A stretch of DNA of 64,000 nt from Lachnospiraceae bacterium (GTDB taxonomy: Bacteria > Bacillota > Clostridia > Lachnospirales > Lachnospiraceae). The position numbers and the translations under genes were made by a program. The stretch lies in NCBI GenBank assembly GCA_910575005.1, contig CAJTCL010000015.1, positions 14,038 to 78,037 of the forward strand. Reading direction: 5' to 3'. The notes under the pieces are model-generated. The model was not told the DNA's origin. It saw only the letters and a list, made by a program, of their open reading frames with translations, and searched no databases. Shown piece after piece: positions 1-64,000 of this stretch (within the stretch, counting starts at the first letter, position 1; each line of letters begins with the position of its first letter).

Positions 1-229
1 TTATTGTTAATAAGTAATCAGTATAAAAGATAGAAGGCAAATATTTCAACTGAAACAAAATTTTGTCAGAGTCTTTATTGAATTTAAAAGTAATTATTAT
101 TGAAAAAATGATTATATAAATGTTTATAGATATAGAATGCAATTATATATACTGAGGGTATGAGTATATTTAATTTATTTGCGCCGAATTATTGTTAATA
201 AGTAATCAGTATAAAAGATAGAAGGCAAA
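1..229. repeat. 41-bp direct repeat, two copies
   Basis: Positions 1-41 and 189-229 are identical, 188 bp apart, and begin with TTATTGTTAATAAG. Similarity fades beyond 41 bp, but GTCTTTA recurs at a similar distance in both copies. Copy 1 touches the window edge, so the repeat may extend or recur to the left. Function is unknown; an AT-rich tandem repeat close to parS could be origin-associated or a remnant of a duplicated intergenic unit. Confidence 0.8.
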
Positions 230-690
230 CATTTTAATTGAATTAAAACTTGGTCATAGTCTTTAGTAATATAAAATTCATTATTTATACTGTAGATATA
301 ATTAAATATAAAGACTTGCATCAAATTTGTGCTAATTAATATAAGTATTAGGGTAAGAATAAGATAGCAATATATATCAATTAATGAGAACCTGATTATA
401 GTGAGTAAATAATTTGTTTTTTATCTAAAGTATAAATCCAGATAAGGACAAAACCCATAATTTAGTATAAGGAAGAATATACAAATAGTCTTCTCGGATG
501 TGAAAATAAGTATCTACAATATGAAAAGATTTTCATGAGGTCAGTGTCCACATTGATAGCGAGCATCGGATTGTTACGACTACAATCTGAATGATAAAGT
601 CTTTTAAGAAAAAAATAGATGATCATCTATTGATATGTTATAATACTTGTGTTGTCCAACCTACATCCAACAACGGGAGTAGGTGTTCAC

Positions 691-791
691 ATGGAAATTA
701 TCACTGCTTTTTTTTGGTCGCTGTTGCGGCTGGTATAGATTATCACTACATCATGAAATGGTTAGTTGGCGGTCATAAGGACAACAAATAA
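691..791 (+). pseudogene. Small hydrophobic toxin-like peptide gene, frameshifted at a T8 run
   Basis: ATG at 691 starts M-E-I-I-T-A-F-F but runs into a stop after 15 residues. The next frame continues as LVAVAAGIDYHYIMKWL and ends in a lysine-rich tail at 791. Joining the two, by shortening the T8 tract near 707-714 to T6, gives a 32-residue single-membrane-helix peptide of the kind often seen in Lachnospiraceae intergenic regions and resembling type I toxins or holin-like peptides. A TATAAT at 639-644 could be its -10 box. The break may be real decay, slippage-dependent expression or a sequencing error in a homopolymer. Confidence 0.5.
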
Positions 792-819
792 CCTACTGGC
801 GCTTTCCGGTATAAAAGAA

Positions 820-860
820 GAACCCTTGAACTGTACGGCATAGGGTTCGGGGGTTCGTTT
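820..860 (+). terminator. Possible hairpin terminator after the small peptide gene
   Basis: GAACCCT (820-826) pairs with AGGGTTC (842-848), followed by a G- and T-rich stretch ending in TTTCTTT. It lies 30 bp after the small peptide frame. In type I toxin loci such a structure is often shared by the toxin mRNA and an antisense RNA, but no antisense promoter was identified. Confidence 0.35.
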
Positions 861-1642
861 CTTTGTCCACATGGACTTATCACTATTTTTTGTCTATCTA
901 CATTATAGCATATGCAAATTTTAATTACTAGATACATTTACTTTTCACAAAAAAATTATTCTTATCTAGTATCACCCAAGTATTAAATTGATAAAAAAAT
1001 ATATATATTTATTAATTTAACCCATACTTCAATGGTTTGATTTTACATATTGTATCTAATTTAATATCAAATGGATGATTGGTTAAGTTATTTTTAAAAA
1101 TATATTTTTTAGTGTAATACCTCTTATATAGATTTTTTGCTAGACATATTATATAATGCTAATAGAAATTATTATAAGATCCCTATAAATACAATGGTAA
1201 TATGATTAAATAATTATATATCTTTATTTTGAGGAATGACAAGAATAAAATTGTTTGTAGATCCAGTAAATAAAATTTGTATTAAATGTCAAAATATTAA
1301 AGTGATTTGTTTTGTCCATGATGCAGCAACATTTGGTGATTTTCACTTATACATATTATTTTATAGAACTACCAAAATTTAACAAATAGTAGTGGTGTAG
1401 AATGTTTTGCAAAGATCATTATTAATACTGATCTCTACAGTGTAAAGTATGTAGATTTTTTATTGTGATTCGTACACAGTATTTATAAGATATAAATGAC
1501 TTAATACTTAAATAAAATAAGTAATAGCAATTATATTTTTTGATAAATAATAGAATTCTCCCATAGTAAATTAAAAGAGCTTAGTAATGCTATTGCAAAT
1601 ATTAGTTATTGTATTACAGGAGTAAATTATAAATTTGTAAGA

Positions 1643-1658
1643 TGTTTCACGTGAAACA
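1643..1658. promoter_or_regulatory. parS: parS centromere site
   Basis: TGTTTCACGTGAAACA is a perfect 16-bp palindrome matching the Bacillus subtilis parS consensus TGTTNCACGTGAAACA. The symmetry extends one base on each side (1642-1659). It lies about 650 bp upstream of parA-parB, as expected for a chromosomal ParABS locus. ParB is expected to nucleate and spread here. Confidence 0.95.
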
Positions 1659-2311
1659 TATAAAATCAGGATTCGTTATTTATTGTTAAAATTTTTATTG
1701 GTAATAAATTAAAAACCTATAAAATAAGTGCAAAGACTTATTTTAATTATTAAAAATGAATGATTTTATTTGAGTCTAATTAAACAGATTAGTAAGAAAG
1801 TTTTATTAATAGAAATAATGGCTAGTGTAATTGTAATATACTTAATTACGAAGGACATAGCAGAGAAGGGCAGATATGTAGATTTATTTTTTAGATAAAG
1901 ACTATTTGCGCTGGGTAGAAACATGCCATAGATCTGAATAATAGGCAATAACTTATTGTAAATAAATATATAATAAATAAAAAAGGTTATTACATTATAA
2001 ATGCCATAAAATAACTAGTGTAATTATATAAGGAAGGGTTTTGTTAATATACAATTAGTTCCGCTGTATAAAAAAGCTAATGATATTATTTTAAATATCA
2101 AAAATTACCTATAGTATTAAATTTAAAAAAGTGATATAATGAAAATGATAAATGGAGAAAAATATATATTCTATTTATTATACTCGAATCATTTATAAGA
2201 TATTTTTATAATGTAAAAAAAAATAAGTACATCGCACATAAGCGATTATAAAATACGAACTTCATAAACTAACCTGTTTGCAAAATTAGCATGTACAGGA
2301 TGGAGGAAAAT

Positions 2312-3079
2312 ATGGGAAGAATAATAGCAATTGCTAATCAAAAAGGTGGTGTTGGAAAGACAACCACAGCAATTAATTTATCTGCCTGTCTTGCAGAAGC
2401 AGGAAAAAAAGTTTTGACAATAGATTTGGATCCACAGGGAAATACGACCAGCGGTCTTGGATTAGAAAAGGAAGAACTGGAAAATACTGTATATGAATTG
2501 ATGATAGGTAATTGTACAATTAGAGAAAGTGTACAGAAGACAAAAATAGAAAAACTTTTTGTTATTCCTTCAGATATTAATCTTGCAGGTGCAGAAATTG
2601 AATTGTTGGACATCAATGAAAAGGAATATATTTTAAAAAATGAGGTGGATTATATATTTGATGATTATGATTATATTATAATTGATTGTCCTCCTTCTCT
2701 TAGTATGCTTACAATTAATGCTATGACGACAGCCAATACTGTCCTAGTTCCTATTCAATGTGAATATTATGCATTGGAGGGATTAAGCCAATTGATACAT
2801 ACGATTAATTTAGTACAACAAAGATTAAATCCAGAACTTCACATGGAAGGCGTAGTCTTTACTATGTATGATGCCAGAACTAATCTATCTTTGCAAGTGG
2901 TAGAAAATGTAAAGAGTAATTTAAATACTAATATTTATAAAACAATTATACCAAGAAATATTCGTCTGGCAGAAGCCCCAAGTTATGGTTTACCAATTAA
3001 TTTATATGATACAAAATCAGCGGGTGCAGAGAGCTATCGTTTATTGGCAAAAGAAGTCATAGAAAGAGGAGATGTATAA
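2312..3079 (+). CDS. parA: Chromosome partitioning ATPase ParA/Soj
   Basis: ParA-type Walker ATPase that acts with ParB in origin segregation and, in Firmicutes, in control of DnaA. The deviant Walker A motif KGGVGKTTT is at about residues 10-18, the Walker A' region reads LDPQGN and Walker B reads IIIDCPPSL. Length of about 255 residues is normal for Soj. I choose the ATG at 2312 because GGAGG (2302-2306) sits five bases before it; an upstream in-frame ATG at 2291 lacks such a site. The stop codon shares one base with the parB start, indicating translational coupling. Confidence 0.95.
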   Translation: MGRIIAIANQKGGVGKTTTAINLSACLAEAGKKVLTIDLDPQGNTTSGLGLEKEELENTVYELMIGNCTIRESVQKTKIEKLFVIPSDINLAGAEIELLDINEKEYILKNEVDYIFDDYDYIIIDCPPSLSMLTINAMTTANTVLVPIQCEYYALEGLSQLIHTINLVQQRLNPELHMEGVVFTMYDARTNLSLQVVENVKSNLNTNIYKTIIPRNIRLAEAPSYGLPINLYDTKSAGAESYRLLAKEVIERGDV

Positions 3080-3987
3080 TGGCAGCAGCAAGAGGACTGG
3101 GAAAAGGTTTGGATATTATGCTTCCAGATAAAATTGGTACTGCAAATGCCAAAGAAACAGGAACCAATAAGAAACCAGAAGTTGGAAAAGACATTATATT
3201 TGTTAAAGTTGGAAAAATTGAACCAAATAAAGAGCAGCCTAGAAAAAATTTTGATGAGGATTCTTTATTGGAATTAGCTGAGTCTTTGAAACAATATGGT
3301 ATGCTGCAGCCATTATTGGTACAAGATAAGAAGGGTTATTATGAGATCGTTGCGGGGGAACGAAGATGGAGAGCAGCAAAGCTTGCTGGATTAAAAGAAA
3401 TTCCTGTAATCATAAAAAAACTGACTGATCAGGAAATTGTTGAGATATCTCTCATTGAAAATATTCAAAGAGAAAATTTAAATCCAATTGAAGAGGCTTT
3501 AGCATACAAAAGATTGTTAAACGAATTTAATTTAAAACAGGATGAAGTGGCAGAACGAGTATCAAAATCTAGAACAGCAGTGACAAATGCAATTAGGTTA
3601 TTAAAATTGGATGAACGTGTACAGAGAATGGTTATTGATGATCTTTTGACGACAGGACATGCCCGTGCTCTTCTTGCTATTGCAGATCCTGAAAAACAAT
3701 ATTTATTGGCTCAACAAATTTTTGATGAAAAGTTAAGTGTCAGAGAAACGGAAAAACTTGTGAAAAAACTGCAAAAACCGAAGTTGGAATCAACGAAGAA
3801 GTTGGAAAATGATATGACAGTTTTTTATGAGGACATGGAACAAAAACTGAAAAATATTATGGGGACAAAGGTATCTATTCATCAGAAAGATAAAGAAAAA
3901 GGAAAAATTGAAATAGAGTATTATACAAGTGATGAATTAGAGCGAATCATGGAACTATTTCAATCTATTCATCAAATGGAAAATTAA
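3079..3987 (+). CDS. parB: Chromosome partitioning protein ParB/Spo0J
   Basis: ParB/Spo0J nuclease-fold partition protein, expected to bind the parS at 1643 and slide as a CTP-dependent clamp. The N-terminal part has the box-II motif GERRWRAA near residue 95; a central helix-turn-helix covers about residues 145-200 (QDEVAERVSKSRTAVTNAIR); the last 60 residues resemble the dimerisation domain. The start overlaps the parA stop by one base. At 302 residues the length is typical. Confidence 0.95.
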   Translation: MAAARGLGKGLDIMLPDKIGTANAKETGTNKKPEVGKDIIFVKVGKIEPNKEQPRKNFDEDSLLELAESLKQYGMLQPLLVQDKKGYYEIVAGERRWRAAKLAGLKEIPVIIKKLTDQEIVEISLIENIQRENLNPIEEALAYKRLLNEFNLKQDEVAERVSKSRTAVTNAIRLLKLDERVQRMVIDDLLTTGHARALLAIADPEKQYLLAQQIFDEKLSVRETEKLVKKLQKPKLESTKKLENDMTVFYEDMEQKLKNIMGTKVSIHQKDKEKGKIEIEYYTSDELERIMELFQSIHQMEN

Positions 3988-4044
3988 AACATATGTTCTT
4001 GTGTAAAATACAATTATGAAAATTATTAGGGAGAGGAGCAAAAA

Positions 4045-4587
4045 ATGGATACCATAAGTTCAGAATTTTTAGACATATATTTTACTGTGGATGAGTTTCT
4101 ATTGGCTATTGCAATTATGGCAGCAGCTATGGTGCTGTTGTTTATTTTGTTATTGGTTAATATGGGAAAGACAAAGAAGATCCGTAAAAAATATGAAGCT
4201 TTCATGCAGGGGAAAAATGCGGAATCACTTGAGGAAACATTAGTGAGAAGAATTCAGCAGGTGGAGGAGCTTTTAGAGTCTGAGAGCAAAAATCGGGAAA
4301 ATATTCAACAAATTTCTGATGCGTTGAAATGTACTTTTCAGAAGGTTGGTATGGTTAAATATGATGCCTTTCACGAAATGGGAGGTAAGTTGAGTTTTTC
4401 ATTGGCATTATTGGATCAGAAAAATGATGGATTTATCATCAATGCCATGCATAGCAGAGAAGGTTGTTATACTTATATCAAAGAAATATTAGATGGCAAT
4501 TCCATTATTGTATTGGCGGATGAAGAAAAAGAGGCGCTGGATATTGCAATGGGAACCAAGGATGAAAAAATAGAAAAAACAGAATAA
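4045..4587 (+). CDS. DUF4446 family membrane protein
   Basis: A 180-residue protein with one N-terminal transmembrane helix (about residues 20-40), a charged coiled-coil stretch (about 55-100) and a C-terminal DUF4446 domain with the characteristic run YDAFHEMGGKLSF and HSREGCYTYIKEI. This family commonly sits beside parB in Clostridia; no function is established. GGGAGAGGAG precedes the start. It lies 57 bp after parB and is probably in the same transcription unit. Confidence 0.85.
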   Translation: MDTISSEFLDIYFTVDEFLLAIAIMAAAMVLLFILLLVNMGKTKKIRKKYEAFMQGKNAESLEETLVRRIQQVEELLESESKNRENIQQISDALKCTFQKVGMVKYDAFHEMGGKLSFSLALLDQKNDGFIINAMHSREGCYTYIKEILDGNSIIVLADEEKEALDIAMGTKDEKIEKTE

Positions 4588-4686
4588 TTTAATAAAATTT
4601 GATATAAATTTAAAAGAAAAATTGCAAATATATGATTTCTATTATATAATATTAGAAACAACTTTTTGCAGAAGGGAGGGGATAGA

Positions 4687-5568
4687 ATGAATAGTTACCT
4701 CAGAAGTATTGGTTTTAGAAGCATCAAAAATAGGCGTGAAATGAATCTTTTAATTGATGATATAGTGAAAAATCCAGATAAGAAAATTGTTACTGAAGAT
4801 GGAGATGGCAATGTATTTGCAGAACTTAGCAGAGAGTTTGGCCAATTTATTGGAATTGCAGTGCGTGGAGAATATTTGGACGATGTGAATTTTCATGTAG
4901 ATTGTTATTATCCATATTTCATTGGCAGTGGTGTGACAACGGACGAAAAGGTTGAGATTGAAAAACGCTCGGATAGAGAGGCATATGCTGGTATTTGTGA
5001 TGAAATGCGAATTGGAGTAACATTGATTTTTTATTTGCAGAATGTAGTAGAATATCTGCAGGAATCCCGTTCTAAAAATGGCAGAAGAGTTCCGGTCAAT
5101 ACAACGATTTCAGCGTTGTCGACAGGTGGAAAGATTGTGTTACCTGTATATAAAAATGAGTCACAGATTAAGAATAGTGAAAAATATAATAACAATCGTA
5201 ATCATTTGATGGCAGCCGCCAGAGAAGGCGACGAAGAAGCGATGGAAAGTTTGACTTTAGAGGATATTGATACTTATTCTATGATTTCTAAGAGAATTAT
5301 GAAAGAAGATATTCTTTCCATTGTGGAGACTTATTTTATGCCTTATGGGATCGAAAGTGACCAATATAGTATTATGGGTGAAATTTTGGATTTCTATACA
5401 TTGCAAAATAAACAAACGAAAGAGAAGTGTTATGTATTGACATTAGATAGCAATCATTTAATTTTCGATGTATGTATCAATCAAGAAGATTTACTTGGAG
5501 AACCGGCACCTGGACGTAGGTTTAAAGGTACGATATGGATGCAAGGACAGGTACACTATAATATATAA
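4687..5568 (+). CDS. DUF3881 family protein
   Basis: A 293-residue soluble protein resembling the DUF3881 family, which in Lachnospiraceae usually lies near the partition genes or serS. It opens NSYLRSIGFR and carries conserved stretches such as YSIMGEILDF and ends QVHYNI. I choose the ATG at 4687 because GGGAGGGG lies seven to eight bases upstream; an earlier in-frame ATG adds seven residues without a site. Function unknown. It is the last ordinary chromosomal gene before the tRNA and the integrated element. Confidence 0.8.
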   Translation: MNSYLRSIGFRSIKNRREMNLLIDDIVKNPDKKIVTEDGDGNVFAELSREFGQFIGIAVRGEYLDDVNFHVDCYYPYFIGSGVTTDEKVEIEKRSDREAYAGICDEMRIGVTLIFYLQNVVEYLQESRSKNGRRVPVNTTISALSTGGKIVLPVYKNESQIKNSEKYNNNRNHLMAAAREGDEEAMESLTLEDIDTYSMISKRIMKEDILSIVETYFMPYGIESDQYSIMGEILDFYTLQNKQTKEKCYVLTLDSNHLIFDVCINQEDLLGEPAPGRRFKGTIWMQGQVHYNI

Positions 5569-5638
5569 ATTGTTGTATATTATTGCTTTGATTATTTTGA
5601 GTAGCATAAGTTGTGTCTTAGCTATTATATAAATATAA

Positions 5639-5667
5639 TTGACAAAAAGTTAGATAACATGTATAAT
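5639..5667 (+). promoter_or_regulatory. Consensus sigma-A promoter of the tRNA-Arg locus
   Basis: TTGACA at 5639-5644 and TATAAT at 5662-5667 are separated by exactly 17 bp, a full consensus promoter. It lies 19 bp before the truncated tRNA copy at 5686 and about 130 bp before the intact tRNA, so transcription must read through the fragment to reach the complete gene unless a second promoter exists. Confidence 0.9.
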
Positions 5668-5685
5668 CAAAAAGGTTATTTAATT

Positions 5686-5725
5686 GTCGCTATAGCTCAG
5701 CTGGATAGAGCGACCGCCTCCTAAG
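5686..5725 (+). pseudogene. 5' fragment of tRNA-Arg (first 40 nt)
   Basis: These 40 bases are identical to the first 40 bases of the intact tRNA-Arg at 5799, ending just after the CCT anticodon. The sequence then diverges into a short inverted repeat (AGTGTT, AACACT) and unrelated AT-rich DNA. The break in the anticodon loop is a common tRNA integration position, so this may be a scar of an earlier integration or excision; a local duplication is the alternative. Confidence 0.85.
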
Positions 5726-5798
5726 AAAGTGTTAAAACACTCGCCTAAGAGGAAAAGGAAAAAGGTAACAAGTAAAACTAAATATAGATTTTGTAACT

Positions 5799-5872
5799 GT
5801 CGCTATAGCTCAGCTGGATAGAGCGACCGCCTCCTAAGCGGTAGGTCGGAGGTTCAAATCCTCTTAGCGACG
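5799..5872 (+). tRNA. tRNA-Arg (anticodon CCT)
   Basis: A 74-nt cloverleaf. The acceptor GTCGCTA pairs with TAGCGAC, followed by discriminator G. The D arm, an anticodon stem CCGCC/GGCGG-type pairing with loop CTCCTAA (anticodon CCT, reading AGG) and a T loop TTCAAAT are all visible. CCA is not encoded. The integrated element begins directly after it, so the 3' end is the likely left attachment site. Confidence 0.95.
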
Positions 5873-5882
5873 CTGAAAACAT

Positions 5883-5926
5883 CGCCGAAAACATTGATTT
5901 TTCAAGGTTTTCGGCGTTTCTCATTT
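5883..5926 (+). terminator. Rho-independent terminator after tRNA-Arg
   Basis: CGCCGAAAAC (5883-5892) pairs perfectly with GTTTTCGGCG (5907-5916) across a 14-nt loop, followed by TTTCTCATTTT. It lies 10 bp after the tRNA. Because it is past the tRNA 3' end it may belong to the inserted element or be part of the attachment region. Confidence 0.8.
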
Positions 5927-5957
5927 TCCAAAAGAATTTGAACTCGTAGCAATTTGC

Positions 5958-6127
5958 GATTAGCAGAAGCGATTTTTGCTAATCAGATTTAACCACAGAG
6001 AAATTGAACTGTTAATTATCGTCACCGATTAGCTTGCTAATGATTAGCAAGAAAATTGATGTTTTTGCTAATCAAAATGGCTCTCCTGCTAATCGGAGAA
6101 AAAATCGTGCAAAAAAGTCTGCTAATT
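5958..6127. repeat. Cluster of GCTAAT/ATTAGC iterons
   Basis: GATTAGC or its complement GCTAATC occurs at 5958, 5978, 6027, 6042, 6067 and 6088, with near matches GCTAATG at 6036 and GCTAATT at 6121. Two of these form the 17-bp palindrome TTGCTAATGATTAGCAA at 6034-6050. Both orientations are used and nothing in this stretch looks coding. Position at the element end and upstream of parA-parB suggests integrase arm sites, a partition centromere or a replication iteron array. Confidence 0.8.
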
Positions 6128-6241
6128 GAAAAGGCAAAAGTTACTCGTTCAAAGAGCTTTTTTCTGGTGTTACATAATCCCGTATGTTTGAATATATTGC
6201 CGTCCGTTTATATAATGAAAGAAAAAAGGACGGTGATATGA

Positions 6242-6436
6242 ATGAGAGAAAAGAAAAATCATTTATATGTGGATAGTGAAGAAAGAAAACTCCTGTTGCA
6301 TAGCCTTGTGGGATTAAAAAATCAGCTCATACAGCAAGGAAGATATACGGATTGCGTTGATGAGCTTATTATCAAGGTTATCCATGCACCTGTAAAAAAG
6401 TTAAGGGTAGAAATGGCAGGAAGAAGTGATGTGTGA
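6242..6436 (+). CDS. Small element-borne protein, paralogue of the 47221 gene
   Basis: A 64-residue basic protein of unknown function. Its middle and end (LKNQLIQQGRYTDCVDELI, then HAPVKKLRV) align with the protein at 47221-47418, which has RTQQIQEERPTEPVDELIS and YAPTKKVKV. No catalytic motif or membrane segment. The start lies within a purine-rich sequence AGGACGGTGATATGA. It overlaps the next gene by a few bases and follows the iteron cluster directly. Confidence 0.65.
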   Translation: MREKKNHLYVDSEERKLLLHSLVGLKNQLIQQGRYTDCVDELIIKVIHAPVKKLRVEMAGRSDV

Positions 6437-6764
6437 TAAGGAATTTAAAGAACTGGTGAAAATAGCGGTCGAGAAACTAAAAGATGAATCTGTATTGAAA
6501 CTGTTACAAGCGGATGCAAGTTATCAAAAAGATAGTAATAATGAGGGAAGTGCAGAGGATGCCTTTAATCAGCTTGATTTGACGGAGAAGCAGAGGGAAG
6601 TTTGCCAACGTCTTTTAGATTGCAGAGATAAGCAGGATTTTGAATATGGTACTCATGCGTATATTGCAGGGCTGATAGATGCGTTTCATATTATGGCGGT
6701 ATTGTTCCCAGAGAAATGGGATATAGAGAGAATAAGGGAAGCCTTATCATTAAAGGGCAGATAA
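6429..6764 (+). CDS. Hypothetical helical protein
   Basis: A protein of about 111 residues, predicted mostly helical and acidic, with a conserved-looking core LTEKQREVCQRLLDCRDKQ and a C-terminal segment AYIAGLIDAFHIMAVLF. The shape resembles small phage/ICE proteins of the DUF6809 kind, but I am not sure of membership. The ATG at 6429 overlaps the upstream stop and has GGAAG a few bases before it; a GTG one codon upstream is also possible. Ends before a strong terminator. Confidence 0.6.
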   Translation: MCDKEFKELVKIAVEKLKDESVLKLLQADASYQKDSNNEGSAEDAFNQLDLTEKQREVCQRLLDCRDKQDFEYGTHAYIAGLIDAFHIMAVLFPEKWDIERIREALSLKGR

Positions 6765-6787
6765 TAAAACTGAATAGATTTTTACAT

Positions 6788-6837
6788 AGCCGATTGGTGT
6801 AGTTTAGCAAGTAAAAACAGCCAGTCGGCTTTTTTTA
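6788..6837 (+). terminator. Terminator with TTTACATAGCC leader element
   Basis: AGCCGATTGG (6788-6797) pairs with CCAGTCGGCT (6821-6830) with one G-T wobble, followed by seven Ts. It is preceded by TTTTTACAT, which recurs before similar hairpins at 6851 and 42108. It closes the two-gene unit upstream and separates it from parA. Confidence 0.85.
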
Positions 6838-6849
6838 TTGCCATGAATC

Positions 6850-6880
6850 CTTTACATAGCCACCTTGACAAAGTGGCTAA
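6850..6880 (+). promoter_or_regulatory. TTTACATAGCC hairpin upstream of element parA
   Basis: TTTACAT (6851-6857) is followed by AGCCAC (6858-6863) pairing with GTGGCT (6873-6878). The stem differs from the 6788 hairpin but keeps the pairing, and there is no T-run, so it is unlikely to be a terminator. It ends 28 bases before the parA start and just before its AAAGGAGG site, so it may regulate parA mRNA or be a protein-binding site. Confidence 0.6.
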
Positions 6881-6905
6881 ATTTATGCGAAAGGAGGACG
6901 CACCT

Positions 6906-7733
6906 ATGTCAAATTGCAAAGTGATTGCTTTAACCAACCAGAAAGGCGGTGTCGGCAAGACCACTACGGCGGTCAATCTGGGTGTCAGTCTGGCACAGCA
7001 AGGTAAAAAAGTCCTGCTCATTGATGCCGATGCACAGGCAAATTTAACTATGTCGCTTGGCTATGGCAGACCAGATGATTTGTCGGATACGCTCTCAAGC
7101 ATCATGCAGGATGTGATAGACGATAAGCCTGCCAATGTCCAGAAAGCTATCCTGCACCATAATGAGGGCGTTGACCTGCTCCCATCCAACATTGAACTGT
7201 CGGGACTGGAAGTAAGGCTGATAAACGCCATAAGCCGTGAAAGTGTGCTGAAAACCTGTATCAATGAGGTAAAAAAGAATTATGATACAGTCCTCATTGA
7301 CTGTATGCCGAGTTTAGGTATGCTCACAATCAATGCACTTGCGGCGGCTGACAGCGTGGTTATCCCGACACAGCCCCATTATCTTTCTGCAAAGGGCTTA
7401 GAGCTGTTGCTTCGCTCCGTGTCTAAAGTCAAGCGGCAAATCAATCCCCATCTGCGGATTGACGGTATCTTGATGACGATGGTAATGCCACGCACGAACA
7501 TCTCTAAAGAAATTACCGCAACGGTAAAGAGTGCCTACGGGCAGAGGATTAAAGTTTTTGATGCCCAGATACCCCATTCCATCCGTGCGGTAGAAGCCAC
7601 CGCAGAGGGCAAGAGCATTTTTGCCTACGACAAAGGCGGCAAGGTAGCCGCAGCTTATGAGCAGTTTGGAAAGGAGGTGGCAGAGATTGGCGAGAAGCAA
7701 AAGAACAGGAATCGAGCTGACCGCATACGATGA
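6906..7733 (+). CDS. ICE partition ATPase ParA
   Basis: Second ParA-type Walker ATPase, 275 residues, on the mobile element. The deviant Walker A is KGGVGKTTT near residue 13, A' reads IDADAQANLT and B reads VLIDCMPSLG. It probably stabilises the excised circular or replicating form of the ICE together with the overlapping ParB. The ATG at 6906 has AAAGGAGG eight bases upstream. It shares the motif order of the chromosomal ParA but differs extensively in the C-terminal third, so cross-talk cannot be judged from sequence. Confidence 0.92.
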   Translation: MSNCKVIALTNQKGGVGKTTTAVNLGVSLAQQGKKVLLIDADAQANLTMSLGYGRPDDLSDTLSSIMQDVIDDKPANVQKAILHHNEGVDLLPSNIELSGLEVRLINAISRESVLKTCINEVKKNYDTVLIDCMPSLGMLTINALAAADSVVIPTQPHYLSAKGLELLLRSVSKVKRQINPHLRIDGILMTMVMPRTNISKEITATVKSAYGQRIKVFDAQIPHSIRAVEATAEGKSIFAYDKGGKVAAAYEQFGKEVAEIGEKQKNRNRADRIR

Positions 7734-8631
7734 CCTCTTTGAAACAGACGAGAGCCGAGCAGAAGCGAATCTAAGCAAGATAAGGGAGATACCCATTTCC
7801 GAAATTGATGAGTTCCCAGACCACCCATTCAAGGTTTTGATGAATGAGGATATGGAGCAGCTTGTGGAAAGTGTCAGTCGGAGCGGCGTAATGACCCCTG
7901 CGACAGTTCGGCAAAAAGAGGATGGACGGTACGAGCTTATCAGCGGTCACAGGCGGAAAAAGGCTTGCGAGCTTGCAGGACTTGAAACTCTGAAATGTGA
8001 GGTTAAGGAGTTGACGCATGATGAAGCAATTATTGTCATGGTTGAAAGTAATCTCCAACGCTCTGTTATTCTGCCGAGTGAGAAAGCCTTTGCATATAAG
8101 ATGCGGTTAGAAGCTATGAACAGGCAAGGACAGAGAAGTGATTTAACTTCTGTGCCAGTGGCACAGAAGTCAGAAAACAAAACTTCTCGTGAGAAATTAA
8201 GTGAGCTTGTTGGCGAAAGCCAAGACCAAGTACGTCGCTTTATCCGCTTAACTGAACTTGTACCCGAAATTCTGCAAATGGTAGATGAACGCCAGATTGC
8301 TTTTCGTCCTGCGGTAGAGATTTCTTATCTTTCCGAGGAACAGCAATACACCCTGCTTGAAGCAATGGGCTACAATGATGCCACGCCTTCACTTGCACAG
8401 GCTATCAAAATGAAAAAGTTTATGCAGGAGGGAAAGCTCACGGACGAGGTTATCCAGAGCATTATGCAGGAGGATAAGCCGAACCAGAAAGAGAAGCCTG
8501 CCTTTAAGGACGAGCGGATAACCAAGCTCATACCAAAATCCATCCCCAGAGGGCAGGAAACGGATTTTGTCGTAAAGGCGTTGGAGTTTTATAACCGCCA
8601 CTTGCAGCGGAACAAGGCTCACGAGAGGTAA
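7687..8631 (+). CDS. ICE ParB-family partition protein
   Basis: ParB/RepB/Spo0J-type DNA-binding protein of about 314 residues with the N-terminal nuclease-like motif ISGHRRKKACELAGL and the ESNLQR motif, then a helix-turn-helix region (REKLSELVGESQDQVRRFI). I choose the TTG at 7687 (M-A-R-S-K-R-T-G) because AGGAGG lies nine to ten bases upstream; the ATG at 7657 has no such site. The gene overlaps parA by 47 bases in another frame. A likely DNA target is the GCTAAT iteron cluster at 5958-6127, though this is inference. Confidence 0.9.
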   Translation: MARSKRTGIELTAYDDLFETDESRAEANLSKIREIPISEIDEFPDHPFKVLMNEDMEQLVESVSRSGVMTPATVRQKEDGRYELISGHRRKKACELAGLETLKCEVKELTHDEAIIVMVESNLQRSVILPSEKAFAYKMRLEAMNRQGQRSDLTSVPVAQKSENKTSREKLSELVGESQDQVRRFIRLTELVPEILQMVDERQIAFRPAVEISYLSEEQQYTLLEAMGYNDATPSLAQAIKMKKFMQEGKLTDEVIQSIMQEDKPNQKEKPAFKDERITKLIPKSIPRGQETDFVVKALEFYNRHLQRNKAHER

Positions 8632-8771
8632 GGCAGGAAAGATGGGGATTTTGAAGTGGACACCGAGGGGAAAGTCTGCCCTTTGGGAAACAGAAAAAAT
8701 TTTTTAACTTCCCCCTCTCCACACCTCTCCCCCTAGATACTGCCAGTAACTATCCGAGAAAAGAACTATTA

Positions 8772-8800
8772 AAGGCTGTCCACATGGGCGGCTTTTTTTC
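8772..8800 (+). terminator. Hairpin terminator or attenuator before the adhesin gene
   Basis: AAGGCTGTCC pairs with GGGCGGCTT with one bulge, followed by a run of seven Ts. It lies between parB and the adhesin, 45 bp before the adhesin start. It either ends the partition transcript or attenuates read-through into the surface protein gene. The preceding 140 bp contain no gene. Confidence 0.6.
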
Positions 8801-8845
8801 TGCCAGAAGTCAACTATCAACACGAGAATGAACAGGAGGTAATGA

Positions 8846-11800
8846 ATGAAGATTCGTAAATTATTTAAAAGGGCTGCGGCGTTTGCTCTGGCTGCGGTCA
8901 CGGCATTGTCCGCCGTCCCTGCCACGACAGCGTTTGCAGCGGGCGACATCGGAACAATCAGCTTTACCCACACCTACGACGGTGCAGGGAACGCCATGAG
9001 ATATAATTCCAGTGCCAACATTGGAGGTCATACCGCAGGAGGGGCAGGCGAATACAAATACCGTATGTATGTGGACGGGGAAACGGCGTTCTGCCTTCAG
9101 CCGGGCGTGCCTTTAAAAACAGGGAACACGCTTGCAAAGGCATCTTCCAACGCTTGGAACGCCCTCTCCGCAGAGCAGAGAAAAGCGGTGGGGCTTGCCC
9201 TGCTCTATGGGTATCAGGGCAACAGCGGGAATTTATCTGGGAGCGATGATGAGAAATGGCTTGCCACCCAGACCCTTGTATGGGAGTTTGTTACGGGATG
9301 CCGCAACGCCACAAGCCCGTACAGCCAGACAAGCACGACCGTTTACAGCCTGCACTTTGGCTCTAATTATGCGAACAGTGGGGCGAGGGCGGCTTACGAC
9401 CAGATTGTGTCCCTGCTTACAAGGCACAGCACGATTCCGAGCTTTATGTCGGCAGGGAAGAAAGACATCACAAAGGAGCTTGCCTATAAGGACAGCAAAT
9501 ACAGCATTACGCTGACCGACAGCAACGGCGTTTTATCCGAGTATTCCTTTACCAGCTCTGACAGCAATGTAAAAGTGTCTAAGTCTGGAAACAAGCTGAC
9601 TATCACATCATCAAAGGCGATTGATGGCAAGGCAAGGATTACCGCAGCAAGAAACAACACGCCGACGGTCAGCAGCGGTGCGATGATGATTGCCTACGGC
9701 GACCCAAACCTGCAGGACGTCATTACGGGTGTGGAAAACGTGGACACCATGATGGCATATATCAACGTGGAAACACCGACAGGCACGGTTGCACTCAAAA
9801 AGACTTCCGAGGACGGTGTTGTTGAGGGGATTTCTTTTACCATCAAGGGTGACGGCTTCAATAAGACCGTGAAAACCGACAAGAACGGAAATATAACAGT
9901 GGAGGGATTGTTCCCTGGCACTTATACCGTTACGGAGCAGTCCATTGACCGCTACGAGCCGCAGAAAACCCAGACCGTGACGATTATCGGAGGGAAAACC
10001 TCTACGGTCACTTTCAGCAATACCTTGAAGCGTGGCAGTCTGGAAGTTGTGAAAACATCCGAGGATAATCTGGTGGAGGGCGTGAAGTTCCACCTTTACG
10101 GAACATCATTGAGCGGCTTAGCCGTTGATGAATATGCCATAACCGATAAGAACGGACTGGCAAAGTTTGAGAACGTCCTTATCAGCGGCAGCACGCCTTA
10201 TACCCTTGAGGAAGTGGACACGGCAGTCCGCTATGTCGTCCCTGCATCCCAGACCGCCCCGATTGAGTGGAAAAAGGTCACAAACCGCAGCTTCCACAAC
10301 ATTTTAAAGAAGTTCAATGTTACGGTATTAAAGACCGACGTGGAAACAGGAAAGAAGCCGCAGGGCGACGCTTCCCTTGCAGGTGCGGTTTACGGCATCT
10401 ATAAAGGCGAGGAACTGGTTGACACTTACACCACCGATGAAAATGGGCAGTTTACAACAAAATATTATGTATGCGGCGATGACTGGAGCATCCGTGAGAT
10501 TACCCCGTCCGAGGGTTATCTTTTGGACACGACCGTACACCATGTGGGGGCAGAGCCAGAGCTTTACACCGTGGAATATAATTCTGCAAAGAATGACGTA
10601 AACGAGCAGGTCATCAAAGGGAATATCGCCATCATCAAGCACACCGACAACGGCGAAACCCAGATTGAAACGCCAGAGGAGGGTGCTGTTTTTGAAGTAT
10701 ATTTGAAATCCGCAGGCAGCTTTGATGCGGCGGAGGAAACGGAACGTGACACGCTTATCTGCGATGAGAACGGATTTGCACAGACAAAGGATATGCCATA
10801 CGGCATCTATACGGTTCACCAGACTTCTGGATGGAATGGGCGTGAGCTGATGAAAGACTTTGACGTGTTTATCTGCAAGGACAGCCAGACTTACCGCTAC
10901 CTTATCAACAATGCCAATTTTGAGAGCTATATCAAGATTGTGAAAAAGGATATAGAAACAGGCAAGGTTATCCCGTATGCAGGTGCAGGCTTCCAGATTT
11001 ACGACCCGAATGGGGAGCTTGTAACAATGACGTTCACTTATCCCGAAGTAACAAAGATTGACACATTCTACACCACGGCAGGCGGTGAGCTTATCACGCC
11101 GCAGACTCTGGAATACGGCAAGGGATATTCTCTGGTTGAGGTGCAGGCTCCGTATGGCTACGTTCTGGATTCCGAGCCAGTTTATTTTGATGTAGAACAG
11201 GAAAATTCCGAGGATGAAAGCGGCATCACGATTGTCAAAGTGGAACGCTCCAACGTGGCACAAAAAGGAAAAATCACGGTAGAAAAGTCTGGGGAGGTAT
11301 TCAGCAGGGTATCAGGAAATAAGGGGCTGTATCAGCCGATTTTTGCAGTAGACAGCCTTGAGGGTGCGGTTTATGAGATTACAGCAGCCGAGGACATTAT
11401 CACAATGGATGGGACGGTCAGAGCCGAGAAAGGCGAGGTTGTAGATACGCTCACTACGGGCGAGGACGGCACGGCAGAATCCAAAGAACTGTATCTGGGA
11501 AGATATGAAGTCAAAGAAGTGACCGCCCCGTATGGCATGGTGTTAAGTGGGGAAGTCCACGCCGTGGAGCTTGTGTATGCAGGGCAGGAAATCGAAGTGA
11601 CGGAAGCAGGCACGGATTTTTACAATGAGCGTCAGCGTGTGGAAATCAATGTAATCAAGAGCCTTGAGGTTGACGAAGCATACGGCGTAGGCAACAACGG
11701 GGAGATTAAAGACGTTACGTTCGGGCTGTATGCCGCCGAGGAACTGACCGCCGCAGACGGTTCTTCTATCCCTGCGGATGAACTGATTGAGGTTATCTTC

Positions 11801-12994
11801 CTTGATGAAAACGGTCACGGAAAGGCAGTCAGCGATTTACCGATTGGCAGCTACTATGTGCAGGAAATCAGCACAAATTCCGCTTACCTTATCAGCGATG
11901 AAAAGTATCCTGTCGTATTTGAATATGCAGGGCAGGATACCGCCGTTGTGCATATCACAGCGAATGAGGGCGAAGCCATTGAAAACGAACTGATTTACGG
12001 CACGGTCAGCGGTAAAAAATCCAATGAGGACGGCAAAGATTTAGGCGGTGCTGTTATCGGCATTTTTAAGACAGGCACAACAGAATATACAAAGGAAAAT
12101 GCGATTGCGACTGCCACATCGGAAGATGACGGCAGTTTTTCTTTTGAGGATGTTCCGTATGGCACATGGGTCATCCGTGAAATCGAAAGCCCGAAAGGTT
12201 ATGTACTCTCCGAGGAAGAAATCAGCGTGACAATCAGTGAAGTGGATGAAGTTGTCGAGATAGAGCTTGTCAATTACTTTATCACAGGCAATATCGCTCT
12301 GACTAAGGTAGACAAGGACTACCCAGAAAACAAGCTCACGGGTGCGGTATTTGAGGTTTACTCGGATACAAACGAAGATGGGAAACTGGATAAGAAAGAC
12401 GAGCTGCTCGGCGAGATGGGCGAGGTGGAGAAAGGCGTGTACCAGATGGACGACCTGCGTTACGGCAAGTACCTTGTCCGTGAGAAAACCGCCCCGACAG
12501 GATTTGTGATTGATGAGAATATCTACCCCGTATCCATTGAGGAAAACGGCAAGACCTATAACGTAGAGAACGAAGCAGGTAAAGGATTCTTAAATGAAGC
12601 ACAGAAAGGCTCACTCAAAATCGTCAAGACTTCCTCTGACGGCAAGGTAGAGGGCTTCTCTTTCCGTGTGACTGGCAAAGATTATGACCAGACATTTACG
12701 ACAGACAAGAAAGGTGAGATTACTGTTGAGGGGCTGCGTATCGGTGAATATACCGTGTCCGAAGTCAGCGACAAGGCATCCTCTGGCTATATCCTGCCTG
12801 CCGACCAGAAAGTGACTATCAAGACAGATGAAACGGCGACCGTCACCATGCACAATGAACTCCGTGACACGCCGAAAACAGGCGATGATTTCAGCTTAGG
12901 CTTATGGGTAAGCCTTGCGGCGGCATTTACAATCGGTGCAGGAATCTTCGGATTTGTGGGCTACAAGAGCGGAAGAAAGAAAAAGGAGGATTAA
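8846..12994 (+). CDS. Cell-wall anchored thioester/CnaB-repeat adhesin
   Basis: A 1382-residue surface protein. A signal peptide (about residues 1-32, ending ATTAFA) is followed by a thioester domain with the cysteine motif AFCLQPG near residue 80 and the glutamine motif TQTLVWEF near 145. About ten SpaA/CnaB-type beta domains follow, each opening like TVALKKTSEDG, NVTVLKTDVETG or NIALTKVDKD; the first and last are alike. The end has the sortase signal TPKTGD, a membrane helix and KSGRKKKED. Such proteins can bind covalently to host surfaces. AGGAGG precedes the start. The class B sortase at 54328 is a candidate anchoring enzyme. Confidence 0.9.
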   Translation: MKIRKLFKRAAAFALAAVTALSAVPATTAFAAGDIGTISFTHTYDGAGNAMRYNSSANIGGHTAGGAGEYKYRMYVDGETAFCLQPGVPLKTGNTLAKASSNAWNALSAEQRKAVGLALLYGYQGNSGNLSGSDDEKWLATQTLVWEFVTGCRNATSPYSQTSTTVYSLHFGSNYANSGARAAYDQIVSLLTRHSTIPSFMSAGKKDITKELAYKDSKYSITLTDSNGVLSEYSFTSSDSNVKVSKSGNKLTITSSKAIDGKARITAARNNTPTVSSGAMMIAYGDPNLQDVITGVENVDTMMAYINVETPTGTVALKKTSEDGVVEGISFTIKGDGFNKTVKTDKNGNITVEGLFPGTYTVTEQSIDRYEPQKTQTVTIIGGKTSTVTFSNTLKRGSLEVVKTSEDNLVEGVKFHLYGTSLSGLAVDEYAITDKNGLAKFENVLISGSTPYTLEEVDTAVRYVVPASQTAPIEWKKVTNRSFHNILKKFNVTVLKTDVETGKKPQGDASLAGAVYGIYKGEELVDTYTTDENGQFTTKYYVCGDDWSIREITPSEGYLLDTTVHHVGAEPELYTVEYNSAKNDVNEQVIKGNIAIIKHTDNGETQIETPEEGAVFEVYLKSAGSFDAAEETERDTLICDENGFAQTKDMPYGIYTVHQTSGWNGRELMKDFDVFICKDSQTYRYLINNANFESYIKIVKKDIETGKVIPYAGAGFQIYDPNGELVTMTFTYPEVTKIDTFYTTAGGELITPQTLEYGKGYSLVEVQAPYGYVLDSEPVYFDVEQENSEDESGITIVKVERSNVAQKGKITVEKSGEVFSRVSGNKGLYQPIFAVDSLEGAVYEITAAEDIITMDGTVRAEKGEVVDTLTTGEDGTAESKELYLGRYEVKEVTAPYGMVLSGEVHAVELVYAGQEIEVTEAGTDFYNERQRVEINVIKSLEVDEAYGVGNNGEIKDVTFGLYAAEELTAADGSSIPADELIEVIFLDENGHGKAVSDLPIGSYYVQEISTNSAYLISDEKYPVVFEYAGQDTAVVHITANEGEAIENELIYGTVSGKKSNEDGKDLGGAVIGIFKTGTTEYTKENAIATATSEDDGSFSFEDVPYGTWVIREIESPKGYVLSEEEISVTISEVDEVVEIELVNYFITGNIALTKVDKDYPENKLTGAVFEVYSDTNEDGKLDKKDELLGEMGEVEKGVYQMDDLRYGKYLVREKTAPTGFVIDENIYPVSIEENGKTYNVENEAGKGFLNEAQKGSLKIVKTSSDGKVEGFSFRVTGKDYDQTFTTDKKGEITVEGLRIGEYTVSEVSDKASSGYILPADQKVTIKTDETATVTMHNELRDTPKTGDDFSLGLWVSLAAAFTIGAGIFGFVGYKSGRKKKED

Positions 12995-12997
12995 GGG

Positions 12998-13087
12998 ATG
13001 AGGGCAAAGACAATCATTGCCGCCACTCTTGCCGTATTCATGGTAAGTGCGGCGGTATGGCTGAAAATCCGTAACAGGAAGAAATAA
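12998..13087 (+). CDS. 29-residue single-pass membrane peptide
   Basis: A short gene starting three bases after the adhesin stop: M-R-A-K, one hydrophobic helix (TIIAATLAVFMVSAAVWL) and a basic tail R-N-R-K-K. AGGAGG lies 10 bases upstream inside the adhesin end. The tight spacing suggests co-expression with the adhesin, perhaps as a membrane accessory; no family is recognised. Confidence 0.55.
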   Translation: MRAKTIIAATLAVFMVSAAVWLKIRNRKK

Positions 13088-13111
13088 GTAAAAATATGGT
13101 TTTATGGATTG

Positions 13112-13138
13112 GGGCGGTTCATAGCGACCGTCCTTTTT
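13112..13138 (+). terminator. Terminator after the adhesin operon
   Basis: GGGCGGT pairs with ACCGTCC across an eight-base loop, followed by five Ts. It ends 20 bp before the next gene start. Confidence 0.7.
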
Positions 13139-13156
13139 CCATGTACGGAGGTGACT

Positions 13157-13462
13157 ATGGACAATTTAAAAACCATAGAGGGGAAAGTGAAAGCTGTCCT
13201 GCAAAAGAATGAGGATGCCAGAAATGACGACATGGTGCTGTATCTTGCCCTCTGCAATCTTTATCTGGCGGATGCGGGAAATATGCCCCTTGCCCAGATA
13301 CTGACGAATCATAAAGAGCTTGGCTTGCCGAGCTTTGAAAGCGTAGGCAGGACACGCCGCAAGCTACAGGAGAAATACCCCGAACTGCTTGGCAGCACAA
13401 GAGTACGGAGGCTTCGAGCCGCAGGCGAAAAAGCATACCGTAAATATGCAAAAGAATCGTGA
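13157..13462 (+). CDS. Hypothetical element protein
   Basis: A 101-residue basic protein, first of an operon of closely spaced small genes reaching to the helicase. It is mostly helical; the C-terminal half (SFESVGRTRRKLQEKYPELL) looks like a winged-helix or homeodomain-type DNA-binding segment and resembles proteins next to phage replication genes. GGAGG lies seven bases before the ATG at 13157. Function not known. Confidence 0.65.
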   Translation: MDNLKTIEGKVKAVLQKNEDARNDDMVLYLALCNLYLADAGNMPLAQILTNHKELGLPSFESVGRTRRKLQEKYPELLGSTRVRRLRAAGEKAYRKYAKES

Positions 13463-13470
13463 GGTGAAAA

Positions 13471-13842
13471 ATGCAGGATAAATCTTTTGAATACGGTGGG
13501 CATCACTTTATCCCAGAGCGGCAGTTCACAAAGCGGGAAGATGATTTTTTCAAGATTACCCGCAGATTAAAAACAGACAGGGAACTTGGCTTTTTTGCCG
13601 CTGACTATTATGGTAAGGGAAGCCAGAAATTTTCCTACTCTTATGATGATTTTTACGCTGCATCCACGGATAAGAAATGCGATATTTTCCGCTGCGTGGA
13701 GAACGGCAGGCTGTACGTCCCCTGCCAGTATGAATTGCAGCAATATATGGACGGAAAACAAAAGGAAATACCACAAGGGCATACCTCTATGCCCAGAGAA
13801 CGTGGGCAAACCAGAGAAAGGAGGAACGCCTATGAACGGTGA
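13471..13842 (+). CDS. Hypothetical element protein
   Basis: A 123-residue protein rich in charged and aromatic residues, with no membrane segment or recognised domain. The core YSYDDFYAASTDKKCDIFRC is compact; the last 30 residues are low-complexity and arginine-rich. The start has GTGAGG nearby and lies eight bases after the previous stop. Part of the accessory operon upstream of the helicase. Confidence 0.55.
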   Translation: MQDKSFEYGGHHFIPERQFTKREDDFFKITRRLKTDRELGFFAADYYGKGSQKFSYSYDDFYAASTDKKCDIFRCVENGRLYVPCQYELQQYMDGKQKEIPQGHTSMPRERGQTRERRNAYER

Positions 13843-14107
13843 AACACGCTCCAATCAGGGCTATGCAATCATAGAGAGCTGCACTATCGGGAATACGGAG
13901 CTTGTCATCGGGCATCACCCGAAAGCCCCGAACCCGTATGTATGCTGGTACTGCAAAGGCGGCGGCAACTATTATTGGGGCTGTTACTGCAACACCCTTG
14001 AAGCGGCAAGGGAAAAGATGAATGAACGCTACCAGTCGGAGTGTCAGATGCCGTACAATCAGCAGCCCGATAAAAAGGCGAAGCAGCACGATGGGCGTGA
14101 GCGGTAG
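13832..14107 (+). CDS. Hypothetical cysteine-containing element protein
   Basis: A 91-residue protein opening with an Ile/Val-rich strand region (AIIESCTIGNTELVIGHH) followed by CWYCKGGGNYYWGCYC, which could bind zinc or an iron-sulphur group. AAAGGAGG precedes the ATG at 13832, overlapping the end of the previous gene by 11 bases. A typical small ICE accessory gene without a known role. Confidence 0.55.
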   Translation: MNGETRSNQGYAIIESCTIGNTELVIGHHPKAPNPYVCWYCKGGGNYYWGCYCNTLEAAREKMNERYQSECQMPYNQQPDKKAKQHDGRER

Positions 14108-14108
14108 C

Positions 14109-14267
14109 ATGAGCAGCAATGAAAACCCAAAGAAATATGACTGCACGACCTGTCCTTATCCCCGATATAAGGACAGTCGTACCATCTTCTGCGATGTCTG
14201 TATCCGAAAGATTTTAGATGAGCAGAGGGAGAAAAAGCAGGGAAAGGAGAAGCCCGATGGAGAATGA
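14109..14267 (+). CDS. Small zinc-ribbon-like protein
   Basis: A 52-residue protein with two CxxC pairs, CTTCPYPRYKDSRTIFCDVC, spaced like a treble-clef or zinc ribbon, then a charged tail. An in-frame ATG 18 bases upstream is also possible; neither has a strong ribosome binding site. It overlaps the next gene by 11 bases. Probably a nucleic-acid-binding accessory. Confidence 0.5.
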   Translation: MSSNENPKKYDCTTCPYPRYKDSRTIFCDVCIRKILDEQREKKQGKEKPDGE

Positions 14268-14862
14268 AGAAAAACGGATGATTAGCTCCTATGAGGTCAC
14301 ACAGAGCATCCATATCGGTAAAAAGGAAGTCGTGTTCGGTGTGGATTTGAAAGAGGAATATCCTTTTTTAGTCTGCTACTGCACTTATGACAATCCCCTG
14401 TCCGCAGAATGGGTGACGGATGCGGTCGGTTCTGACGATTATCTGGAAGCCATGCAGATTTTTACGGACAGGGTGCAGGAGCAGATAGGGATTGTGAGAG
14501 CCGAGCAGGAACAATTCAAGTTCGACATGACGCCGTTTACCATTTCTGACTGTTTCCCCGATGACAGGGATAAAAATATTGTGGGAAAAGTTGTTGTCAT
14601 CAATGCCGAAGTCAATCGTTATGAGTACCGACATTCCGCCTATCAGCTTGTATTGGTGGACGGCGGGCACGGTGCGAGGGGCGGCAGGGGGCAGGCGGTG
14701 TTTGGAACTTCGCTTGCAGACGGCAGGCACGCCCGATGGGAAAGGTACGATGTGCTTGGAGAAATCAAGCCAGAGAAAATGCCCAATTGGGCAAAGGAAG
14801 CCCTTTCTAAAATCAAGGAACAGGAAAAGGCGAAAAAATCAAAGAGCAGGGAGGAACGCTGA
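14257..14862 (+). CDS. Hypothetical element protein
   Basis: A 201-residue acidic protein with a basic C-terminus (KIKEQEKAKKSKSREER). The N-terminal half reads as alternating strands (KKEVVFGVDLKEEYPFLVCY). No family recognised. The ATG at 14257 follows GGAAAGGAG and overlaps the preceding gene; its stop shares a base with the next start (TGATG). Confidence 0.6.
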   Translation: MENEEKRMISSYEVTQSIHIGKKEVVFGVDLKEEYPFLVCYCTYDNPLSAEWVTDAVGSDDYLEAMQIFTDRVQEQIGIVRAEQEQFKFDMTPFTISDCFPDDRDKNIVGKVVVINAEVNRYEYRHSAYQLVLVDGGHGARGGRGQAVFGTSLADGRHARWERYDVLGEIKPEKMPNWAKEALSKIKEQEKAKKSKSREER

Positions 14863-15557
14863 TGGAGATACGAGCTTTGACGCAGCCCGAACAGAAATAC
14901 ACCTATGCCCAGAGTATGCAGCTTGAGGGGCAGACAGGGTGCATCGGGCATCTGCGAGGGGATTTTGCAGCTTCTGGATATGGCTTTTACACTACTTGGT
15001 TTGATACAAGGGAGCAGTGGAAAACGGATGAATTTAAGTCGGAGCTTGATGATGTGATAAACGCCCTGCGTGAAGATAAAGGGATTCTCCACAACCGCTA
15101 TGATATGGCGGCGTTTGCGGGGAAGAATTCCGAAAGTGCTTTTAAGGGTAATTATTGTGCGGAGTACGGCTTCCGTGTGGATACGGAGAAACACGCTTTC
15201 CTGCTCCGATGCAACCCGACCAAAGGTGATTATAATTTTTACTGTTACTGCTATGTGAAAGAATGGCTTGATAAGCATATGGCAAAAGCAGAACAGGGCA
15301 TCCGTTTTATTGACCCGCATTACAAAGAGAAGTTCCGCATCCCAGACGGCGGTAAAATCATCATCACTTATGGTTGGGGAGAAAAAGCGGAAAAGACCTG
15401 CCGCTATATTGATGAGTACCATACCGAGGTAGGCAGCAACCTTTACCACATCTGCGAGTTTGCCGAGCGTATGGAGAGGAACGGACACGCCTATGAGCCT
15501 AAAACAGAAGATGTGAAACAGCAAAGAGCGGTGAAGCATAAAGAGCATGAGCGGTAA
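14862..15557 (+). CDS. Element protein with C-terminal LPD28-like domain
   Basis: A 231-residue protein. The last 70 residues (GGKIIITYGWGEKAEKTCRY ... CEFAERMERNG) align with the whole of the small protein at 16033-16257 (GGIIRMLYGNGEDYFAVCRY ... REFAQRMEQNK) and look like the large-polyvalent-protein associated domain LPD28. The N-terminal part has no recognised fold. Such domains are usually attached to the giant methylase-helicase proteins of these elements, so this may be a partner of the helicase at 16801. Confidence 0.6.
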   Translation: MEIRALTQPEQKYTYAQSMQLEGQTGCIGHLRGDFAASGYGFYTTWFDTREQWKTDEFKSELDDVINALREDKGILHNRYDMAAFAGKNSESAFKGNYCAEYGFRVDTEKHAFLLRCNPTKGDYNFYCYCYVKEWLDKHMAKAEQGIRFIDPHYKEKFRIPDGGKIIITYGWGEKAEKTCRYIDEYHTEVGSNLYHICEFAERMERNGHAYEPKTEDVKQQRAVKHKEHER

Positions 15558-15568
15558 GGAGAAGTGGT

Positions 15569-15817
15569 ATGACGATTCAGGATATATCAAGAAGCAGGGA
15601 AAAGAAAGCTGTTTTTGCTATGGTATTGGAGGAAGCCTGTCGTCAATGGTGTGACGGTATTGACAATTCACCCGAAAGGAAAGACGGCGAGGGTTTTGCT
15701 GATTTCTTTTATGAAATATTTGAGGATAAGGAAAAAGAATATCTTGAGCAGATATTGGATTTGAATGGCGGAAGATTACCGTCTTTGTCGTCAAAGCAAA
15801 AAGAGTATGAACGATAG
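15569..15817 (+). CDS. Hypothetical acidic protein
   Basis: An 82-residue acidic protein, probably helical, with the tract FADFFYEIFEDKEKEYLEQI. AAGGAG precedes the ATG by about seven bases. No family recognised; sits mid-operon. Confidence 0.5.
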   Translation: MTIQDISRSREKKAVFAMVLEEACRQWCDGIDNSPERKDGEGFADFFYEIFEDKEKEYLEQILDLNGGRLPSLSSKQKEYER

Positions 15818-15829
15818 GAGGGATATGGA

Positions 15830-16036
15830 ATGGCTGTAAACCAGAAAGCGGTCAGAGTGTTAAACAAAGTCTTTGAAGCAGGGTTTACTGATGAGAAAGC
15901 CATCGCCGCCATGACGATGGACGACATCCTCTCCATGCAGGGAATCACGGTTGCGGACATCACTCTCATCAATGAGCTGCAAAAGAGCATCAAAGGGAAC
16001 AAGGTCATCTCTTTTCTGGGAGGTGGCACGGAATGA
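15830..16036 (+). CDS. Small helical protein
   Basis: A 68-residue protein opening with a basic helix (NQKAVRVLNKVFEAGF) and containing a pattern resembling a helix-hairpin motif (DILSMQGITVADITLINELQ). GGAGGG lies eight bases before the start. It overlaps the next gene by four bases (ATGA). A DNA- or protein-binding adaptor is possible but not shown. Confidence 0.55.
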   Translation: MAVNQKAVRVLNKVFEAGFTDEKAIAAMTMDDILSMQGITVADITLINELQKSIKGNKVISFLGGGTE

Positions 16037-16257
16037 GCGGAGGACGGAAAATCTGCATGACGGACAGCGTAGGAAAGGCACTTTTTTCTGTTCCCGATGG
16101 CGGCATCATCCGTATGCTTTACGGGAACGGGGAGGATTATTTTGCCGTCTGCCGCTATCTGGACGAAACCCATGCAGAGATTGACGGCGTAAAATACGCC
16201 GTTCGGGAGTTTGCACAGAGGATGGAACAAAACAAAATCAGCTATGCCCCTGCCTAA
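16033..16257 (+). CDS. LPD28-like domain protein
   Basis: A 74-residue protein consisting almost entirely of the LPD28-like domain shared with the C-terminus of the 14862-15557 product: GGIIRMLYGNGEDYFAVCRY followed by REFAQRMEQNKISY. The start codon overlaps the previous stop (ATGA), with GGGAGG upstream, so translation is coupled. Confidence 0.6.
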   Translation: MSGGRKICMTDSVGKALFSVPDGGIIRMLYGNGEDYFAVCRYLDETHAEIDGVKYAVREFAQRMEQNKISYAPA

Positions 16258-16292
16258 AGGCGGGGCATGGACAACAGGAGGATTGATATTTT

Positions 16293-16331
16293 ATGGAACA
16301 GATTGTTTTATCGGGCGGTGATAGGGATTGA
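16293..16331 (+). CDS. 12-residue leader peptide overlapping the next start
   Basis: ATG at 16293 follows CAGGAGG and encodes MEQIVLSGGDRD with a TGA stop at 16329-16331. The following gene starts with TTG at 16328, overlapping the stop. The arrangement looks like a coupling peptide that delivers ribosomes to a weak TTG start; a frameshifted N-terminus of the next gene is the alternative. Confidence 0.4.
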   Translation: MEQIVLSGGDRD

Positions 16332-16786
16332 GTACCGAGCTTATCAACCGCATTACGGTAAAGAAAGACGGCGTGTATGTGTCTTCCCACAGCTCCAATG
16401 ACACATCTCCCTACCATTCATGGAGGTGCAAGGGATTGTCGGAAATCTATGCCGCCGAGGGGCAGAAAGGGCTTGACCGTGAGGTTATCCGTATGCTCTA
16501 TGAATATGCCGAGCTTCGTGGCTCTCATAAAAGCCTTGACCGTTACCGTTATGCAAAGGACGCCCCTGCCGCCCGTGCCATCTATCAGAGGTTTATTGAC
16601 CAGATTGACGACCGTTACGGGCAGATGGACGAAGCCGACCAGAACAGCGTCTGGTACAAGCCCACGGAAAAGGCAAAGGAATACCGAGCCTATGAGCGGG
16701 ATATGAGGGAAAAGATGTATTCCGAAATCGCCGAACGGTGCGGGGAATATGACAGGAAGCATAAAAACAGGGATTTAGGACGATAA
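16328..16786 (+). CDS. Hypothetical element protein
   Basis: A 152-residue charged protein starting at a TTG that overlaps the leader peptide stop. The first 45 residues look strand-rich (RITVKKDGVYVSSHSSND), the rest helical (QRFIDQIDDRYGQMDEADQ). No family recognised. It ends 14 bp before the giant helicase gene and is likely co-transcribed with it. Confidence 0.55.
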   Translation: MSTELINRITVKKDGVYVSSHSSNDTSPYHSWRCKGLSEIYAAEGQKGLDREVIRMLYEYAELRGSHKSLDRYRYAKDAPAARAIYQRFIDQIDDRYGQMDEADQNSVWYKPTEKAKEYRAYERDMREKMYSEIAERCGEYDRKHKNRDLGR

Positions 16787-16800
16787 GGAGGTGTGAGCCT

Positions 16801-19800
16801 ATGGCTGCAAAGTACCAGCTAATCACAGAGCTGTACCGCCGCACAGGGAGGGACGTCACGAGAAACCCGCAGGCTTGGCAGGGCTTTTTATCCTCTGCCT
16901 GCCGCAACTACAAGTGCCGCTTTGACGAGCAGCTCTTAATCTATGCCCAACGCCCAGACGCCACCGCCGTTGCCGAGATTGGCACTTGGAACAGGCTCTT
17001 TAAGCGTTGGGTAAATAAGGACAGCAAAGGCATAGCGGTCTTTGACCCGAAAGGACGCAGGAACACGCTGAAATATTATTTTGACGTTTCCGACACCCAT
17101 GAGGGCTACTATGGAAGCCGACCCGTCCCGATATGGCAGATGGATAAGCGGTATGAGCAGCCCGTCATAGAACGGCTTGCGGACAGGTTCGGCGGCACGG
17201 AGGGCGGCGACCTTGCCGATTTCTTAATGCAGACGGCGGAGAACGCCGTGGAGGATAACCTGCCCGATTACCTTGCACAGTTAAAGGACTGTACGGAAAA
17301 CAGCTTTTTGGAGGAACTGGACGGCTTTAATGTAGAAGTGATTTACAAACGTCTGGCGGCGAACAGCGTCGCCTATATGCTGTTGAGCCGCTGCGGACTG
17401 GATGCGGACGGCTATTTTGAGCGTGAGGATTTTGCTGACATTACAAATTTCAATACGCCTGCCACCCTTAATGCCATCGGCATCGCCACAAGCGACATTT
17501 CCGAGATGGCGTTGCGGGAAATCTCTGCGGCAATCCGAAATGTGCAAATCGAAGCTAGAGGTCAGAACCGCACATTTGCAAGGGACACTAGAAGCCAGTA
17601 TGATAAAGGCAGGAAACAACCCGAAAGGAGCGAATACAATGAGCGAAATCACTTACACGAAACAGGCGGATTATCTTATTCCCGACCTAACATTACCGAC
17701 AGAGCCAGAGCTTCCGCTTGGCAGATACGCTTTGATGCACAGGGATTATCTGGAGCAGCACAAGAGGGTGGCTTACCTCAACCTGCTGACGTCGGGCAGG
17801 CTGAACGCACACCTGCACCAGACCGAGCAGACAGCTCTTTCCAGACTGGAACTACTGACGAAGCGGCTCGCAGCCGAGCAGGGAGTGACGGAGGAACTGA
17901 AAGAGAAAGCACCAATGCAGTGGGTGCAGGCGATGAACGCCATCCGCAGCCAAGCGGAAGAAGTGATACTGGAAGAACTGATTTACAGTTAGAAAAATCA
18001 GAGCCAGAATCAGACGGCGGCAGACAGGAAGAAAAAACGGCTGCGGCACAGACAGCAGAGCCAGAAAAACAGGCGGGAACTGAAACAGGCAGCGTTGCCA
18101 ATGAGGAAGAGGTTGACGCCAATCTCCCGACCGTAGACGAACAGATTGAAATGATTGCTGAAGCAGAGGACGAAAAATCCTCTGCTTTTGCCGTTTCACA
18201 GGAGGATATTGATGCCGTCCTTGTAAAAGGAAGCAGCTATGCGGATGGTAAATACCGCATCTACCATCAGTTCCAGAAACAGGAAGATAAAAAGAAGAAC
18301 ATTGATTTTCTGAAAAGGGAATACGGCACGGGCGGTTTCTTTGTTGGCTTTTCAGACGGCACAGAGGGATATGTGTGGTACAGCGGCAAGGGCATCTCCA
18401 TTGACCGTGGCGGCATTTCCACTGAACACGACCTTGTGCTGAGTTGGTCTAAGGCGGAAAAACGCCTGCGGGAGCTGGTTAAGGATAACCGCTATCTCAA
18501 CCCCAAAGAGAAAGACCATTATCCCGATTATCTGGAAAGTATATCTGCCCCACAGTATGAAATCGACACCCAGAGGAAACTGGCAAGGCAGCATTTTATT
18601 GAAGAAAAAAGGGAGCTGCCGCCTGCTGACAAGAGGGATACGCTCGCCCTGCGGCTCTCTGATTTTATCCGAGATTTGGACGGATATGAGAAAGATTTGT
18701 TGGGCGTGATTGGCTGCAAGGATTTTGCGGATATGCCTGCCGACCTTATGGAGCAGGCGTTGCAGCATCCAGATAACGTGCAGGAAATGCTTGATTTTTT
18801 AGCCTTAGTGCAGAAAAAGACAACAAGCGTTTACAGCCGCAGCAATGCGTGGCGTTTTTCGCAGGAGCTTACGGAGCTGTACCCTCTCCACTACCTCTAC
18901 CATGAGGGCGATGTGGTATATATCGGTGCGGATAAATATGAAATCATAGCCTTTGATGAAAACGCCGTGTCTTTGCGTAATGCGGAGTTCCCATTGTTTG
19001 GAAAAGAGTTCAGCAGGGGTGATTTTGAGGAAAAGTTAAAAGAAAACCCTGCCAACGACCATCTGAAAACGGTCATCACCGAAAGCCAGAAAACGGAAAC
19101 GCTTGCCGAGGAAAAGCCCGACAGTATCACGTTTTCCATCGGGTTCTCCGAGCATCCTGCTTTTTATGACAGGGAGCTGAACGACCGATTTACGGAGCTT
19201 AGCTTTGCACTTGGGAACAGGCTGCTTGGCGTTTTAGATGAAAAACAGCATTATGAAAGACTGGATGAGAGTAAGGGTGTCGGCTGGTATAAAAAGACCG
19301 ACTTTGAAATCCATGCAGTTATCGGCGGGGAGGAATTTAATTACGAGGGACGGTTTGACATCGGGGACGGTGAGGGAGATTTGATTGCCCATATCCGAAA
19401 TTTTTATGAATACTCCCTCTCCCCCGACTGTCCGTTTATCCCAGAATGGAAACGGCAGGGCGAGGATTATTACAGGGAGCATATGGAAACCCTGCGTTTC
19501 GGGCAGGATGTGTTTATCCCATTCTTAGAGCAGCACACCGAGCTGACACCAGAGGATGAAAAGCTCCTTGCTAAGATTTTGGCTACCGAATCCGACTGGA
19601 ACAGGAAAGGCGGGGATAAGGAACAGACCGAAGAAATAGAAAATAAAGAGGAACAGCCTGCCATTGATGAAATGTCTGCTAAGGAACAGGAAACCGAGCC
19701 GCTACAAGAACGGTTTGAGGTCACAATGACTTCCGACGCTTTCCCAGACCCCGAAGATGCTTATGCTATCTGGGACAACAGCCGTGGGGATTATTATATC

Positions 19801-22800
19801 AACGGGGACGGTATGGTACTGACCTATCCAACCGAGGAAGATGCCGAAGCAGGACTTTTAAAGGTCAGAAAAACCGCTGCGGATAAGGAAGCGGCAAGCC
19901 CTATCATAGCAAGATACCTGTCTGGTGATGAAGCCGTCGTTATCATGCAGTATCCTAACGGCAAATATTACAACCGATACGGATATGATGAGCAAAGGGA
20001 TACTGCCAATACGACAGCAGGCGGCTTTGACACATTTGATGAAGCGGAAAAAGCTCTGTACTCCCACCGCCCGAAAGCGGAAAAGGCGGTCGAGCCTACG
20101 CAGAGCCAAGACAGAGGGCTTCTGCCTGCACAGGATAATTCTGACCTCATCGGCAAAGAGCTTGTGATTGACAACCGCCGCTATGTAATAGAAAGCGTTG
20201 GTAAAATCAGCGGCGATGTTTCCATGCGTGACGTCACTTTCCAGAACAGCACAGGCTTCCCGATAAACCGTGTGGAGAAAATCGGCTATGTCCGCAGGCT
20301 CTTGGAGCAGGCACAGGAAGAATTACCGCCCGAAGAAAGAGCAGAAGCTCCAACGGCAAGCCCGACTTCTCCTGCTGTTTCTGCCGACCGCCATAATTAC
20401 CGTATTACCATTGACGCTTTAGGCGTTGGCGGTGCAAAAGAAAAGTTCCGAAACAATATGGCAGCAATCCGATTTCTCCACGACCTTCAGATAGAAAACC
20501 GCCTTGCCACGCCCGAAGAACAGGAAACCCTTGCAAAGTATGTCGGCTGGGGCGGTCTGTCTATGGCATTTGACGGAAATAATGCGGCATGGGCAAACGA
20601 ATACAAGGAGCTGAAAGCCGAGCTGTCTGACGAAGAATACCATGCCGCTATGGAATCCACGCTGACCGCTTTTTATACGCCGCCAGTCGTCATCAAGGCG
20701 ATGTATGAAGCACTTGACCGTCTGGGATTCTCGCAGGGGAACATCTTGGAGCCGTCCTGCGGCACGGGCAATTTTTTAGGATTGTTACCCGACAGCATGG
20801 AGAAATCAAAACTGCACGGCATTGAGATTGACCCTCTATCGGGCAGGATTGCGAAGCAGCTCTACCAGAAAGCCAGTATCGCCATTGAGGGGTTTGAGGA
20901 CACGAAGCTCCCAGACAGCCACTTTGACGTGGTGCTTGGCAATATCCCGTTCGGGGAGTTTAAGGTCAACGACAGCCGCTACAACGCCCAGAAATTTTTA
21001 ATCCACGACTATTTTATTGCAAAAGCACTGGATAAGGTGCGGGCAGGCGGCGTTGTAATGTTTATTACCTCTAAGGGTACGATGGACAAGGCAAGCCCAG
21101 AGGTGCGGAAGTATATCGCACAGAGAGCCGAGCTTTTAGGTGCGGTAAGGCTTCCCGACAATACGTTTCGGGCAAACGCAGGCACGGAGGTCACGAGCGA
21201 CATCCTTATCCTGCAAAAGCGTGACAGCGTAATTGACATTGAACCAGAGTGGGTACACCTTGACACAGATGAAAACGGCGTCACGATGAACAGCTATTTT
21301 GTATCCCACCCAGAAATGATTTTAGGCAAGATGAAGATGGAAAGCACAAGGTTCGGCATGGACAGTGCCTGCAAAGCCTATCCCGATATGCCGCTTGCGG
21401 GGCTTCTCCATGAAGCCATGCAGCGGATAGACGGCGAAATCCCAGAGATTGAAAATGAGATTGACCGAATCTCTGATGAGCAGGACAAATCCATCCCTGC
21501 CGACCCGAACGTGCGGAACTTCTCTTTTGCCCTTGTGGACGGCAGGGTTTACTTCCGAGAGAATAACACCATGACCCCTGCAAAGGTATCCATGACCGCA
21601 GAAAACCGCATTAAGGGATTATTGGAAATCCGTGACTGCGTGAGAAAGCTTATCCAGTACCAGACCGACGATTACCCAGAGGAAATGATACAGACCGAAC
21701 AGAAAAACTTAAACCGCTTATATGATGCATTTACAAAAAAGTACGGTCTGATTAACAGCAGGGGGAACTACCTTGCTTTTGCGGCAGATGAAAGCTACTT
21801 CCTGTTATGCTCCCTTGAAGTGCTTGACGATGAGGGGAAATTTAAGAGAAAGGCGGATATGTTCTCCAAGAGGACGATAAAGCCCCATCATGAAGTGACC
21901 TTTGTGGAAACCGCCAGTGAAGCCCTCGCCCTCTCCATCGGGGAGAAAGCCCGTGTCGATTTACCCTATATGGCACGGCTCACGGGCATGACGCAGGAGA
22001 AAATCATCAATGATTTGCAGGGCGTTATCTTCAAAGTGCCATCTTCCGAGCCTACAAGGTATGCAACCGCAGACGAGTATTTATCGGGCAACGTGCGGGA
22101 GAAACTGAAAATTGCAAAGATAGCGGCAAAGGCAGACCCAGAGCTTGCCGTCAACGTGGCGGCTCTGGAAAAAGTCATCCCAAAGGATTTGCCCGCAAGT
22201 GAAATCTCCGTCCGTCTGGGTACGACGTGGATACCGCAGGAGGATATACAGCAGTTTATGTTGGAGCTTTTAACGCCGTCGAGCTATGCGGAGGGCAAGC
22301 TGAAAGTACGCTACACGGCATATAACGGCGACTGGTTTATCGAGAATAAGAGTTCCGACGTGGGGAATGTCAAGGCGGACAGCACTTACGGCACGAAGCG
22401 GGCAAGTGCCTACCGCATTATGGAGGATACCTTAAATTTAAGGGGCACCCGTATCTTTGATTATATTTATGACGAACACAACAATAAAAAAGCGGTATTA
22501 AACCATAAGGAAACCACGGCGGCACAGGCAAAGCAGGAGGTGATAAAGCAGGCGTTTGGGGACTGGATTTGGAAAGACCCAGAGCGGAGGAACCGCCTTG
22601 TCCGCTATTATAATGACACATTTAACAGTATAAGACCCCGTGAATATGACGGAAGCCATATCACGTTTGGCGGCATCAGCCCAGAGATTAAATTAAGACC
22701 GCACCAAGTCAATGCGATTGCCCATATCCTTTACGGCGGTAATACGCTCCTTGCACACAAAGTAGGGGCGGGCAAGACCTTTGAAATGGTCGCCGCCGCA

Positions 22801-24327
22801 CAGGAAAGCAAACGGCTCGGACTCTGCCAGAAGTCTATGTTTGTCGTGCCGAACCACCTTGTCGGTCAATGGGCGTCGGAGTATTTAAGGCTCTACCCAT
22901 CTGCCAACATTCTTGTGACGACCAAGCGGGATTTTGAAACGGGAAACCGTAAAAAATTCTGCGGCAGGATTGCGACAGGGGCTTATGATGCGGTGATTAT
23001 CGGACACTCGCAGTTCGAGAAAATCCCCATCAGCGAGGAACGCCAGAGGGAACAGCTCATGCGTCAGCTTGACGATATTGAGCGTGGCATTGACGACGTG
23101 CAGGCATCCCACGGGGAGCAGTTCACGGTCAAGCAGCTCATGAAAACAAGGAAAGCTATCAAAGCAAAGCTCGACAAACTCAATGATACCAAGCGGAAAG
23201 ACAGCGTGATAAACTTTGAGGAACTGGGGGTAGACAGGCTCTTTATAGATGAGAGCCATTTTTACAAGAACCTTTACCTTTACACCAAGATGCGGAACGT
23301 GGGCGGAATTGCCCAGACCGAAGCCCAGAAGTCGAGCGATTTGTTTATGAAATGCCGCTATCTGGACGAAATCACGGGCAGCCGTGGCGTGGTTTTTGCA
23401 ACGGGAACGCCTATCTCAAACTCGATGGTCGAGATGTATTCCGTGCAGAGGTATTTGCAGTATGACACCCTTGCGAGGAACGGATTGCAGCATTTTGACA
23501 GTTGGGCGTCCACGTTTGGCGAAACGGTCACGGCTCTGGAACTTTCCCCAGAGGGGACAAACTACCGAGCCAAGACGAGGTTTGCGAAGTTTTATAACCT
23601 GCCAGAGCTGATGCAGATGTTCCGTGAGGTTGCGGACATCCAGACCGCCGATATGCTAAAACTCCCCGTGCCAAAGGTCAATTACCACAATATCAAGACC
23701 AAACCGAGCGAAATCCAGACGGAAATGGTGGCGGGGCTTGCCAAGAGAGCCGAGAAAGTAAGGGCAAGGCTTGTAAAGCCGCAGCAGGATAATATGCTCA
23801 AAATCACGAATGACGGGAGGAAACTGGCACTCGACCAGAGGCTGATTGACCCGATGCTGCCAGACGATCCAGAGAGCAAAGTCAACGCCTGCGTGGACAA
23901 TATTTACCGCATCTGGGAGGAACACGCCGACACCAAAGCGGCACAGCTCGCCTTTTGTGATTTATCGACGCCCACCAATAAAAAGATAATAGAAACGCAG
24001 GAAGTCAGAGAAAATGTTTATGAAATGATTCCCGACCAGTTTGATAATGTCTATGATGATATGAGGAAGAAACTCATACAGCGTGGCATCCCTGCGGAGC
24101 AGGTGCGTTTCATCCACGAAGCGACCACCGATGCACAGAAAAAAGAACTGTTTGCAAAGGTAAGGAGCGGCGAGGTGCGTGTGCTGTTCGGCTCTACCCC
24201 GAAGATGGGTGCAGGTACAAACGTGCAGGACAGGCTAATCGCCATCCATAATTTAGATTGCCCGTGGCGACCGTCGGATGTAGGACGGATTTTGCGGACA
24301 TTCAAAATAAAAAGAATGTGGAGGTAA
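16801..24327 (+). CDS. Giant DNA methylase-helicase, 5' part, interrupted by IME
   Basis: A 2508-codon frame for the polyvalent methylase/SNF2 helicase typical of Tn1549-type ICEs. The first 130 residues resemble an ArdC-like domain; residues 270-420 are a low-complexity linker. Near residue 1310 lies a SAM-methyltransferase motif (EPSCGTGNF) with NIPF instead of NPPY. Helicase motifs follow: HKVGAGKTFE (Walker A), LFIDESHF (DESH) and FATGTPISNS. The frame matches the family to CPWRPSD at codon 2493 (24277-24279), after which the inserted element supplies 15 foreign residues and a stop. Helicase motif VI lies in the distal part at 37769-38707, so this product should lack a complete helicase core. 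GGAGG precedes the start. Confidence 0.85.
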   Translation: MAAKYQLITELYRRTGRDVTRNPQAWQGFLSSACRNYKCRFDEQLLIYAQRPDATAVAEIGTWNRLFKRWVNKDSKGIAVFDPKGRRNTLKYYFDVSDTHEGYYGSRPVPIWQMDKRYEQPVIERLADRFGGTEGGDLADFLMQTAENAVEDNLPDYLAQLKDCTENSFLEELDGFNVEVIYKRLAANSVAYMLLSRCGLDADGYFEREDFADITNFNTPATLNAIGIATSDISEMALREISAAIRNVQIEARGQNRTFARDTRSQYDKGRKQPERSEYNERNHLHETGGLSYSRPNITDRARASAWQIRFDAQGLSGAAQEGGLPQPADVGQAERTPAPDRADSSFQTGTTDEAARSRAGSDGGTERESTNAVGAGDERHPQPSGRSDTGRTDLQLEKSEPESDGGRQEEKTAAAQTAEPEKQAGTETGSVANEEEVDANLPTVDEQIEMIAEAEDEKSSAFAVSQEDIDAVLVKGSSYADGKYRIYHQFQKQEDKKKNIDFLKREYGTGGFFVGFSDGTEGYVWYSGKGISIDRGGISTEHDLVLSWSKAEKRLRELVKDNRYLNPKEKDHYPDYLESISAPQYEIDTQRKLARQHFIEEKRELPPADKRDTLALRLSDFIRDLDGYEKDLLGVIGCKDFADMPADLMEQALQHPDNVQEMLDFLALVQKKTTSVYSRSNAWRFSQELTELYPLHYLYHEGDVVYIGADKYEIIAFDENAVSLRNAEFPLFGKEFSRGDFEEKLKENPANDHLKTVITESQKTETLAEEKPDSITFSIGFSEHPAFYDRELNDRFTELSFALGNRLLGVLDEKQHYERLDESKGVGWYKKTDFEIHAVIGGEEFNYEGRFDIGDGEGDLIAHIRNFYEYSLSPDCPFIPEWKRQGEDYYREHMETLRFGQDVFIPFLEQHTELTPEDEKLLAKILATESDWNRKGGDKEQTEEIENKEEQPAIDEMSAKEQETEPLQERFEVTMTSDAFPDPEDAYAIWDNSRGDYYINGDGMVLTYPTEEDAEAGLLKVRKTAADKEAASPIIARYLSGDEAVVIMQYPNGKYYNRYGYDEQRDTANTTAGGFDTFDEAEKALYSHRPKAEKAVEPTQSQDRGLLPAQDNSDLIGKELVIDNRRYVIESVGKISGDVSMRDVTFQNSTGFPINRVEKIGYVRRLLEQAQEELPPEERAEAPTASPTSPAVSADRHNYRITIDALGVGGAKEKFRNNMAAIRFLHDLQIENRLATPEEQETLAKYVGWGGLSMAFDGNNAAWANEYKELKAELSDEEYHAAMESTLTAFYTPPVVIKAMYEALDRLGFSQGNILEPSCGTGNFLGLLPDSMEKSKLHGIEIDPLSGRIAKQLYQKASIAIEGFEDTKLPDSHFDVVLGNIPFGEFKVNDSRYNAQKFLIHDYFIAKALDKVRAGGVVMFITSKGTMDKASPEVRKYIAQRAELLGAVRLPDNTFRANAGTEVTSDILILQKRDSVIDIEPEWVHLDTDENGVTMNSYFVSHPEMILGKMKMESTRFGMDSACKAYPDMPLAGLLHEAMQRIDGEIPEIENEIDRISDEQDKSIPADPNVRNFSFALVDGRVYFRENNTMTPAKVSMTAENRIKGLLEIRDCVRKLIQYQTDDYPEEMIQTEQKNLNRLYDAFTKKYGLINSRGNYLAFAADESYFLLCSLEVLDDEGKFKRKADMFSKRTIKPHHEVTFVETASEALALSIGEKARVDLPYMARLTGMTQEKIINDLQGVIFKVPSSEPTRYATADEYLSGNVREKLKIAKIAAKADPELAVNVAALEKVIPKDLPASEISVRLGTTWIPQEDIQQFMLELLTPSSYAEGKLKVRYTAYNGDWFIENKSSDVGNVKADSTYGTKRASAYRIMEDTLNLRGTRIFDYIYDEHNNKKAVLNHKETTAAQAKQEVIKQAFGDWIWKDPERRNRLVRYYNDTFNSIRPREYDGSHITFGGISPEIKLRPHQVNAIAHILYGGNTLLAHKVGAGKTFEMVAAAQESKRLGLCQKSMFVVPNHLVGQWASEYLRLYPSANILVTTKRDFETGNRKKFCGRIATGAYDAVIIGHSQFEKIPISEERQREQLMRQLDDIERGIDDVQASHGEQFTVKQLMKTRKAIKAKLDKLNDTKRKDSVINFEELGVDRLFIDESHFYKNLYLYTKMRNVGGIAQTEAQKSSDLFMKCRYLDEITGSRGVVFATGTPISNSMVEMYSVQRYLQYDTLARNGLQHFDSWASTFGETVTALELSPEGTNYRAKTRFAKFYNLPELMQMFREVADIQTADMLKLPVPKVNYHNIKTKPSEIQTEMVAGLAKRAEKVRARLVKPQQDNMLKITNDGRKLALDQRLIDPMLPDDPESKVNACVDNIYRIWEEHADTKAAQLAFCDLSTPTNKKIIETQEVRENVYEMIPDQFDNVYDDMRKKLIQRGIPAEQVRFIHEATTDAQKKELFAKVRSGEVRVLFGSTPKMGAGTNVQDRLIAIHNLDCPWRPSDVGRILRTFKIKRMWR
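17639..17992 (+). CDS. TnpV-like protein encoded in a second frame within the helicase gene
   Basis: A 117-residue TnpV-family protein in a different frame from the helicase. It has ADYLIPDLTLP, a central YLNLLTSGRLNAHL and a C-terminal WVQAMNAIRSQAEEVILEELIY, all with counterparts in the TnpV at 24334-24708. The ATG at 17639 has AAAGGAG nine bases upstream, so translation is plausible. The overlapping helicase frame here is a Gly/Ala/Ser/Arg-rich linker with no domain. TnpV has no well-defined biochemical role; members occur on Tn4451-like and CTn elements. Confidence 0.7.
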   Translation: MSEITYTKQADYLIPDLTLPTEPELPLGRYALMHRDYLEQHKRVAYLNLLTSGRLNAHLHQTEQTALSRLELLTKRLAAEQGVTEELKEKAPMQWVQAMNAIRSQAEEVILEELIYS

Positions 24328-24333
24328 CAGACA

Positions 24334-24708
24334 ATGGCAAAGACGATTTTTGAGGAACTGGGCGGCAGATACGAGCGGCAAGGAGATTACTTAATACCGT
24401 GCTTAAATGTACCCGCCGAAGAAGAACAGCCGATAGGCACATGGGGACAGTGGCATCTGGATTATCTGAAGCAGTACCGCAGGGTTACATACACCAATCT
24501 TCTCACAAGCGGCAAACTCAACGCTTACCTTGCCGACATTGACAGGCAGGCGCAGGAACGCTTTGAACAGCTCATAGAGGGCATGAAACAGGCACAGGGC
24601 ATAACGGAACGCCTAAAGGAAGAAAATGCCTTAGAATGGGTACAACGCCTTAATAACGTAAGGGCTTGTGCGAGGGAGATTGTTGAGAAAGAAATAATTT
24701 ACGCATAA
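24334..24708 (+). CDS. tnpV: TnpV family protein
   Basis: A 124-residue TnpV-type protein, the first gene at the left end of the nested element. It shares GDYLIPCLNVP, TYTNLLTSGKLNAYL and ALEWVQRLNNVRA with the overprinted copy at 17639-17992. GTGGAGG lies ten bases before the start, inside the first 50 bp of the element. Its biochemical function is not established; its place beside the junction is usual for Tn4451-related elements. Confidence 0.8.
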   Translation: MAKTIFEELGGRYERQGDYLIPCLNVPAEEEQPIGTWGQWHLDYLKQYRRVTYTNLLTSGKLNAYLADIDRQAQERFEQLIEGMKQAQGITERLKEENALEWVQRLNNVRACAREIVEKEIIYA

Positions 24709-24833
24709 TAAATTGGCGGCGGAGTAAGGCTCTGTCGCTTTTCTTGTCGGAAGATAAAAATTCATGTTTTATGAATTGATACAGTTCGTTTAAACGGCTA
24801 TGGTAGATACAGTACAATTTGAGGAGGACAGAA

Positions 24834-25208
24834 ATGTTTGAGTATGTGACGGCACAGGAAGCAGCGGAGCTTTGGGGAATATCGGCAAGGCGGGTACAAA
24901 GGCTCTGTAAGGAAAATCGGATTGAGGGCGTATTGAACATCAATCGGGTATGGCTCATGCCAATAAACATTAAAGCAAAATTAGCTTTTCTTGTTTACCC
25001 TATACTGATATGGCGGGCGTTAATCAGGATTTTAAAAAGGCTCCTTATCTTTATGAAATCTTCAAAAATGTGCAGTACCCTTTATGTATCAAAATCAAGA
25101 AAGGAAATGAAACATTATGGATTTCATATTGAAAACAACAAATCTTTGCAAGAGCTTTGGAAAACATTCCGCTGTAACAGATGTGTCAATTCATGTACGG
25201 GAAAATAG
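24834..25208 (+). CDS. Helix-turn-helix excisionase-like protein with an aberrant C-terminus
   Basis: The first 45 residues form a MerR/excisionase-type helix-turn-helix (YVTAQEAAELWGISARRVQR, then ENRIEGV and RVWLMP). From about residue 46 (position 24970) the sequence no longer looks like this family and runs through the promoter region of the following ABC operon, ending 91 bases inside that gene in another frame. I read it as a truncated regulator whose 3' end was lost when the immunity cassette was acquired. GGAGG precedes the ATG at 24834. Confidence 0.6.
   Translation: MFEYVTAQEAAELWGISARRVQRLCKENRIEGVLNINRVWLMPINIKAKLAFLVYPILIWRALIRILKRLLIFMKSSKMCSTLYVSKSRKEMKHYGFHIENNKSLQELWKTFRCNRCVNSCTGK
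25047..25069 (+). promoter_or_regulatory. Predicted response-regulator box upstream of the immunity operon
   Basis: This 23-bp sequence, containing two ATCTT half-sites 11 bp apart (ATCTTTATGAA and ATCTTCAAAAA), recurs exactly at 29747-29769 after the kinase gene. An 11-bp direct repeat is the usual layout of an OmpR-type operator. It lies 48 bp upstream of the ABC ATPase start, so the adjacent two-component system is its natural candidate regulator. Confidence 0.6.
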
Positions 25209-25821
25209 CGTATACGGATTATTAGGTCCGAATGGAGCAGGAAAATCTACAATCTTAAAGATGGTAACAGGTATGCTTCATCCTACCAAGGGTACGATTG
25301 AATTTGCCAATCACTCATGGAGCAGACAGGATTTAATGCATATCGGAGCTTTGATAGAAAATCCCCCGTTATATGAAAACTTGACGGCGTATGAAAATTT
25401 AAAAGTAAGGACTATTTTGTTGGGGTTGCCAGAGCAGCGTATCAATGAAGTGCTGGAGCTTGTGGATTTACAAAACACAGGAAAGAAAAAGGCAGGACAA
25501 TTTTCAATGGGAATGAAACAGCGGTTAGGCATTGCGATTGCATTGCTAAACAATCCGTCTTTACTAATTCTCGATGAACCGACAAATGGATTAGACCCGA
25601 TTGGCATCGGAGAGCTACGAAACTTAATCCGTTCATTTCCACAAAGAGGAATAACGGTTATATTGTCAAGCCACATTCTTTCAGAAGTGCAGCTTATTGC
25701 AGATGACATAGGTATCATTGCAAACGGCAGGCTTGGATATGAAGGTAAAATGCAGCATAGCGAAAACCTTGAGGAATTGTTTCTTAAGGTCGTTGAAGAA
25801 AGCAGGGAGGTAATGCGATGA
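25117..25821 (+). CDS. Lantibiotic-immunity ABC transporter ATPase (LanF type)
   Basis: A 234-residue ATPase of the LanF/CprA type, energising export of lantibiotics from the membrane. Walker A is GPNGAGKST near residue 37, the signature reads FSMGMKQR and Walker B LLILDEPTNGLDP, followed by the H-loop SSHILSE. The start has AAAGGAAATGAAAC upstream. The stop overlaps the permease start by four bases. With two short permeases, a lipoprotein and a two-component system it forms a complete immunity operon similar in layout to cprABC with cprRK of Clostridioides difficile. Confidence 0.9.
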   Translation: MDFILKTTNLCKSFGKHSAVTDVSIHVRENSVYGLLGPNGAGKSTILKMVTGMLHPTKGTIEFANHSWSRQDLMHIGALIENPPLYENLTAYENLKVRTILLGLPEQRINEVLELVDLQNTGKKKAGQFSMGMKQRLGIAIALLNNPSLLILDEPTNGLDPIGIGELRNLIRSFPQRGITVILSSHILSEVQLIADDIGIIANGRLGYEGKMQHSENLEELFLKVVEESREVMR

Positions 25822-26567
25822 AAGAATATGTATGTTCCGAATGGATAAAGCACAAACGGGCTTTTGCAATAAAACTCGTTATTCTCGCCCCTGTTATTAC
25901 CCTACTTATGAATGTGTTTGCGCCAATGTGGTATCAGCAAAACTCATTTAACTGGTGGTATGTTTTGCTTTTCCCTGGATTTCTCACTTTGCTTTGCACG
26001 ATGTGTGAACAACGGGATGGCGGAAAGCTGAAATACAGAAGTCTTATCCCGCTGCCTATAAAACTTGGAAATGCGTGGATTGCAAAGGCAATCGTCATAT
26101 TAATTTTGGATATTATAGCGAATTTCATTTTTTTAGGGTTGAATATGCTTGGCGGTATAGCGGTTTACTTTATTTATGAAATCCCAATCAGTATATCGCT
26201 ATTTCAAGCTGCAGCAGGTATTTTTTGTATTATCGTAGCTTCTATGTGGGAAATTCCAATATGTTTGTGGCTGTCGAAAAAGATTGGTGCATTTGCGACG
26301 GTTGTAATAAACGCAGGAATAGGCTCAGCCTTGGGCGTAATATTTGCAAACACAAAATACTGGATTTTTTGTCCGTATAGTTGGATGCCACGCTTAATGG
26401 TTCCAACAATCGGTATTTTGCCAAATGGAGTGCCTGTTTCTGAAGAAGCAGGAAATTTGCCAGTATCATTGGTTATGGTTATTTTAGCATTGCTGCTTTC
26501 TGTAATACTATTTTCAGCTTTAATAAGGCTTGGTGCAAAAGGATTTTCACGGCAGGAGGTAAGATAA
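25818..26567 (+). CDS. Lantibiotic-immunity ABC permease (LanE/MutE type)
   Basis: A 249-residue integral membrane protein with about six hydrophobic segments, e.g. residues 13-33, 45-60, 90-115, 125-150, 160-180 and 215-240. The N-terminal signature VCSEWIKHKRAFAIKLV fits the LanE/EpiE/MutE permease family. It overlaps both neighbours (ATGA at its start, TAATG at its end), so expression of the transporter subunits is tightly coupled. Confidence 0.85.
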   Translation: MKEYVCSEWIKHKRAFAIKLVILAPVITLLMNVFAPMWYQQNSFNWWYVLLFPGFLTLLCTMCEQRDGGKLKYRSLIPLPIKLGNAWIAKAIVILILDIIANFIFLGLNMLGGIAVYFIYEIPISISLFQAAAGIFCIIVASMWEIPICLWLSKKIGAFATVVINAGIGSALGVIFANTKYWIFCPYSWMPRLMVPTIGILPNGVPVSEEAGNLPVSLVMVILALLLSVILFSALIRLGAKGFSRQEVR

Positions 26568-27310
26568 TGGGAACAGTATTAAGATGTGTCAGAGCAGATT
26601 ATCTAAAAGCAAAGCGTTCTATGTTGAATGTTATTTATATAATCGTGCCTCTTATACTTGCTTTGGCATTTGCAGGCTATTTTCATATTTCGAGTTGGAA
26701 CAGAACACTTAAAATAAGTGCTTTCCTTGAAATGCTGGGCATAATATATCCTTTTCTGGTTGGAATTATTGTGGGAATTATTGCCCAGCGGGAAAGTCAG
26801 GCAGGTCATTATCAATTTATACTTAGTACTGTTCCTTCAAGAACGCACATTTATATAGGGGAACTATGTTTTCTGCTGATAAATTCTTTGCTATTTTATA
26901 CACTTGCAGTCGGCTGTTTTGCCCTTATGTTTCCGTTTACTTCTATAAGCGGATATGTGCAGGTTATAGGGCTTCTGCTTTTATCTTCTACACCTATATA
27001 CCAAATACATTTTTTGTGTGCTTTTATATTTGGTAAAAGTGCTTCTATGGGGCTTGGAATTGCGGGCAGCTTACTATCTGCGATTATGCTCACAGGTTTA
27101 GGAGATGTATGCTGGCAGTATATTCCGTGGGCATGGAGCGTTCGGTTTATGGATTTCTGGCTTCTTGCGACTACGAACAAGGATGCTTATTTGCAGAGTT
27201 GCAGTACCTTCTATGTTGGAATTATAATAAATATCGTAGCCATACTTGTGCTATTCGCTGTTAGCATTATGTGGATTAGACTATGGGATGGAGGGAAAGA
27301 AAATGATTAA
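26567..27310 (+). CDS. Lantibiotic-immunity ABC permease (LanG/MutG type)
   Basis: A 247-residue six-helix permease, partner of the LanE subunit. It opens VRADYLKAKRSMLNVIYIIVP, carries the cytoplasmic GIIAQRESQAGHYQFILS segment typical of the family and ends in a hydrophobic helix. It starts on the last base of the upstream stop and overlaps the lipoprotein gene by eight bases. Confidence 0.85.
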   Translation: MGTVLRCVRADYLKAKRSMLNVIYIIVPLILALAFAGYFHISSWNRTLKISAFLEMLGIIYPFLVGIIVGIIAQRESQAGHYQFILSTVPSRTHIYIGELCFLLINSLLFYTLAVGCFALMFPFTSISGYVQVIGLLLLSSTPIYQIHFLCAFIFGKSASMGLGIAGSLLSAIMLTGLGDVCWQYIPWAWSVRFMDFWLLATTNKDAYLQSCSTFYVGIIINIVAILVLFAVSIMWIRLWDGGKEND

Positions 27311-27665
27311 AAAATTCCGATTGCTATGCGTATGTCTGATAACTTTAACCATCTTTTTTATGGGTTGCAATAACAGAATATCAGACACGGCGGATAAGAA
27401 TAATATGTTGAATGACACTCTGCCCAAATACGAACTGAATGTTGCTGATTATAACGAGATAAGTTTTGACAATAAGACATATACCATTACCGAAAAGACA
27501 ATCTCATATTCAGAGTTAAAGGAAGAAATCGGACAGGTTTCTCAAAACATTACAACGGTTGAGGGAAATAAATTGCGATATGGATATGTTTATAATATCG
27601 ATGAAACGACAGATATTGCGGTAAACATCAATGAGAAGTACTATATTGCAGAATTAGCAGAATGA
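27303..27665 (+). CDS. Immunity lipoprotein (NisI/SpaI-like)
   Basis: A 120-residue lipoprotein: basic start (MIKKFRLL), hydrophobic helix and lipobox-like FFMGC with Cys at about residue 21. The mature part has strand-rich sequence DNKTYTITEKTISYSELKEE and a second beta segment, as in small NisI/SpaI-type lantibiotic-binding proteins. GGAGGGAAAG precedes the ATG at 27303. It would sit on the outer membrane face and lower lantibiotic access to lipid II or the membrane; this is inference from family context. Confidence 0.7.
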   Translation: MIKKFRLLCVCLITLTIFFMGCNNRISDTADKNNMLNDTLPKYELNVADYNEISFDNKTYTITEKTISYSELKEEIGQVSQNITTVEGNKLRYGYVYNIDETTDIAVNINEKYYIAELAE

Positions 27666-27683
27666 TAAAGGAGGTGCTTTGAG

Positions 27684-28349
27684 TTGGCACGATTGCTAGT
27701 AATTGATGATGAGAAAGCCATTCTTGACTTAGTTAAGAATGGCTTGGAAAAGGATGGACATATCGTTACTGTATGCGAAAGCGTGGCAGATGTTACAATA
27801 AATGCTTTAAAGAATTATGATTTGATTTTGCTAGATATTATGATGCCAGATGTTGACGGATTTATGTTTTGCAAAAAAATACGAGGGATTGTAGACTGCC
27901 CTATTCTATTTCTCACAGCAAAAGTAATGGAAACAGACATTGTCTACGGATTAGGAATAGGTGCTGATGATTACATTACAAAGCCTTTCCGAATAGGCGA
28001 ATTACGAGCCCGTGTTACTGCCCACCTGCGTCGGGAAAGACGGGAGCATCATAATACATTAGGATTTGAACAGGAAATCAAGTTTGATTTATCTTCAAAG
28101 GAACTTTTTATGAAAGGTAAGAAAGTTGACCTAACCAAAAGCGAGTATGAAATATGTGAGTATTTAGCCAGAAATAGAGGGCAGGTATTTACAAGAGAGC
28201 AGATTTATGAAGCTGTTTTTGGATTTGACGGTAACAGCGACAATTCAACGATTGCAACACATATAAAGAATATTCGCAGCAAGTTGGCAGGATATGGTGT
28301 TACTCCAATTAACACAGTCTGGGGGGTAGGATATAGATGGGAAGGATAA
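27684..28349 (+). CDS. OmpR-family response regulator
   Basis: A 221-residue two-component regulator. The receiver has acidic pocket D8-D9, phosphoacceptor Asp51 in LLDIMMPDVDGF and the KPF motif near residue 103; a winged-helix domain fills the C-terminus (TREQIYEAVFGFDGNSDNST). The TTG start at 27684 follows AAAGGAGG. It overlaps the kinase gene by 13 bases. It likely controls the immunity operon through the boxes at 25047 and 29747. Confidence 0.92.
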   Translation: MARLLVIDDEKAILDLVKNGLEKDGHIVTVCESVADVTINALKNYDLILLDIMMPDVDGFMFCKKIRGIVDCPILFLTAKVMETDIVYGLGIGADDYITKPFRIGELRARVTAHLRRERREHHNTLGFEQEIKFDLSSKELFMKGKKVDLTKSEYEICEYLARNRGQVFTREQIYEAVFGFDGNSDNSTIATHIKNIRSKLAGYGVTPINTVWGVGYRWEG

Positions 28350-29704
28350 AACGGACTTCATTGCAAATGATTTTCTGGAAATTTTTAATTATTCTCATAT
28401 TCGGATTGCTCTTATCGGCGGCAGTTCCTTTTTTGCTCCTTGCATTTGCTTCAAGTGCAGGGTATGTGACTTATGCTAATAATGCGGAACATTCCGTACA
28501 GGAAATATCGCCGATAATTGCGGCTGCACCAGATATTACAAAGGTTGCAATCCCTTCCTATTGTGAATATCTGATACTTGATGAAGATTATAATGTTCTC
28601 TATACAAACATGGATACAACGGAGCAGGAAAAGGCGTTGGAATTTGCAAAAACTGGAGAAAACAGTGACCCTACAAGCAGGACACAATACCAATTCATAC
28701 CGAGGGAAACAGAATATTGCGTACTGAAATATTATGTGGGTTCGCAATATAAAAATGACTGGATGCAGAAACATTTGCCTGCTCCCGAAATATTATTATT
28801 GCTGTTGATAGGGGTAAATTGCATAGCGGTTTGCGTTTGTCTGACAATACGATATTCCCGAAAACTGAAAATTCAGTTATCTCCGTTGATTATGGCAACA
28901 GAACAAATACAGAAGCAAAATCTTGACTTTGAGGTAGAAAGCTCTGAAATCAGTGAATACAATGCGGTATTGAACTCTATTTCAGAAATGAAGGACAGCT
29001 TAAAATTATCTTTAGAACAACAATGGAAAGCAGAGCAATCACAAAGGGAACAAATAGCCGCACTTGCTCATGATGTAAAAACACCTTTAACTGTTATCCA
29101 GGGGAATATAGATTTAATGAATGAAACGGAACTTGACGATGAGCAACGATTATATGCAGGGTATATTACGGAAAGTTCGGAACAGATACAACTATATATA
29201 AAGACTTTGATTGATATATCCCGTACAGTCACAGGCTATCAGCTTCAAGTAGAGAAAATTGATATAGCGGATTATATGGAACAAATTGAAGCACAGGCAA
29301 GTGCGTTATGTGTTACAAAGGAAATTCACTTAAACATGGAAACAGAAACGGATATGGGATGTTTTGAAGCGGATAAATTGTTGTTGGAACGGGCAATTAT
29401 GAATGTTGTCAATAATGCCTTAGAATACTCCCCGCAAAGAGGAACAATATATGTGGAAACGCAGAGGAAAGAAAACTTTCTGCAAGTTATTATAACAGAC
29501 GAGGGAGCTGGTTTTACGAATGAGGATTTGCGCCATGCAAGGGAGCAGTTTTTTATGGGCGACCACAGCCGAAGCTCTAATATGCACTTTGGCATGGGGC
29601 TTTATATCACAAACAGCATTGTAAAGCAACACAACGGGGAACTTACTCTTAAAAATTCCGATAAAACAGGCGGTGCAGAGGTTACAATAAAAATTCCGTA
29701 CTAG
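28337..29704 (+). CDS. Sensor histidine kinase
   Basis: A 455-residue membrane kinase. Helix 1 covers about residues 13-40, an extracellular sensor of about 110 residues follows, and helix 2 covers about 150-172. The dimerisation box is AALAHDVKTPLTVIQ with the phosphoacceptor His near residue 244; the ATPase domain has ERAIMNVVNNALEYS (N box), ITDEGAGF (G1) and FGMGLYIT (G2). It probably senses antimicrobial peptides. A strong terminator follows. Confidence 0.9.
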   Translation: MGRIKRTSLQMIFWKFLIILIFGLLLSAAVPFLLLAFASSAGYVTYANNAEHSVQEISPIIAAAPDITKVAIPSYCEYLILDEDYNVLYTNMDTTEQEKALEFAKTGENSDPTSRTQYQFIPRETEYCVLKYYVGSQYKNDWMQKHLPAPEILLLLLIGVNCIAVCVCLTIRYSRKLKIQLSPLIMATEQIQKQNLDFEVESSEISEYNAVLNSISEMKDSLKLSLEQQWKAEQSQREQIAALAHDVKTPLTVIQGNIDLMNETELDDEQRLYAGYITESSEQIQLYIKTLIDISRTVTGYQLQVEKIDIADYMEQIEAQASALCVTKEIHLNMETETDMGCFEADKLLLERAIMNVVNNALEYSPQRGTIYVETQRKENFLQVIITDEGAGFTNEDLRHAREQFFMGDHSRSSNMHFGMGLYITNSIVKQHNGELTLKNSDKTGGAEVTIKIPY

Positions 29705-29710
29705 GATTTA

Positions 29711-29741
29711 ATGGGCGATGGAAAGCATCGCCCATTATTTT
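29711..29741 (+). terminator. Terminator of the immunity operon
   Basis: ATGGGCGATG (29711-29720) pairs perfectly with CATCGCCCAT (29726-29735) across five bases, followed by TATTTTT. It closes the immunity-kinase transcript seven bases after the kinase stop. Confidence 0.92.
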
Positions 29742-29746
29742 TGCAA

Positions 29747-29769
29747 ATCTTTATGAAATCTTCAAAAAT
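29747..29769 (+). repeat. Second copy of the 23-bp response-regulator-like box
   Basis: Identical to 25047-25069 over 23 bp. It lies directly after the operon terminator rather than before a gene of the immunity set. It may drive transcription into the leader of the downstream sigma-like gene, or be a trace of duplication at the edges of the imported cassette. Confidence 0.75.
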
Positions 29770-29850
29770 ACCTCGTAGTATTTAAAAAGTGAACGGCTGA
29801 ATTTAAAGTCCGCCCAATAAAAAAACGGCGTATGGTGGGCGGTATTGCTA

Positions 29851-30229
29851 TGCCCGAAAAGACTTAACAGACACTCTCCAGACCTGTTTTAGAGTTTGGA
29901 GGGATTTTTTTATGTTCTTTTTTCGGGCAGTTATCTATCTGCTCATGCAACGCAGATTTGATTTATACATAGCATATCGGGGAATGGCAGGAAGCCAGTT
30001 AAAAAAATCCCTGTCCATGCAACGCTACTTCTCACCATGAAACCAGAAGTAGGATCTCCGCTTAATAGAATTAGTATCACTTATAACCGTAGAGGTCACA
30101 GAGCCTTTGCGGTTTTTCTTTTGTCGTTTTTTATCAGATTATGCCGCAGGGCTGTTTCTGCTGTTGGCTGTCGCTCCCCGCCTCTCTCCATCTGGATTTC
30201 AGCATTTCAAAAATTCAGATGGGAGGTAC
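29851..30229 (+). promoter_or_regulatory. Structured leader with tandem terminators and a Shine-Dalgarno hairpin
   Basis: No gene occupies this stretch. TGCCCGAAAA (29851-29860) can pair with TTTTCGGGCA near 29920-29929, enclosing a terminator CTCCAGAC/GTTTGGAG plus a T-run. A second terminator is ACCGTAGAGG/CCTTTGCGGT (30086-30113) with Ts. Finally CTCCATCTG (30186-30194) pairs with CAGATGGGAG (30216-30225), burying the GGAGG used by the gene at 30235. The same order occurs before the sigma-like gene at 62376. Confidence 0.7.
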
Positions 30230-30234
30230 TTACG

Positions 30235-30750
30235 GTGAAGTATGCACCAAGAAAAGTATATATCAAAGAAAACAATGTCTATGTGGAGTTGTCCTATCGG
30301 GATTTCTGCCGCCGCAGGGAATCCGACCAGAGATACATGGACAAGCTGTTTATCCCAGTGCAGGGCTGTCTGCTTGAAGTCGTTCGGGAACAGTATGCAG
30401 ATTTCTATCGAGATAAAGAACGGTGGCGTTATCTGCAAAAGCTGGACACGAACCACAAGCTGCTGTCATTGGAGGGATTTACGGACAGTGAGGGAAATGT
30501 GATTGACTTCGTTGTTGATGAAGTGGTGGACGTTGCGGAAACCGTTGTCCGTGCGGTGATGGTGGACAGGCTGAAAGCCGCCTTGCTTTTGTTGTCGGAC
30601 AGTGAACAGACGTTGATAAAAGCAATCTTCTTTGAGGAACTTTCCGAGAGGGAAGTCGGGTTACGGTTAGGCGTTACACAGAGCGTTGTGAATAAGCGCA
30701 AATCCAAAATCCTTGCGAAGCTGAGAAAGATAATGGAAAACAAAATTTAA
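30235..30750 (+). CDS. Sigma-70-like transcription regulator of the IME
   Basis: A 171-residue protein whose C-terminal 60 residues form a sigma region-4 helix-turn-helix (LSDSEQTLIKAIFFEELSER, then GVTQSVVNKRKSKILAKLRK). The N-terminal part resembles the sigma-like regulators of Tn916-type elements. The GTG start at 30235 is eight bases after GGAGG, which is held in the leader hairpin. Likely controls element genes; promoter specificity cannot be read from sequence. Confidence 0.75.
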   Translation: MKYAPRKVYIKENNVYVELSYRDFCRRRESDQRYMDKLFIPVQGCLLEVVREQYADFYRDKERWRYLQKLDTNHKLLSLEGFTDSEGNVIDFVVDEVVDVAETVVRAVMVDRLKAALLLLSDSEQTLIKAIFFEELSEREVGLRLGVTQSVVNKRKSKILAKLRKIMENKI

Positions 30751-30757
30751 GGCGTTC

Positions 30758-30828
30758 AGCCCCCTTGTTTTTCCTTTGGGAAAATGAGGGGGCTTTTGTC
30801 TGCCCTCTCAATCAATTCAGATTGGAGG
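30758..30828 (+). promoter_or_regulatory. Terminator plus Shine-Dalgarno hairpin between sigma-like genes
   Basis: AGCCCCCT (30758-30765) pairs with AGGGGGCT (30787-30794), followed by TTTTG: a strong terminator. Next CTCAATC (30807-30813) pairs with GATTGGAG (30820-30827), which contains the GGAGG of the gene at 30837. This is the same two-hairpin pattern as in the upstream leader. Confidence 0.75.
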
Positions 30829-30836
30829 AAATAAGG

Positions 30837-31262
30837 ATGGCATACAACCATGGACGGGAGGACAGGAAATGGCGCATCTGGAAAGAAGCCGAGGAAAAGG
30901 TTCTGCGTGAGTGCGGCGTTGATGAAGAAACCATTGAGCAAATCCGCACAGACGACAGGGCAGATTTTAATTCCAACAGGCGGTTTTACCGATGGGCGAG
31001 CGACTTCGGCGAATACCTTGAGGGCATGGCGGACAGGGAGAAGCAGGCAGAGGTAAGGTCTGTTTCTGATTTACTGGACGAGATTGAGAGCGAAACTCTG
31101 TACCTTGCTTTAATCACGGTAGATAAACGCACGTTACAAATCGTCCTGCTGAAAATGCAGGGCTATTCCACTAAGGAGATTGCCCCGCTTGTGCATTTAA
31201 CGGCAGGGGCTGTCTATGCAAGGCTCAACCATCTGCGGAAGAAGCTGCGGAAAATTTTATAA
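30837..31262 (+). CDS. Sigma-70-like regulator, paralogue of the 62376 gene
   Basis: A 141-residue protein. It opens YNHGREDRKWRIWKEAEEK and ends with a sigma region-4-like helix-turn-helix (LQIVLLKMQGYSTKEIAPLV, ARLNHLRKKLRKIL). The ICE gene at 62376 encodes a clear paralogue (YGREEKKWRLWKEAEEKQLR, LQIIVMKMQGYSTHDIASLL), so both elements carry the same regulator type. The ATG at 30837 follows GGAGGAAATAAG. Confidence 0.8.
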   Translation: MAYNHGREDRKWRIWKEAEEKVLRECGVDEETIEQIRTDDRADFNSNRRFYRWASDFGEYLEGMADREKQAEVRSVSDLLDEIESETLYLALITVDKRTLQIVLLKMQGYSTKEIAPLVHLTAGAVYARLNHLRKKLRKIL

Positions 31263-31275
31263 GCGTCTCATATAT

Positions 31276-31338
31276 CCTGCTTTCCTATGGGCTATCTGGT
31301 GGGGAGAGAAAAACTCTCTCCTACTTTTTAGCAGGAGG
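31276..31338 (+). promoter_or_regulatory. Nested hairpin at the ribosome binding site of the third sigma-like gene
   Basis: CCTGCT (31276-31281) pairs with AGCAGG (31330-31335), enclosing GGAGAG/CTCTCC. The 3' arm runs straight into AGGAGGAAAGG, the ribosome binding site of the 31346 gene. There is no T-run, so this would act on translation or RNA stability rather than termination. Confidence 0.6.
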
Positions 31339-31345
31339 AAAGGAA

Positions 31346-31819
31346 ATGGCATACGGGGCAAAGACATACACGCTTCGGGAGGAATCCACGGAAAGCGGCA
31401 AAAGGTATTTTATCAGCTTTAAGGACGGGCAGGGCGAACACCAAGAACTAGAAGTGTCAGAACAGCTATTCATTGAATTTCGTCAGATGGAGCGCAGGAA
31501 CAGAAACCTTCAGCAATGGAATCAGCGGCACAGGGAGTTTAACGAGGTGTGGGACGAAACGCTTTACAGACGTGCGTTAAGAGTGCCTAAAACGCTTGAT
31601 GAAAGAATGATTGAAAAAGAACGGAATGAAGTGTTTTACAAAGCGGTTGCCCGACTGCCAGAGATACAAAGGCGGCGTTTCCTGCTCTATTACGAGTATG
31701 ATTTCAACTTCTACCAAATCGCAGAGATGGAGCATTGCACCGCTTCCGCTGTCCAGAAGTCCGTTTCGGTTGCAAGGGAGAAAGTCAAGGCGGAAATGAG
31801 GAAGTATCTCCAACCGTGA
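31346..31819 (+). CDS. Sigma-70-family regulator
   Basis: A 157-residue protein with a sigma region-4-type helix-turn-helix in the C-terminal third (LPEIQRRRFLLYYEYDFNFY, QIAEMEHCTASAVQKSVSVA). The middle is a basic helical stretch (MERRNRNLQQWNQRHREFNE). This family occurs in many Clostridia elements as a small sigma factor upstream of replication and mobilization genes. AGGAGGAAAGGA precedes the ATG. Confidence 0.8.
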   Translation: MAYGAKTYTLREESTESGKRYFISFKDGQGEHQELEVSEQLFIEFRQMERRNRNLQQWNQRHREFNEVWDETLYRRALRVPKTLDERMIEKERNEVFYKAVARLPEIQRRRFLLYYEYDFNFYQIAEMEHCTASAVQKSVSVAREKVKAEMRKYLQP

Positions 31820-31923
31820 CCGCCACCATCCGAAAAAGAAATCCGTTTTGCGTGGGATTGGCGGCATTACATACTCTCACTTCTTTTCGTGGGAGTAAAT
31901 TTATTTTAAGGAGGTCAACGCCT

Positions 31924-32010
31924 ATGCGTAACAAAACCAAAGACACCGCCCGAAAGGAGGAATCCCATGCAGAAGCTTCAGACAGTGGGCGCAGACACGC
32001 TCATCTATGA
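31924..32010 (+). CDS. 28-residue peptide overlapping repA
   Basis: ATG at 31924 with AAGGAGG eight to ten bases upstream encodes a polar, basic peptide starting MRNKTKDTARKEES. It overlaps the start of the RepA-like gene (31967) by 44 bases in another frame. The layout suggests coupling or control of RepA-like translation, not a structural protein. Confidence 0.4.
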   Translation: MRNKTKDTARKEESHAEASDSGRRHAHL

Positions 32011-33007
32011 GCCGCTTGAAAAGCCGTCTTTTGTGGTGGACGGTCTGATACCCACGGGCTTAACCCTGTTCTGCGGCGCACAGAAAATCGGCAAGAGCTG
32101 GCTCATGTTAAAGCTCTGCCTTTGCGTGTCGCAGGGAATCCCCTTGTGGGATATGCCCACACGAGAGGGCGACGTGCTTTACCTCTGCCTTGAGGACACG
32201 TTCTGCCGCATCCAGGACAGGCTGTTCCGCTTGACGGACGAAGCGAGCGGGCGGCTCCACTTTGCGGTGGCAAGTGATAAGCTGTCAGACGGTCTTATCG
32301 TGCAGTTGGAGGATTATTTAAAAGAATACCCCGACAGCAGGCTTATTGTCATTGACACCTTGCAGAAAGTCCGCACCGCATCCAAAGACAACGCCTATGC
32401 CAGCGATTACGGGGACATCTCCCTTATCAAAGACTTTGCTGACAGGCACTCTCTTGCGGTCATTGTCGTACACCACATCCGAAAGCAGAACGACAGCGAC
32501 GTGTTCAACAAAGTGTCTGGCACGACGGGATTGACGGGGAGTGCGGACGCAACCTTTGTTCTGGAACAGGAAAGCCGTGCGTCCAATGCCGCAAAGCTGT
32601 ATGTGACGGGCAGGGACACGCCCTATCAGGAGTTCACGCTCCGCTTCCGTGATTGCAGTTGGGAACTGGTGGAGAGGAAAGAGCAGGAACAGCTTGCTAG
32701 AGAAGCGATACCAGACGTTCTTTTTCGGCTGGTGGATTTCATGCAGGGCAAGGAGGAATGGACTGGAACTGCAACGGAATTACTGGACGCTCCGGGGGAA
32801 ACAGGGACAGCGGCGAATGTCTTGACAAAATGGATGAACGAGTACCGCCTTGACTTCCTGCTTGAAAACCATATCCGCTATGACTTCTGCCGCAAGAACA
32901 GCCACAGGCTGATTTCCCTTGCAAGGCAGGAGGGTACGGACGGTGACGGTCGTGACGATGGTGACGGTGTTTCTGGGATACCCCCTGCCGCTGTCACTGT
33001 CACCTAA
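31967..33007 (+). CDS. RepA-like RecA-fold ATPase (replicative helicase type)
   Basis: A 346-residue RecA-fold ATPase like the RSF1010 RepA/AAA_25 group. Walker A is GAQKIGKSW near residue 40, Walker B LIVIDTLQ near 125, and a conserved VVHHIRK follows. It probably unwinds DNA at the element's own origin. AAAGGAGG precedes the start. The last 25 codons (DGDGRDDGDG ... IPPA) are the first of three iteron blocks read as protein, so the gene and the origin overlap. Confidence 0.85.
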   Translation: MQKLQTVGADTLIYEPLEKPSFVVDGLIPTGLTLFCGAQKIGKSWLMLKLCLCVSQGIPLWDMPTREGDVLYLCLEDTFCRIQDRLFRLTDEASGRLHFAVASDKLSDGLIVQLEDYLKEYPDSRLIVIDTLQKVRTASKDNAYASDYGDISLIKDFADRHSLAVIVVHHIRKQNDSDVFNKVSGTTGLTGSADATFVLEQESRASNAAKLYVTGRDTPYQEFTLRFRDCSWELVERKEQEQLAREAIPDVLFRLVDFMQGKEEWTGTATELLDAPGETGTAANVLTKWMNEYRLDFLLENHIRYDFCRKNSHRLISLARQEGTDGDGRDDGDGVSGIPPAAVTVT

Positions 33008-33449
33008 GAAGCATGTGAATACGGCGGCTCTGGCTTATGCGTGACGGTCAGTGACGGTCGTGACGGTGTTTTTGGGATACCCCCTGTTGCTGTCGCTGTC
33101 ATAGCAAATGTATGTAAAATCGGCGGTTCTGCCCTACGGGAGAACACCCCGTAAACGCAAAGTGCAGGCGTGGGCATTACTCGCCCTTTTCGGCTCGTAA
33201 AGCCACCCCTGCGGTCAGAAAAATCTACTGATTTTTCCGACTGCGTTTACAGGGTGTAACACACTACACTTTGCCCTGCAAAGTCGTGTGCCAGACGTTC
33301 CCTCTGGACTCCCTTAAAGCAGGGCTTGCGCCCTGCCCCATCCTGCGCCTTACGGCTTCGGATGGAAGAATGTCGGCGTGAGAGTGACGGTTATGACTGG
33401 CGATAGGGGGTATCCCAAAATCACCGTCATCATCGTCATGACCGTCACG
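32943..33449. repeat. Three iteron blocks, each three 9-bp GTGACGGT units plus GGGATACCCCC
   Basis: Block 1 (32943-32984, direct) and block 2 (33041-33083, direct) carry three tandem GTGACGGT-like units 9-10 bp apart followed by TTTYTGGGATACCCCC. Block 3 (33407-33449) is the same unit in reverse orientation. The region between repA and the relaxase gene is otherwise non-coding. Iterons next to a RepA-like helicase are typical of a replication origin; the inverted third block brackets the oriT. Confidence 0.85.
33250..33293 (-). other. oriT: pMV158-like oriT of the IME
   Basis: Read on the minus strand, GCACACG is followed by the hairpin ACTTTGC-AGG-GCAAAGT and then GTAGTGTGTTACACC. The order and spacing match the pMV158 oriT (ACTTTAT hairpin, then TAGTGTG/TTA). 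The predicted nick is between 33260 and 33259 on the minus strand. The matching MobV relaxase starts 200 bp away. A second hairpin GAAAAATC-TACT-GATTTTTC and the inverted repeat GTAAACGCA/TGCGTTTAC flank it. Confidence 0.8.
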
Positions 33450-33488
33450 CATACAGATTACCCGCCGAAAGAAAAGAGGAATCATGCC

Positions 33489-34454
33489 ATGCCCTATGCA
33501 ATCCTGCGTTTCCAGAAACGCAAGGCAGGCGGCGTTGCGGCTTGTGAACGCCACAACGAGCGGAAGAAAGAAGCCTATAAAAGCAACCCAGATATTGATA
33601 TGGAACGCTCCAAGAATAACTATCATCTTGTGAAGCCGCCCCGCTACACCTACAAGAAAGAGATAAACCAAATGGTAAAAGAAGCGGGCTGTAAGGTAAG
33701 GAAAGACAGCGTGATGATGGTGGAAACACTCATCACCGCTTCGCCAGAATTTATGAACAGCCTACCGCCCGAAGAACAAAAAGCCTATTTCCAGACGGCT
33801 CTTGACTTCATTTCAGAGCGTGTGGGAAAGAAAAATATCCTTTCCGCAGTCGTCCATATGGACGAGAGGACGCCCCATATGCACCTATGCTTTGTGCCGC
33901 TTACGCCCGACAACAAGCTATCAGCGAAGTCTATTTTAGGCAACCAGAAATCCCTATCCGAATGGCAGACCGCCTACCATGAGCGGATGTCCGCACGGTG
34001 GGGCGAATTGGAAAGAGGTCAGTCCTCAATGGAAACGAAGCGGAAACACATCCCCACATGGCTCTATAAGTTGGGCGGCAGGCTGGATAAACAGTATGCG
34101 GAAATCGTGTCTGCCCTCTCCGACATCAACGCTTTTAACGCAGGAAAGAAAAGAGATAAGGCGTTAGAACTGCTCTCCGCATGGCTTCCAGACGTGGAGA
34201 AATTCTCAAAGGAAATCGGCAAACAGCAGGCGTATATCGACAGCTTGAAAGAGAGAATCGGGCAGGAATCCGACTATGCGGGGCGTATGCGTGATGAAAA
34301 GTACGAGCAGGAATTAAAGGTACAGAAAGCCAACCAGAGGATATTTGAGTTGCAGAGAACCAACGAGCAGATGGGGCGGCTGCTCTCCAAAATCCCGCCA
34401 GAGGTATTGGAAGAATTGCAGAAAAGCAATCGGAACAGAGCAAGAGAAAGGTAG
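33489..34454 (+). CDS. mobV: MobV-family relaxase
   Basis: A 321-residue Mob/Pre relaxase. The N-terminus (MPYAILRFQKRKAGGVAACE) leads to HNER with His22, matching the catalytic His22 of pMV158 MobM. The metal-binding motif is VVHMDERTPHMHLCFVPL near residue 118. The C-terminal 90 residues are coiled coil. It should cut the oriT at 33250-33293 and lead the strand into a helper conjugation channel. GAGGAA lies just before the ATG at 33489. Confidence 0.92.
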   Translation: MPYAILRFQKRKAGGVAACERHNERKKEAYKSNPDIDMERSKNNYHLVKPPRYTYKKEINQMVKEAGCKVRKDSVMMVETLITASPEFMNSLPPEEQKAYFQTALDFISERVGKKNILSAVVHMDERTPHMHLCFVPLTPDNKLSAKSILGNQKSLSEWQTAYHERMSARWGELERGQSSMETKRKHIPTWLYKLGGRLDKQYAEIVSALSDINAFNAGKKRDKALELLSAWLPDVEKFSKEIGKQQAYIDSLKERIGQESDYAGRMRDEKYEQELKVQKANQRIFELQRTNEQMGRLLSKIPPEVLEELQKSNRNRARER

Positions 34455-34462
34455 GAATGTGA

Positions 34463-35317
34463 ATGAAGAAACAGGATTTTAAGGTATTAAAGACCGCAGA
34501 CTTGTACCCGTTTCCCGACAACCCTTTCCATGTGGTGGAGGATGAAATGCTGTCAGAGTTGGCTGAAAGCATTAAGGAGTTTGGAATCGTAACGCCGATA
34601 ATCACACGCCCGAAAGAGGACGGCAACGGCTATGAAATCATTGCGGGACAGCGGCGTGTCCGTGCTTCCGAGCTTGCAGGGATAAACACAGTCCCCGCTT
34701 TTGTCCTGCCTTTAGACCGTGACAGGGCAATCATCACCCTTGTGGACAGCAACTTACAGCGTGAAAATATCCTGCCATCGGAGCGGGCGTTCGCCTACAA
34801 GATGAAATCCGAAGCCATGAAGCGGCAGGGTTTCCGCACGGATTTAACCTCGTCACAAGTTGGGACGAAGTTGCGGACGGACGATAAGGTGGCGCAGGGC
34901 TTCGGCGTTGGCAGGATGACCGTGCAGAGATTTATCCGCTTGACGGAGCTGATACCGCCGATTTTGCAGATGGTGGACGAGGGGAAAATCGCCCTCACGC
35001 CTGCGGTGGAGCTGTCCTTTTTGAAGAAAGGCGAGCAGAAAAATCTATTTGCCACGATGGAAAGCGAGGAAGCAACGCCCTCACTCTCACAGGCACAGCG
35101 GATGAAAAGCCTAAGCCAGAGCGGGCGGCTTGACATGGATATGATATTTTCCATTATGACCGAGGAAAAGGGAAACCAGAAAGAAACCGTGAAAATTGGC
35201 ATGGAAAGGTTAAAGAAATACTTCCCGAAAGGAACAACGCCCAAGCAGATGGAGGACACCATTATCAGACTTTTGGAGCGTGAATTGCAGAGGAAACGTG
35301 GCAGGGACAGCCGATAA
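34463..35317 (+). CDS. Orphan ParB-family protein of the IME
   Basis: A 284-residue ParB/RepB-type protein with AGQRRVRASELAGI and DSNLQRENILPSERAFAYKM, then a helix-turn-helix. It is closer to the ICE ParB (ESNLQRSVILPSEKAFAYKM) than to the chromosomal one. No ParA accompanies it on the IME. It may act as a regulator, use the ICE ParA, or bind element repeats. It begins nine bases after the relaxase stop. Confidence 0.88.
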   Translation: MKKQDFKVLKTADLYPFPDNPFHVVEDEMLSELAESIKEFGIVTPIITRPKEDGNGYEIIAGQRRVRASELAGINTVPAFVLPLDRDRAIITLVDSNLQRENILPSERAFAYKMKSEAMKRQGFRTDLTSSQVGTKLRTDDKVAQGFGVGRMTVQRFIRLTELIPPILQMVDEGKIALTPAVELSFLKKGEQKNLFATMESEEATPSLSQAQRMKSLSQSGRLDMDMIFSIMTEEKGNQKETVKIGMERLKKYFPKGTTPKQMEDTIIRLLERELQRKRGRDSR

Positions 35318-35361
35318 TTTTCTCTTTTCGGGAGGTAAGTACAGAAAGTTGAGGTAGGAGA

Positions 35362-35592
35362 ATGAATAAAATCCAGTACGAGATTGTAAAGGAAATCGCC
35401 GTGTTGTCGGCAAGCGGCAGCGGCTATACAAAGGAAATCAATTTAATCTCATGGAACGGGAAAGAGCCGAAGTATGACATCCGCAGCTTTTCCCCCAACC
35501 GTGAGAAGTGCGGAAAGGGAATCACGTTGACCGCTGATGAAGCGGCGGCTCTCCTTAAAGCATTGCAGGAAGAATTGAACAGCGGGGATTGA
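35362..35592 (+). CDS. PC4/YdbC-type ssDNA-binding protein
   Basis: A 76-residue protein matching the YdbC/PC4 group: YEIVKEIAVLSASGSGYTKE, LISWNGKEPKYDIRSF and GKGITLTADEA are signature positions. YdbC is a dimeric single-stranded nucleic-acid-binding fold. In this context it could protect or present ssDNA during rolling-circle replication or transfer. The preceding sequence has GAGGTAGGAGA. Confidence 0.75.
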   Translation: MNKIQYEIVKEIAVLSASGSGYTKEINLISWNGKEPKYDIRSFSPNREKCGKGITLTADEAAALLKALQEELNSGD

Positions 35593-35663
35593 TTGTGTCT
35601 GATTGGCAGGGAGGGGACGTTTCCAGACGCTCCCCTGCCCTGTCTGGAAAGGAAGATTTGAGT

Positions 35664-35855
35664 ATGGGCGAGGATAAAAAAGCAAACAAAAAGAAAAAGC
35701 GTATTGTGGCAAGACAGCCAGTGCAGATGATTGTCAGCCGTGAATATGTCGGCACACAGACCGTTGCTGAAGCATTCATCCCGATTATCTCCGAGGACAT
35801 CCGAAAGAGCATTACAGAAAATGACACCTTCGACAATGAGGATATATCCGCTTAG
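35664..35855 (+). CDS. Small basic protein upstream of the recombinase
   Basis: A 63-residue protein with a lysine-rich start (MGEDKKANKKKKRIVARQ) and a conserved-looking core (MIVSREYVGTQTVAEAFIPI). A longer frame begins at 35589, but only the ATG at 35664 has GGAAG close by. Proteins of this kind often precede large serine recombinases in Clostridia elements. Role unknown; an accessory or directionality factor is possible. Confidence 0.6.
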   Translation: MGEDKKANKKKKRIVARQPVQMIVSREYVGTQTVAEAFIPIISEDIRKSITENDTFDNEDISA

Positions 35856-35909
35856 AATGTACGCAATGGAACATGAAAACAGTTAGGGCAGATACGGAGG
35901 TTTTACAGT

Positions 35910-37841
35910 ATGGCAGGAATCAAAGAAGAAAAGAAAATCTATTCAGTCGGCATTTACTGCCGCTTATCTAAGGACGATGGCACGGAAAACGAGAGTGCGA
36001 GCATTGCCACGCAGAAATCCATCCTCACGGATTATGTGAAAAAGCAGGGCTGGCACTTAGCAAAAACGTATGTGGACGACGGTTATTCTGGTACGAATTT
36101 CCAAAGACCGAGCTTCCAGAACATGATTAAGGACATTGAAAACGGGCTGATAAACTGCGTGATTACAAAGGATTTATCAAGATTGGGGAGAAATTATCTT
36201 GACTGCGGGCTGTATCTGGAAGTCTTTTTCCCCGAAAATAACGTGCGGTATATAGCAGTCAATGATGGCGTGGATACCTTGAATAAATCTGCTATGGACA
36301 TCACGCCGTTTCGCAATATCCTAAACGAAATGTATTCTGCCGATGTGTCGGTCAAGATAAAATCGGCGTACCGAGCGAGGTTCCAGCAGGGGAAATTCAT
36401 GGGGACGTATGCGCCCTATGGGTATATCAAAGACCCTGCCGACCACAACCATCTGCTGATTGACGATAAGGTGGCGCACGTTGTAAGGGAGATATTTGAC
36501 CTTGCATTGGCGGGAAACGGACTTGGAAAAATCCGCAAGCACATCAACAGCCAGCACGTTTTACGCCCTGCCGCTTATGCGGCGGAGCAGGGGGCGGCAG
36601 GCTATGAGAGATACTTTGAGGATAACGAGGAAAACCGTTATATTTGGAGCGAAAATAGTGTGAGAAGTATTCTAAGAAGCCCGATATATGCGGGAAACCT
36701 TGCAGGCTACAAGCGGATTGCCGCCAATATGAAAAGCAAGAAAAGACCGTCCAAGCTACCAGAAGAATGGGAAGTGATACCCGACACCCATGAGGGCATA
36801 GTCACACAAGAAGAATTTGATACTGTCCAACAGCTTATGACGAGCCGCAGGCGGGAAAAGAATAAGGGCGGCTTTGAGAATATTTTTTCAGGCGTTATCA
36901 AATGTGCGGACTGCGGCTATGCTCTGCGGGCTATGAGTGCAAACAGGAGGAAACGCCCCGACATCATCGACTGCGTACAATACACTTGTAATAATTATGG
37001 CAGGTACGGAAACGTCATGTGTACCGCACACGCCATTGAAGCGAGGGACTTATTCAACGCCGTCCTTGACGACATCAATCGTTTTGCGGATATGGCGGTG
37101 AATGACGAGCGGGCGGTGAGGGCGATTGAAAAGCGGCTCACGGAAACAGACCAGAGCAAGGCAAAGGCAATGGAGAAAGAACGGAAGAAACTGAACAAAC
37201 GCCTTGCGGAGCTTGACAGGCTGTTTTCCTCTCTCTATGAGGATAAGGTCATGGAGCGTATCACCGAGCGGAATTTCGAGATGATGTCGGGGAAATACCA
37301 GAAAGAACAGCTTGAAATTGAAGCGAGATTAAAAGAGGTAACGGAAACCCTTAATGAAAGCTACGAGAAATCGCAGGGAAGCCGTGACTTCCTCTCCCTT
37401 ATCCGTAACTACCAAGGCTTAAAGGAACTGGACGCAACCGTTATAAATGCGCTGATAGAAAAGATACTTGTTTCGGAGCGTGAGAAGTCAGCGGACGGAA
37501 CGGTTAGGCAGGAAATCAAGATTTACTATAAATTCATCGGCTTTGTCGGTGAATTACATATCACACCCACAAAGCGGTGGACAGCGTTGCCCGCTAAATG
37601 CTGTACAGTGTGCGGCGTTGAATACGTCCCTGGCTCTGGCATATCAAAGTATTGTCCCGTTTGCGCCAAGAAGATGCAGAGGGAGAAGTCAAACGAGAGC
37701 AAACGCAGGAGCAGGGAGCAGAAACGGATGGCATGTATTGAACTGTCCGCAAAAAATGACCGACTGATTTGGAACAGCGTCAAGGCAGGCTCGAAAGGCA
37801 GGGCAATATGTTCCCAGAGGTTGAAGTTTACCGCTATGTGA
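35910..37841 (+). CDS. TnpX-like large serine recombinase
   Basis: A 643-codon large resolvase. The catalytic domain has YCRLSKDD with Ser20 and KDLSRLGRN; the recombinase domain follows (GTYAPYGYIKDP), then a zinc ribbon (CADCGYAL and a later cysteine pair), a coiled coil (residues about 400-470) and a second cysteine pair cluster (CCTVCGVEY, CPVCAKK). It mediates excision and insertion of the IME. The last 24 residues are read from helicase DNA beyond the right junction; in the predicted circle the frame ends in L-M-stop at residue 620. GATACGGAGG precedes the start. Confidence 0.93.
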   Translation: MAGIKEEKKIYSVGIYCRLSKDDGTENESASIATQKSILTDYVKKQGWHLAKTYVDDGYSGTNFQRPSFQNMIKDIENGLINCVITKDLSRLGRNYLDCGLYLEVFFPENNVRYIAVNDGVDTLNKSAMDITPFRNILNEMYSADVSVKIKSAYRARFQQGKFMGTYAPYGYIKDPADHNHLLIDDKVAHVVREIFDLALAGNGLGKIRKHINSQHVLRPAAYAAEQGAAGYERYFEDNEENRYIWSENSVRSILRSPIYAGNLAGYKRIAANMKSKKRPSKLPEEWEVIPDTHEGIVTQEEFDTVQQLMTSRRREKNKGGFENIFSGVIKCADCGYALRAMSANRRKRPDIIDCVQYTCNNYGRYGNVMCTAHAIEARDLFNAVLDDINRFADMAVNDERAVRAIEKRLTETDQSKAKAMEKERKKLNKRLAELDRLFSSLYEDKVMERITERNFEMMSGKYQKEQLEIEARLKEVTETLNESYEKSQGSRDFLSLIRNYQGLKELDATVINALIEKILVSEREKSADGTVRQEIKIYYKFIGFVGELHITPTKRWTALPAKCCTVCGVEYVPGSGISKYCPVCAKKMQREKSNESKRRSREQKRMACIELSAKNDRLIWNSVKAGSKGRAICSQRLKFTAM

Positions 37842-38707
37842 CGGAACAGACCTTTGATGCCTACCTCTTTCAGTTGGTGGAGGGAAAGCAGAAATTTATC
37901 AGCCAGATAATGACGAGCAAAAGCCCCGTCCGTTCTGCCGAGGACGTGGACGAAGTGGCTCTCTCCTTTGCGGAGGTCAAAATGCTTGCCACAGGCGACG
38001 AGCGTTTCAAGGAAAAAATGGATTTGGATATGCAGGTGGCGAAGCTGAAAGTCTTGAAGCAGAGCTATCTTTCCGAGCATTACGACCTTGAGGACAGGAT
38101 ACTGAAGCACTACCCGCAGGAGATTAAAGACTATGAGGAACGCATTACAGCCTATGGGAATGATGTGGAGATTGCCAGTCAGCATAAGCCGCAGGGCGAG
38201 GACAAGTTCTGCCCCATGACCTTAAAAGGCGTGACCTACAAAGAAAAAGCGGATGCAGGCGAGATGCTTCTTGCCATCTGTAAGGAAAATCCGTTGTCAC
38301 AGCCGATAGCAATCGGCAGTTACCGTGGCTTTCAGATGGAGGTTTACTATGATACCGTCAATGCCCACTACTGTTTAAACCTCTGCGGAATGAGGAAACA
38401 CAAGGTGGATTTAGGCGTGGACGCTCTGGGCAATCTGACCAGAATTGAAAATGAGATTGCCAAACTCCCTGCCAGACTGGAAGCCGCCAAGACCAGAAAG
38501 GAGGAAACCATCGCACAGCTTGAAACAGCAAAAGAGGAAGTAAAGAAACCATTTGCCTTTGAAAATGAGCTGAAAGAAAAGACGGAAAGGCTGAACACCC
38601 TCAATATCGAACTGAATCTGAATGAAAAGGACAACGCTGTTATTGACGATGAGCAAGAGCAGAACGGTGAGCCGGCAGAGAAAAAAAGTGCGGACAGGGA
38701 GAGGTAA
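37769..38707 (+). pseudogene. Displaced 3' part of the methylase-helicase
   Basis: This frame begins at the insertion junction and supplies the missing helicase end. LEQRQGRLERQGN is helicase motif VI (QRxGRxxRQGN), followed by YRYVTEQTFDAYLFQ and a coiled-coil tail. It is in frame with codon 2493 of the 5' part once the IME is removed. The first codon, TTG, has no ribosome binding site, so separate translation is doubtful. After precise excision it would be the last 312 codons of an intact gene. Confidence 0.9.
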
Positions 38708-38723
38708 AATCCAGTTTGCACAT

Positions 38724-38752
38724 TTGTATTGCTTTATTTTGGGCAGTATAAT
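38724..38752 (+). promoter_or_regulatory. Promoter upstream of the 38788 gene
   Basis: TTGTAT (38724-38729) and TATAAT (38747-38752) are 17 bp apart. Start of transcription would fall about 25-30 bp before the ATG at 38788. Confidence 0.6.
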
Positions 38753-38787
38753 AAGTGACGGTAAGAAAAAATCGGAGGTGAGGAAGA

Positions 38788-39117
38788 ATGTCTGATGCGT
38801 TCAGATTTGAAACTTTTGTAGACGTCCACAGCAATATCTTTAATGAATACCTCGGTTCTGTCATCGCAAAGCTGTCCAGAGAAAATGAGGAATACCGTGC
38901 CATAAGAGCTGAAATTGAGAGCCTTTATGAGAAATATCCGAAAGTTTTAGGTGTGTTTGATACGGAAACATCGGCGGAACTGACCGAGGAGGAATGTGCC
39001 GCACTCATTCAAGTGATGGCGCTTAGGAACAAACTTACGGATATGGAGATGCAGTCGGTTTACTTCCGTGGCTGTTATGACAGCGTAGGGTATCTGAAAA
39101 AAGCAGGAATTTTATGA
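38788..39117 (+). CDS. Hypothetical conserved ICE protein
   Basis: A 109-residue acidic helical protein ending YFRGCYDSVGYLKKAGIL, a terminal signature I associate with a small clostridial ICE family (possibly DUF6664). GGAGG lies ten bases before the ATG. It has its own promoter and is not coupled to the helicase. Function unknown. Confidence 0.6.
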   Translation: MSDAFRFETFVDVHSNIFNEYLGSVIAKLSRENEEYRAIRAEIESLYEKYPKVLGVFDTETSAELTEEECAALIQVMALRNKLTDMEMQSVYFRGCYDSVGYLKKAGIL

Positions 39118-39245
39118 TGGACTGACTGAGAAAAAGGCGGTGTTGGTGTGAAAGCTGATGCCGTCTTTTACATAACCATGTAGTGGAAAATTTCATAAGT
39201 ATATGGTAAAATAAACAAAAATTTAAAGTGTGAAAGGTGCCTAAT

Positions 39246-40019
39246 ATGGATTACTATGTGGTTGATGCTTTTACTGATAAGTTGTTTAGTGGCAATCCAG
39301 CTTGCATATGTGTGTCAGAAAAAACACTTTCCAATGAAGTTATGCAAAATATAGCATTTGAAAATAATTTATCCGAAACAGCATTTATTTATAAGAATGG
39401 CAAGGATTATATATTAAGATGGTTTACGCCATCATTTGAAATAGACCTTTGTGGTCACGCAACATTAGCAGCTGCTTTTATTGTCTTTAATCACTTAGAT
39501 TGCAATTCAGATAAAGTTAATTTTGAAACTGTTATTGGCGTTTTAAGCGTTATTCGAAAAGGGGATTTGTATGAAATGACTTTTCCAAAAAGAATAGCAC
39601 AGAGTATTATGAAAAAGCCAGATATTGTTGAATCACTCAGTTTTGAGCCGCTTGAGCTTTATTCTGAACGGGATTTATATGTAGTAATGAATAATGAAGA
39701 AGAAGTTAAAAATTATATTCCAGATTATACGAAACTTAAAAAATTAGATTCTTGGCTTGGAATTGTAATAACAGCAAAGGGTAATAATGCTGATTTTGTT
39801 TCGAGATATTTTTGTCCAGAATTGATGTTTGAAGACCCAGTAACAGGTTCTGCCCACAGCACTTTAGTACCAATATGGAGCAATAAGTTGGGAAAAAATA
39901 AACTATTGGCAAAACAATTATCTAAAAGAGGAGGCACTCTCTATTGTGAATGTAGCAATAATAATATAAAAATTTCAGGAAATGCAGTCATTTATTCAAA
40001 AGGAAGTATTTTGTTATGA
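39246..40019 (+). CDS. PhzF-family isomerase/epimerase-like protein
   Basis: A 257-residue PhzF-fold protein. The N-terminus YYVVDAFTDKLFSGNPACI and ENNLSETAFI are typical, with the catalytic-type Glu in SETAF; CGHATLAAA and DPVTGSAHSTLVP mark the second half. Members include phenazine-pathway isomerases and proline-type epimerases; substrate unknown here. It opens a low-GC block unlike the ICE backbone. Start ATG at 39246; a GTG three codons earlier is possible. Confidence 0.85.
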   Translation: MDYYVVDAFTDKLFSGNPACICVSEKTLSNEVMQNIAFENNLSETAFIYKNGKDYILRWFTPSFEIDLCGHATLAAAFIVFNHLDCNSDKVNFETVIGVLSVIRKGDLYEMTFPKRIAQSIMKKPDIVESLSFEPLELYSERDLYVVMNNEEEVKNYIPDYTKLKKLDSWLGIVITAKGNNADFVSRYFCPELMFEDPVTGSAHSTLVPIWSNKLGKNKLLAKQLSKRGGTLYCECSNNNIKISGNAVIYSKGSILL

Positions 40020-40095
40020 CTATGATGCGACCAAATTTTTATTTTTTTAAAGTATAATAGACGCTATGGGGATTGAGTAAAGAGGGATAGTTTTA

Positions 40096-40341
40096 ATGAA
40101 AGTATTAGATATTTTTTCATGGTTGCCTGCAAAAGAAATTAGTTTGGAACAATTAGAGCAGATTTTTATAGATTACAAATCTGGTATTTATAATAGTGAA
40201 TACATTGTTTTATCTGAACTTCCAAATAATGTATCCGAAGATATTTTGACTTGTAAAAATGAATTGCTGAAAGAGGGGAAGAAAGTTGCTTTCATTTTAA
40301 AAGAAGAAAAAGTCATTGCTGTCATTGGTTATCAAGAGTGA
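40096..40341 (+). CDS. Hypothetical protein in low-GC cargo
   Basis: An 81-residue protein with a predicted alpha-beta shape, opening KVLDIFSWLPAKEISLEQLE and ending VAFILKEEKVIAVIGYQE. The end resembles part of a GNAT or similar alpha-beta fold, but evidence is weak. A TATAAT-like box precedes it near 40054. Confidence 0.5.
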   Translation: MKVLDIFSWLPAKEISLEQLEQIFIDYKSGIYNSEYIVLSELPNNVSEDILTCKNELLKEGKKVAFILKEEKVIAVIGYQE

Positions 40342-40382
40342 CAAAGAGAAAGATGAATTTTATTTGAAAGGTGTGGTGGTGT

Positions 40383-40829
40383 ATGGAACGGTTTTATAAT
40401 TATCGGAATATGTCACTTGAGCAACGGAAATTCGCTTTAAATTCTTTAAGCTCCATTGGTTTTTTTCCTGCATATGGAAGTATAAAAACAATGCGTCGGA
40501 TAATGGATAAGGCATTTGGAGAAAAAATGCCACAGTTTTATTTTGTTTTTAGAGAAAAAGAGCTGATAGGCTATATGTTCCTTATTGGTAATGATAAAAT
40601 GTTTCGTGCATTTCCGTGGCTTGCAATTGATAATCTTGATGAATTGCCAATGAAGATTGTAGAGCCATTAATGGATATAGCAATTAAGGCATGGAATAAT
40701 GAGGACGGCAATATTATCAATGCAGACGGTAGTATTACTGAAAAAAGTCTGATTGCTCAAAGCTATAAACAGCGTTTAGAAAACTACAGGCATGGCACTG
40801 GACGACGAAGTGAAAATGAATGCCGTTGA
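40383..40829 (+). CDS. Hypothetical protein in low-GC cargo
   Basis: A 148-residue protein. The segment QFYFVFREKELIGYMFLIGN looks like an acetyltransferase-type strand-turn-strand, and FRAFPWLAIDNLDELP follows, but no full GNAT fold can be claimed. AAAGG lies upstream of the ATG at 40383. Nothing recognisable about substrate or partner. Confidence 0.5.
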   Translation: MERFYNYRNMSLEQRKFALNSLSSIGFFPAYGSIKTMRRIMDKAFGEKMPQFYFVFREKELIGYMFLIGNDKMFRAFPWLAIDNLDELPMKIVEPLMDIAIKAWNNEDGNIINADGSITEKSLIAQSYKQRLENYRHGTGRRSENECR

Positions 40830-40857
40830 CAACATTAGCTTATAGAGGTGTTGAATG

Positions 40858-41277
40858 ATGAATCAAAGAGAAAGGATAATCCGTTTGTGGTTTGATATGT
40901 GGCTGCAACAAAAAGACTTAGGGATAGATGATATTTTTACGGAAGATGTTATTTATATTGAAAGTTGGAGTCCGAAATATGAAAACCGTATAACCGTTAA
41001 ACATTGGTTTGAAGAATGGAACACTCGTGGTAAAGTTCTTGTATGGGATATAAAACAGTACTTCCATAAGGAAAGCCAAACTATTGTAGAATGGTATTTT
41101 AAGAATGAGATGAACGATGGTAGCATTGAGGAATTTGATGGTATGTCACTTATCGAATGGACATCTGATAACAAAATAAAATTGTTAAAAGAATTTGGCT
41201 GTAATTTAAATAATTATAACCCATATCAACATGGCGATGTACCACAATTTAGAAAAGAACAGGCAAATTGGTTTTGA
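40858..41277 (+). CDS. NTF2-like (SnoaL-type) protein
   Basis: A 139-residue protein with the NTF2-like pattern: N-terminal helix (RERIIRLWFDMWLQQ), IFTEDVIYIESW, conserved core YFHKESQTIVEWYF and FDGMSLIEW. Fold members are small cone-shaped proteins that bind or isomerise small molecules. It sits in the same low-GC block as the PhzF-like gene; a shared pathway is possible but not shown. Confidence 0.7.
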   Translation: MNQRERIIRLWFDMWLQQKDLGIDDIFTEDVIYIESWSPKYENRITVKHWFEEWNTRGKVLVWDIKQYFHKESQTIVEWYFKNEMNDGSIEEFDGMSLIEWTSDNKIKLLKEFGCNLNNYNPYQHGDVPQFRKEQANWF

Positions 41278-41311
41278 TATAAAATGTGGAAATCATAGAG
41301 GTGTCATATTA

Positions 41312-41731
41312 ATGAAAGAATATATAACAAAGCGGGTACATGAATTGTACTGGAAAGAAGATATAAATTGTGCAAGGACAGCACTTGTCTGTTTGAGCGA
41401 ATTATTTGAAATTGTCATTGAGCCGCAAACAATCTGGTCTGCGGTTGGATTGCATGGTGCGGGTGGATATAGGGCACAATGTGGTTTAGTTGAAGGTACG
41501 CTTATGTTCATTGGAATTTATCTTCATATGATAGGAAAATCAGAAGATGAAATTGTATCTGCCTGCTATAATTTTGCGTCTGCCTTTGATAGAGAATTTG
41601 GTTCATTAAGATGTTTTGAATTACGTCCTACGGGTTTTTCAGAGAGCGACCCGCCACATATGTGTGAAAACTTGACTTGTAATGGAATCGGATTTGCATA
41701 TCAATATATTTTGGGAATCACAGAAAAGTAA
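41312..41731 (+). CDS. C_GCAxxG_C_C family protein
   Basis: A 139-residue protein with the conserved cysteine layout of this redox-related family: NCARTALVCL, GYRAQCGLVEGTLMFIG and a late SACYNFASAF with terminal cysteines. Members are thought to bind metal or cofactor; function unclear. The first motif here is NCA rather than the strict GCA, a mild departure. ATG at 41312 with GAGGTG upstream. Confidence 0.65.
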   Translation: MKEYITKRVHELYWKEDINCARTALVCLSELFEIVIEPQTIWSAVGLHGAGGYRAQCGLVEGTLMFIGIYLHMIGKSEDEIVSACYNFASAFDREFGSLRCFELRPTGFSESDPPHMCENLTCNGIGFAYQYILGITEK

Positions 41732-41901
41732 GCAAAAACTAATTTGTTAATGCCCAATAGTTAGAATTGAACATTGTTTGATACATAGCTAAATAGAGAT
41801 AAATTTTCTATATGGTAGATATATAAAAGACGGGATAATTTAAAATTTACAGCCTGGAAGTAAAAGCAGACTTATGAAGCAGAATCTAAAGGTAGGACAT
41901 T

Positions 41902-42063
41902 ATGAAGAAAGCAGCTCTTATATTGAGTATAATATTTATTATTTTAACCTTTGTTGGTGCAGGATATGTTTTGTATAATGGTGGGAAGATAAATGCGGGA
42001 TATGCTATTATTCCAATGGTATTTGCCCTTGTTTGTATCGCTTTTTACCGAAATAGAAAGTGA
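41902..42063 (+). CDS. 53-residue two-helix membrane protein
   Basis: Starts KKAALILSIIFIILTFVGAG, then a short loop (YNGGKINAG) and a second hydrophobic helix ending in RNRK. AAAGGTAGGA precedes the ATG at 41902. Small membrane proteins of this kind are common beside cargo genes; no function is recognised. The 170 bp before it hold no gene. Confidence 0.55.
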   Translation: MKKAALILSIIFIILTFVGAGYVLYNGGKINAGYAIIPMVFALVCIAFYRNRK

Positions 42064-42107
42064 CTATTTTATGTTTATCTGTAAATCATGATTGGAATTA
42101 AATACTA

Positions 42108-42152
42108 TTTTACATAGCCGAGAGGTTTTCATTTACGAAAATCTTTCGGCTA
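42108..42152 (+). promoter_or_regulatory. Third TTTACATAGCC hairpin
   Basis: TTTACAT (42108-42114) precedes TAGCCGA (42115-42121), which pairs with TCGGCTA (42146-42152); the inner GAGGTTTTC/GAAAATCTT extends the stem with wobbles. No T-run follows. It ends about 10 bp before the ribosome binding site region of the TOPRIM gene, the same relation as the 6851 element to parA. Confidence 0.65.
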
Positions 42153-42182
42153 ATTGTATTTATGGAGGTGATTTTTATTTGA

Positions 42183-43172
42183 ATGAGAGCATCTAAACCC
42201 TATATGCAGATTGATCCAGACGTGCTTGAACGGGCAAGGCAGATAGACCTGCTTTCCTATCTCAGAGCCTATGAGCCGACCAATCTTGTCAAAGTCAAAG
42301 GCACAACGAACGTGTACTGTACCGCAGAGCATGACAGCCTAAAGATTTCCAACGGCAAATGGTACTGGTGGTCGAGGGGCTTCGGCGGATATTCCGCCCT
42401 TGATTATCTGATGAAAGTTAAGGAATACGGCTTTGTAGAAGCCGTGGAAATCCTCACGGGGCAGACGATGGCGGACTGGAAGCCGCCGCCCCCTGCCGTG
42501 AAAAAAGACGAGCCAAAGGTGCTGCTCCTGCCGCCGAAAAACAAAAATTGCGACAGGGTGGCGAAGTATCTTTTCGGGCGTGGCATTGATTATCAGCTTA
42601 TCCAGGAGTGCATCGCCGAGGGGATTATTTTCGAGAGTGCCGACTACCACAACACCGTTTTTATCGGCAAGGATGAAAGCGGAACGCCCAAATACGCCGC
42701 CTGCCGTGGCACAATCAGCAGCTTTAAGCGTGATGCATCGGGCAGCGACAAGCGGTATTCGTTTCGGCTTCTGGCGAGAGAACCGTGTGCTTCGGTGCAT
42801 TTATTTGAAGCCGCCATTGATTTATTATCCTATGCCACCTATTTAAAATGTGAGGGAAAGGATTATAAGGCAGAGAATCTTCTCTCCCTGTCGGGCGTGT
42901 ATCAGCCAAAGAAAGAGATAAAGGACAGCAAAATCCCCGTTGCCCTCACGACTTTTTTGAAAGCAAACCCACAAATTAAAACTATATTTCTGCATCTGGA
43001 TAAGGACAGGGCAGGTCGGTTATGTACCGCTGCCCTAACAGAATTATTGAAGAAAGATTATAAAATCGTTGATGAACCGCCGCCAGTCGGCAAGGACTTC
43101 AACGATTTTTTAATGTCATATCTGGGGATTGCAAGGCAGAAACAGAGCCGTGAAAGGGGGGATGCCCGTTGA
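42183..43172 (+). CDS. DUF3991/TOPRIM primase-like protein
   Basis: A 329-residue protein with an N-terminal DUF3991-type module (RARQIDLLSYLRAYEPTNL, WYWWSRGFGGYSALDYLM) and a C-terminal TOPRIM domain: acidic residue in HLFEAAIDLLSYA and the DxD pair in FLHLDKDRAG. Such proteins are primase-like enzymes of conjugative elements and probably support complementary-strand synthesis after transfer. The ATG at 42183 has GGAGG 14 bases upstream, a long spacing. Confidence 0.85.
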   Translation: MRASKPYMQIDPDVLERARQIDLLSYLRAYEPTNLVKVKGTTNVYCTAEHDSLKISNGKWYWWSRGFGGYSALDYLMKVKEYGFVEAVEILTGQTMADWKPPPPAVKKDEPKVLLLPPKNKNCDRVAKYLFGRGIDYQLIQECIAEGIIFESADYHNTVFIGKDESGTPKYAACRGTISSFKRDASGSDKRYSFRLLAREPCASVHLFEAAIDLLSYATYLKCEGKDYKAENLLSLSGVYQPKKEIKDSKIPVALTTFLKANPQIKTIFLHLDKDRAGRLCTAALTELLKKDYKIVDEPPPVGKDFNDFLMSYLGIARQKQSRERGDAR

Positions 43173-43247
43173 TTGTTGGATGATTTTTTCTGATTGAAAG
43201 AGCTAGAAATTAAAGAAGAATTGACAAAGAAAGAGAGGGATTTGCCA

Positions 43248-43538
43248 TTGAAGCAATATGAAGTAACACTCACAGGTCACTTTGAAAAGACCGTTTCCAT
43301 CTATGCAGACAGCCCCGAACAGGTAGCGGAAAAGTTGAAAATTATCCTGTTTGATACTGACCTTGTTAGGTTTTCCGATGGGGATTTTGTCTGCGGCGAA
43401 GCGGATATTAAGGATGAAAATGAGGACGGATGTGAAGAAATGGAGAGCGAGGGCGGTGGCTTTGAGAATGAGGATTGTTCCGACTGTCCGTACTTCTGCC
43501 CCGTGTGCGGAGAATGTATGTATGAGGGCGAAGATTAA
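43248..43538 (+). CDS. DpnD/PcfM-like protein with C-terminal zinc-binding tail
   Basis: About 96 residues. MKQYEVTLTGHFEKTVSIYA and the following segment resemble DpnD/PcfM-type small proteins; the end has CSDCPYFCPVCGEC, a probable zinc site. I choose TTG at 43248 because the domain begins there and GAGAGGGA lies upstream; another TTG at 43194 gives 18 extra residues. The gene follows the TOPRIM gene and precedes the presumed transfer origin. Confidence 0.55.
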   Translation: MKQYEVTLTGHFEKTVSIYADSPEQVAEKLKIILFDTDLVRFSDGDFVCGEADIKDENEDGCEEMESEGGGFENEDCSDCPYFCPVCGECMYEGED

Positions 43539-43589
43539 AGACACGTCTTACCAAGCACTGAATTTGGTTATCCATCTGCCGATGGAAAC

Positions 43590-43645
43590 AAAATTCGCTT
43601 GTTAGGGGACGTCCCCTAATACCCCGTGGAAAAGACCGCCGCCAG
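43590..43645. other. Putative ICE oriT with 18-bp palindrome
   Basis: TTAGGGGACGTCCCCTAA (43602-43619) is a perfect palindrome in a non-coding gap just before mobC and the relaxase, followed by TACCCCGTGG and a GC-rich stretch. Its place upstream of the mobilization genes fits an oriT. I cannot match it with certainty to a known nick sequence. Confidence 0.5.
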
Positions 43646-43680
43646 AGGACGGCAGGCAGAAAGAAAGGAGATGTTTAAGG

Positions 43681-43845
43681 ATGAGTGATTTTATATATTT
43701 TATCCTCGGCACAACGCTCGGTGGGATGTTCGGCGTGGCGGCTATGTGCGTGTTGCAGATTAACAGGCTGTCCGAGGGAAAGGGGGATGCAGATGCGGAA
43801 ACGAAACGTGCAGATACTGTTCCGACTGACCGAGGAAGAAGCTGA
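43681..43845 (+). CDS. DUF3789 small membrane protein
   Basis: A 54-residue protein: MSDFIYFILGTTLGGMFGVA then AMCVLQINRLSEG, matching the short DUF3789 pattern of one glycine-rich helix followed by MCLLQ. AAAGGAG lies before the ATG. It overlaps the start of mobC in another frame. Such peptides occur regularly just before MobC in these ICEs. Confidence 0.7.
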   Translation: MSDFIYFILGTTLGGMFGVAAMCVLQINRLSEGKGDADAETKRADTVPTDRGRS

Positions 43846-44125
43846 ATACCTCTGCTCCCTTGCGGAGAGGTCGGGGCATTCCAGACAAGCCCTGCTCCAG
43901 TCGATAGTCATGGGTTATCGGCTCTGCGAAAAGCCAGACCCAGAGTTTTATAAAATCATGCGGGAGCTGTCAGCAATCGGAAACCGCATCAACCAGCTTG
44001 CGGCAAAGGCGAACGCCTTAAATTTTGTGGACACGCCGATGCTCTATGACGAAGCCAAGCGGTGGCGGGACTTCCGTCTGGACGTAAGCAGGAGCTACCT
44101 TGTTCCGAGGAAGATGTCTGGCTGA
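43793..44125 (+). CDS. mobC: MobC-like relaxosome protein
   Basis: A 110-residue basic protein with an N-terminal ribbon-helix-helix-like segment (RNVQILFRLTEEEAEYLCSL) and the MobC core (IMRELSAIGNRINQLAAKAN). It should bind oriT and help the relaxase nick. The ATG at 43793 is six bases after AAAGGGGG; another ATG two codons earlier is possible. Its TGA stop overlaps the relaxase ATG. Confidence 0.85.
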   Translation: MRKRNVQILFRLTEEEAEYLCSLAERSGHSRQALLQSIVMGYRLCEKPDPEFYKIMRELSAIGNRINQLAAKANALNFVDTPMLYDEAKRWRDFRLDVSRSYLVPRKMSG

Positions 44126-45537
44126 TGGCGGTCTGCGAAATCTGGGACGTAAAGGGCAGGCTCGACCATCCTATCGACTACGCCGAGAACCCAGAAAAGA
44201 CCGCCAACCCCAAATACAGCAGAGCCGACCTGCAGGCGATGGGCGATGTGATGAAGTATGCCACCAACGGTGACAAGACCGAGCAGCAGTTTTTTGTCAC
44301 GGGCGTAAACTGCGACCCGTCTACGGCAAGGGACGAGATGATGATAGCCAAAGCACAATGGAACGACCAGAGCGAAATAGTCTGCTACCACGGATTCCAG
44401 AGCTTTAAGGCAGGCGAGGTCACGCCAGAGCAGGCACATGAAGTCGGCGTGAAGTTGGCGGAGAAGATGTGGGGCGACCGATTCCAAGTGATAGTGGCGA
44501 CGCATCTGAATACGGAGTGCCTGCATAACCACTTTGTTGTCAATTCCGTTTCCTATGTGGACGGAAAGCACTATCACGATAACAAGAAGAATCTGCGGTT
44601 ATTGCGTAAGCGTTCGGATGAGTTATGCCGTGAGTATTCCTTATCGGTCATTGAACACCCAAGCGGCAGGAAGAAACCCTATGCTTTATACCAAGCCGAG
44701 AAGAACGGTCTGCCTACAAGGGACACCGTGGCACGGCAGGCGGTGGACGAAGCAATCTCAAAATCATTTACACTGAAAGATTTTGACCGCCAGTTGTCGG
44801 AAATGGGATACCGCATCAATTTTGACCCCAACCGCAAATACTGGACGATTATCTGTAAAGGTTGGGAAAGACCGAAGCGGCTCTATAAGCTCGGCGAGGA
44901 TTACACCAACGAGAGGATTTTAGAGCGTATCAAGGAAAATTCCTATGCGGTCAAATTCCAGAGCTTTTCCAAAGAGCAGCCGCAGGTCAGGGTGTACCGT
45001 GTCCGTGGTTCTCTGAAAGACGCAAAGAAATTCGGCGGCTTGCGTGGGCTGTATCTCCATTACTGTTACAGGCTCGGCATACTGCCAAAAGGGAAGAAAC
45101 AGAATCCTGCACGGCTTCATTATCTTCTGAAAGACGACTTGATGAAGATGGACGCCATCACAAACGAAACAAGGCTGCTCTGCCGCAACCATATCGACAC
45201 GGCGGAGCAGCTTTTGTCCTATAAAGGCTCTCTGGAATCCGAGATGCAGGAGCTGACCGAACAGCGTAAGGGGCTTTACTCCCAATCCCGAAAATCAGTC
45301 GGGGAAGAAAAAGAAGCGGTCAAGGCTCGGCTGTCGGAAATCACGGAGCGGATGAAAATAATCCGAAAGGAGGTCAGATTGTGCGGGGGAATCGAAGCCC
45401 GCAGCGATGCCCTCAAAGAAAAATTAAATGTCATACGGGCAGACGAAAAAGAACAGCAAAGAAAGGAGCTGATGAAGTATGAACACAGGCGGCGAAGCGG
45501 CAGAGCAAATCGTAAGGATGAGCTTGGAGGGATTTGA
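44125..45537 (+). CDS. MOBP-type relaxase of the ICE
   Basis: A 470-residue relaxase of the VirD2-like family. N-terminal part: MAVCEIWDVKGRLDHPIDYA; the histidine motif THLNTECLHNHFVVNSV near residue 145 is the metal site; tyrosines near the N-terminus include the catalytic candidate. A coiled coil occupies about residues 370-450. The start overlaps the mobC stop (TGATG) and the end overlaps pcfB by 59 bases, so the three genes are translationally linked. Confidence 0.9.
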   Translation: MAVCEIWDVKGRLDHPIDYAENPEKTANPKYSRADLQAMGDVMKYATNGDKTEQQFFVTGVNCDPSTARDEMMIAKAQWNDQSEIVCYHGFQSFKAGEVTPEQAHEVGVKLAEKMWGDRFQVIVATHLNTECLHNHFVVNSVSYVDGKHYHDNKKNLRLLRKRSDELCREYSLSVIEHPSGRKKPYALYQAEKNGLPTRDTVARQAVDEAISKSFTLKDFDRQLSEMGYRINFDPNRKYWTIICKGWERPKRLYKLGEDYTNERILERIKENSYAVKFQSFSKEQPQVRVYRVRGSLKDAKKFGGLRGLYLHYCYRLGILPKGKKQNPARLHYLLKDDLMKMDAITNETRLLCRNHIDTAEQLLSYKGSLESEMQELTEQRKGLYSQSRKSVGEEKEAVKARLSEITERMKIIRKEVRLCGGIEARSDALKEKLNVIRADEKEQQRKELMKYEHRRRSGRANRKDELGGI

Positions 45538-46339
45538 GGTCGCAGCCAAAATCACGGGGGCAGGTGCGAAGAATATTGCCATCCTGCTTTACTCCATTCT
45601 GAAAGAGGAACAGAAAACCAAAGGAAAGGCAAGGCTCACAAATATGCTCCGCTCTGGAAAGGAGCTGAAAGTCTTTACTGTTAAAAGCGGCGACTTAAAG
45701 AAGTTCACGCAGGAAGCGAAGAAATACGGCGTACTCTACTGCGTCTTAGCGGACAGGGGGAACAAAGACCCCAATGCGGAGGTGGATGTGATAGCCCGTG
45801 CGGAGGACGCATCGAAAATCAGCCGCATCGTGGAACGTTTTAACCTTGCTTCGGTAGATACCGCTTCCATTGTGAATGAAGCGGAGAAATCAAAAGGGGC
45901 AAAGACCAAGCTGAAAAATGCAAAGACCGCAGGAGAAAAAGACGCAGGGGCAAAGGACGGTCAGCCAGAGCCAGACATCGGCGTGCAGGATAAGGCGGAG
46001 AAAGACAGGCTCATGGACGCCCTTATGGGAAAGCCAGTACAGAAAGAGGAAAACGCCCCAAACCCCTCATTGGCAAAGACAGAAAAATCCCCTCTGTCCG
46101 AGCCTACCTCAAAGCAGCAAAGGAAGTCCGCAGAGGGGGCTACTATGACTAAGGCAGAAAAACCATCGGTCAGAGAAGAATTGCGGAAAATCAAGGAGAG
46201 TCGCAGGGAGCAGGAAGCGGATGTTTCCCCTGCAAAAGAGAAATCTTCTGACAGGGCAAAGAAACCGCCCACAGGAAAGACGGAGCATAAACAGCCCCAG
46301 AAGCGGAAACGGAAACCAAAATCGAAAGGAGCGAGATAA
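45479..46339 (+). CDS. PcfB family (DUF3801) protein
   Basis: A 286-residue protein. Residues 1-140 form the PcfB/DUF3801 domain (FEVAAKITGAGAKNIAILLY, ELKVFTVKSGDLKKFTQEAK, KYGVLYCVLADRG); the rest is a long lysine-rich disordered tail. PcfB-type proteins of pCF10 act as relaxosome or coupling accessory factors. AAAGGAG lies before the ATG, inside the relaxase gene. Confidence 0.85.
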   Translation: MNTGGEAAEQIVRMSLEGFEVAAKITGAGAKNIAILLYSILKEEQKTKGKARLTNMLRSGKELKVFTVKSGDLKKFTQEAKKYGVLYCVLADRGNKDPNAEVDVIARAEDASKISRIVERFNLASVDTASIVNEAEKSKGAKTKLKNAKTAGEKDAGAKDGQPEPDIGVQDKAEKDRLMDALMGKPVQKEENAPNPSLAKTEKSPLSEPTSKQQRKSAEGATMTKAEKPSVREELRKIKESRREQEADVSPAKEKSSDRAKKPPTGKTEHKQPQKRKRKPKSKGAR

Positions 46340-46341
46340 GC

Positions 46342-47205
46342 ATGAGCATTTATGATGTATTCAGCGGCGGCAGCAGAGCCTTTAACAAAGAGGAATGGGC
46401 TGCCCAAAAGCAGGAGCAGCGGAAAGAAGCCTATGAGCTGATTGACAGTACCTGCGGACAGATGATGGCGGATGGCGGTGCATATCGGCAGTACCTTGAC
46501 GTGCAGGGGCATTTTGACCGTTACTCTGTCAACAACGCAATCTTAGTTTCGGCACAGATGCCCGAAGCGACACAGTTGAAAGATTATGGGAGTTGGAAAC
46601 AGAGCCGTGTCTATGTGGATAAGGACGCACAGAAAGTGACTATCCTTGAGCCTGGGAAAGAGTACCAGCGTGACGACGGCTCAAAGGCGGTCGGCTACAA
46701 CGCTAAGATAGTTTATGACGTTTCCCAGACCTCGGCAAAGGACAGGCAGCAGCCGCAGGAGCAGAAAACCATGCGGGAGCTTGTGTCGGCGATGATTGAC
46801 GCAAGCCCCGTTTCCTTTGTGCCTGTTGATGACCTTGAGCTGCCTGCGTTCTATGACAGCTCACAGCAGACCATCTTCATCAAGACGGGACTGAACGAGG
46901 AACAGCTTTTTGTCAGCATGGCAAAGGAAGTGTCGGCGGCGGTCTTTGACTGTAAGCATAAGGAGAGCCGTGATGATTCCGATTTCAAATCGTTCTGCGT
47001 TGCCTATATGGTAAGCTCCCGTTACGGCGTGGATACCAAAGGCTTCCATTTTGACAAGCTCCCGAAAGAATTTGAGGGCATGGAAACGCAGGAGTTTAAG
47101 GGGAAGCTTGGCTCGATGCGTGACGTCCTCGGCGAAATCCAGTCGGATATGTATAAGAGCCTTGAGAAGAACAAGCCGCCCAAATCCAAAGAGCAGGAAC
47201 GCTAA
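46342..47205 (+). CDS. ArdC/LtrC-like ssDNA-binding domain protein
   Basis: A 287-residue protein. The N-terminal half resembles the ArdC/LtrC N-terminal domain: YRQYLDVQGHFDRYSVNNAI, ATQLKDYGSWKQSRVYV and VTILEPGKEY. The second half (IFIKTGLNEEQLFVSMAKEV) is where ArdC-like proteins carry a metallopeptidase, but no HExxH motif is present. Likely protects or manages entering DNA. Starts two bases after pcfB. Confidence 0.7.
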   Translation: MSIYDVFSGGSRAFNKEEWAAQKQEQRKEAYELIDSTCGQMMADGGAYRQYLDVQGHFDRYSVNNAILVSAQMPEATQLKDYGSWKQSRVYVDKDAQKVTILEPGKEYQRDDGSKAVGYNAKIVYDVSQTSAKDRQQPQEQKTMRELVSAMIDASPVSFVPVDDLELPAFYDSSQQTIFIKTGLNEEQLFVSMAKEVSAAVFDCKHKESRDDSDFKSFCVAYMVSSRYGVDTKGFHFDKLPKEFEGMETQEFKGKLGSMRDVLGEIQSDMYKSLEKNKPPKSKEQER

Positions 47206-47220
47206 TCGGAGGTGCAGCCT

Positions 47221-47418
47221 ATGAAAGAGGAACGATACCATCTGGCATTGGATAAATATGATAAAAATATTGTCCTCAATGCCCTCAATACCCTGCGGAC
47301 GCAGCAGATACAGGAGGAACGCCCCACCGAGCCTGTTGACGAGCTGATAAGCAGGGTGGCATACGCCCCGACCAAGAAAGTAAAAGTCGCCCCGTGCAAG
47401 TGCCATGAAGAACGGTGA
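47221..47418 (+). CDS. Small basic protein, paralogue of the 6242 gene
   Basis: A 65-residue protein sharing TxPVDELISRVAYAP and KKVKV with the left-end gene at 6242-6436. Overlaps the coupling-protein gene by 14 bases. It has no membrane helix or metal motif beyond CKC near the end. GGAGG precedes the ATG at 47221. Its conserved place before virD4 suggests a transfer-related role. Confidence 0.65.
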   Translation: MKEERYHLALDKYDKNIVLNALNTLRTQQIQEERPTEPVDELISRVAYAPTKKVKVAPCKCHEER

Positions 47419-49198
47419 CGACTATAAGGCAGGCTTAATCCTCTCTTTATGCGGCATTATCCCTGTTGTGTGGATTGCCCTGCTGACAGCCCCTTATGTC
47501 AGCGGCGGCATCGTGGAGATAATCGGCAACTTATCCGTGGCAGTCGAGAATCCGTTTTCCATAACGGTATGTGGGGACAGTGTAAAAACTGTCCTTATTT
47601 TTTTGCTTGCCTACGGCATGGGAATTGGTGTCTATTTTTCCACACGCAGGAACTACCGCAAGGGGGAGGAACACGGCTCTGCTAAATGGGGCAACGCAGG
47701 TGCTTTGAATAAAAAGTACCATGACAAGAACGCATCAGAAAACAAGCTGCTGACCCAGAGCGTCCGCATCGGGCTTGACGGGAAGAAGCACAGGAGGAAC
47801 TTAAATATCCTTGTGGTGGGCGGCTCTGGTGCAGGAAAGACAAGGTTTTTCTGCAAACCGAACGTCATGCAGTGCAACACGTCAATGGTAATCCTAGACC
47901 CGAAAGGCGAGATTGTCCGTGACACGGGAGGGTTATTAGAGAAGAAAGGCTATGAGGTGCGTGTCCTTGATTTAATCAATATGCACAAAAGCCATTGTTA
48001 CAACCCGTTTGTATATTTAAGAAATGATAATGATGTGCAGCGGTTGGTAACGAATTTATTTAAGGCGACCACGCCGAAAGGAAGCCAGTCGCAAGACCCC
48101 TTCTGGGACACGGCGGCAAGTATGCTGCTCTTATCCCTTGTGTTCTATCTGAAATACGAAGCCCCGCCAGAGGAACAGAATTTCCCGATGGTGATGGAGC
48201 TTTTAAGGGCAGGCGAGGTAAGGGAGGATGACGACGGCTATGTAAGCCCGCTTGACGAGCTGTTTGACCGTTTGGAGATGGTGAACCCAGAGCATATCGC
48301 TTTGAAATATTACCGTGATTACCACAGCGGAAGTGCCAAGACACTAAAGAGCATCCAGATAACCCTTGCCGCACGGCTTGAGAAGTTCAATCTGGAAAGC
48401 CTTGCATCTCTGACCGCCACGGACGAGCTTGATTTGCCGTCTTTGGGCGAGAAGAAAGTTGCTTTATTTGCATTGATACCAGACAACGACACCAGTTTTA
48501 ATTTTTTGGTAAGCATTCTTTATACGCAGCTATTCCAACAATTATTTTATCTTGCCGACCATAAGTACGGCGGGAGTCTGCCCGTCCATTGCCAGTTTAT
48601 TATGGACGAATTTGCGAACGTCAGTTTGCCCGATGACTTTGACAAGATACTGTCAGTTATGAGGTCAAGGGGCGTGTCCGTTTCGATTATCCTGCAAAAT
48701 CTGGCACAGCTGAAAGCCCTGTTTGAGAAACAGTGGGAAAGCATTGTCGGCAATGCCGATGAGTTCCTCTATCTGGGCGGCAACGAGCAGAGTACCCATA
48801 AGTTTGTGAGCGAGCTACTCGGAAAATCTACGATAGACACGAACACCTACGGGAAAAGCTCTGGACGGAGCGGCAACTATTCCACCAACTACCAGATTTC
48901 GGGGCGTGAGCTTTTAACCCCAGACGAAGTGCGTATGCTTGACAACCGCTACGCACTTCTTTTTGTGCGTGGGGAACGCCCTGTCATGGATTTAAAGTAT
49001 GACATTTTAAAACACCCGAATGTGAAACTGACTGCCGACGGAGGGAAGCCGCCGTATATCCACGGAGAGCCGACACAGGCAGTCGCAACCCTTGTGTTTG
49101 ACGGGGATATTCCTAAGAACGCCGTGAGCGTGGAAGCCGTCAGCACTTCCTATGAGCTTCTGTCCGATGAGGACTTGGAAGAAATATTCAATTTATAA
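47405..49198 (+). CDS. VirD4/TraG-type coupling protein
   Basis: A 597-residue type IV coupling protein. Two N-terminal membrane helices (about residues 10-32 and 58-80), Walker A VVGGSGAGKTRFF near residue 138 and Walker B FIMDEFANVSLPDDF near 400; the family motif RGVSVSIILQNLAQLK follows. It would feed the relaxase-DNA complex to the channel. It probably also determines whether the nested IME can be mobilized in cis. AGGAG upstream is absent; coupling to the preceding gene explains initiation. Confidence 0.93.
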   Translation: MKNGDDYKAGLILSLCGIIPVVWIALLTAPYVSGGIVEIIGNLSVAVENPFSITVCGDSVKTVLIFLLAYGMGIGVYFSTRRNYRKGEEHGSAKWGNAGALNKKYHDKNASENKLLTQSVRIGLDGKKHRRNLNILVVGGSGAGKTRFFCKPNVMQCNTSMVILDPKGEIVRDTGGLLEKKGYEVRVLDLINMHKSHCYNPFVYLRNDNDVQRLVTNLFKATTPKGSQSQDPFWDTAASMLLLSLVFYLKYEAPPEEQNFPMVMELLRAGEVREDDDGYVSPLDELFDRLEMVNPEHIALKYYRDYHSGSAKTLKSIQITLAARLEKFNLESLASLTATDELDLPSLGEKKVALFALIPDNDTSFNFLVSILYTQLFQQLFYLADHKYGGSLPVHCQFIMDEFANVSLPDDFDKILSVMRSRGVSVSIILQNLAQLKALFEKQWESIVGNADEFLYLGGNEQSTHKFVSELLGKSTIDTNTYGKSSGRSGNYSTNYQISGRELLTPDEVRMLDNRYALLFVRGERPVMDLKYDILKHPNVKLTADGGKPPYIHGEPTQAVATLVFDGDIPKNAVSVEAVSTSYELLSDEDLEEIFNL

Positions 49199-49212
49199 GG
49201 AGGATTTACCCT

Positions 49213-49569
49213 ATGAAATTTTTTAAGAAAAACGAGAACAGCCAGAACAAAGCAACCCAGAAACTGCCGATGGGCAGAAAAGCAAAAAAGGCGTTTGCCG
49301 TGTATGCCGCTTTGGTATGCTGCATAGTCTTTGGAACGACAACAGCCTTTGCCGCCAATGACCCGATTGCCGTGGTAAACAACCTGTCAAACTTTATCTT
49401 CGGTCTGATTAAGGCTGTCGGGATGATTATGCTCGGCTTCGGCATCGTGCAGGTGGGCTTGTCGCTGAAATCCCACGACCCGTCCCAGAGGGCGAACGGC
49501 TTTCTGACCCTTGCGGGCGGCGTTGTGATTACCTTTGCAAAAGAGATTCTGACCCTTATCACAGGCTAA
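49213..49569 (+). CDS. Maff2 family membrane protein (VirB2-like)
   Basis: A 118-residue protein with a signal-like helix (AFAVYAALVCCIVFGTTTAF, cleavage plausible after AFA) and two more hydrophobic helices (NFIFGLIKAVGMIMLGFGIV, LTLAGGVVITFA). The size and topology resemble Maff2 and VirB2/TrbC pilin-like proteins of Gram-positive ICEs. AAGGAGG precedes the start. Confidence 0.85.
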   Translation: MKFFKKNENSQNKATQKLPMGRKAKKAFAVYAALVCCIVFGTTTAFAANDPIAVVNNLSNFIFGLIKAVGMIMLGFGIVQVGLSLKSHDPSQRANGFLTLAGGVVITFAKEILTLITG

Positions 49570-49688
49570 TGCAAGGCAATAAGACAGCAGATTGAAATAG
49601 CAGGCTGATATATAAGACAGGGATAACGGGGCAGATCCGCCCTGCGGAACTTGCCCCGCTATCCAATTTTAAGAACGGAGGTGGTCGA

Positions 49689-50525
49689 ATGTCAGATAAC
49701 TGGGTAGTCCAGAACTTGGAGAACGCCCTTAACACTTGGAATGAGAAGTTAGCCGAGATATGGCAGCTCATTACCCAGTCCCCAGAGAATTTCAAAGGCG
49801 GTGCGATATGGAAAGTCATTGTTGACATCCACGGTGCATTGCAGGCAATCGGGCTTGCCCTGCTCGTGCTGTTCTTTGTCGTAGGCGTGATGCGTACCTG
49901 CGGCGACTTCGCACAGGTCAAGAAGCCCGAACACGCATTGAAGCTGTTTATCCGTTTCGCACTTGCCAAAGGTGCGGTGACTTACGGCTTGGAGCTGATG
50001 ATGGCTCTGTTTCAGATAGTGCAGGGCGTGATTTCCACGATTATGAAAGCCGCAGGCTTCGGCACGGCACAAAAGACGGTACTCCCGCAGGAGATTGTGA
50101 CTGCGGTTGAGGACTGCGGCTTTTTCGAGAGCATCCCTTTATGGGCGGTTACGCTGATAGGCGGGCTGTTCATCACGGTATTGTCGTTTATTATGATAAT
50201 GTCGGTGTACGGCAGGTTTTTCAAGCTGTATCTTTATACCGCAATCGCCCCTGTCCCTCTGTCCTCTTTTGCAGGAGAGCCGAGCCAGAATGTGGGCAGG
50301 AGCTTTATCAAGAGCTATTGTGCCGTGTGTCTTGAGGGTGCAATCATCGTGCTTGCCTGTATTATATTTTCGGTGTTTGCGGCTTCCCCGCCCGTCGTCA
50401 ACCCCGATGCGGCTGCGGTCACAATGGTGTGGGGCTATATCGGGGAGCTTGTGTTCAATATGCTTGTCCTTGTCGGTGCGGTCAAGATGGCAGACCGTGT
50501 CGTGCGTGAAATGATGGGCTTGTAA
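49689..50525 (+). CDS. TrbL/VirB6-like transfer membrane protein (CD1112 type)
   Basis: A 278-residue polytopic membrane protein with about five to six helices (for example ALQAIGLALLVLFFVVGVMR and LWAVTLIGGLFITVLSFIMI) and a long extracytoplasmic N-terminal part. It fits the TrbL/VirB6-like group next to Maff2 in Tn1549-like elements. GGAGG lies seven bases upstream. A 119-bp gap before it holds a GGGGC-rich inverted repeat. Confidence 0.85.
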   Translation: MSDNWVVQNLENALNTWNEKLAEIWQLITQSPENFKGGAIWKVIVDIHGALQAIGLALLVLFFVVGVMRTCGDFAQVKKPEHALKLFIRFALAKGAVTYGLELMMALFQIVQGVISTIMKAAGFGTAQKTVLPQEIVTAVEDCGFFESIPLWAVTLIGGLFITVLSFIMIMSVYGRFFKLYLYTAIAPVPLSSFAGEPSQNVGRSFIKSYCAVCLEGAIIVLACIIFSVFAASPPVVNPDAAAVTMVWGYIGELVFNMLVLVGAVKMADRVVREMMGL

Positions 50526-50537
50526 AGGAGGGGACGG

Positions 50538-50747
50538 ATGAAACGTGTTTATATTTTTAAGGACGGAGTACAGCAGGCAAGCACAGCCACAAAGGAAAGT
50601 GCGGTTGACCTTATCCGCCAGTACCAGAAACAGGAAACACATCCGATGCTTCGGGCTGAGTTCAGCATCATTGTGGGAGAGGAAGAATTTATCCCCTATC
50701 CGTCGCAGAAGAAGCCGCCTAAGAGAAAATTTGGAATGGAGCGATAG
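50538..50747 (+). CDS. Small conserved transfer-region protein
   Basis: A 69-residue basic protein (MKRVYIFKDGVQQASTATKE, tail KKPPKRKFG). AAAGGAGGGG precedes the ATG. No domain recognised; sits between the TrbL-like and PrgI genes, as similar small genes do in related ICEs. Confidence 0.55.
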   Translation: MKRVYIFKDGVQQASTATKESAVDLIRQYQKQETHPMLRAEFSIIVGEEEFIPYPSQKKPPKRKFGMER

Positions 50748-50758
50748 GAGGTGCTGCT

Positions 50759-51061
50759 TTGTACGATTTTGAAACGGAATACCGCAGGATATTTGAAACG
50801 CCGCTTGAGGAAATCAAAGAGGATATATTTTTTCGGGCGGATAATTTTGAAAATGAAAAGTGGTACGGGGATTTGCAGATGTATCTGGCAATCGGCGTCT
50901 GCAAGCCTGAGAAAGATTGCGTGTCAGATTTGCAGAAAGCCTTGAAAGTTTTAGGCTTTTCTACCTGCATGAGGGAGAATGACGGGGAGATGTTTTTAAT
51001 TCCCCAGAGGGAAAGGCAGAAGCAGACCCCGCCCCGCCATAAACAGGAAATGGAACGATAG
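50759..51061 (+). CDS. Hypothetical transfer-region protein
   Basis: A 100-residue acidic protein (YDFETEYRRIFETPLEEIKE, then CVSDLQKALKVLGFS) with a TTG start at 50759 and AGGAGG nine bases upstream. No family recognised. Its polar tail overlaps no neighbour; the next gene starts 13 bases on. Confidence 0.5.
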   Translation: MYDFETEYRRIFETPLEEIKEDIFFRADNFENEKWYGDLQMYLAIGVCKPEKDCVSDLQKALKVLGFSTCMRENDGEMFLIPQRERQKQTPPRHKQEMER

Positions 51062-51074
51062 GAGGTGTTTATGA

Positions 51075-51563
51075 TTGGAAGTAAAGATAAATAAGGAAAT
51101 CCGCAATTATACAGAATCCATGTTTTTCGGGCTGTCTATGCGGCAGTTCCTTTTTTCTGTCCTTGCCTGCGGCGTGGCGGTGGGCTTGTTTTTCCTGCTT
51201 CGTGGCAGGTTCGGGACGGAAACCGTGAGCTGGATGTGCGTTCTGGGTGCTTCACCCTTTGCGGTGATGGGGTTTGTAAGGTATAACGGCATGACCGCAG
51301 AGCAGTTTGTGTGGGCATGGATAAAATCGGAGTTCATCATGCCGAAGAAGCTCCTGTTTGTGCCAGAGAATTTATATTACGAAGCAATGAAGAACGCCAT
51401 TGAAGCCCATGAAAAGGGAACGCCCGCCGTGCAGAAAAAGCGGAAGAAACGAAAACGCAGGGCAAAAAGACGTAAGGAAGCAAGAAAACGGAGAAAGCAG
51501 GCGGAAAAAGCCAGAAAGCAGAATAAAAAAGAAAGAAAGCGTAAGGAGGCAGACTATGATTAA
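51075..51563 (+). CDS. PrgI family protein (VirB3-like)
   Basis: A 162-residue protein with two close membrane helices (FLFSVLACGVAVGLFFLL and a second near residues 50-68), the PrgI motif KEIRNYTESMFFGLSMRQFL at the start and a long Lys/Arg-rich tail (about residues 120-160). PrgI/VirB3-like proteins anchor VirB4 at the channel. TTG start with GGAGG nine bases upstream. Overlaps virB4 by eight bases. Confidence 0.88.
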   Translation: MEVKINKEIRNYTESMFFGLSMRQFLFSVLACGVAVGLFFLLRGRFGTETVSWMCVLGASPFAVMGFVRYNGMTAEQFVWAWIKSEFIMPKKLLFVPENLYYEAMKNAIEAHEKGTPAVQKKRKKRKRRAKRRKEARKRRKQAEKARKQNKKERKRKEADYD

Positions 51564-53889
51564 GACGCTCAGGAATCTGTTCAAGCAGGACAAGGAGAAA
51601 TTTGCCGTGCCGAAGTCGGTGCAGGCGGTCATCCCGTTAAAGACCATGTGGGAGGACGGCATTTTCCTTGTGGGCAGGAACAAATATGCAAAGACCTTTA
51701 AGTTTGAGGACATCAATTATGCCGTGGCGAGCCGTGAGGACAAGGAAGCGATGTTCCTTGAATACTCGGAGCTGTTAAATGCCCTCGACAGCGGGGCGAC
51801 CACGAAAATCACTATCAATAACCGCAGGCTCAATAAGGCAGATTTTGAGCAGACCATCCTTATCCCGATGGCGGAGGACGGTCTGGATAAATACCGTAAA
51901 GAGTATAACAAGATGCTTCTGGATAAGGCGACGGGGGCAAACTCCATCGTGCAGGATAAGTATGTGACTATCTCCGTATGCAAGAAGAACATTGAGGAAG
52001 CGAGGAACTATTTTGCCCGTGTGGGTGCTGACCTTATCGGGCATTTTAACCGTTTAGGCTCAAAGTGTACGGAACTGGATGCGAATGACAAGCTGCGTAT
52101 CTTCCATGATTTCTACCGCACGGGCGAGGAAACGGCGTTTTCCTTTGATATGGCACAGGCTATGCGGAAAGGACACGATTTCAAGGATTATATCTGCCCC
52201 GACTCCTTTGAGTTTGAGAAAGATTATTTCTGCATCGGCAATCGCTACGGGCGTGTGATTTTCCTCAGAGAGTACGCCGCCTATATCAAGGACAGCATGG
52301 TGGCGGAGCTTTGCGAATTAAACCGTAACATGATGCTCTCTGTTGATGTTGTCCCTGTCCCTACGGATGAAGCCGTGAGGGAGGTTGAGAACAGGCTTTT
52401 AGGCGTAGAAACCAACATCACGAACTGGCAGAGGAAGCAGAACCAGAACAACAATTTTTCTGCCGTTATCCCCTATGACTTGGAGCAGCAGAGAAAGGAA
52501 AGCAAGGAGTTCCTCGATGATTTGACGACCCGTGACCAGAGGATGATGTTTGCCGTGCTTACGATGGTGCATACTGCCGATACCAAAGAGCAGCTTGACA
52601 ATGACACGGAAGCTCTCTTAACTACTGCAAGAAAGCATCTCTGCCAGTTTGCCGTACTGAAGTATCAGCAGATGGATGGTCTGAATACCGCCCTGCCGTT
52701 CGGCGTGAGGAGAATTGATGCGTTAAGGACATTGACGACAGAGAGCCTTGCGGTGTTTATCCCGTTCCGTGTGCAGGAAATTTATCACAAGGACGGCGTG
52801 TATTACGGTCAGAATGTTATCAGCAAAAATATGATAATTGCCAACCGTCGCCATCTGCTAAATGGAAATTCCTTTATCCTCGGCGTGTCTGGTGCAGGAA
52901 AATCCTTTACGGCGAAAGAGGAAATGGTGAATATCATTTTGACTGACCCCAACGCTGATGTCTTGGTAATAGACCCCGAACGTGAGTACTCCCCTCTTGT
53001 AAAAGCAATGCAGGGCGAGGTCATCCACATTTCCGCTACAAGTGAAAACCATATCAACGCTATGGATATGAACTCTGATTACGGCGACGGTGCGAACCCC
53101 GTCATCTTGAAATCAGAGTTTATTTTGTCCCTCTGCGAGCAGCTTATCGGTGGTGCAAGCCTTGGGGCAAAGCAGAAGTCCATTATTGACCGCTGTACGG
53201 CGAGCGTGTACCGCTACTATCAGCAGGGGAACTATATGGGGACGCCGCCGACCTTGCAGGACTTCCGTGAGGAGCTGTTAAAGCAGAATGAGCCAGAAGC
53301 ACAGGAAATCGCCCTTGCGATTGAGCTTTTTACGGACGGTTCGCTTAATACTTTTGCAAAGCATACGAATGTTGACACCCACAGCCGTCTTATCTGCTAT
53401 GACATTCTGGATTTGGGCAAGCAGTTACAGCCTATCGGTATGCTCGTTGTCCTCGACAGCATCCTAAACCGCATCACGATGAACAGGGCGAAAGGCAGGA
53501 ACACCTTTATTTTCATTGATGAAATTTACCTGCTGTTTCAGCATGAGTATTCTGCGAACTTCCTCTTTACCCTTTGGAAGCGTGTGCGTAAGTACGGGGC
53601 GTACTGCACTGGAATCACACAAAATGTGGACGACCTTTTACAGAGCCATACGGCAAGGACGATGCTTGCCAACAGCGAATTTATTATCATGCTGAATCAG
53701 GCATCGACAGACCGTATTGAGCTTGCGAAGCTCCTTAACATCTCCGATTTGCAGATGAGCTATATCACGAATGTCGGTGCGGGGCAGGGGCTTTTGAAAG
53801 TGGGCAGCTCCCTCGTGCCGTTCGTTAATAAGTTCCCACGGAATACGGAGCTGTATAAGCTGATGACGACTAAATTTGGGGAGGTGTAA
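51556..53889 (+). CDS. VirB4-type conjugation ATPase (CD1110 type)
   Basis: A 777-residue ATPase. Walker A LGVSGAGKSFTAKEE near residue 437, a DPEREYSPL segment and Walker B FIFIDEIYLLFQ near residue 655, with ITQNVDDLL as the family motif. It powers assembly of the transfer channel. The ATG at 51556 follows AAGGAGG inside the prgI tail; an upstream in-frame ATG at 51400 would add 52 residues but lies in prgI's lysine-rich tail and lacks a site. Confidence 0.93.
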   Translation: MIKTLRNLFKQDKEKFAVPKSVQAVIPLKTMWEDGIFLVGRNKYAKTFKFEDINYAVASREDKEAMFLEYSELLNALDSGATTKITINNRRLNKADFEQTILIPMAEDGLDKYRKEYNKMLLDKATGANSIVQDKYVTISVCKKNIEEARNYFARVGADLIGHFNRLGSKCTELDANDKLRIFHDFYRTGEETAFSFDMAQAMRKGHDFKDYICPDSFEFEKDYFCIGNRYGRVIFLREYAAYIKDSMVAELCELNRNMMLSVDVVPVPTDEAVREVENRLLGVETNITNWQRKQNQNNNFSAVIPYDLEQQRKESKEFLDDLTTRDQRMMFAVLTMVHTADTKEQLDNDTEALLTTARKHLCQFAVLKYQQMDGLNTALPFGVRRIDALRTLTTESLAVFIPFRVQEIYHKDGVYYGQNVISKNMIIANRRHLLNGNSFILGVSGAGKSFTAKEEMVNIILTDPNADVLVIDPEREYSPLVKAMQGEVIHISATSENHINAMDMNSDYGDGANPVILKSEFILSLCEQLIGGASLGAKQKSIIDRCTASVYRYYQQGNYMGTPPTLQDFREELLKQNEPEAQEIALAIELFTDGSLNTFAKHTNVDTHSRLICYDILDLGKQLQPIGMLVVLDSILNRITMNRAKGRNTFIFIDEIYLLFQHEYSANFLFTLWKRVRKYGAYCTGITQNVDDLLQSHTARTMLANSEFIIMLNQASTDRIELAKLLNISDLQMSYITNVGAGQGLLKVGSSLVPFVNKFPRNTELYKLMTTKFGEV

Positions 53890-53893
53890 ATCT

Positions 53894-54298
53894 ATGTCAG
53901 AGATAAGGTTTCGCAACGCAGCCCACCGTGATTTTTTTCTGGAAAACATGATGAAATGCAAAGTCAACGACTGTTATCACAGGGCATTTTTCTATGTGAT
54001 GGGGATTGCAGAGGAAACAAGGAAAAATATCAATTCCATGTTCAACTTTAAGACAGACTGCATTGAGCCAGAGGGGATGCACGCAGGGTGGCAGACAAGC
54101 GGCACAGTCAAGGTCTGCAACCTTGCCTTTAACCTCTGGAACGGCTACGCAGAGGAGGGGCGTGAGAAATATTCCACGCCAGAGGAATTGTTCTGCTGCG
54201 AGTTTGCCCCGTATTTCATGGAGGGCATCAAGGTAAGGTATCCCGAATATTGCAGGGATTTACCTGTCCCTAAAAAGCAGACGGAGCATACACGGTAA
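53894..54298 (+). CDS. DUF6075 family protein
   Basis: A 134-residue protein matching the DUF6075 pattern: RFRNAAHRDFFLENMMKCKV, YHRAFFYVMGIAEETRKNI and WQTSGTVKVCNLAFNLWNGY. Family members are small proteins of Firmicutes mobile elements and phages; function unknown. It begins four bases after virB4 with GGAGGTG upstream. Confidence 0.8.
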   Translation: MSEIRFRNAAHRDFFLENMMKCKVNDCYHRAFFYVMGIAEETRKNINSMFNFKTDCIEPEGMHAGWQTSGTVKVCNLAFNLWNGYAEEGREKYSTPEELFCCEFAPYFMEGIKVRYPEYCRDLPVPKKQTEHTR

Positions 54299-54327
54299 AT
54301 AAAAAATAGCAAAGAAAGGATATGCCT

Positions 54328-55113
54328 ATGAATTTGAAAAACTATAAAACCATTATCTGTACCGCCGCCGCTGTCGCCTTTTTAGGAGCAGCGGTTTTTT
54401 GTGGCTTCAAGATTTACAGCCATTATCAGCAGATAGACGAGCAGACGGAAGCCTTTGCAGAGATTGCCGAGGTCGTGGAGAACGCTGAACCAGAGGAAGA
54501 ACCGACCAAAGATAAAGATGTGCCTGTCAGCGAGGGGGAGGATATTCTTGCGAAATACAAGGAGCTGTATTTGCAGAATGAGGATATGGCGGGGTGGATT
54601 GCCATTGATGGAACAACCATCAATTACCCTGTCATGCAGAGTAGGAATAACCCGAATTTTTATCTGAAGCACAACTTTGAAAAGCAATACAGCGATTTGG
54701 GAGTGCCATATATCCAAGAGGACTGCGACATCCTCACAAGCGACAATCTGATTATTTACGGACACCACATCAAGGGCGGCAGGATGTTCGGGGCATTGGA
54801 AGATTACAAATCCAAGGGCTTTTATGAGAAGCATAAGACTATCCAGTTTGACACCCTCACGGAGCAGGCAGAATATGAAATCATTGCAGTATTCAAGACG
54901 GTTGCGTACAGCTCACAGGGCTACCGCTATTATGATTTTGTCAATGCAGAAAACGAAAAAGAGTTTGATGCTTATGTCGGGAAGTGCAAGGAGCTTGCTT
55001 TGTATGATACGGGCGTGACCGCTGAATATGGAGATAAGCTTATTACGCTCTCCACCTGCGAATACTCCGCCCAGAACGGCAGGCTCGTAGTCGTGGCAAA
55101 AAAGGTAAACTGA
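54328..55113 (+). CDS. Class B sortase
   Basis: A 261-residue transpeptidase. N-terminal membrane anchor (TIICTAAAVAFLGAAVFCGF), then a class B fold: WIAIDGTTINYPVMQ, catalytic His in YGHHIKGGRMF, Cys in LSTCEYS and Arg in NGRLVV. It should join a sorting-signal protein to peptidoglycan. The adhesin at 8846 (TPKTGD) is the only clear substrate in the window; class B sortases of Clostridioides difficile accept (S/P)PxTG. ATG at 54328 fits AAAGGA; 54322 is too close. Confidence 0.9.
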   Translation: MNLKNYKTIICTAAAVAFLGAAVFCGFKIYSHYQQIDEQTEAFAEIAEVVENAEPEEEPTKDKDVPVSEGEDILAKYKELYLQNEDMAGWIAIDGTTINYPVMQSRNNPNFYLKHNFEKQYSDLGVPYIQEDCDILTSDNLIIYGHHIKGGRMFGALEDYKSKGFYEKHKTIQFDTLTEQAEYEIIAVFKTVAYSSQGYRYYDFVNAENEKEFDAYVGKCKELALYDTGVTAEYGDKLITLSTCEYSAQNGRLVVVAKKVN

Positions 55114-55151
55114 CATGACCGCAAATCCTCTGGGAAAGGAGGTCGGTGTTT

Positions 55152-56951
55152 ATGGCTGATATAAAGACCAGAGATGCGGTCAAAGGCACGATAAAGACCC
55201 TTGACAAAGCTGCCATTGCAGAGGAACGCATGAAGTCCGCCTATGCAAAGACAAAGGATAAGGCAGAGCAGGGATATTACGCAGAGGAAAATTGCCCCAC
55301 AGAATATGCTTCTGATAAGGTTTCCCATGTTTCTGGGCGTATCAAAGATGAGGGAATCCACCAATTTAATAAACAGGGGCAAAGGAGCGTTACGACCACA
55401 AAAGAGAATATCAGTAAAGCAAAGGATAAAATCGCTGATTTTAAGACTAAGCGTGCGGCAAAAGCCGCAGAGCAGAAAAAGGCACAGGCTGTTGCAGAAC
55501 AGAACGGCTCGCTGATCCGAAACGGGGCAGCGAGCCGTTCTCCTGTCCCCGATGTTCCCAAGCAGGGAGAAATGCCCCAGACCCAGACAGGGGCAAGCCA
55601 GTTGATAAAGACAAGACAGAAGGGGAAAAAGACCATCAAGACCACAGCCAGAAATGCGGAGAGAACCGTCAAGACCACAGCAAAAGGGACGGTCAAGGCG
55701 ACGGAAAAAGGCGTAAAAACCGCAAAGGCGACATCAAAGACGGCGATTAAGACCACGGGGCAGACCGCAAAGGCGGCACAGAAAACGGCGAAAGCATCTG
55801 CCAAAGCCGCCCAGAAAACAGCACAGACCGCAAAAGCCACGGCAAAGGCGACAGCCGAAGCAACGAAAGTCACGGTCAGAGCCACCATTGCTGCGGTTAA
55901 GGCAATCATAGCAGGGACGAAAGCCCTTATTTCTGCGATAATCGCAGGCGGTTGGGTTGCCGTATTGATAATCCTTATCGTCGTCCTGCTTGGGTGTGCC
56001 GTTTCCCTGTTCGGCGGCGGTAGCGACAGCACTTCTTATACCCCTGTCAGTGCGGAAGTGGAAGCCTACACGCCGCTGATACAGAAGTATGCGAAGCAGT
56101 ACGGCATCCCCGAATATGTGGAGCTTATAAAAGCGGTGATGATGCAGGAATCTGGGGGAAAGGGCAGCGACCCGATGCAGGCGGCGGAGGGGAGCTTCAA
56201 CAAAAAGTACCCCCATGAGCCGAACGGCATCAAAGACCCCGAATATTCCATTGAGTGCGGCGTGCAGGAATTAAAAGCCGCCCTTGTATCCGCCGAGGTG
56301 GAAAGCCCGATTGATATGGAGCGTATCAAGCTCGCCTTGCAGGGCTATAACTTCGGCAACGGCTATATCTCATGGGCAAAGACCAACTACGGCGGCTATT
56401 CCTATGCAAATGCGGTGGAATTTTCCGCTATGCAGGCGGCACGTCTGGGTTGGGAAAAGTATGGCGACACGCAGTACCCCGCCCATGTGTTACGCTATTA
56501 CCCATACGGACGGGCATTTACAAGCGGCGGCAACCAAGCCATTGTAGAGGTTGCCTTGACGCAGCTCGGCAATGAGGGCGGACAGCCTTATTGGAGCTGG
56601 TATGGATTTGACGGGCGTGTGGAATGGTGTGCCTGTTTTGTTTCGTGGTGCAGTGAACAGTGCGGCTATCTGGAAAGCGGCATCATCCCGAAGTTTTCCC
56701 TCTGTTCGGACGGCGTGGACTGGTTCAAAGGAAAAGGACAATGGCAGGATAAGAACTATGAGCCGCAGGCAGGCGACCTTATTTTCTTTGATTGGGGAAA
56801 TGACGGCTCAATCGACCATGTGGGAATCGTGGAGAAATGCGAGAATGGAACGGTCTACACCGTGGAGGGCAATTCTGGGGATGCCTGCAGGCAGCAGAGC
56901 TATCCAGTCGGGAGCAGCTCAATCTACGGTTACGGAGTTCCACAATATTAA
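55152..56951 (+). CDS. Bifunctional lysozyme/CHAP wall hydrolase (CD1108 type)
   Basis: A 599-residue transfer hydrolase. Residues 1-250 are a Lys/Thr/Ala-rich disordered region (KTAKATSKTAIKTTGQTAKA); a membrane helix follows (about 265-290, VAVLIILIVVLLGCAVSLFG); then a lysozyme-like domain (YGIPEYVELIKAVMMQESGG) and a C-terminal CHAP/NlpC-type peptidase with Cys in EWCACFVSWCSEQ, His in IDHVGIV and GNSGD. It locally opens the wall for the mating channel. AAAGGAGG precedes the ATG at 55152. Confidence 0.9.
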   Translation: MADIKTRDAVKGTIKTLDKAAIAEERMKSAYAKTKDKAEQGYYAEENCPTEYASDKVSHVSGRIKDEGIHQFNKQGQRSVTTTKENISKAKDKIADFKTKRAAKAAEQKKAQAVAEQNGSLIRNGAASRSPVPDVPKQGEMPQTQTGASQLIKTRQKGKKTIKTTARNAERTVKTTAKGTVKATEKGVKTAKATSKTAIKTTGQTAKAAQKTAKASAKAAQKTAQTAKATAKATAEATKVTVRATIAAVKAIIAGTKALISAIIAGGWVAVLIILIVVLLGCAVSLFGGGSDSTSYTPVSAEVEAYTPLIQKYAKQYGIPEYVELIKAVMMQESGGKGSDPMQAAEGSFNKKYPHEPNGIKDPEYSIECGVQELKAALVSAEVESPIDMERIKLALQGYNFGNGYISWAKTNYGGYSYANAVEFSAMQAARLGWEKYGDTQYPAHVLRYYPYGRAFTSGGNQAIVEVALTQLGNEGGQPYWSWYGFDGRVEWCACFVSWCSEQCGYLESGIIPKFSLCSDGVDWFKGKGQWQDKNYEPQAGDLIFFDWGNDGSIDHVGIVEKCENGTVYTVEGNSGDACRQQSYPVGSSSIYGYGVPQY

Positions 56952-57022
56952 AAGAGATGCCATCCGTTATGGGTGGCATCTAAATACATAATTGGAAACT
57001 ATAAAGCATATAGCTTGTTATG

Positions 57023-57304
57023 TTATCCTTCTGATTTGCGTTCTATTTCATGACGGTAAAAATCAATTTTATCGTCCAATTTTGCCATGTGTTCCTGCAA
57101 TACTTTTATCTGTACATTAAGGGATTCACGATGCACAGTCAGCATTTCCATTCTTTCATTAAGGGTAAGGTCGCCTTTCGCCCGCAGTTCGGCACAATGC
57201 TGTATCTTTTTTAGATTATTTTTCGTCAAAATCACAATATAAAATTGAACAAAAAATGCGTCTTTTTTGCAATGATTTCCATTCATGCGTTTATTCTGAT
57301 TCAA
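57023..57304 (-). pseudogene. C-terminal fragment of a MerR-type regulator
   Basis: The only minus-strand gene remnant. KIQHCAELRAKGDLTLNERM and LNVQIKVLQEHMAKLDDKID are the end of the effector arm and the dimerisation coiled coil of MerR regulators. The usual N-terminal helix-turn-helix is missing; the first 30 residues (FFVQFYIVILTKNN) are unlike the family. It was probably truncated when the TetR-ABC block was added. Confidence 0.6.
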
Positions 57305-57317
57305 TTATGAAATGCCC

Positions 57318-57373
57318 TTGACAAAATTGTAGGTTAGAGCTATAATTTTGAATACATACACATGTATGTACTT
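57318..57373 (+). promoter_or_regulatory. Promoter and operator of the tetR-type gene
   Basis: TTGACA (57318-57323) and TATAAT (57341-57346) are 17 bp apart. Directly downstream, AATACATACA then CAT then GTATGTACTT (57351-57373) is an almost symmetric operator that matches the 58084-58106 copy except for the three central bases. Bound repressor would block initiation. Confidence 0.85.
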
Positions 57374-57385
57374 GGAGGTGATAAA

Positions 57386-58036
57386 ATGCCGCGCCATGAT
57401 CCAGACCAAAAAACAAAACAGGATATATTGGAAACTGCAATGCACCTTTTTACAGAAAAAGGAATAGAGAATGTGAATATTGAAGATGTTGTAAAAGAAG
57501 TTGGAGTAACCCGTGGAGCTTTTTACCATTACTTCAAATCTAGAGAAGAATTGATTTCGGGTGTCATTTATAAGTCTTTCAATGACAACAATCCATTTAT
57601 CCTTGCTAATAAGCAAGAGGGTCTGAATGCACTTGAAAAGCTGCGTTTTGTATTCAAACTTGATTTACGTCCTCGTTTGGATATGGACGATACTTTGAAA
57701 AGTGATATGCAAAAATTGGGAGATAACCCTATTATCTTTAAGAATGAGTTGCTTACCCAAATAAATGTAGTGGCTCCCCATGTGGAAAGATTATTGACTG
57801 AGGGAAACAAAGATGGTTCACTCTCTGTTAAATATCCAAAGCAAACAGCACAGGTTATTTCTTTATTGGTATCTTCGTGGTTAGACATATTTACTTTTCA
57901 GGTGTCTTATTCTGAATATGCTGATAAGGTATCATTTCTTGAACTGTTAGGGAAATTATTAGGCGTACCCTTTATGGATAAGGAAATGAAAGAACTGTTT
58001 TTAGAAATAGGCAAAGTGCAATTTGAAGCGAAATAG
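57386..58036 (+). CDS. TetR-family transcriptional repressor
   Basis: A 216-residue regulator with an N-terminal helix-turn-helix (IEDVVKEVGVTRGAFYHYFK) and a variable ligand domain. I choose ATG at 57386 because GGAGG is seven bases upstream; an in-frame ATG at 57362 lies inside the operator. Two operators flank the gene, implying autoregulation and control of the downstream transporter. Confidence 0.9.
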   Translation: MPRHDPDQKTKQDILETAMHLFTEKGIENVNIEDVVKEVGVTRGAFYHYFKSREELISGVIYKSFNDNNPFILANKQEGLNALEKLRFVFKLDLRPRLDMDDTLKSDMQKLGDNPIIFKNELLTQINVVAPHVERLLTEGNKDGSLSVKYPKQTAQVISLLVSSWLDIFTFQVSYSEYADKVSFLELLGKLLGVPFMDKEMKELFLEIGKVQFEAK

Positions 58037-58040
58037 AAAT

Positions 58041-58080
58041 CTTTAATTTTACTGCCTGCGATAGGGCAGTAAAATTAAGG
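58041..58080. terminator. Long hairpin after the TetR gene
   Basis: CTTTAATTTTACTGCC pairs with GGCAGTAAAATTAAGG across a short loop, 5 bp after the stop. There is no strong T-run downstream on the plus strand, but the A/T-rich arms could terminate in either direction. It separates the repressor from the transporter promoter region. Confidence 0.6.
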
Positions 58081-58083
58081 TTA

Positions 58084-58106
58084 AATACATACATACGTAT
58101 GTACTT
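58084..58106. promoter_or_regulatory. Operator of the ABC transporter, twin of 57351-57373
   Basis: AATACATACA then TAC then GTATGTACTT; the core TACATACGTATGTA (58090-58103) is a perfect palindrome. It lies 18 bp before the ATPase start and shares 20 of 23 bases with the site before the repressor. Confidence 0.85.
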
Positions 58107-58123
58107 AAAATAAGGAGGACAAT

Positions 58124-58960
58124 ATGACTGACAATATGATTGTAGTTTCAGACCTAAAAAAATCTTTCAAGATAAACCGTGTTTTGAGAAATGTTACTTT
58201 TACTGTTCGTAAAGGTAGCATCTTTGCATTGCTTGGCTCAAACGGAGCAGGAAAAACAACAGTCGTTAAAATCCTTTCTACGTTAATGAAGCCTGACAGT
58301 GGCAATGTAACGATTAACGGACTTGATGTAGTTCGTCAAGGATATTATGTGCGTGAGTGCATTAGTCTGACAGGGCAATTCACAGCGGTAGATGAAGTTT
58401 TGACAGGTAGAGAAAATCTAAATCTTATCGGACAGCTTAAACGTCTGAACGGTGTCAAAAACAAGGTGAACGAATGGTTGTCTTTCTTCCATTTGCAGGA
58501 CGCAGCAGACAGAAAAGTATCTACTTATTCTGGAGGTATGCGCCGCAGATTAGATATAGCCATGAGCCTTATGGGAAAGCCACAAATTATTTTTCTTGAT
58601 GAACCTACCACAGGACTTGACCCTCAAAATCGTATCGCTATGTGGGATTTGGTAAAAGAATTAGCTGTCGGAGGAACGACGGTATTCCTTACTACACAGT
58701 ATTTGGAAGAAGCAGAGTATCTTGCGGATTATATCGCCATTCTTCATGGTGGTAAGATACTTGCGGAGGGGACACCGCAATACCTCAAAACAATAATGCC
58801 GCATCGCGGCGCACAACTCAATTTTCAAAGTGAAGAACAAGCAGCCGAAGCAATGGCATTATTAAATGAGAACGGTATAACGATTGAAAGCTTTGAGCAG
58901 AAACTTCCCTCTTTGGAAGATGTGTTTTTAGCGTTGACTGATGAAAAAGGAGGAAAATAA
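58124..58960 (+). CDS. ABC transporter ATPase (DrrA-like)
   Basis: A 278-residue ATPase: GSNGAGKTT (Walker A) near residue 38, YSGGMRRRL signature, IIFLDEPTTGLDP (Walker B), and a C-terminal extension (MALLNENGITIESFEQKLPS) typical of DrrA-like daunorubicin/multidrug exporters. It pairs with the next gene's permease. AAGGAGG precedes the start. Expression is expected to rise when TetR leaves the operator at 58084. Confidence 0.9.
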   Translation: MTDNMIVVSDLKKSFKINRVLRNVTFTVRKGSIFALLGSNGAGKTTVVKILSTLMKPDSGNVTINGLDVVRQGYYVRECISLTGQFTAVDEVLTGRENLNLIGQLKRLNGVKNKVNEWLSFFHLQDAADRKVSTYSGGMRRRLDIAMSLMGKPQIIFLDEPTTGLDPQNRIAMWDLVKELAVGGTTVFLTTQYLEEAEYLADYIAILHGGKILAEGTPQYLKTIMPHRGAQLNFQSEEQAAEAMALLNENGITIESFEQKLPSLEDVFLALTDEKGGK

Positions 58961-58962
58961 TC

Positions 58963-59733
58963 GTGCATAAACTCAAAGGTATATCATTTCTTGACTCTTG
59001 GATAATGTTCAAACGCTGCCTGCTTATTTCTTTGCGAAACCCCGAAGCATTGTTGATGGCAACAATAACACCGTTCTTTTTGATGCTCTTGTTTGGAACG
59101 GTATTTGGGAATATAGCAGATGTGGGAAGCCTAAACTACATTGATTTTATTGTGCCGGGGATTATTATGCAAAGTCTTGGACAGGCTTCTCAACACTCGG
59201 CAATGAACGTTGCAACAGATATGACAAAAGGCATAATAGACCGTTTCCGTTCTATGTCAATTTCAAAATCTGCCGTACTGATAGGTCATACTGGTGCGGG
59301 AGTAGTGAGGAATACAATTTCAAGCACCGTAATCATTATTACCGCCTTTGTCCTTGGTTTTCGACCACATGGCGGTTTTGTGGATTGGCTTATTGTTGTA
59401 GCCTTGCTTACCTTAGTAAATATTGCGATTTCATTGATTGCTGTATTATGTGGACTAATTTCAAAAACACCAGAAGGCTCCAGCGGTTTAATGTTCCCAC
59501 TCTTTATTTTGCCTTTCATCAGTTCCGGCTTTGCTCCTACTGATACCATGTCTGGCGGTATTAGGTGGTTTGCAGAAATACAGCCTATGACACCGATTAT
59601 TGACAGTATTCGTGCCTTGACGCTTGGCTTGCCTTTGGGGAACAGCTTGTGGATAGCTCTTGCTTGGTGCATAGCAATAATTATAATTGCGTTTACCGCA
59701 GCAGCACAAGTTTATAAGCGCAGACTATCATAG
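58963..59733 (+). CDS. ABC-2 permease (DrrB-like)
   Basis: A 256-residue membrane protein with six helices and the ABC-2 signatures (LISLRNPEALLMATITPFFL, YIDFIVPGIIMQSLGQ, PFISSGFAP). GTG start at 58963 with AAGGAGG upstream; begins two bases after the ATPase stop. Substrate unknown; drug efflux is the usual assignment for this pair with a TetR regulator. Confidence 0.88.
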   Translation: MHKLKGISFLDSWIMFKRCLLISLRNPEALLMATITPFFLMLLFGTVFGNIADVGSLNYIDFIVPGIIMQSLGQASQHSAMNVATDMTKGIIDRFRSMSISKSAVLIGHTGAGVVRNTISSTVIIITAFVLGFRPHGGFVDWLIVVALLTLVNIAISLIAVLCGLISKTPEGSSGLMFPLFILPFISSGFAPTDTMSGGIRWFAEIQPMTPIIDSIRALTLGLPLGNSLWIALAWCIAIIIIAFTAAAQVYKRRLS

Positions 59734-59834
59734 GTACATTATACCTTTTACGTAATTTTTTATAACAGTTTTATATATTCACATATGGAGAGAACTTTAT
59801 AAGATATATAAATAACAGGAAAGGAGTATATTGC

Positions 59835-60161
59835 ATGGTTTTTAACACAGGTGCGGCATTGCTGGATGCCGTTGTGCTGGCTATGATATCCCATGAGCCA
59901 GAGGGTACATACGGGTATAAGATTACACAGGAGGTACGGCAGGTCATTGAGATTTCCGAATCTGTGCTGTATTCAGTTCTGCGCAGGTTACAGAAAGATG
60001 AGTGTCTGGAAGTGTACGATATGGAATGTATGGGGCGCAACAGGCGTTACTACAGGATTACGGAGAAAGGAAGAACACAGCTTAATCCGTATATTAGCGA
60101 GTGGTATCGGTATTCTGCCAAATTGAACGGTATCTTTGAGGGATGTTTAAGGAATGAATAG
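59835..60161 (+). CDS. PadR-family transcriptional regulator
   Basis: A 108-residue winged-helix protein: LLDAVVLAMISHEPEGTYGY, then SVLYSVLRRLQKDECL and RYYRITEKGRTQL. PadR proteins usually precede a DUF1700 membrane partner, and the overlapping fragment at 60154 is that partner's start. AAAGGAG precedes the ATG at 59835. Confidence 0.88.
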   Translation: MVFNTGAALLDAVVLAMISHEPEGTYGYKITQEVRQVIEISESVLYSVLRRLQKDECLEVYDMECMGRNRRYYRITEKGRTQLNPYISEWYRYSAKLNGIFEGCLRNE

Positions 60162-60234
60162 AACAGAATTTATGAGCAAACTGTCGGCTCTGCTTGGTGA
60201 TGTACCGTTTACGGAGTTGGAAAAGGCAATATAA
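60154..60234 (+). pseudogene. N-terminal fragment of a DUF1700 protein
   Basis: NRTEFMSKLSALLGDVPFTE and a few more residues match the conserved N-terminus of DUF1700 proteins, then the frame stops at 26 residues. The remainder is missing; the next ABC operon begins 26 bp later. It overlaps the PadR gene by eight bases, as in intact PadR-DUF1700 pairs. Confidence 0.65.
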
Positions 60235-60260
60235 TATTCAAAATACAAGGAGGAAATCTA

Positions 60261-60989
60261 ATGTCAACAGAACAAGCCATTCACACGAAAGGATTATGCA
60301 AATCCTTTGGAAAAAATGAGGTGCTTCGTAAATGCTCATTAACCGTAGAAAAAGGAACAATATATGGCTTTTTGGGTATCAATGGAGCAGGAAAAACAAC
60401 TATGTTCAAAATACTAACCGGCTTATTAACACCTACTTTGGGCGAGATTCAAGTATTGGGAAAAGATATTACAGTACAGAAAGCTGATATGTTACGGCAT
60501 ATCGGCAGTATGATTGATGCTCCTGTTTTTTACGAACATTTATCAGCAAGAGAAAACCTAAACATACATCTTGCCTATATGGGTGTTAAAAAAGCCGATA
60601 CAGAAACGACCTTATCCAAAGTTGGATTGCAGAGCGTCGGCAATCAGCCCGTTTCGGAGTTTTCACTTGGTATGAAGCAACGTTTGGCTATTGCACGTGC
60701 TATGGTACATCAGCCTAAACTGCTTATACTAGACGAGCCTGTTAATGGGCTTGACCCCGTAGGTATTCGTGAAATGCGTGATTTATTCAAAAGCCTTGTA
60801 GAAAAGGACGGAATAACTATTCTTTTTTCAAGTCATATTTTATCTGAGGTAGAACATATAGCGGATAAAATCGGTATCATTTCAAATGGTGTGATTGTGC
60901 GGGAAATGACATTGCAAGAATTGAAAAAAGACAGCTCATTTAACCTTGAAGAATATTTCATTTCGATTGTGAAAGAGGGGGAAAGATAA
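60261..60989 (+). CDS. ABC transporter ATPase
   Basis: A 242-residue ATPase resembling bacitracin/lantibiotic-type exporters: GINGAGKTT (Walker A) near residue 38, EFSLGMKQRLAIA signature, LLILDEPVNGLDP (Walker B), SSHILSEVEHIADK. It resembles the IME ATPase at 25117 in general layout. AAGGAGG precedes the ATG. It overlaps the next gene by one base. Confidence 0.88.
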   Translation: MSTEQAIHTKGLCKSFGKNEVLRKCSLTVEKGTIYGFLGINGAGKTTMFKILTGLLTPTLGEIQVLGKDITVQKADMLRHIGSMIDAPVFYEHLSARENLNIHLAYMGVKKADTETTLSKVGLQSVGNQPVSEFSLGMKQRLAIARAMVHQPKLLILDEPVNGLDPVGIREMRDLFKSLVEKDGITILFSSHILSEVEHIADKIGIISNGVIVREMTLQELKKDSSFNLEEYFISIVKEGER

Positions 60990-61711
60990 TGTTGAATTTG
61001 ATAAAACTTGAAATTAAGCGTAACCGATTGAAAGGCTACATAACTGCGGGACTTTTAATTACAGTTGCAGTATTAGGTCTTGTTTACTTATTTGCTGCAA
61101 TACCACATCTTGACGCTTCTGATACAGATGTTCAGATATTTATTACATATAACGGCATAGCCACCTTATCGTTAGTTGTTGCTACGGCTTGCTTTTCTAT
61201 CTTATCGTCGGCAATGTATAACAGATTTATTGTTGAAGAATATGCAAGCAAAAAAGTTTTTTTGCTTTTCTCATACCCTGTTAAGCGAAGCCGAGTATTA
61301 TTGGCAAAAGTTATAACTGTATTTTTGTTTACATTTGTTTCCATGCTGTTTAGCGGCGTGATTACTTTTGTAATATTCTTTACCACCGAAGCGTTTGTTC
61401 CTATTTGTCAAGAAGCTATAACAATGTCAACGCTATTCGGGGTCGCAATATCGCTTATTGCTTACTCTATAATAGCTGCTGCATTGGCGGTAATATCTTT
61501 GTGGTTTGGATATTGGAAAAAATCCGCTTCTGTAACAATTATAGTGGGCGTGATTGTTTCATGTGTTTTCGGTAGCTTTGCGTCTGAAATCCTTTTAGCA
61601 GGAGGGGTATTTAACAACGTGATTGTTTTTGTAATTGCGGCGGCAAGCATATTAGTTGCTTTCATTTTGACAACAGCACTCTCCCAAAAAATCAGCACTA
61701 TGGAGGTGTAA
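60989..61711 (+). CDS. ABC-2 type permease
   Basis: A 240-residue six-helix permease (ITAGLLITVAVLGLVYLFAA; later VTIIVGVIVSCVFGSFAS). It lacks the LanE/LanG features seen in the IME cargo and has a single partner ATPase. Substrate unknown. Start overlaps the preceding stop (TAATG). Confidence 0.85.
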   Translation: MLNLIKLEIKRNRLKGYITAGLLITVAVLGLVYLFAAIPHLDASDTDVQIFITYNGIATLSLVVATACFSILSSAMYNRFIVEEYASKKVFLLFSYPVKRSRVLLAKVITVFLFTFVSMLFSGVITFVIFFTTEAFVPICQEAITMSTLFGVAISLIAYSIIAAALAVISLWFGYWKKSASVTIIVGVIVSCVFGSFASEILLAGGVFNNVIVFVIAAASILVAFILTTALSQKISTMEV

Positions 61712-61745
61712 TGCTTTCAATTTGGACGAAAAACGAGGATTTGCT

Positions 61746-61934
61746 ATGATGGCTGAACAATGGTTATTATGCCCAGTATGTGGCAACAAAACCCGTGATA
61801 AAATTAGGGAGGATACGGTTTTAAAAAACTTTCCCCTCTTTTGCCCTAAATGTAAACATGAAACGCTTGTAAATGTGAAACAACTGAATCTAACAATTAT
61901 TCAAGAGCCAGCCGCTAAGCCGCAGAGCCGATGA
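61746..61934 (+). CDS. Cysteine-rich KTR family protein
   Basis: A 62-residue protein with the family hallmark CPVCGNKTRDKIREDTVLKN, FPLFCPKC and ETLVNVKQLN. Two CxxC pairs form a probable zinc ribbon. KTR proteins are abundant on Tn916/Tn1549-type elements. ATG at 61746; the second ATG one codon on is equally possible. Confidence 0.85.
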   Translation: MMAEQWLLCPVCGNKTRDKIREDTVLKNFPLFCPKCKHETLVNVKQLNLTIIQEPAAKPQSR

Positions 61935-61996
61935 ACTTGTGAGAAATTACAGTTTATCGACTCTGTCTTTATGTAAACACAGGCAGGACAAGCACA

Positions 61997-62367
61997 CCGA
62001 ATAAAAAAACGATGTTTCGGTGAGCTGATTTGTCATGTTTTGAAATCTTTCCGACTTCGCTTTTTTGAAGTTCGGAGGGATTTTTTTGCCTGTAAGCAGC
62101 GACTTCTACTTACATATACCATATAAAGTATGGACGGATAACCCGTTAAAAAGAATCCTTGTCAACACAAGGGGGTTTTGCACCAAACAAGTAGAAGTAA
62201 AATCTCTATATATCAGAACTAAAATATCTATAAACCGTAAAGGTCTAAAAGCCTTTGCGGTTTTTCTTTTGTCGATTTTTGCAGGAATACGCTATAAGGC
62301 GGTTTCTGGCATTGGATGCCGTTCTCCACCTCTCAATCTGGATTTTCAAAAAAATTCAGATTGGAGG
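61997..62367 (+). promoter_or_regulatory. Structured leader of the ICE sigma-like gene
   Basis: No gene here. Hairpins in order: CACCGAA/TTTCGGTG near 61998-62021; a terminator CCGACTTC/GAAGTTCGG with a seven-T run near 62050-62088; ACCGTAAAGG/CCTTTGCGGT (62234-62261) with five Ts; and CTCAATCTG/CAGATTGGAG (62332-62366), which buries the GGAGG of the gene at 62376. The order mirrors the IME leader at 29851-30229 with compensating base changes. Confidence 0.7.
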
Positions 62368-62375
62368 TAGAAAGA

Positions 62376-62804
62376 ATGTCATTCAATTATGGCAGAGAAG
62401 AAAAGAAATGGAGGCTCTGGAAAGAAGCCGAGGAAAAGCAGTTGCGGAGTTTGGGTGTCAGCGAGGACACTATCGAGCAGCTCCACACTCACGATTGGGA
62501 AGTCTTTAATTCTGACAGGAAGTATTACCGCAGGCTAAAAGATGCAGGTACATATCTTGAAGAATTTGCCGAGGATGTGGCACAGCCCGAAGTGGGAACG
62601 GTAGAGGATTTTCTCGACAGCATTGAGAATCAGCAGTTATATCAAGTTTTGATTAAGGTAGACAGGCTTACCCTGCAAATCATTGTGATGAAAATGCAAG
62701 GCTATTCTACACATGATATAGCGTCGTTGCTTGGGATGACAGAGCAGGCAATTTACAAGCGTGTGAACAGGCTCAAAGAAAAAATTAAAAAAAATTTAAA
62801 GTAG
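62376..62804 (+). CDS. Sigma-70-like regulator of the ICE
   Basis: A 142-residue protein paralogous to the IME gene at 30837: FNYGREEKKWRLWKEAEEKQ and LQIIVMKMQGYSTHDIASLL, followed by a basic helix (YKRVNRLKEKIKKNLK). It carries a sigma region-4-like helix-turn-helix. Its ribosome binding site lies in a leader hairpin, so expression is probably controlled after initiation. Confidence 0.8.
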   Translation: MSFNYGREEKKWRLWKEAEEKQLRSLGVSEDTIEQLHTHDWEVFNSDRKYYRRLKDAGTYLEEFAEDVAQPEVGTVEDFLDSIENQQLYQVLIKVDRLTLQIIVMKMQGYSTHDIASLLGMTEQAIYKRVNRLKEKIKKNLK

Positions 62805-62833
62805 CGTCCAAAAACGGACGTTGCCGAGGACTA

Positions 62834-62873
62834 TGGGGTGTAAGGCAAAAAAGCCTTTGCCCCATTTTCTTTT
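62834..62873 (+). terminator. Terminator after the sigma-like gene
   Basis: TGGGGTGTAAGGC pairs with GCCTTTGCCCCA (one bulge) across AAAAAA, followed by TTTTCTTTT. It starts 30 bp after the stop. Confidence 0.85.
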
Positions 62874-62896
62874 GTATAACGAAAACGGGATAGCTC

Positions 62897-63361
62897 TTTG
62901 ACAACTGAATACTCATTCGTCAAACACTTCCTCTTTGTGATTGTGAGAGCATAAGCGTGTGCAGCGGTACGCCATGACCTGCCAAAAGGCAACGAGCGGT
63001 AAATACCGACTGAAAATATCGGGCAGCTCCCGATTCCGCCATGACACACAAAGAGAATAATGGTACTCCCGTCTTGAATGTTTATAGCATTAGGCGGCTC
63101 TGTCAGACCGACAGTTGGGGTGGAACTCCCGTGGCGTCAGTTCGCTGCTGACCGTTTGGCGACTTCCCTTGCGTTTATCGCAATGGCATTTTCGGGGTGT
63201 CGAGGACAAATAGAAAATGCTTTCTATCATAAAGCCAGATGTAGGGCGGTCTATGGAAACAGAGCTTGTTTTATGTTCTCCCGACCTTAAATACTTCCTT
63301 GTGTCTGGCTTATACATAGGCAGGACATATCTGCCTAAATCCAGACAGGAGGTTATACACT
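62897..63361 (+). ncRNA. Candidate structured RNA / long leader of mazF
   Basis: A 465-bp stretch without a credible gene. CTCTTTGTG (62931-62939) can pair with CACAAAGAG (63047-63055), closing about 100 nt with internal hairpins GCC-AAAA-GGC, CGGT-AAAT-ACCG and CGGG-CAGCT-CCCG. Further on, GTCTGG/CCAGAC (63303-63346) encloses AGGCAG/CTGCCT immediately before the AGGAGG of mazF. It may be a 5' leader or an independent small RNA; no promoter is certain. Confidence 0.4.
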
Positions 63362-63745
63362 ATGGATAGAATTATAAAGCGTGGCGACATCTACTACGCA
63401 GAGCTTAATCCCGTTATCGGCTCGGAGCAGGGCGGCACACGACCCGTACTTATCATATCCAACAACACGGGCAATAGGTTCAGCCCGACAGTCATTATTG
63501 CCGCCATTACGAGCAGACCAAAAAAAGGAAAACTGCCGACACATTTTTGTTTGGATGGAATAGCAGGGCTTCCCTCAGATTCCATTATTTTATTTGAACA
63601 GATACGCACAATAGATAAAAAGCGGCTGAAAGAGAGGATGGCACAGCTTGATGAGCGGTGCATGGATGAAATCACATTACCCCTGCTTATCAGCATCGGC
63701 GTTAAGAATATGCAGAAAGCAGACAGGAGGGCAGAGAATGTTTGA
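63362..63745 (+). CDS. MazF/PemK-type toxin
   Basis: A 127-residue MazF-fold endoribonuclease: RGDIYYAELNPVIGSEQGGT, RPVLIISNNTGNRFSPTVII and SIILFEQIRTIDKKRL. In chromosomal and plasmid pairs an antitoxin gene precedes mazF, but none is visible here. AGGAGG lies eight bases upstream, next to the nested hairpin. It overlaps the excisionase-like gene by eight bases. Confidence 0.9.
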   Translation: MDRIIKRGDIYYAELNPVIGSEQGGTRPVLIISNNTGNRFSPTVIIAAITSRPKKGKLPTHFCLDGIAGLPSDSIILFEQIRTIDKKRLKERMAQLDERCMDEITLPLLISIGVKNMQKADRRAENV

Positions 63746-63989
63746 GGATAGGATTGCAGCACTAAATAAGGAAGAAACAGAAATTCCACTGCCGTATGAG
63801 AAACGGATTTATACGGTGGATGAGATACAAGACATTTTGGGCATAGGCAGGAACGCCGCATACAACCTTGTTAAGTCGGGGGTGTTCCACAGCGTCCGCA
63901 TAGGTGGGAATATCCGCATATCGAAAAAGAGTTTTGATGAATGGCTTGATAATGAAATGAACTCTTGTCAAGTGTGCGAATCCGTCTGA
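63738..63989 (+). CDS. Excisionase-like helix-turn-helix protein
   Basis: An 83-residue protein with a MerR/excisionase-type fold: YTVDEIQDILGIGRNAAYNL, VKSGVFHSVRIGGNIRISKK and SFDEWLDNE. It is typical of the Xis that precedes a tyrosine integrase in this ICE group, so the integrase is expected just outside the window. GGAGG precedes the ATG at 63738. Confidence 0.8.
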   Translation: MFEDRIAALNKEETEIPLPYEKRIYTVDEIQDILGIGRNAAYNLVKSGVFHSVRIGGNIRISKKSFDEWLDNEMNSCQVCESV

Positions 63990-64000
63990 AAAGCTGATTT

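Follow-up and report, generated by a model that had tools for sequence, protein, structure and literature searches.

The strongest selective signal in the leaders that precede sigma-like regulator genes in two mobile elements, an IME and an ICE, is a translated upstream ORF (uORF). Its frame crosses an intrinsic terminator, T2, and in both leaders ends in Cys-Arg-Ser-Pro-Pro (CRSPP) just before the arm of a hairpin that hides the Shine-Dalgarno sequence (SD) of the regulator gene. We put the probability at roughly three in four that such leaders, in ICEs and IMEs, are SecM/ApdA-like arrest-peptide attenuators of region-4 sigma-like regulators, where we infer both the arrest and its direction. 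Judged from sequence, RSPP-type motifs lie ahead of regulator genes in mobile elements of Lachnospiraceae and other bacteria, placed so that stalling would unlock a hidden start site. To our knowledge, how such mobile elements, whose cargo here includes tet(O) and tet(40) among other genes, decide on the expression of their regulators is poorly known.

Two homologous leaders

The window, that is, the whole stretch of 64,000 nucleotides that was analysed, contains one leader in the IME and one in the ICE. The two are homologous and share the order T1, T2, SD hairpin; all features given here are on the plus strand. In the IME a terminator-like hairpin of 12 pairs (29709–29737) marks the boundary between the cargo operon and the leader. 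It is followed by H0, a hairpin with an A-run as its loop that is kept in alignments (29811–29842), and by T1, a hairpin with a T-run (29874–29911; RNAfold −15.4 kcal/mol). The 42 codons of uORF1 (29912–30040) end in a TGA that overlaps the ATG of uORF2 as ATGA, and uORF2 runs through T2 (30085–30114) to the second Pro codon (30037–30183), the in-phase frame continuing into the sigma gene. The CRSPP codons, TGT CGC TCC CCG CCT, a putative ribosome-arrest motif, occupy 30169–30183 and the SD-sequestering hairpin 30184–30226 (−19.7 kcal/mol). In the ICE, H0, again with an A-run loop, lies at 61995–62022 (−8.7 kcal/mol) and T1 at 62046–62087 (RNAfold −20.3 kcal/mol). The uORF of 94 codons starts at a TTG (62086–62370), contains T2 (62232–62263) and has CRSPP as residues 78–82 (TGC CGT TCT CCA CCT, 62317–62331); its TAG adjoins the SD of the sigma gene, which is sequestered by a hairpin at 62332–62367 (−22.9 kcal/mol).

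In both leaders T2 reads ACCGTARAGGT../..CCTTTGCGGT plus a T-run and was scored as terminator-like by the terminator scan, which called T1 in neither leader despite its folding energies. The arms of the SD hairpin, CTC(C/A)ATCTG../..CAGAT(G/T)GGAGG, cover the SD. An earlier note on this DNA had described a T-run terminator, a second terminator and an SD hairpin, in that order, in both elements, with a C to A change compensated by G to T; the arrangement is indeed present and conserved in both, and the change from C-G to A-U between the two leaders is real. The shorter version that it placed before the gene at 30837 consists of a terminator (30758–30794) and an SD hairpin with a third exact copy of TTCAGATKGGAGG (30816–30828), and no RxPP was seen by eye in this region (30758–30828). 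With up to one mismatch allowed, TTCAGATKGGAGG has three copies in the window, all of them exact, a number reached in none of 100 shuffles (mean 0.17). Of the hairpin that had been reported at the site of the gene at 31346, we can say that a terminator-like hairpin found by the terminator scan (31301–31321) precedes the gene. Promoter scans gave counts near the shuffle means and were uninformative.

The interval between T2 and the SD is coding

What the first reading missed is that the interval from T2 to the SD is coding, with CRSPP evolving in a near-purely synonymous manner. Of the 86 substitutions inferred in the CRSPP codons, 78 fall at the third position (binomial p = 1.3e-28). Among the 100 unique leaders retained from 131, CRSPP is present in 82 of the 84 that have an intact T2 5′ arm and is kept in 12 of the 16 that do not (Fisher p = 0.0056), a test that is suggestive only, since the 16 mix truncated, divergent and inserted cases. 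The distance from the second Pro codon to the AUCUG of the SD-hiding arm is 4–6 nt in 92 of 93 leaders. Exceptions to the motif are CHSPP (L151) and CRSSP (L205).

Of 80 leaders, 79 keep the CRSPP frame open across 49 codons; the other two plus-strand frames are open in 2 and 0. The minus-strand frames are open in 27, 22 and 4 of the 80, and one of them is nearly equal to the CRSPP frame on codon statistics (synonymous 0.34 vs 0.355). No codon-level constraint was found on uORF1, nor was codon selection found in the CRSPP frame over the 37 codons before T2 (92/93 equal-spacing leaders, 70 unique). The residues preceding CRSPP vary between leaders, and seven rows of this comparison look like mis-hits to H0. 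A conserved AFAVFLLS is found upstream of CRSPP, but the same letters form the T2 3′ arm and T-run. We rejected the idea that CRSPP extends the sigma protein at its N terminus: the frames join in the IME and not in many other leaders.

In both window leaders the GGAGGG of the T1 3′ arm (62074–62079 in the ICE) also serves as the uORF's SD, in the IME as that of uORF1, and in other leaders a start codon lies 10–14 nt after the first base of GGAGGG. Of the 131 leaders, 89 have T1 and a start, and a stop/start overlap, ATGA or TTGA, is found in 43 of these. Eight of 24 distant leaders have an ATG with an SD-like match 29–91 codons before the Pro-Pro; in nine of the 24 no in-frame ATG and no SD-supported GTG or TTG was found. 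In leaders of the L009 type the frame is interrupted by a stop 16 codons ahead of T2. In IME-type leaders the CRSPP frame is perhaps reached by re-initiation at the ATGA or by a −1 frameshift at A7. Neither a universal start codon nor a universal −1 frameshift at A7 is supported; MRW/MCW leaders end uORF1 before A7, and L047 and L167 have A6.

Hairpins and covariation

T2 and the SD hairpin are paired in 96.7% of cells in 46 diverse leaders. Changes on both sides occur in these leaders at three pairs (9 cells); 9 cells were reached in none of 500 shuffles and three pairs in 36 of 500. Within the close family, no pair of T2 or of the SD hairpin reached E ≤ 0.05 under a tree-aware, R-scape-like null, whether 97, 37 or 28 sequences were used. 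At the C/A-G/T pair, about 11 of the 93 leaders compared have a C-U mismatch instead (4 of the 97 sequences were left out of this count). Little was gained from RNAalifold on a mixed-family alignment. Thus, of the conserved RNA switch that the earlier note had proposed, the conserved, switch-like leaders ahead of sigma-like regulators in both elements stand, whereas significant covariation as its proof does not, the close family showing the very lack of it that the note had named as counting against the switch.

In distant leaders the arms of the SD hairpin are unrelated in sequence yet self-complementary, which, as far as sequence can tell, does support the hairpin. The segments from Pro-Pro to the start were folded for 154 of 155 cases (L110 was left out) and all gave z < −2. 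At least two of the four SD bases are paired in 120 of the 154, and fewer than two in 34.

Recurrence at other loci

A model running from T2 to the SD matched 19 of the 29 genomes searched in the genus and 19 of 391 in the class. Its weak hits may favour CRSPP-like DNA, which the model itself contains. Among 22 loci found by means of the downstream protein, 18 have R(S/A)PP followed by an SD-covering hairpin, as do 12 of the 16 not already picked up by the DNA model; of the four without the motif, three sit further along a row of genes that begins with an RSPP leader. For a second protein family, RxPP is absent in three of five. A tblastn search of plasmids for relatives gave 5 and 8 records. 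Considering all loci in the set, R-x-PP is located 36–64 nt upstream of 155 of 1,429 ORF starts, as RSPP in 149, RAPP in 5 and RDPP in 1. These are counts of starts, and alternative starts of one gene may count twice; the distinct motif-plus-segment sequences number 133. The motif has 47 codon spellings among the 155 starts, with Ser as TCN or AGY and Arg as CGN or AGR, and R(S/A/D)PP recurs ahead of unrelated SD hairpins at distant sigma-like genes. The 181 ORFs that blast labelled sigma-like without RxPP give no usable rate: among the 45 examples listed are PemK ORFs, internal starts and genes in second or third place.

Downstream genes

The genes that follow the leaders are, in the IME, regulator 1 (30235–30750, GTG start, Sigma70_r4), regulator 2 (30837–31262) and regulator 3 (31346–31819) and, in the ICE, a single regulator (62376–62804, Sigma70_r4_2). 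The window proteins and most of their relatives have a region 4 domain above a Pfam cut-off; in the L302 protein it falls below (19.5 vs 25.7 bits). No Pfam model for region 2 (core binding and −10 recognition) was listed for any of 12 scanned sigma-like proteins, and we therefore call them sigma-like regulators rather than complete sigma factors. Of the 155 starts preceded by R-x-PP, 153 are in sigma-like clusters, including two with the ORF fused to other sequence, and the remaining two correspond to one XRE locus; sec and yidC were not found as downstream genes among them.

Proposed mechanism and alternatives

In the arrest reading, a ribosome would load on the uORF, in the window leaders at the SD provided by the T1 3′ arm, and its passage through T2 should disrupt the terminator hairpin. 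At C-R-S-P-P the nascent RSP chain would, in the manner of RxPP arrest peptides, slow or block its own transfer onto the second Pro. Given the 4–6 nt between the second Pro codon and AUCUG, a ribosome stalled there would sit on the 5′ arm of the SD hairpin, free the GGAGG and permit translation of the sigma-like regulator, the presumed starter of the transfer programme. With the uORF untranslated, T2 would end the RNA and the SD would remain hidden.

The same layout could work by translational coupling without arrest, in which ribosomes disrupt T2 and unfold the SD hairpin as they traverse the uORF, and CRSPP represents slow Pro-Pro codons or is irrelevant. In many leaders the uORF does end close to the sigma gene, at it or in phase with it, the IME frame enters the gene, and the stop/start overlaps described above fit such a scheme. 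A fixed C-R-S is not required for coupling, yet nearly all change in these codons is synonymous; R-(S/A/D)-PP turns up again in leaders of unrelated sequence, and the position of the uORF stop relative to the SD varies widely. We regard it as unlikely. A switch of RNA only, where a ligand or protein alters how T1, T2 and the SD hairpin pair and the ORF is incidental, would account for the conserved pairing with its few double changes, and A7UCC is complementary to GGGAU7 of T1. It leaves unexplained the synonymous evolution of CRSPP and the recurrence across unrelated RNAs; together with the outcome under the tree-aware null and the Rfam search, in which no family reached its gathering score in the leaders (hits were sub-threshold only, the trpB motif RF04312 scoring 23.3 and 22.5 bits where 59 are required), this makes it very improbable. 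Because the T2-to-SD interval is coding, CRSPP changes almost only synonymously and R(S/A/D)PP precedes unrelated SD hairpins, a translating ribosome is a better reading of the sensor than an RNA that binds a ligand.

An arrest at RxPP could also act chiefly on transcription, through Rho access or T2, rather than on the SD hairpin. The RAPP-bearing CruR uORF controls Rho-dependent termination in the published extract (PMC9426467), and T2 sits inside the uORF here. Measured from the T2 stem, however, the Cys codon comes about 54 nt later and the first Pro codon some 63 nt later, so that the stem is too far away for a stalled ribosome to cover, whereas the spacing from the motif to the SD arm is tight. 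We regard this reading, too, as very improbable.

If arrest does operate as proposed, the regulatory programme of the element is headed by a specific, testable sensor, RxPP arrest peptides extend from protein secretion to the control of mobile elements, and the translation state, for example under ribosome-targeting antibiotics, is predicted to affect activation of the element. The large natural set of RSPP, RAPP and RDPP uORFs with varied upstream sequences would be useful for studies of arrest. As a tentative extension, which we think rather doubtful, ICEs and IMEs across Clostridia might gate their regulatory programme by a nascent-chain arrest checkpoint: upstream cargo transcription would feed the leader, the regulator would need a ribosome through T2 and RxPP arrest, and transfer would be tuned to the translation state (ribosome-targeting drugs, for instance). 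In IME-type leaders a −1 frameshift at A7 might add a further gate.

Relation to known systems

In ermC/cat-type translational attenuators, which have short, drug-dependent leaders, a stalled ribosome exposes a masked SD; the leaders described here share the masked SD and, as proposed, its release by a stalled ribosome, and differ from that leader type. They resemble RxPP arrest peptides in the amino-acid-conserved R-x-P-P near the uORF 3′ end, and SD-hairpin attenuators in the stem over the downstream SD that adjoins the putative arrest codons. According to published work, RxPP (x = Ser, Ala, Gly or Pro) is a ribosome-stalling motif, RSPP and RDPP being partly permissive; with RSPP in place of RAPP, ApdA/ApdP are weaker, and RxPP by itself is insufficient (PMC7897499, PMC10987492, PMC10951233, PMC12992588).

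As far as the extracts describe them, the ApdA/ApdP/RQH family likewise has uORFs that terminate in R-x-P-P ahead of a gene, one of them tested together with an intergenic stem, and RSPP is found among those uORFs too, with RSPP and RDPP among the permissive motifs. That family came from searches ahead of sec/yidC or for RAPP/RGPP proteins, and its members are typically small secretory or membrane proteins, whereas window-type leaders mostly have RSPP, carry an intrinsic terminator in the uORF and lie ahead of mobile-element sigma-like genes. In E. coli, SecM arrest near the end of the uORF opens the stem that hides the secA SD; there the motif is RAGP, the peptide is a secretion monitor, and the extract makes no mention of a uORF terminator (PMC10987492). 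In Streptomyces lividans, SLIV_33595/33605 are described as RAPP/RGPP arrest peptides preceding ECF sigma genes, but are predicted four-transmembrane proteins, in contrast to ICE/IME leaders before region-4-type proteins (PMC12992588). The CruR uORF of Bordetella is also an RxPP uORF controlling downstream expression, in that extract by a copper-sensing CXXC and Rho termination, where the present leaders have an intrinsic terminator and an SD hairpin (PMC9426467). Tn916 tet(M)/canT is similar in that attenuation is partly relieved by translation inhibitors and terminators guard an ICE operon; its leader peptide (orf12) precedes tet(M) rather than a sigma-like gene, canT is located between orf8 and xis, and RxPP is not mentioned in the extracts (PMC9154091, PMC11658703).

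An N-terminal localisation signal, a feature of Sec/YidC monitoring substrates, was looked for by hydropathy only: the maximum 15-mer of the ICE uORF scores 2.22 and lies late in the peptide, and a segment of L309 scores 2.51 at residues 17–31.

Anatomy of the two leaders

When aligned, the leaders of the IME (29851-30229) and the ICE (61997-62367) have in common a hairpin with an A-run loop (H0), two hairpins each followed by a T-run (T1 and T2) and a stem that hides the Shine-Dalgarno sequence (SD) of the gene downstream (SD hairpin); the order of features claimed in the earlier note is found in both. The first gene 3' of each leader encodes a sigma-like protein, of 171 aa in the IME (30235..30750) and 142 aa in the ICE (62376..62804). 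Region 4 is the only sigma domain above the Pfam cut-off in the two proteins, and the 171-aa protein also exceeds the cut-off of the broad NCBIfam sigma70-ECF model. The IME carries three consecutive sigma-like genes and also encodes a Mob_Pre relaxase, ParB and a serine recombinase; the ICE encodes a CD1115-type VirD4. Directly after the ICE sigma-like gene, a pemK RNA (RF02913, 63057-63134) lies 5' of a PemK toxin gene. An inverted repeat (AGAGCCGATGAAC../..GTTTATCGACTCT) at 61924-61964, probably a cargo terminator, recurs directly 5' of H0 in many leaders.

The reading frame through T2 and the SD hairpin

A single frame spans T2 and the SD hairpin and carries near its 3' end the codons Cys-Arg-Ser-Pro-Pro (CRSPP), a putative ribosome-arrest motif of the RxPP type. 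In the 27-codon stretch that begins at the T2 3' arm and ends with Pro-Pro, codon positions 1, 2 and 3 take 149, 127 and 240 parsimony changes, respectively (97 unique sequences). Position 3 takes 78 of the 86 changes in the last five codons (TGC 0/1/18, CGT 1/1/13, TCT 1/2/26, CCG 1/0/13, CCN 1/0/8), and the remaining plus frames are without such a bias. One minus-strand frame, which has the wobble position in common, comes close to it in score (synonymous 0.34 and mean BLOSUM 1.26 versus 0.355 and 1.66 for the CRSPP frame), so that codon statistics alone cannot fix the strand. It is fixed as plus by openness, which singles out the CRSPP frame: over 147 nt this frame is open in 79 of the 80 leaders that have a T2 5' arm, against 2 and 0 of them for the other plus frames and 27, 22 and 4 for those on the minus strand. 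The Ser codon alternates between TCN and AGY (L025 and L243, two of the loci collected from genomes, plasmids and phages) and the Arg codon between CGN and AGR, changes that leave the amino acid intact only if the plus strand is read. Of 84 leaders possessing the T2 5' arm, 82 carry CRSPP and the other two CHSPP and CRSSP; the loci from a contig scan with a 25-base T2 stretch had been selected by T2 and not by CRSPP.

Hairpin conservation

In 46 leaders, 96.7% of the cells of T2 and the SD hairpin are paired and 9 cells, in 3 pairs, are double-changed; among 500 shuffles none reached 9 cells or the covariation score, while 36 reached the number of pairs and 32 that of pair types. Significant covariation was not recovered against a null redistributing substitutions on the tree (0 pairs at E 0.05 with 97 sequences, and also with 37 and 28). 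Sequences of the close family vary too little for covariation. The SD hairpin is supported instead by distant leaders, in which the predicted arms are unrelated in sequence yet self-complementary.

Distant relatives

Weak matches to a covariance model that spans T2-to-SD and is based on the 46 leaders have the same layout in different sequences. L300 and L302 have SRAPP followed by CCAGUCUUGAAUUU../..AAAUUUCAAGACUGG-type arms, and L303 and L276 SRAPP with similar arms; L307/L309 have HCRSPP, L249 CRDPP and L253 CRSPP within GC-rich DNA, and in L243 the Ser codon is AGT. L310-L314 carry an insertion of ~45-60 nt with its own palindrome in the SD-hairpin loop and retain RxPP (RPPP in L310, RSPP in the other four). 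Among 40 weak-match stretches, RxPP is absent from L287, L288, L289, L292, L293, L296, L306 and L316, several being broken off before the motif site, and L319 and L322 have FCSPP and CCSPP there; L250, from a separate weak-match set, has no RxPP.

These hits are possibly biased because the model holds CRSPP as sequence, and relatives were therefore sought by protein. The sigma-like protein of L245 gave 22 matches in 291 genomes of the class, with widely diverging stems; 18 have R(S/A)PP and then an SD hairpin. Six were places already found by the model, and 12 of the remaining 16 have the motif. The four without R(S/A)PP before the SD hairpin are L345-L348, of which L346-L348 are adjacent genes in a single genome, within a row headed by a gene with an RSPP leader. 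Five matches were obtained with the L302 protein: L352 (RAPP), L353 (RSPP, the same place as L339) and three without the motif.

Over all collected loci, 1,429 ORF starts have an SD-like sequence, and R(S/A/G/D/P)PP was sought 36-64 nt upstream of each. It is carried by 155 (RSPP 149, RAPP 5, RDPP 1) in 47 codon spellings and 9 protein clusters, with Cys directly before it in 143; RGPP and RPPP occur at none of the 1,429 in this interval. All 154 PP-to-start segments folded have z < -2 (30 shuffles each), with a median of -15.8 kcal/mol and 15 pairs, and at least 2 of the 4 SD bases are paired in 120. Outside the blast-defined sigma-like set (1,096 ORFs checked) the motif is at three starts only (L139; L054 twice, before an XRE gene), all with the same leader as the sigma-like loci.

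Start of the uORF

The ICE uORF has its predicted SD (GGAGGG) in the T1 3' arm and runs in one frame from a candidate TTG start at 62086 to TAG at 62368-62370, CRSPP ending at residue 82. In IME-type leaders the T1 SD serves a 42-codon uORF1 in a frame other than that of CRSPP; an extra base in the A-run places the two in one frame in the ICE. The stop of uORF1 and an ATG or TTG in the CRSPP frame overlap (ATGA in 31 and TTGA in 12 of the 89 leaders that have both T1 and a start), and entry into this frame in IME-type leaders could be either by re-initiation at the overlap or by -1 frameshifting on the conserved A AAA AAA, which doubles as a slippery heptamer. No codon-level constraint on uORF1 was found. 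The SD end and T-run of T1 (GGGAU7) are complementary to a conserved A7UCC (A5GAAUCC in the ICE), at 29901-29911/30001-30011 and 62077-62087/62148-62158, a possible long-range lock on uORF1.

In eight of 24 distant leaders, PP is preceded at a distance of 29-91 codons by an ATG that has an SD-like match (ATG to PP spans, for instance, 73 codons in L309, 82 in L339, 83 in L302, 62 in L337 and 50 in L249). In nine, a scan that stopped short of the last ten codons found neither an in-frame ATG nor a GTG or TTG with SD support.

A putative arrest switch

In 92 of 93 scored CRSPP leaders, 4-6 nt separate the end of the second Pro codon from the AUCUG of the SD stem downstream. A ribosome holding the first Pro codon in its P site would extend roughly ten bases past the second, over most of the SD hairpin's 5' arm.

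In the papers cited here, RxPP with x = Ser, Ala, Gly or Pro stalls ribosomes, RSPP being partly active in ApdA/ApdP (PMC7897499), and RAPP stalls with RAP in the P site, where the first Pro codon lies (PMC10951233). RSPP and RDPP are permissive and under-represented in proteomes, RxPP being reduced particularly in Bacillota, and two RAPP/RGPP peptides precede ECF sigma genes in S. lividans (PMC12992588). A SecM stem model, the RQH family and query motifs that include RSPP are given in PMC10987492, where most of the RAPP-like proteins tested from E. coli and B. subtilis are non-stalling. The RAPP uORF of CruR controls Rho-dependent termination (PMC9426467), and attenuation and termination/antitermination are described for Tn916 (PMC9154091, PMC11658703). 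Among the titles and abstract openings listed on arrest peptides in conjugative elements, on CRSPP or RSPP and on Tn916/Tn1549 regulation, none describes the leader, a limited negative with the subscription literature mostly outside it.

The RxPP uORF is well supported by its evolution. A putative arrest switch follows from the established properties of RxPP and the anatomy of the leader, and would work in the manner of the SecM and ApdA systems.

Distribution and upstream cargo

The host genome has 12 places like the ICE leader, which is matched in 17 of 150 genomes of the family. The T2-to-SD model has matches in 19 of 29 genomes of the genus, at up to 16 places per genome, and in 19 of 391 genomes of the class. 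At least 118 stretches match the 25-base T2 stretch in the scan of named genome contigs; among the 80 matches listed, most are from Lachnospiraceae and other Clostridia, with others from Streptococcus, Veillonella and Varibaculum. It also occurs in seven plasmid records and one phage record, none of which annotates any feature under the match, the plasmid gene tables being incomplete (one record has 3 features in total). In the five inspected, the stretch is located downstream of tet(O), a tet(O) mosaic, tet(40) or a cysteine-rich KTR gene. The tet(O) segment has spread to a Salmonella IncC plasmid (L012), where it lies beside IS26 with part of the leader and a truncated sigma-like gene.

In 87 of 103 leaders the longest ORF upstream has 150 aa or more and is oriented towards the leader; in 6 an ORF of this length is oriented away from it, and the other 10 have shorter ORFs. 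The cargo is diverse: 14 cases belong to the cluster of the annotated tet(O) of L012, and other proteins look by sequence like ABC-F, MATE and MFS members. By analogy with Tn916, the leader may be fed by cargo transcription; a terminator-like hairpin (29709-29737) between the cargo and the IME leader argues for read-through that is only partial.

In L223 (2431-10616) of the host genome, an IME of ~8.2 kb with GACAGCCTTTGC at both ends is inserted in T2 of a leader and encodes a large serine recombinase, a MobA/VirD2-like relaxase, ParB and a sigma-like protein. The same foreign junction was seen in ten leaders, and the T2 stem appears to be a site of integration.
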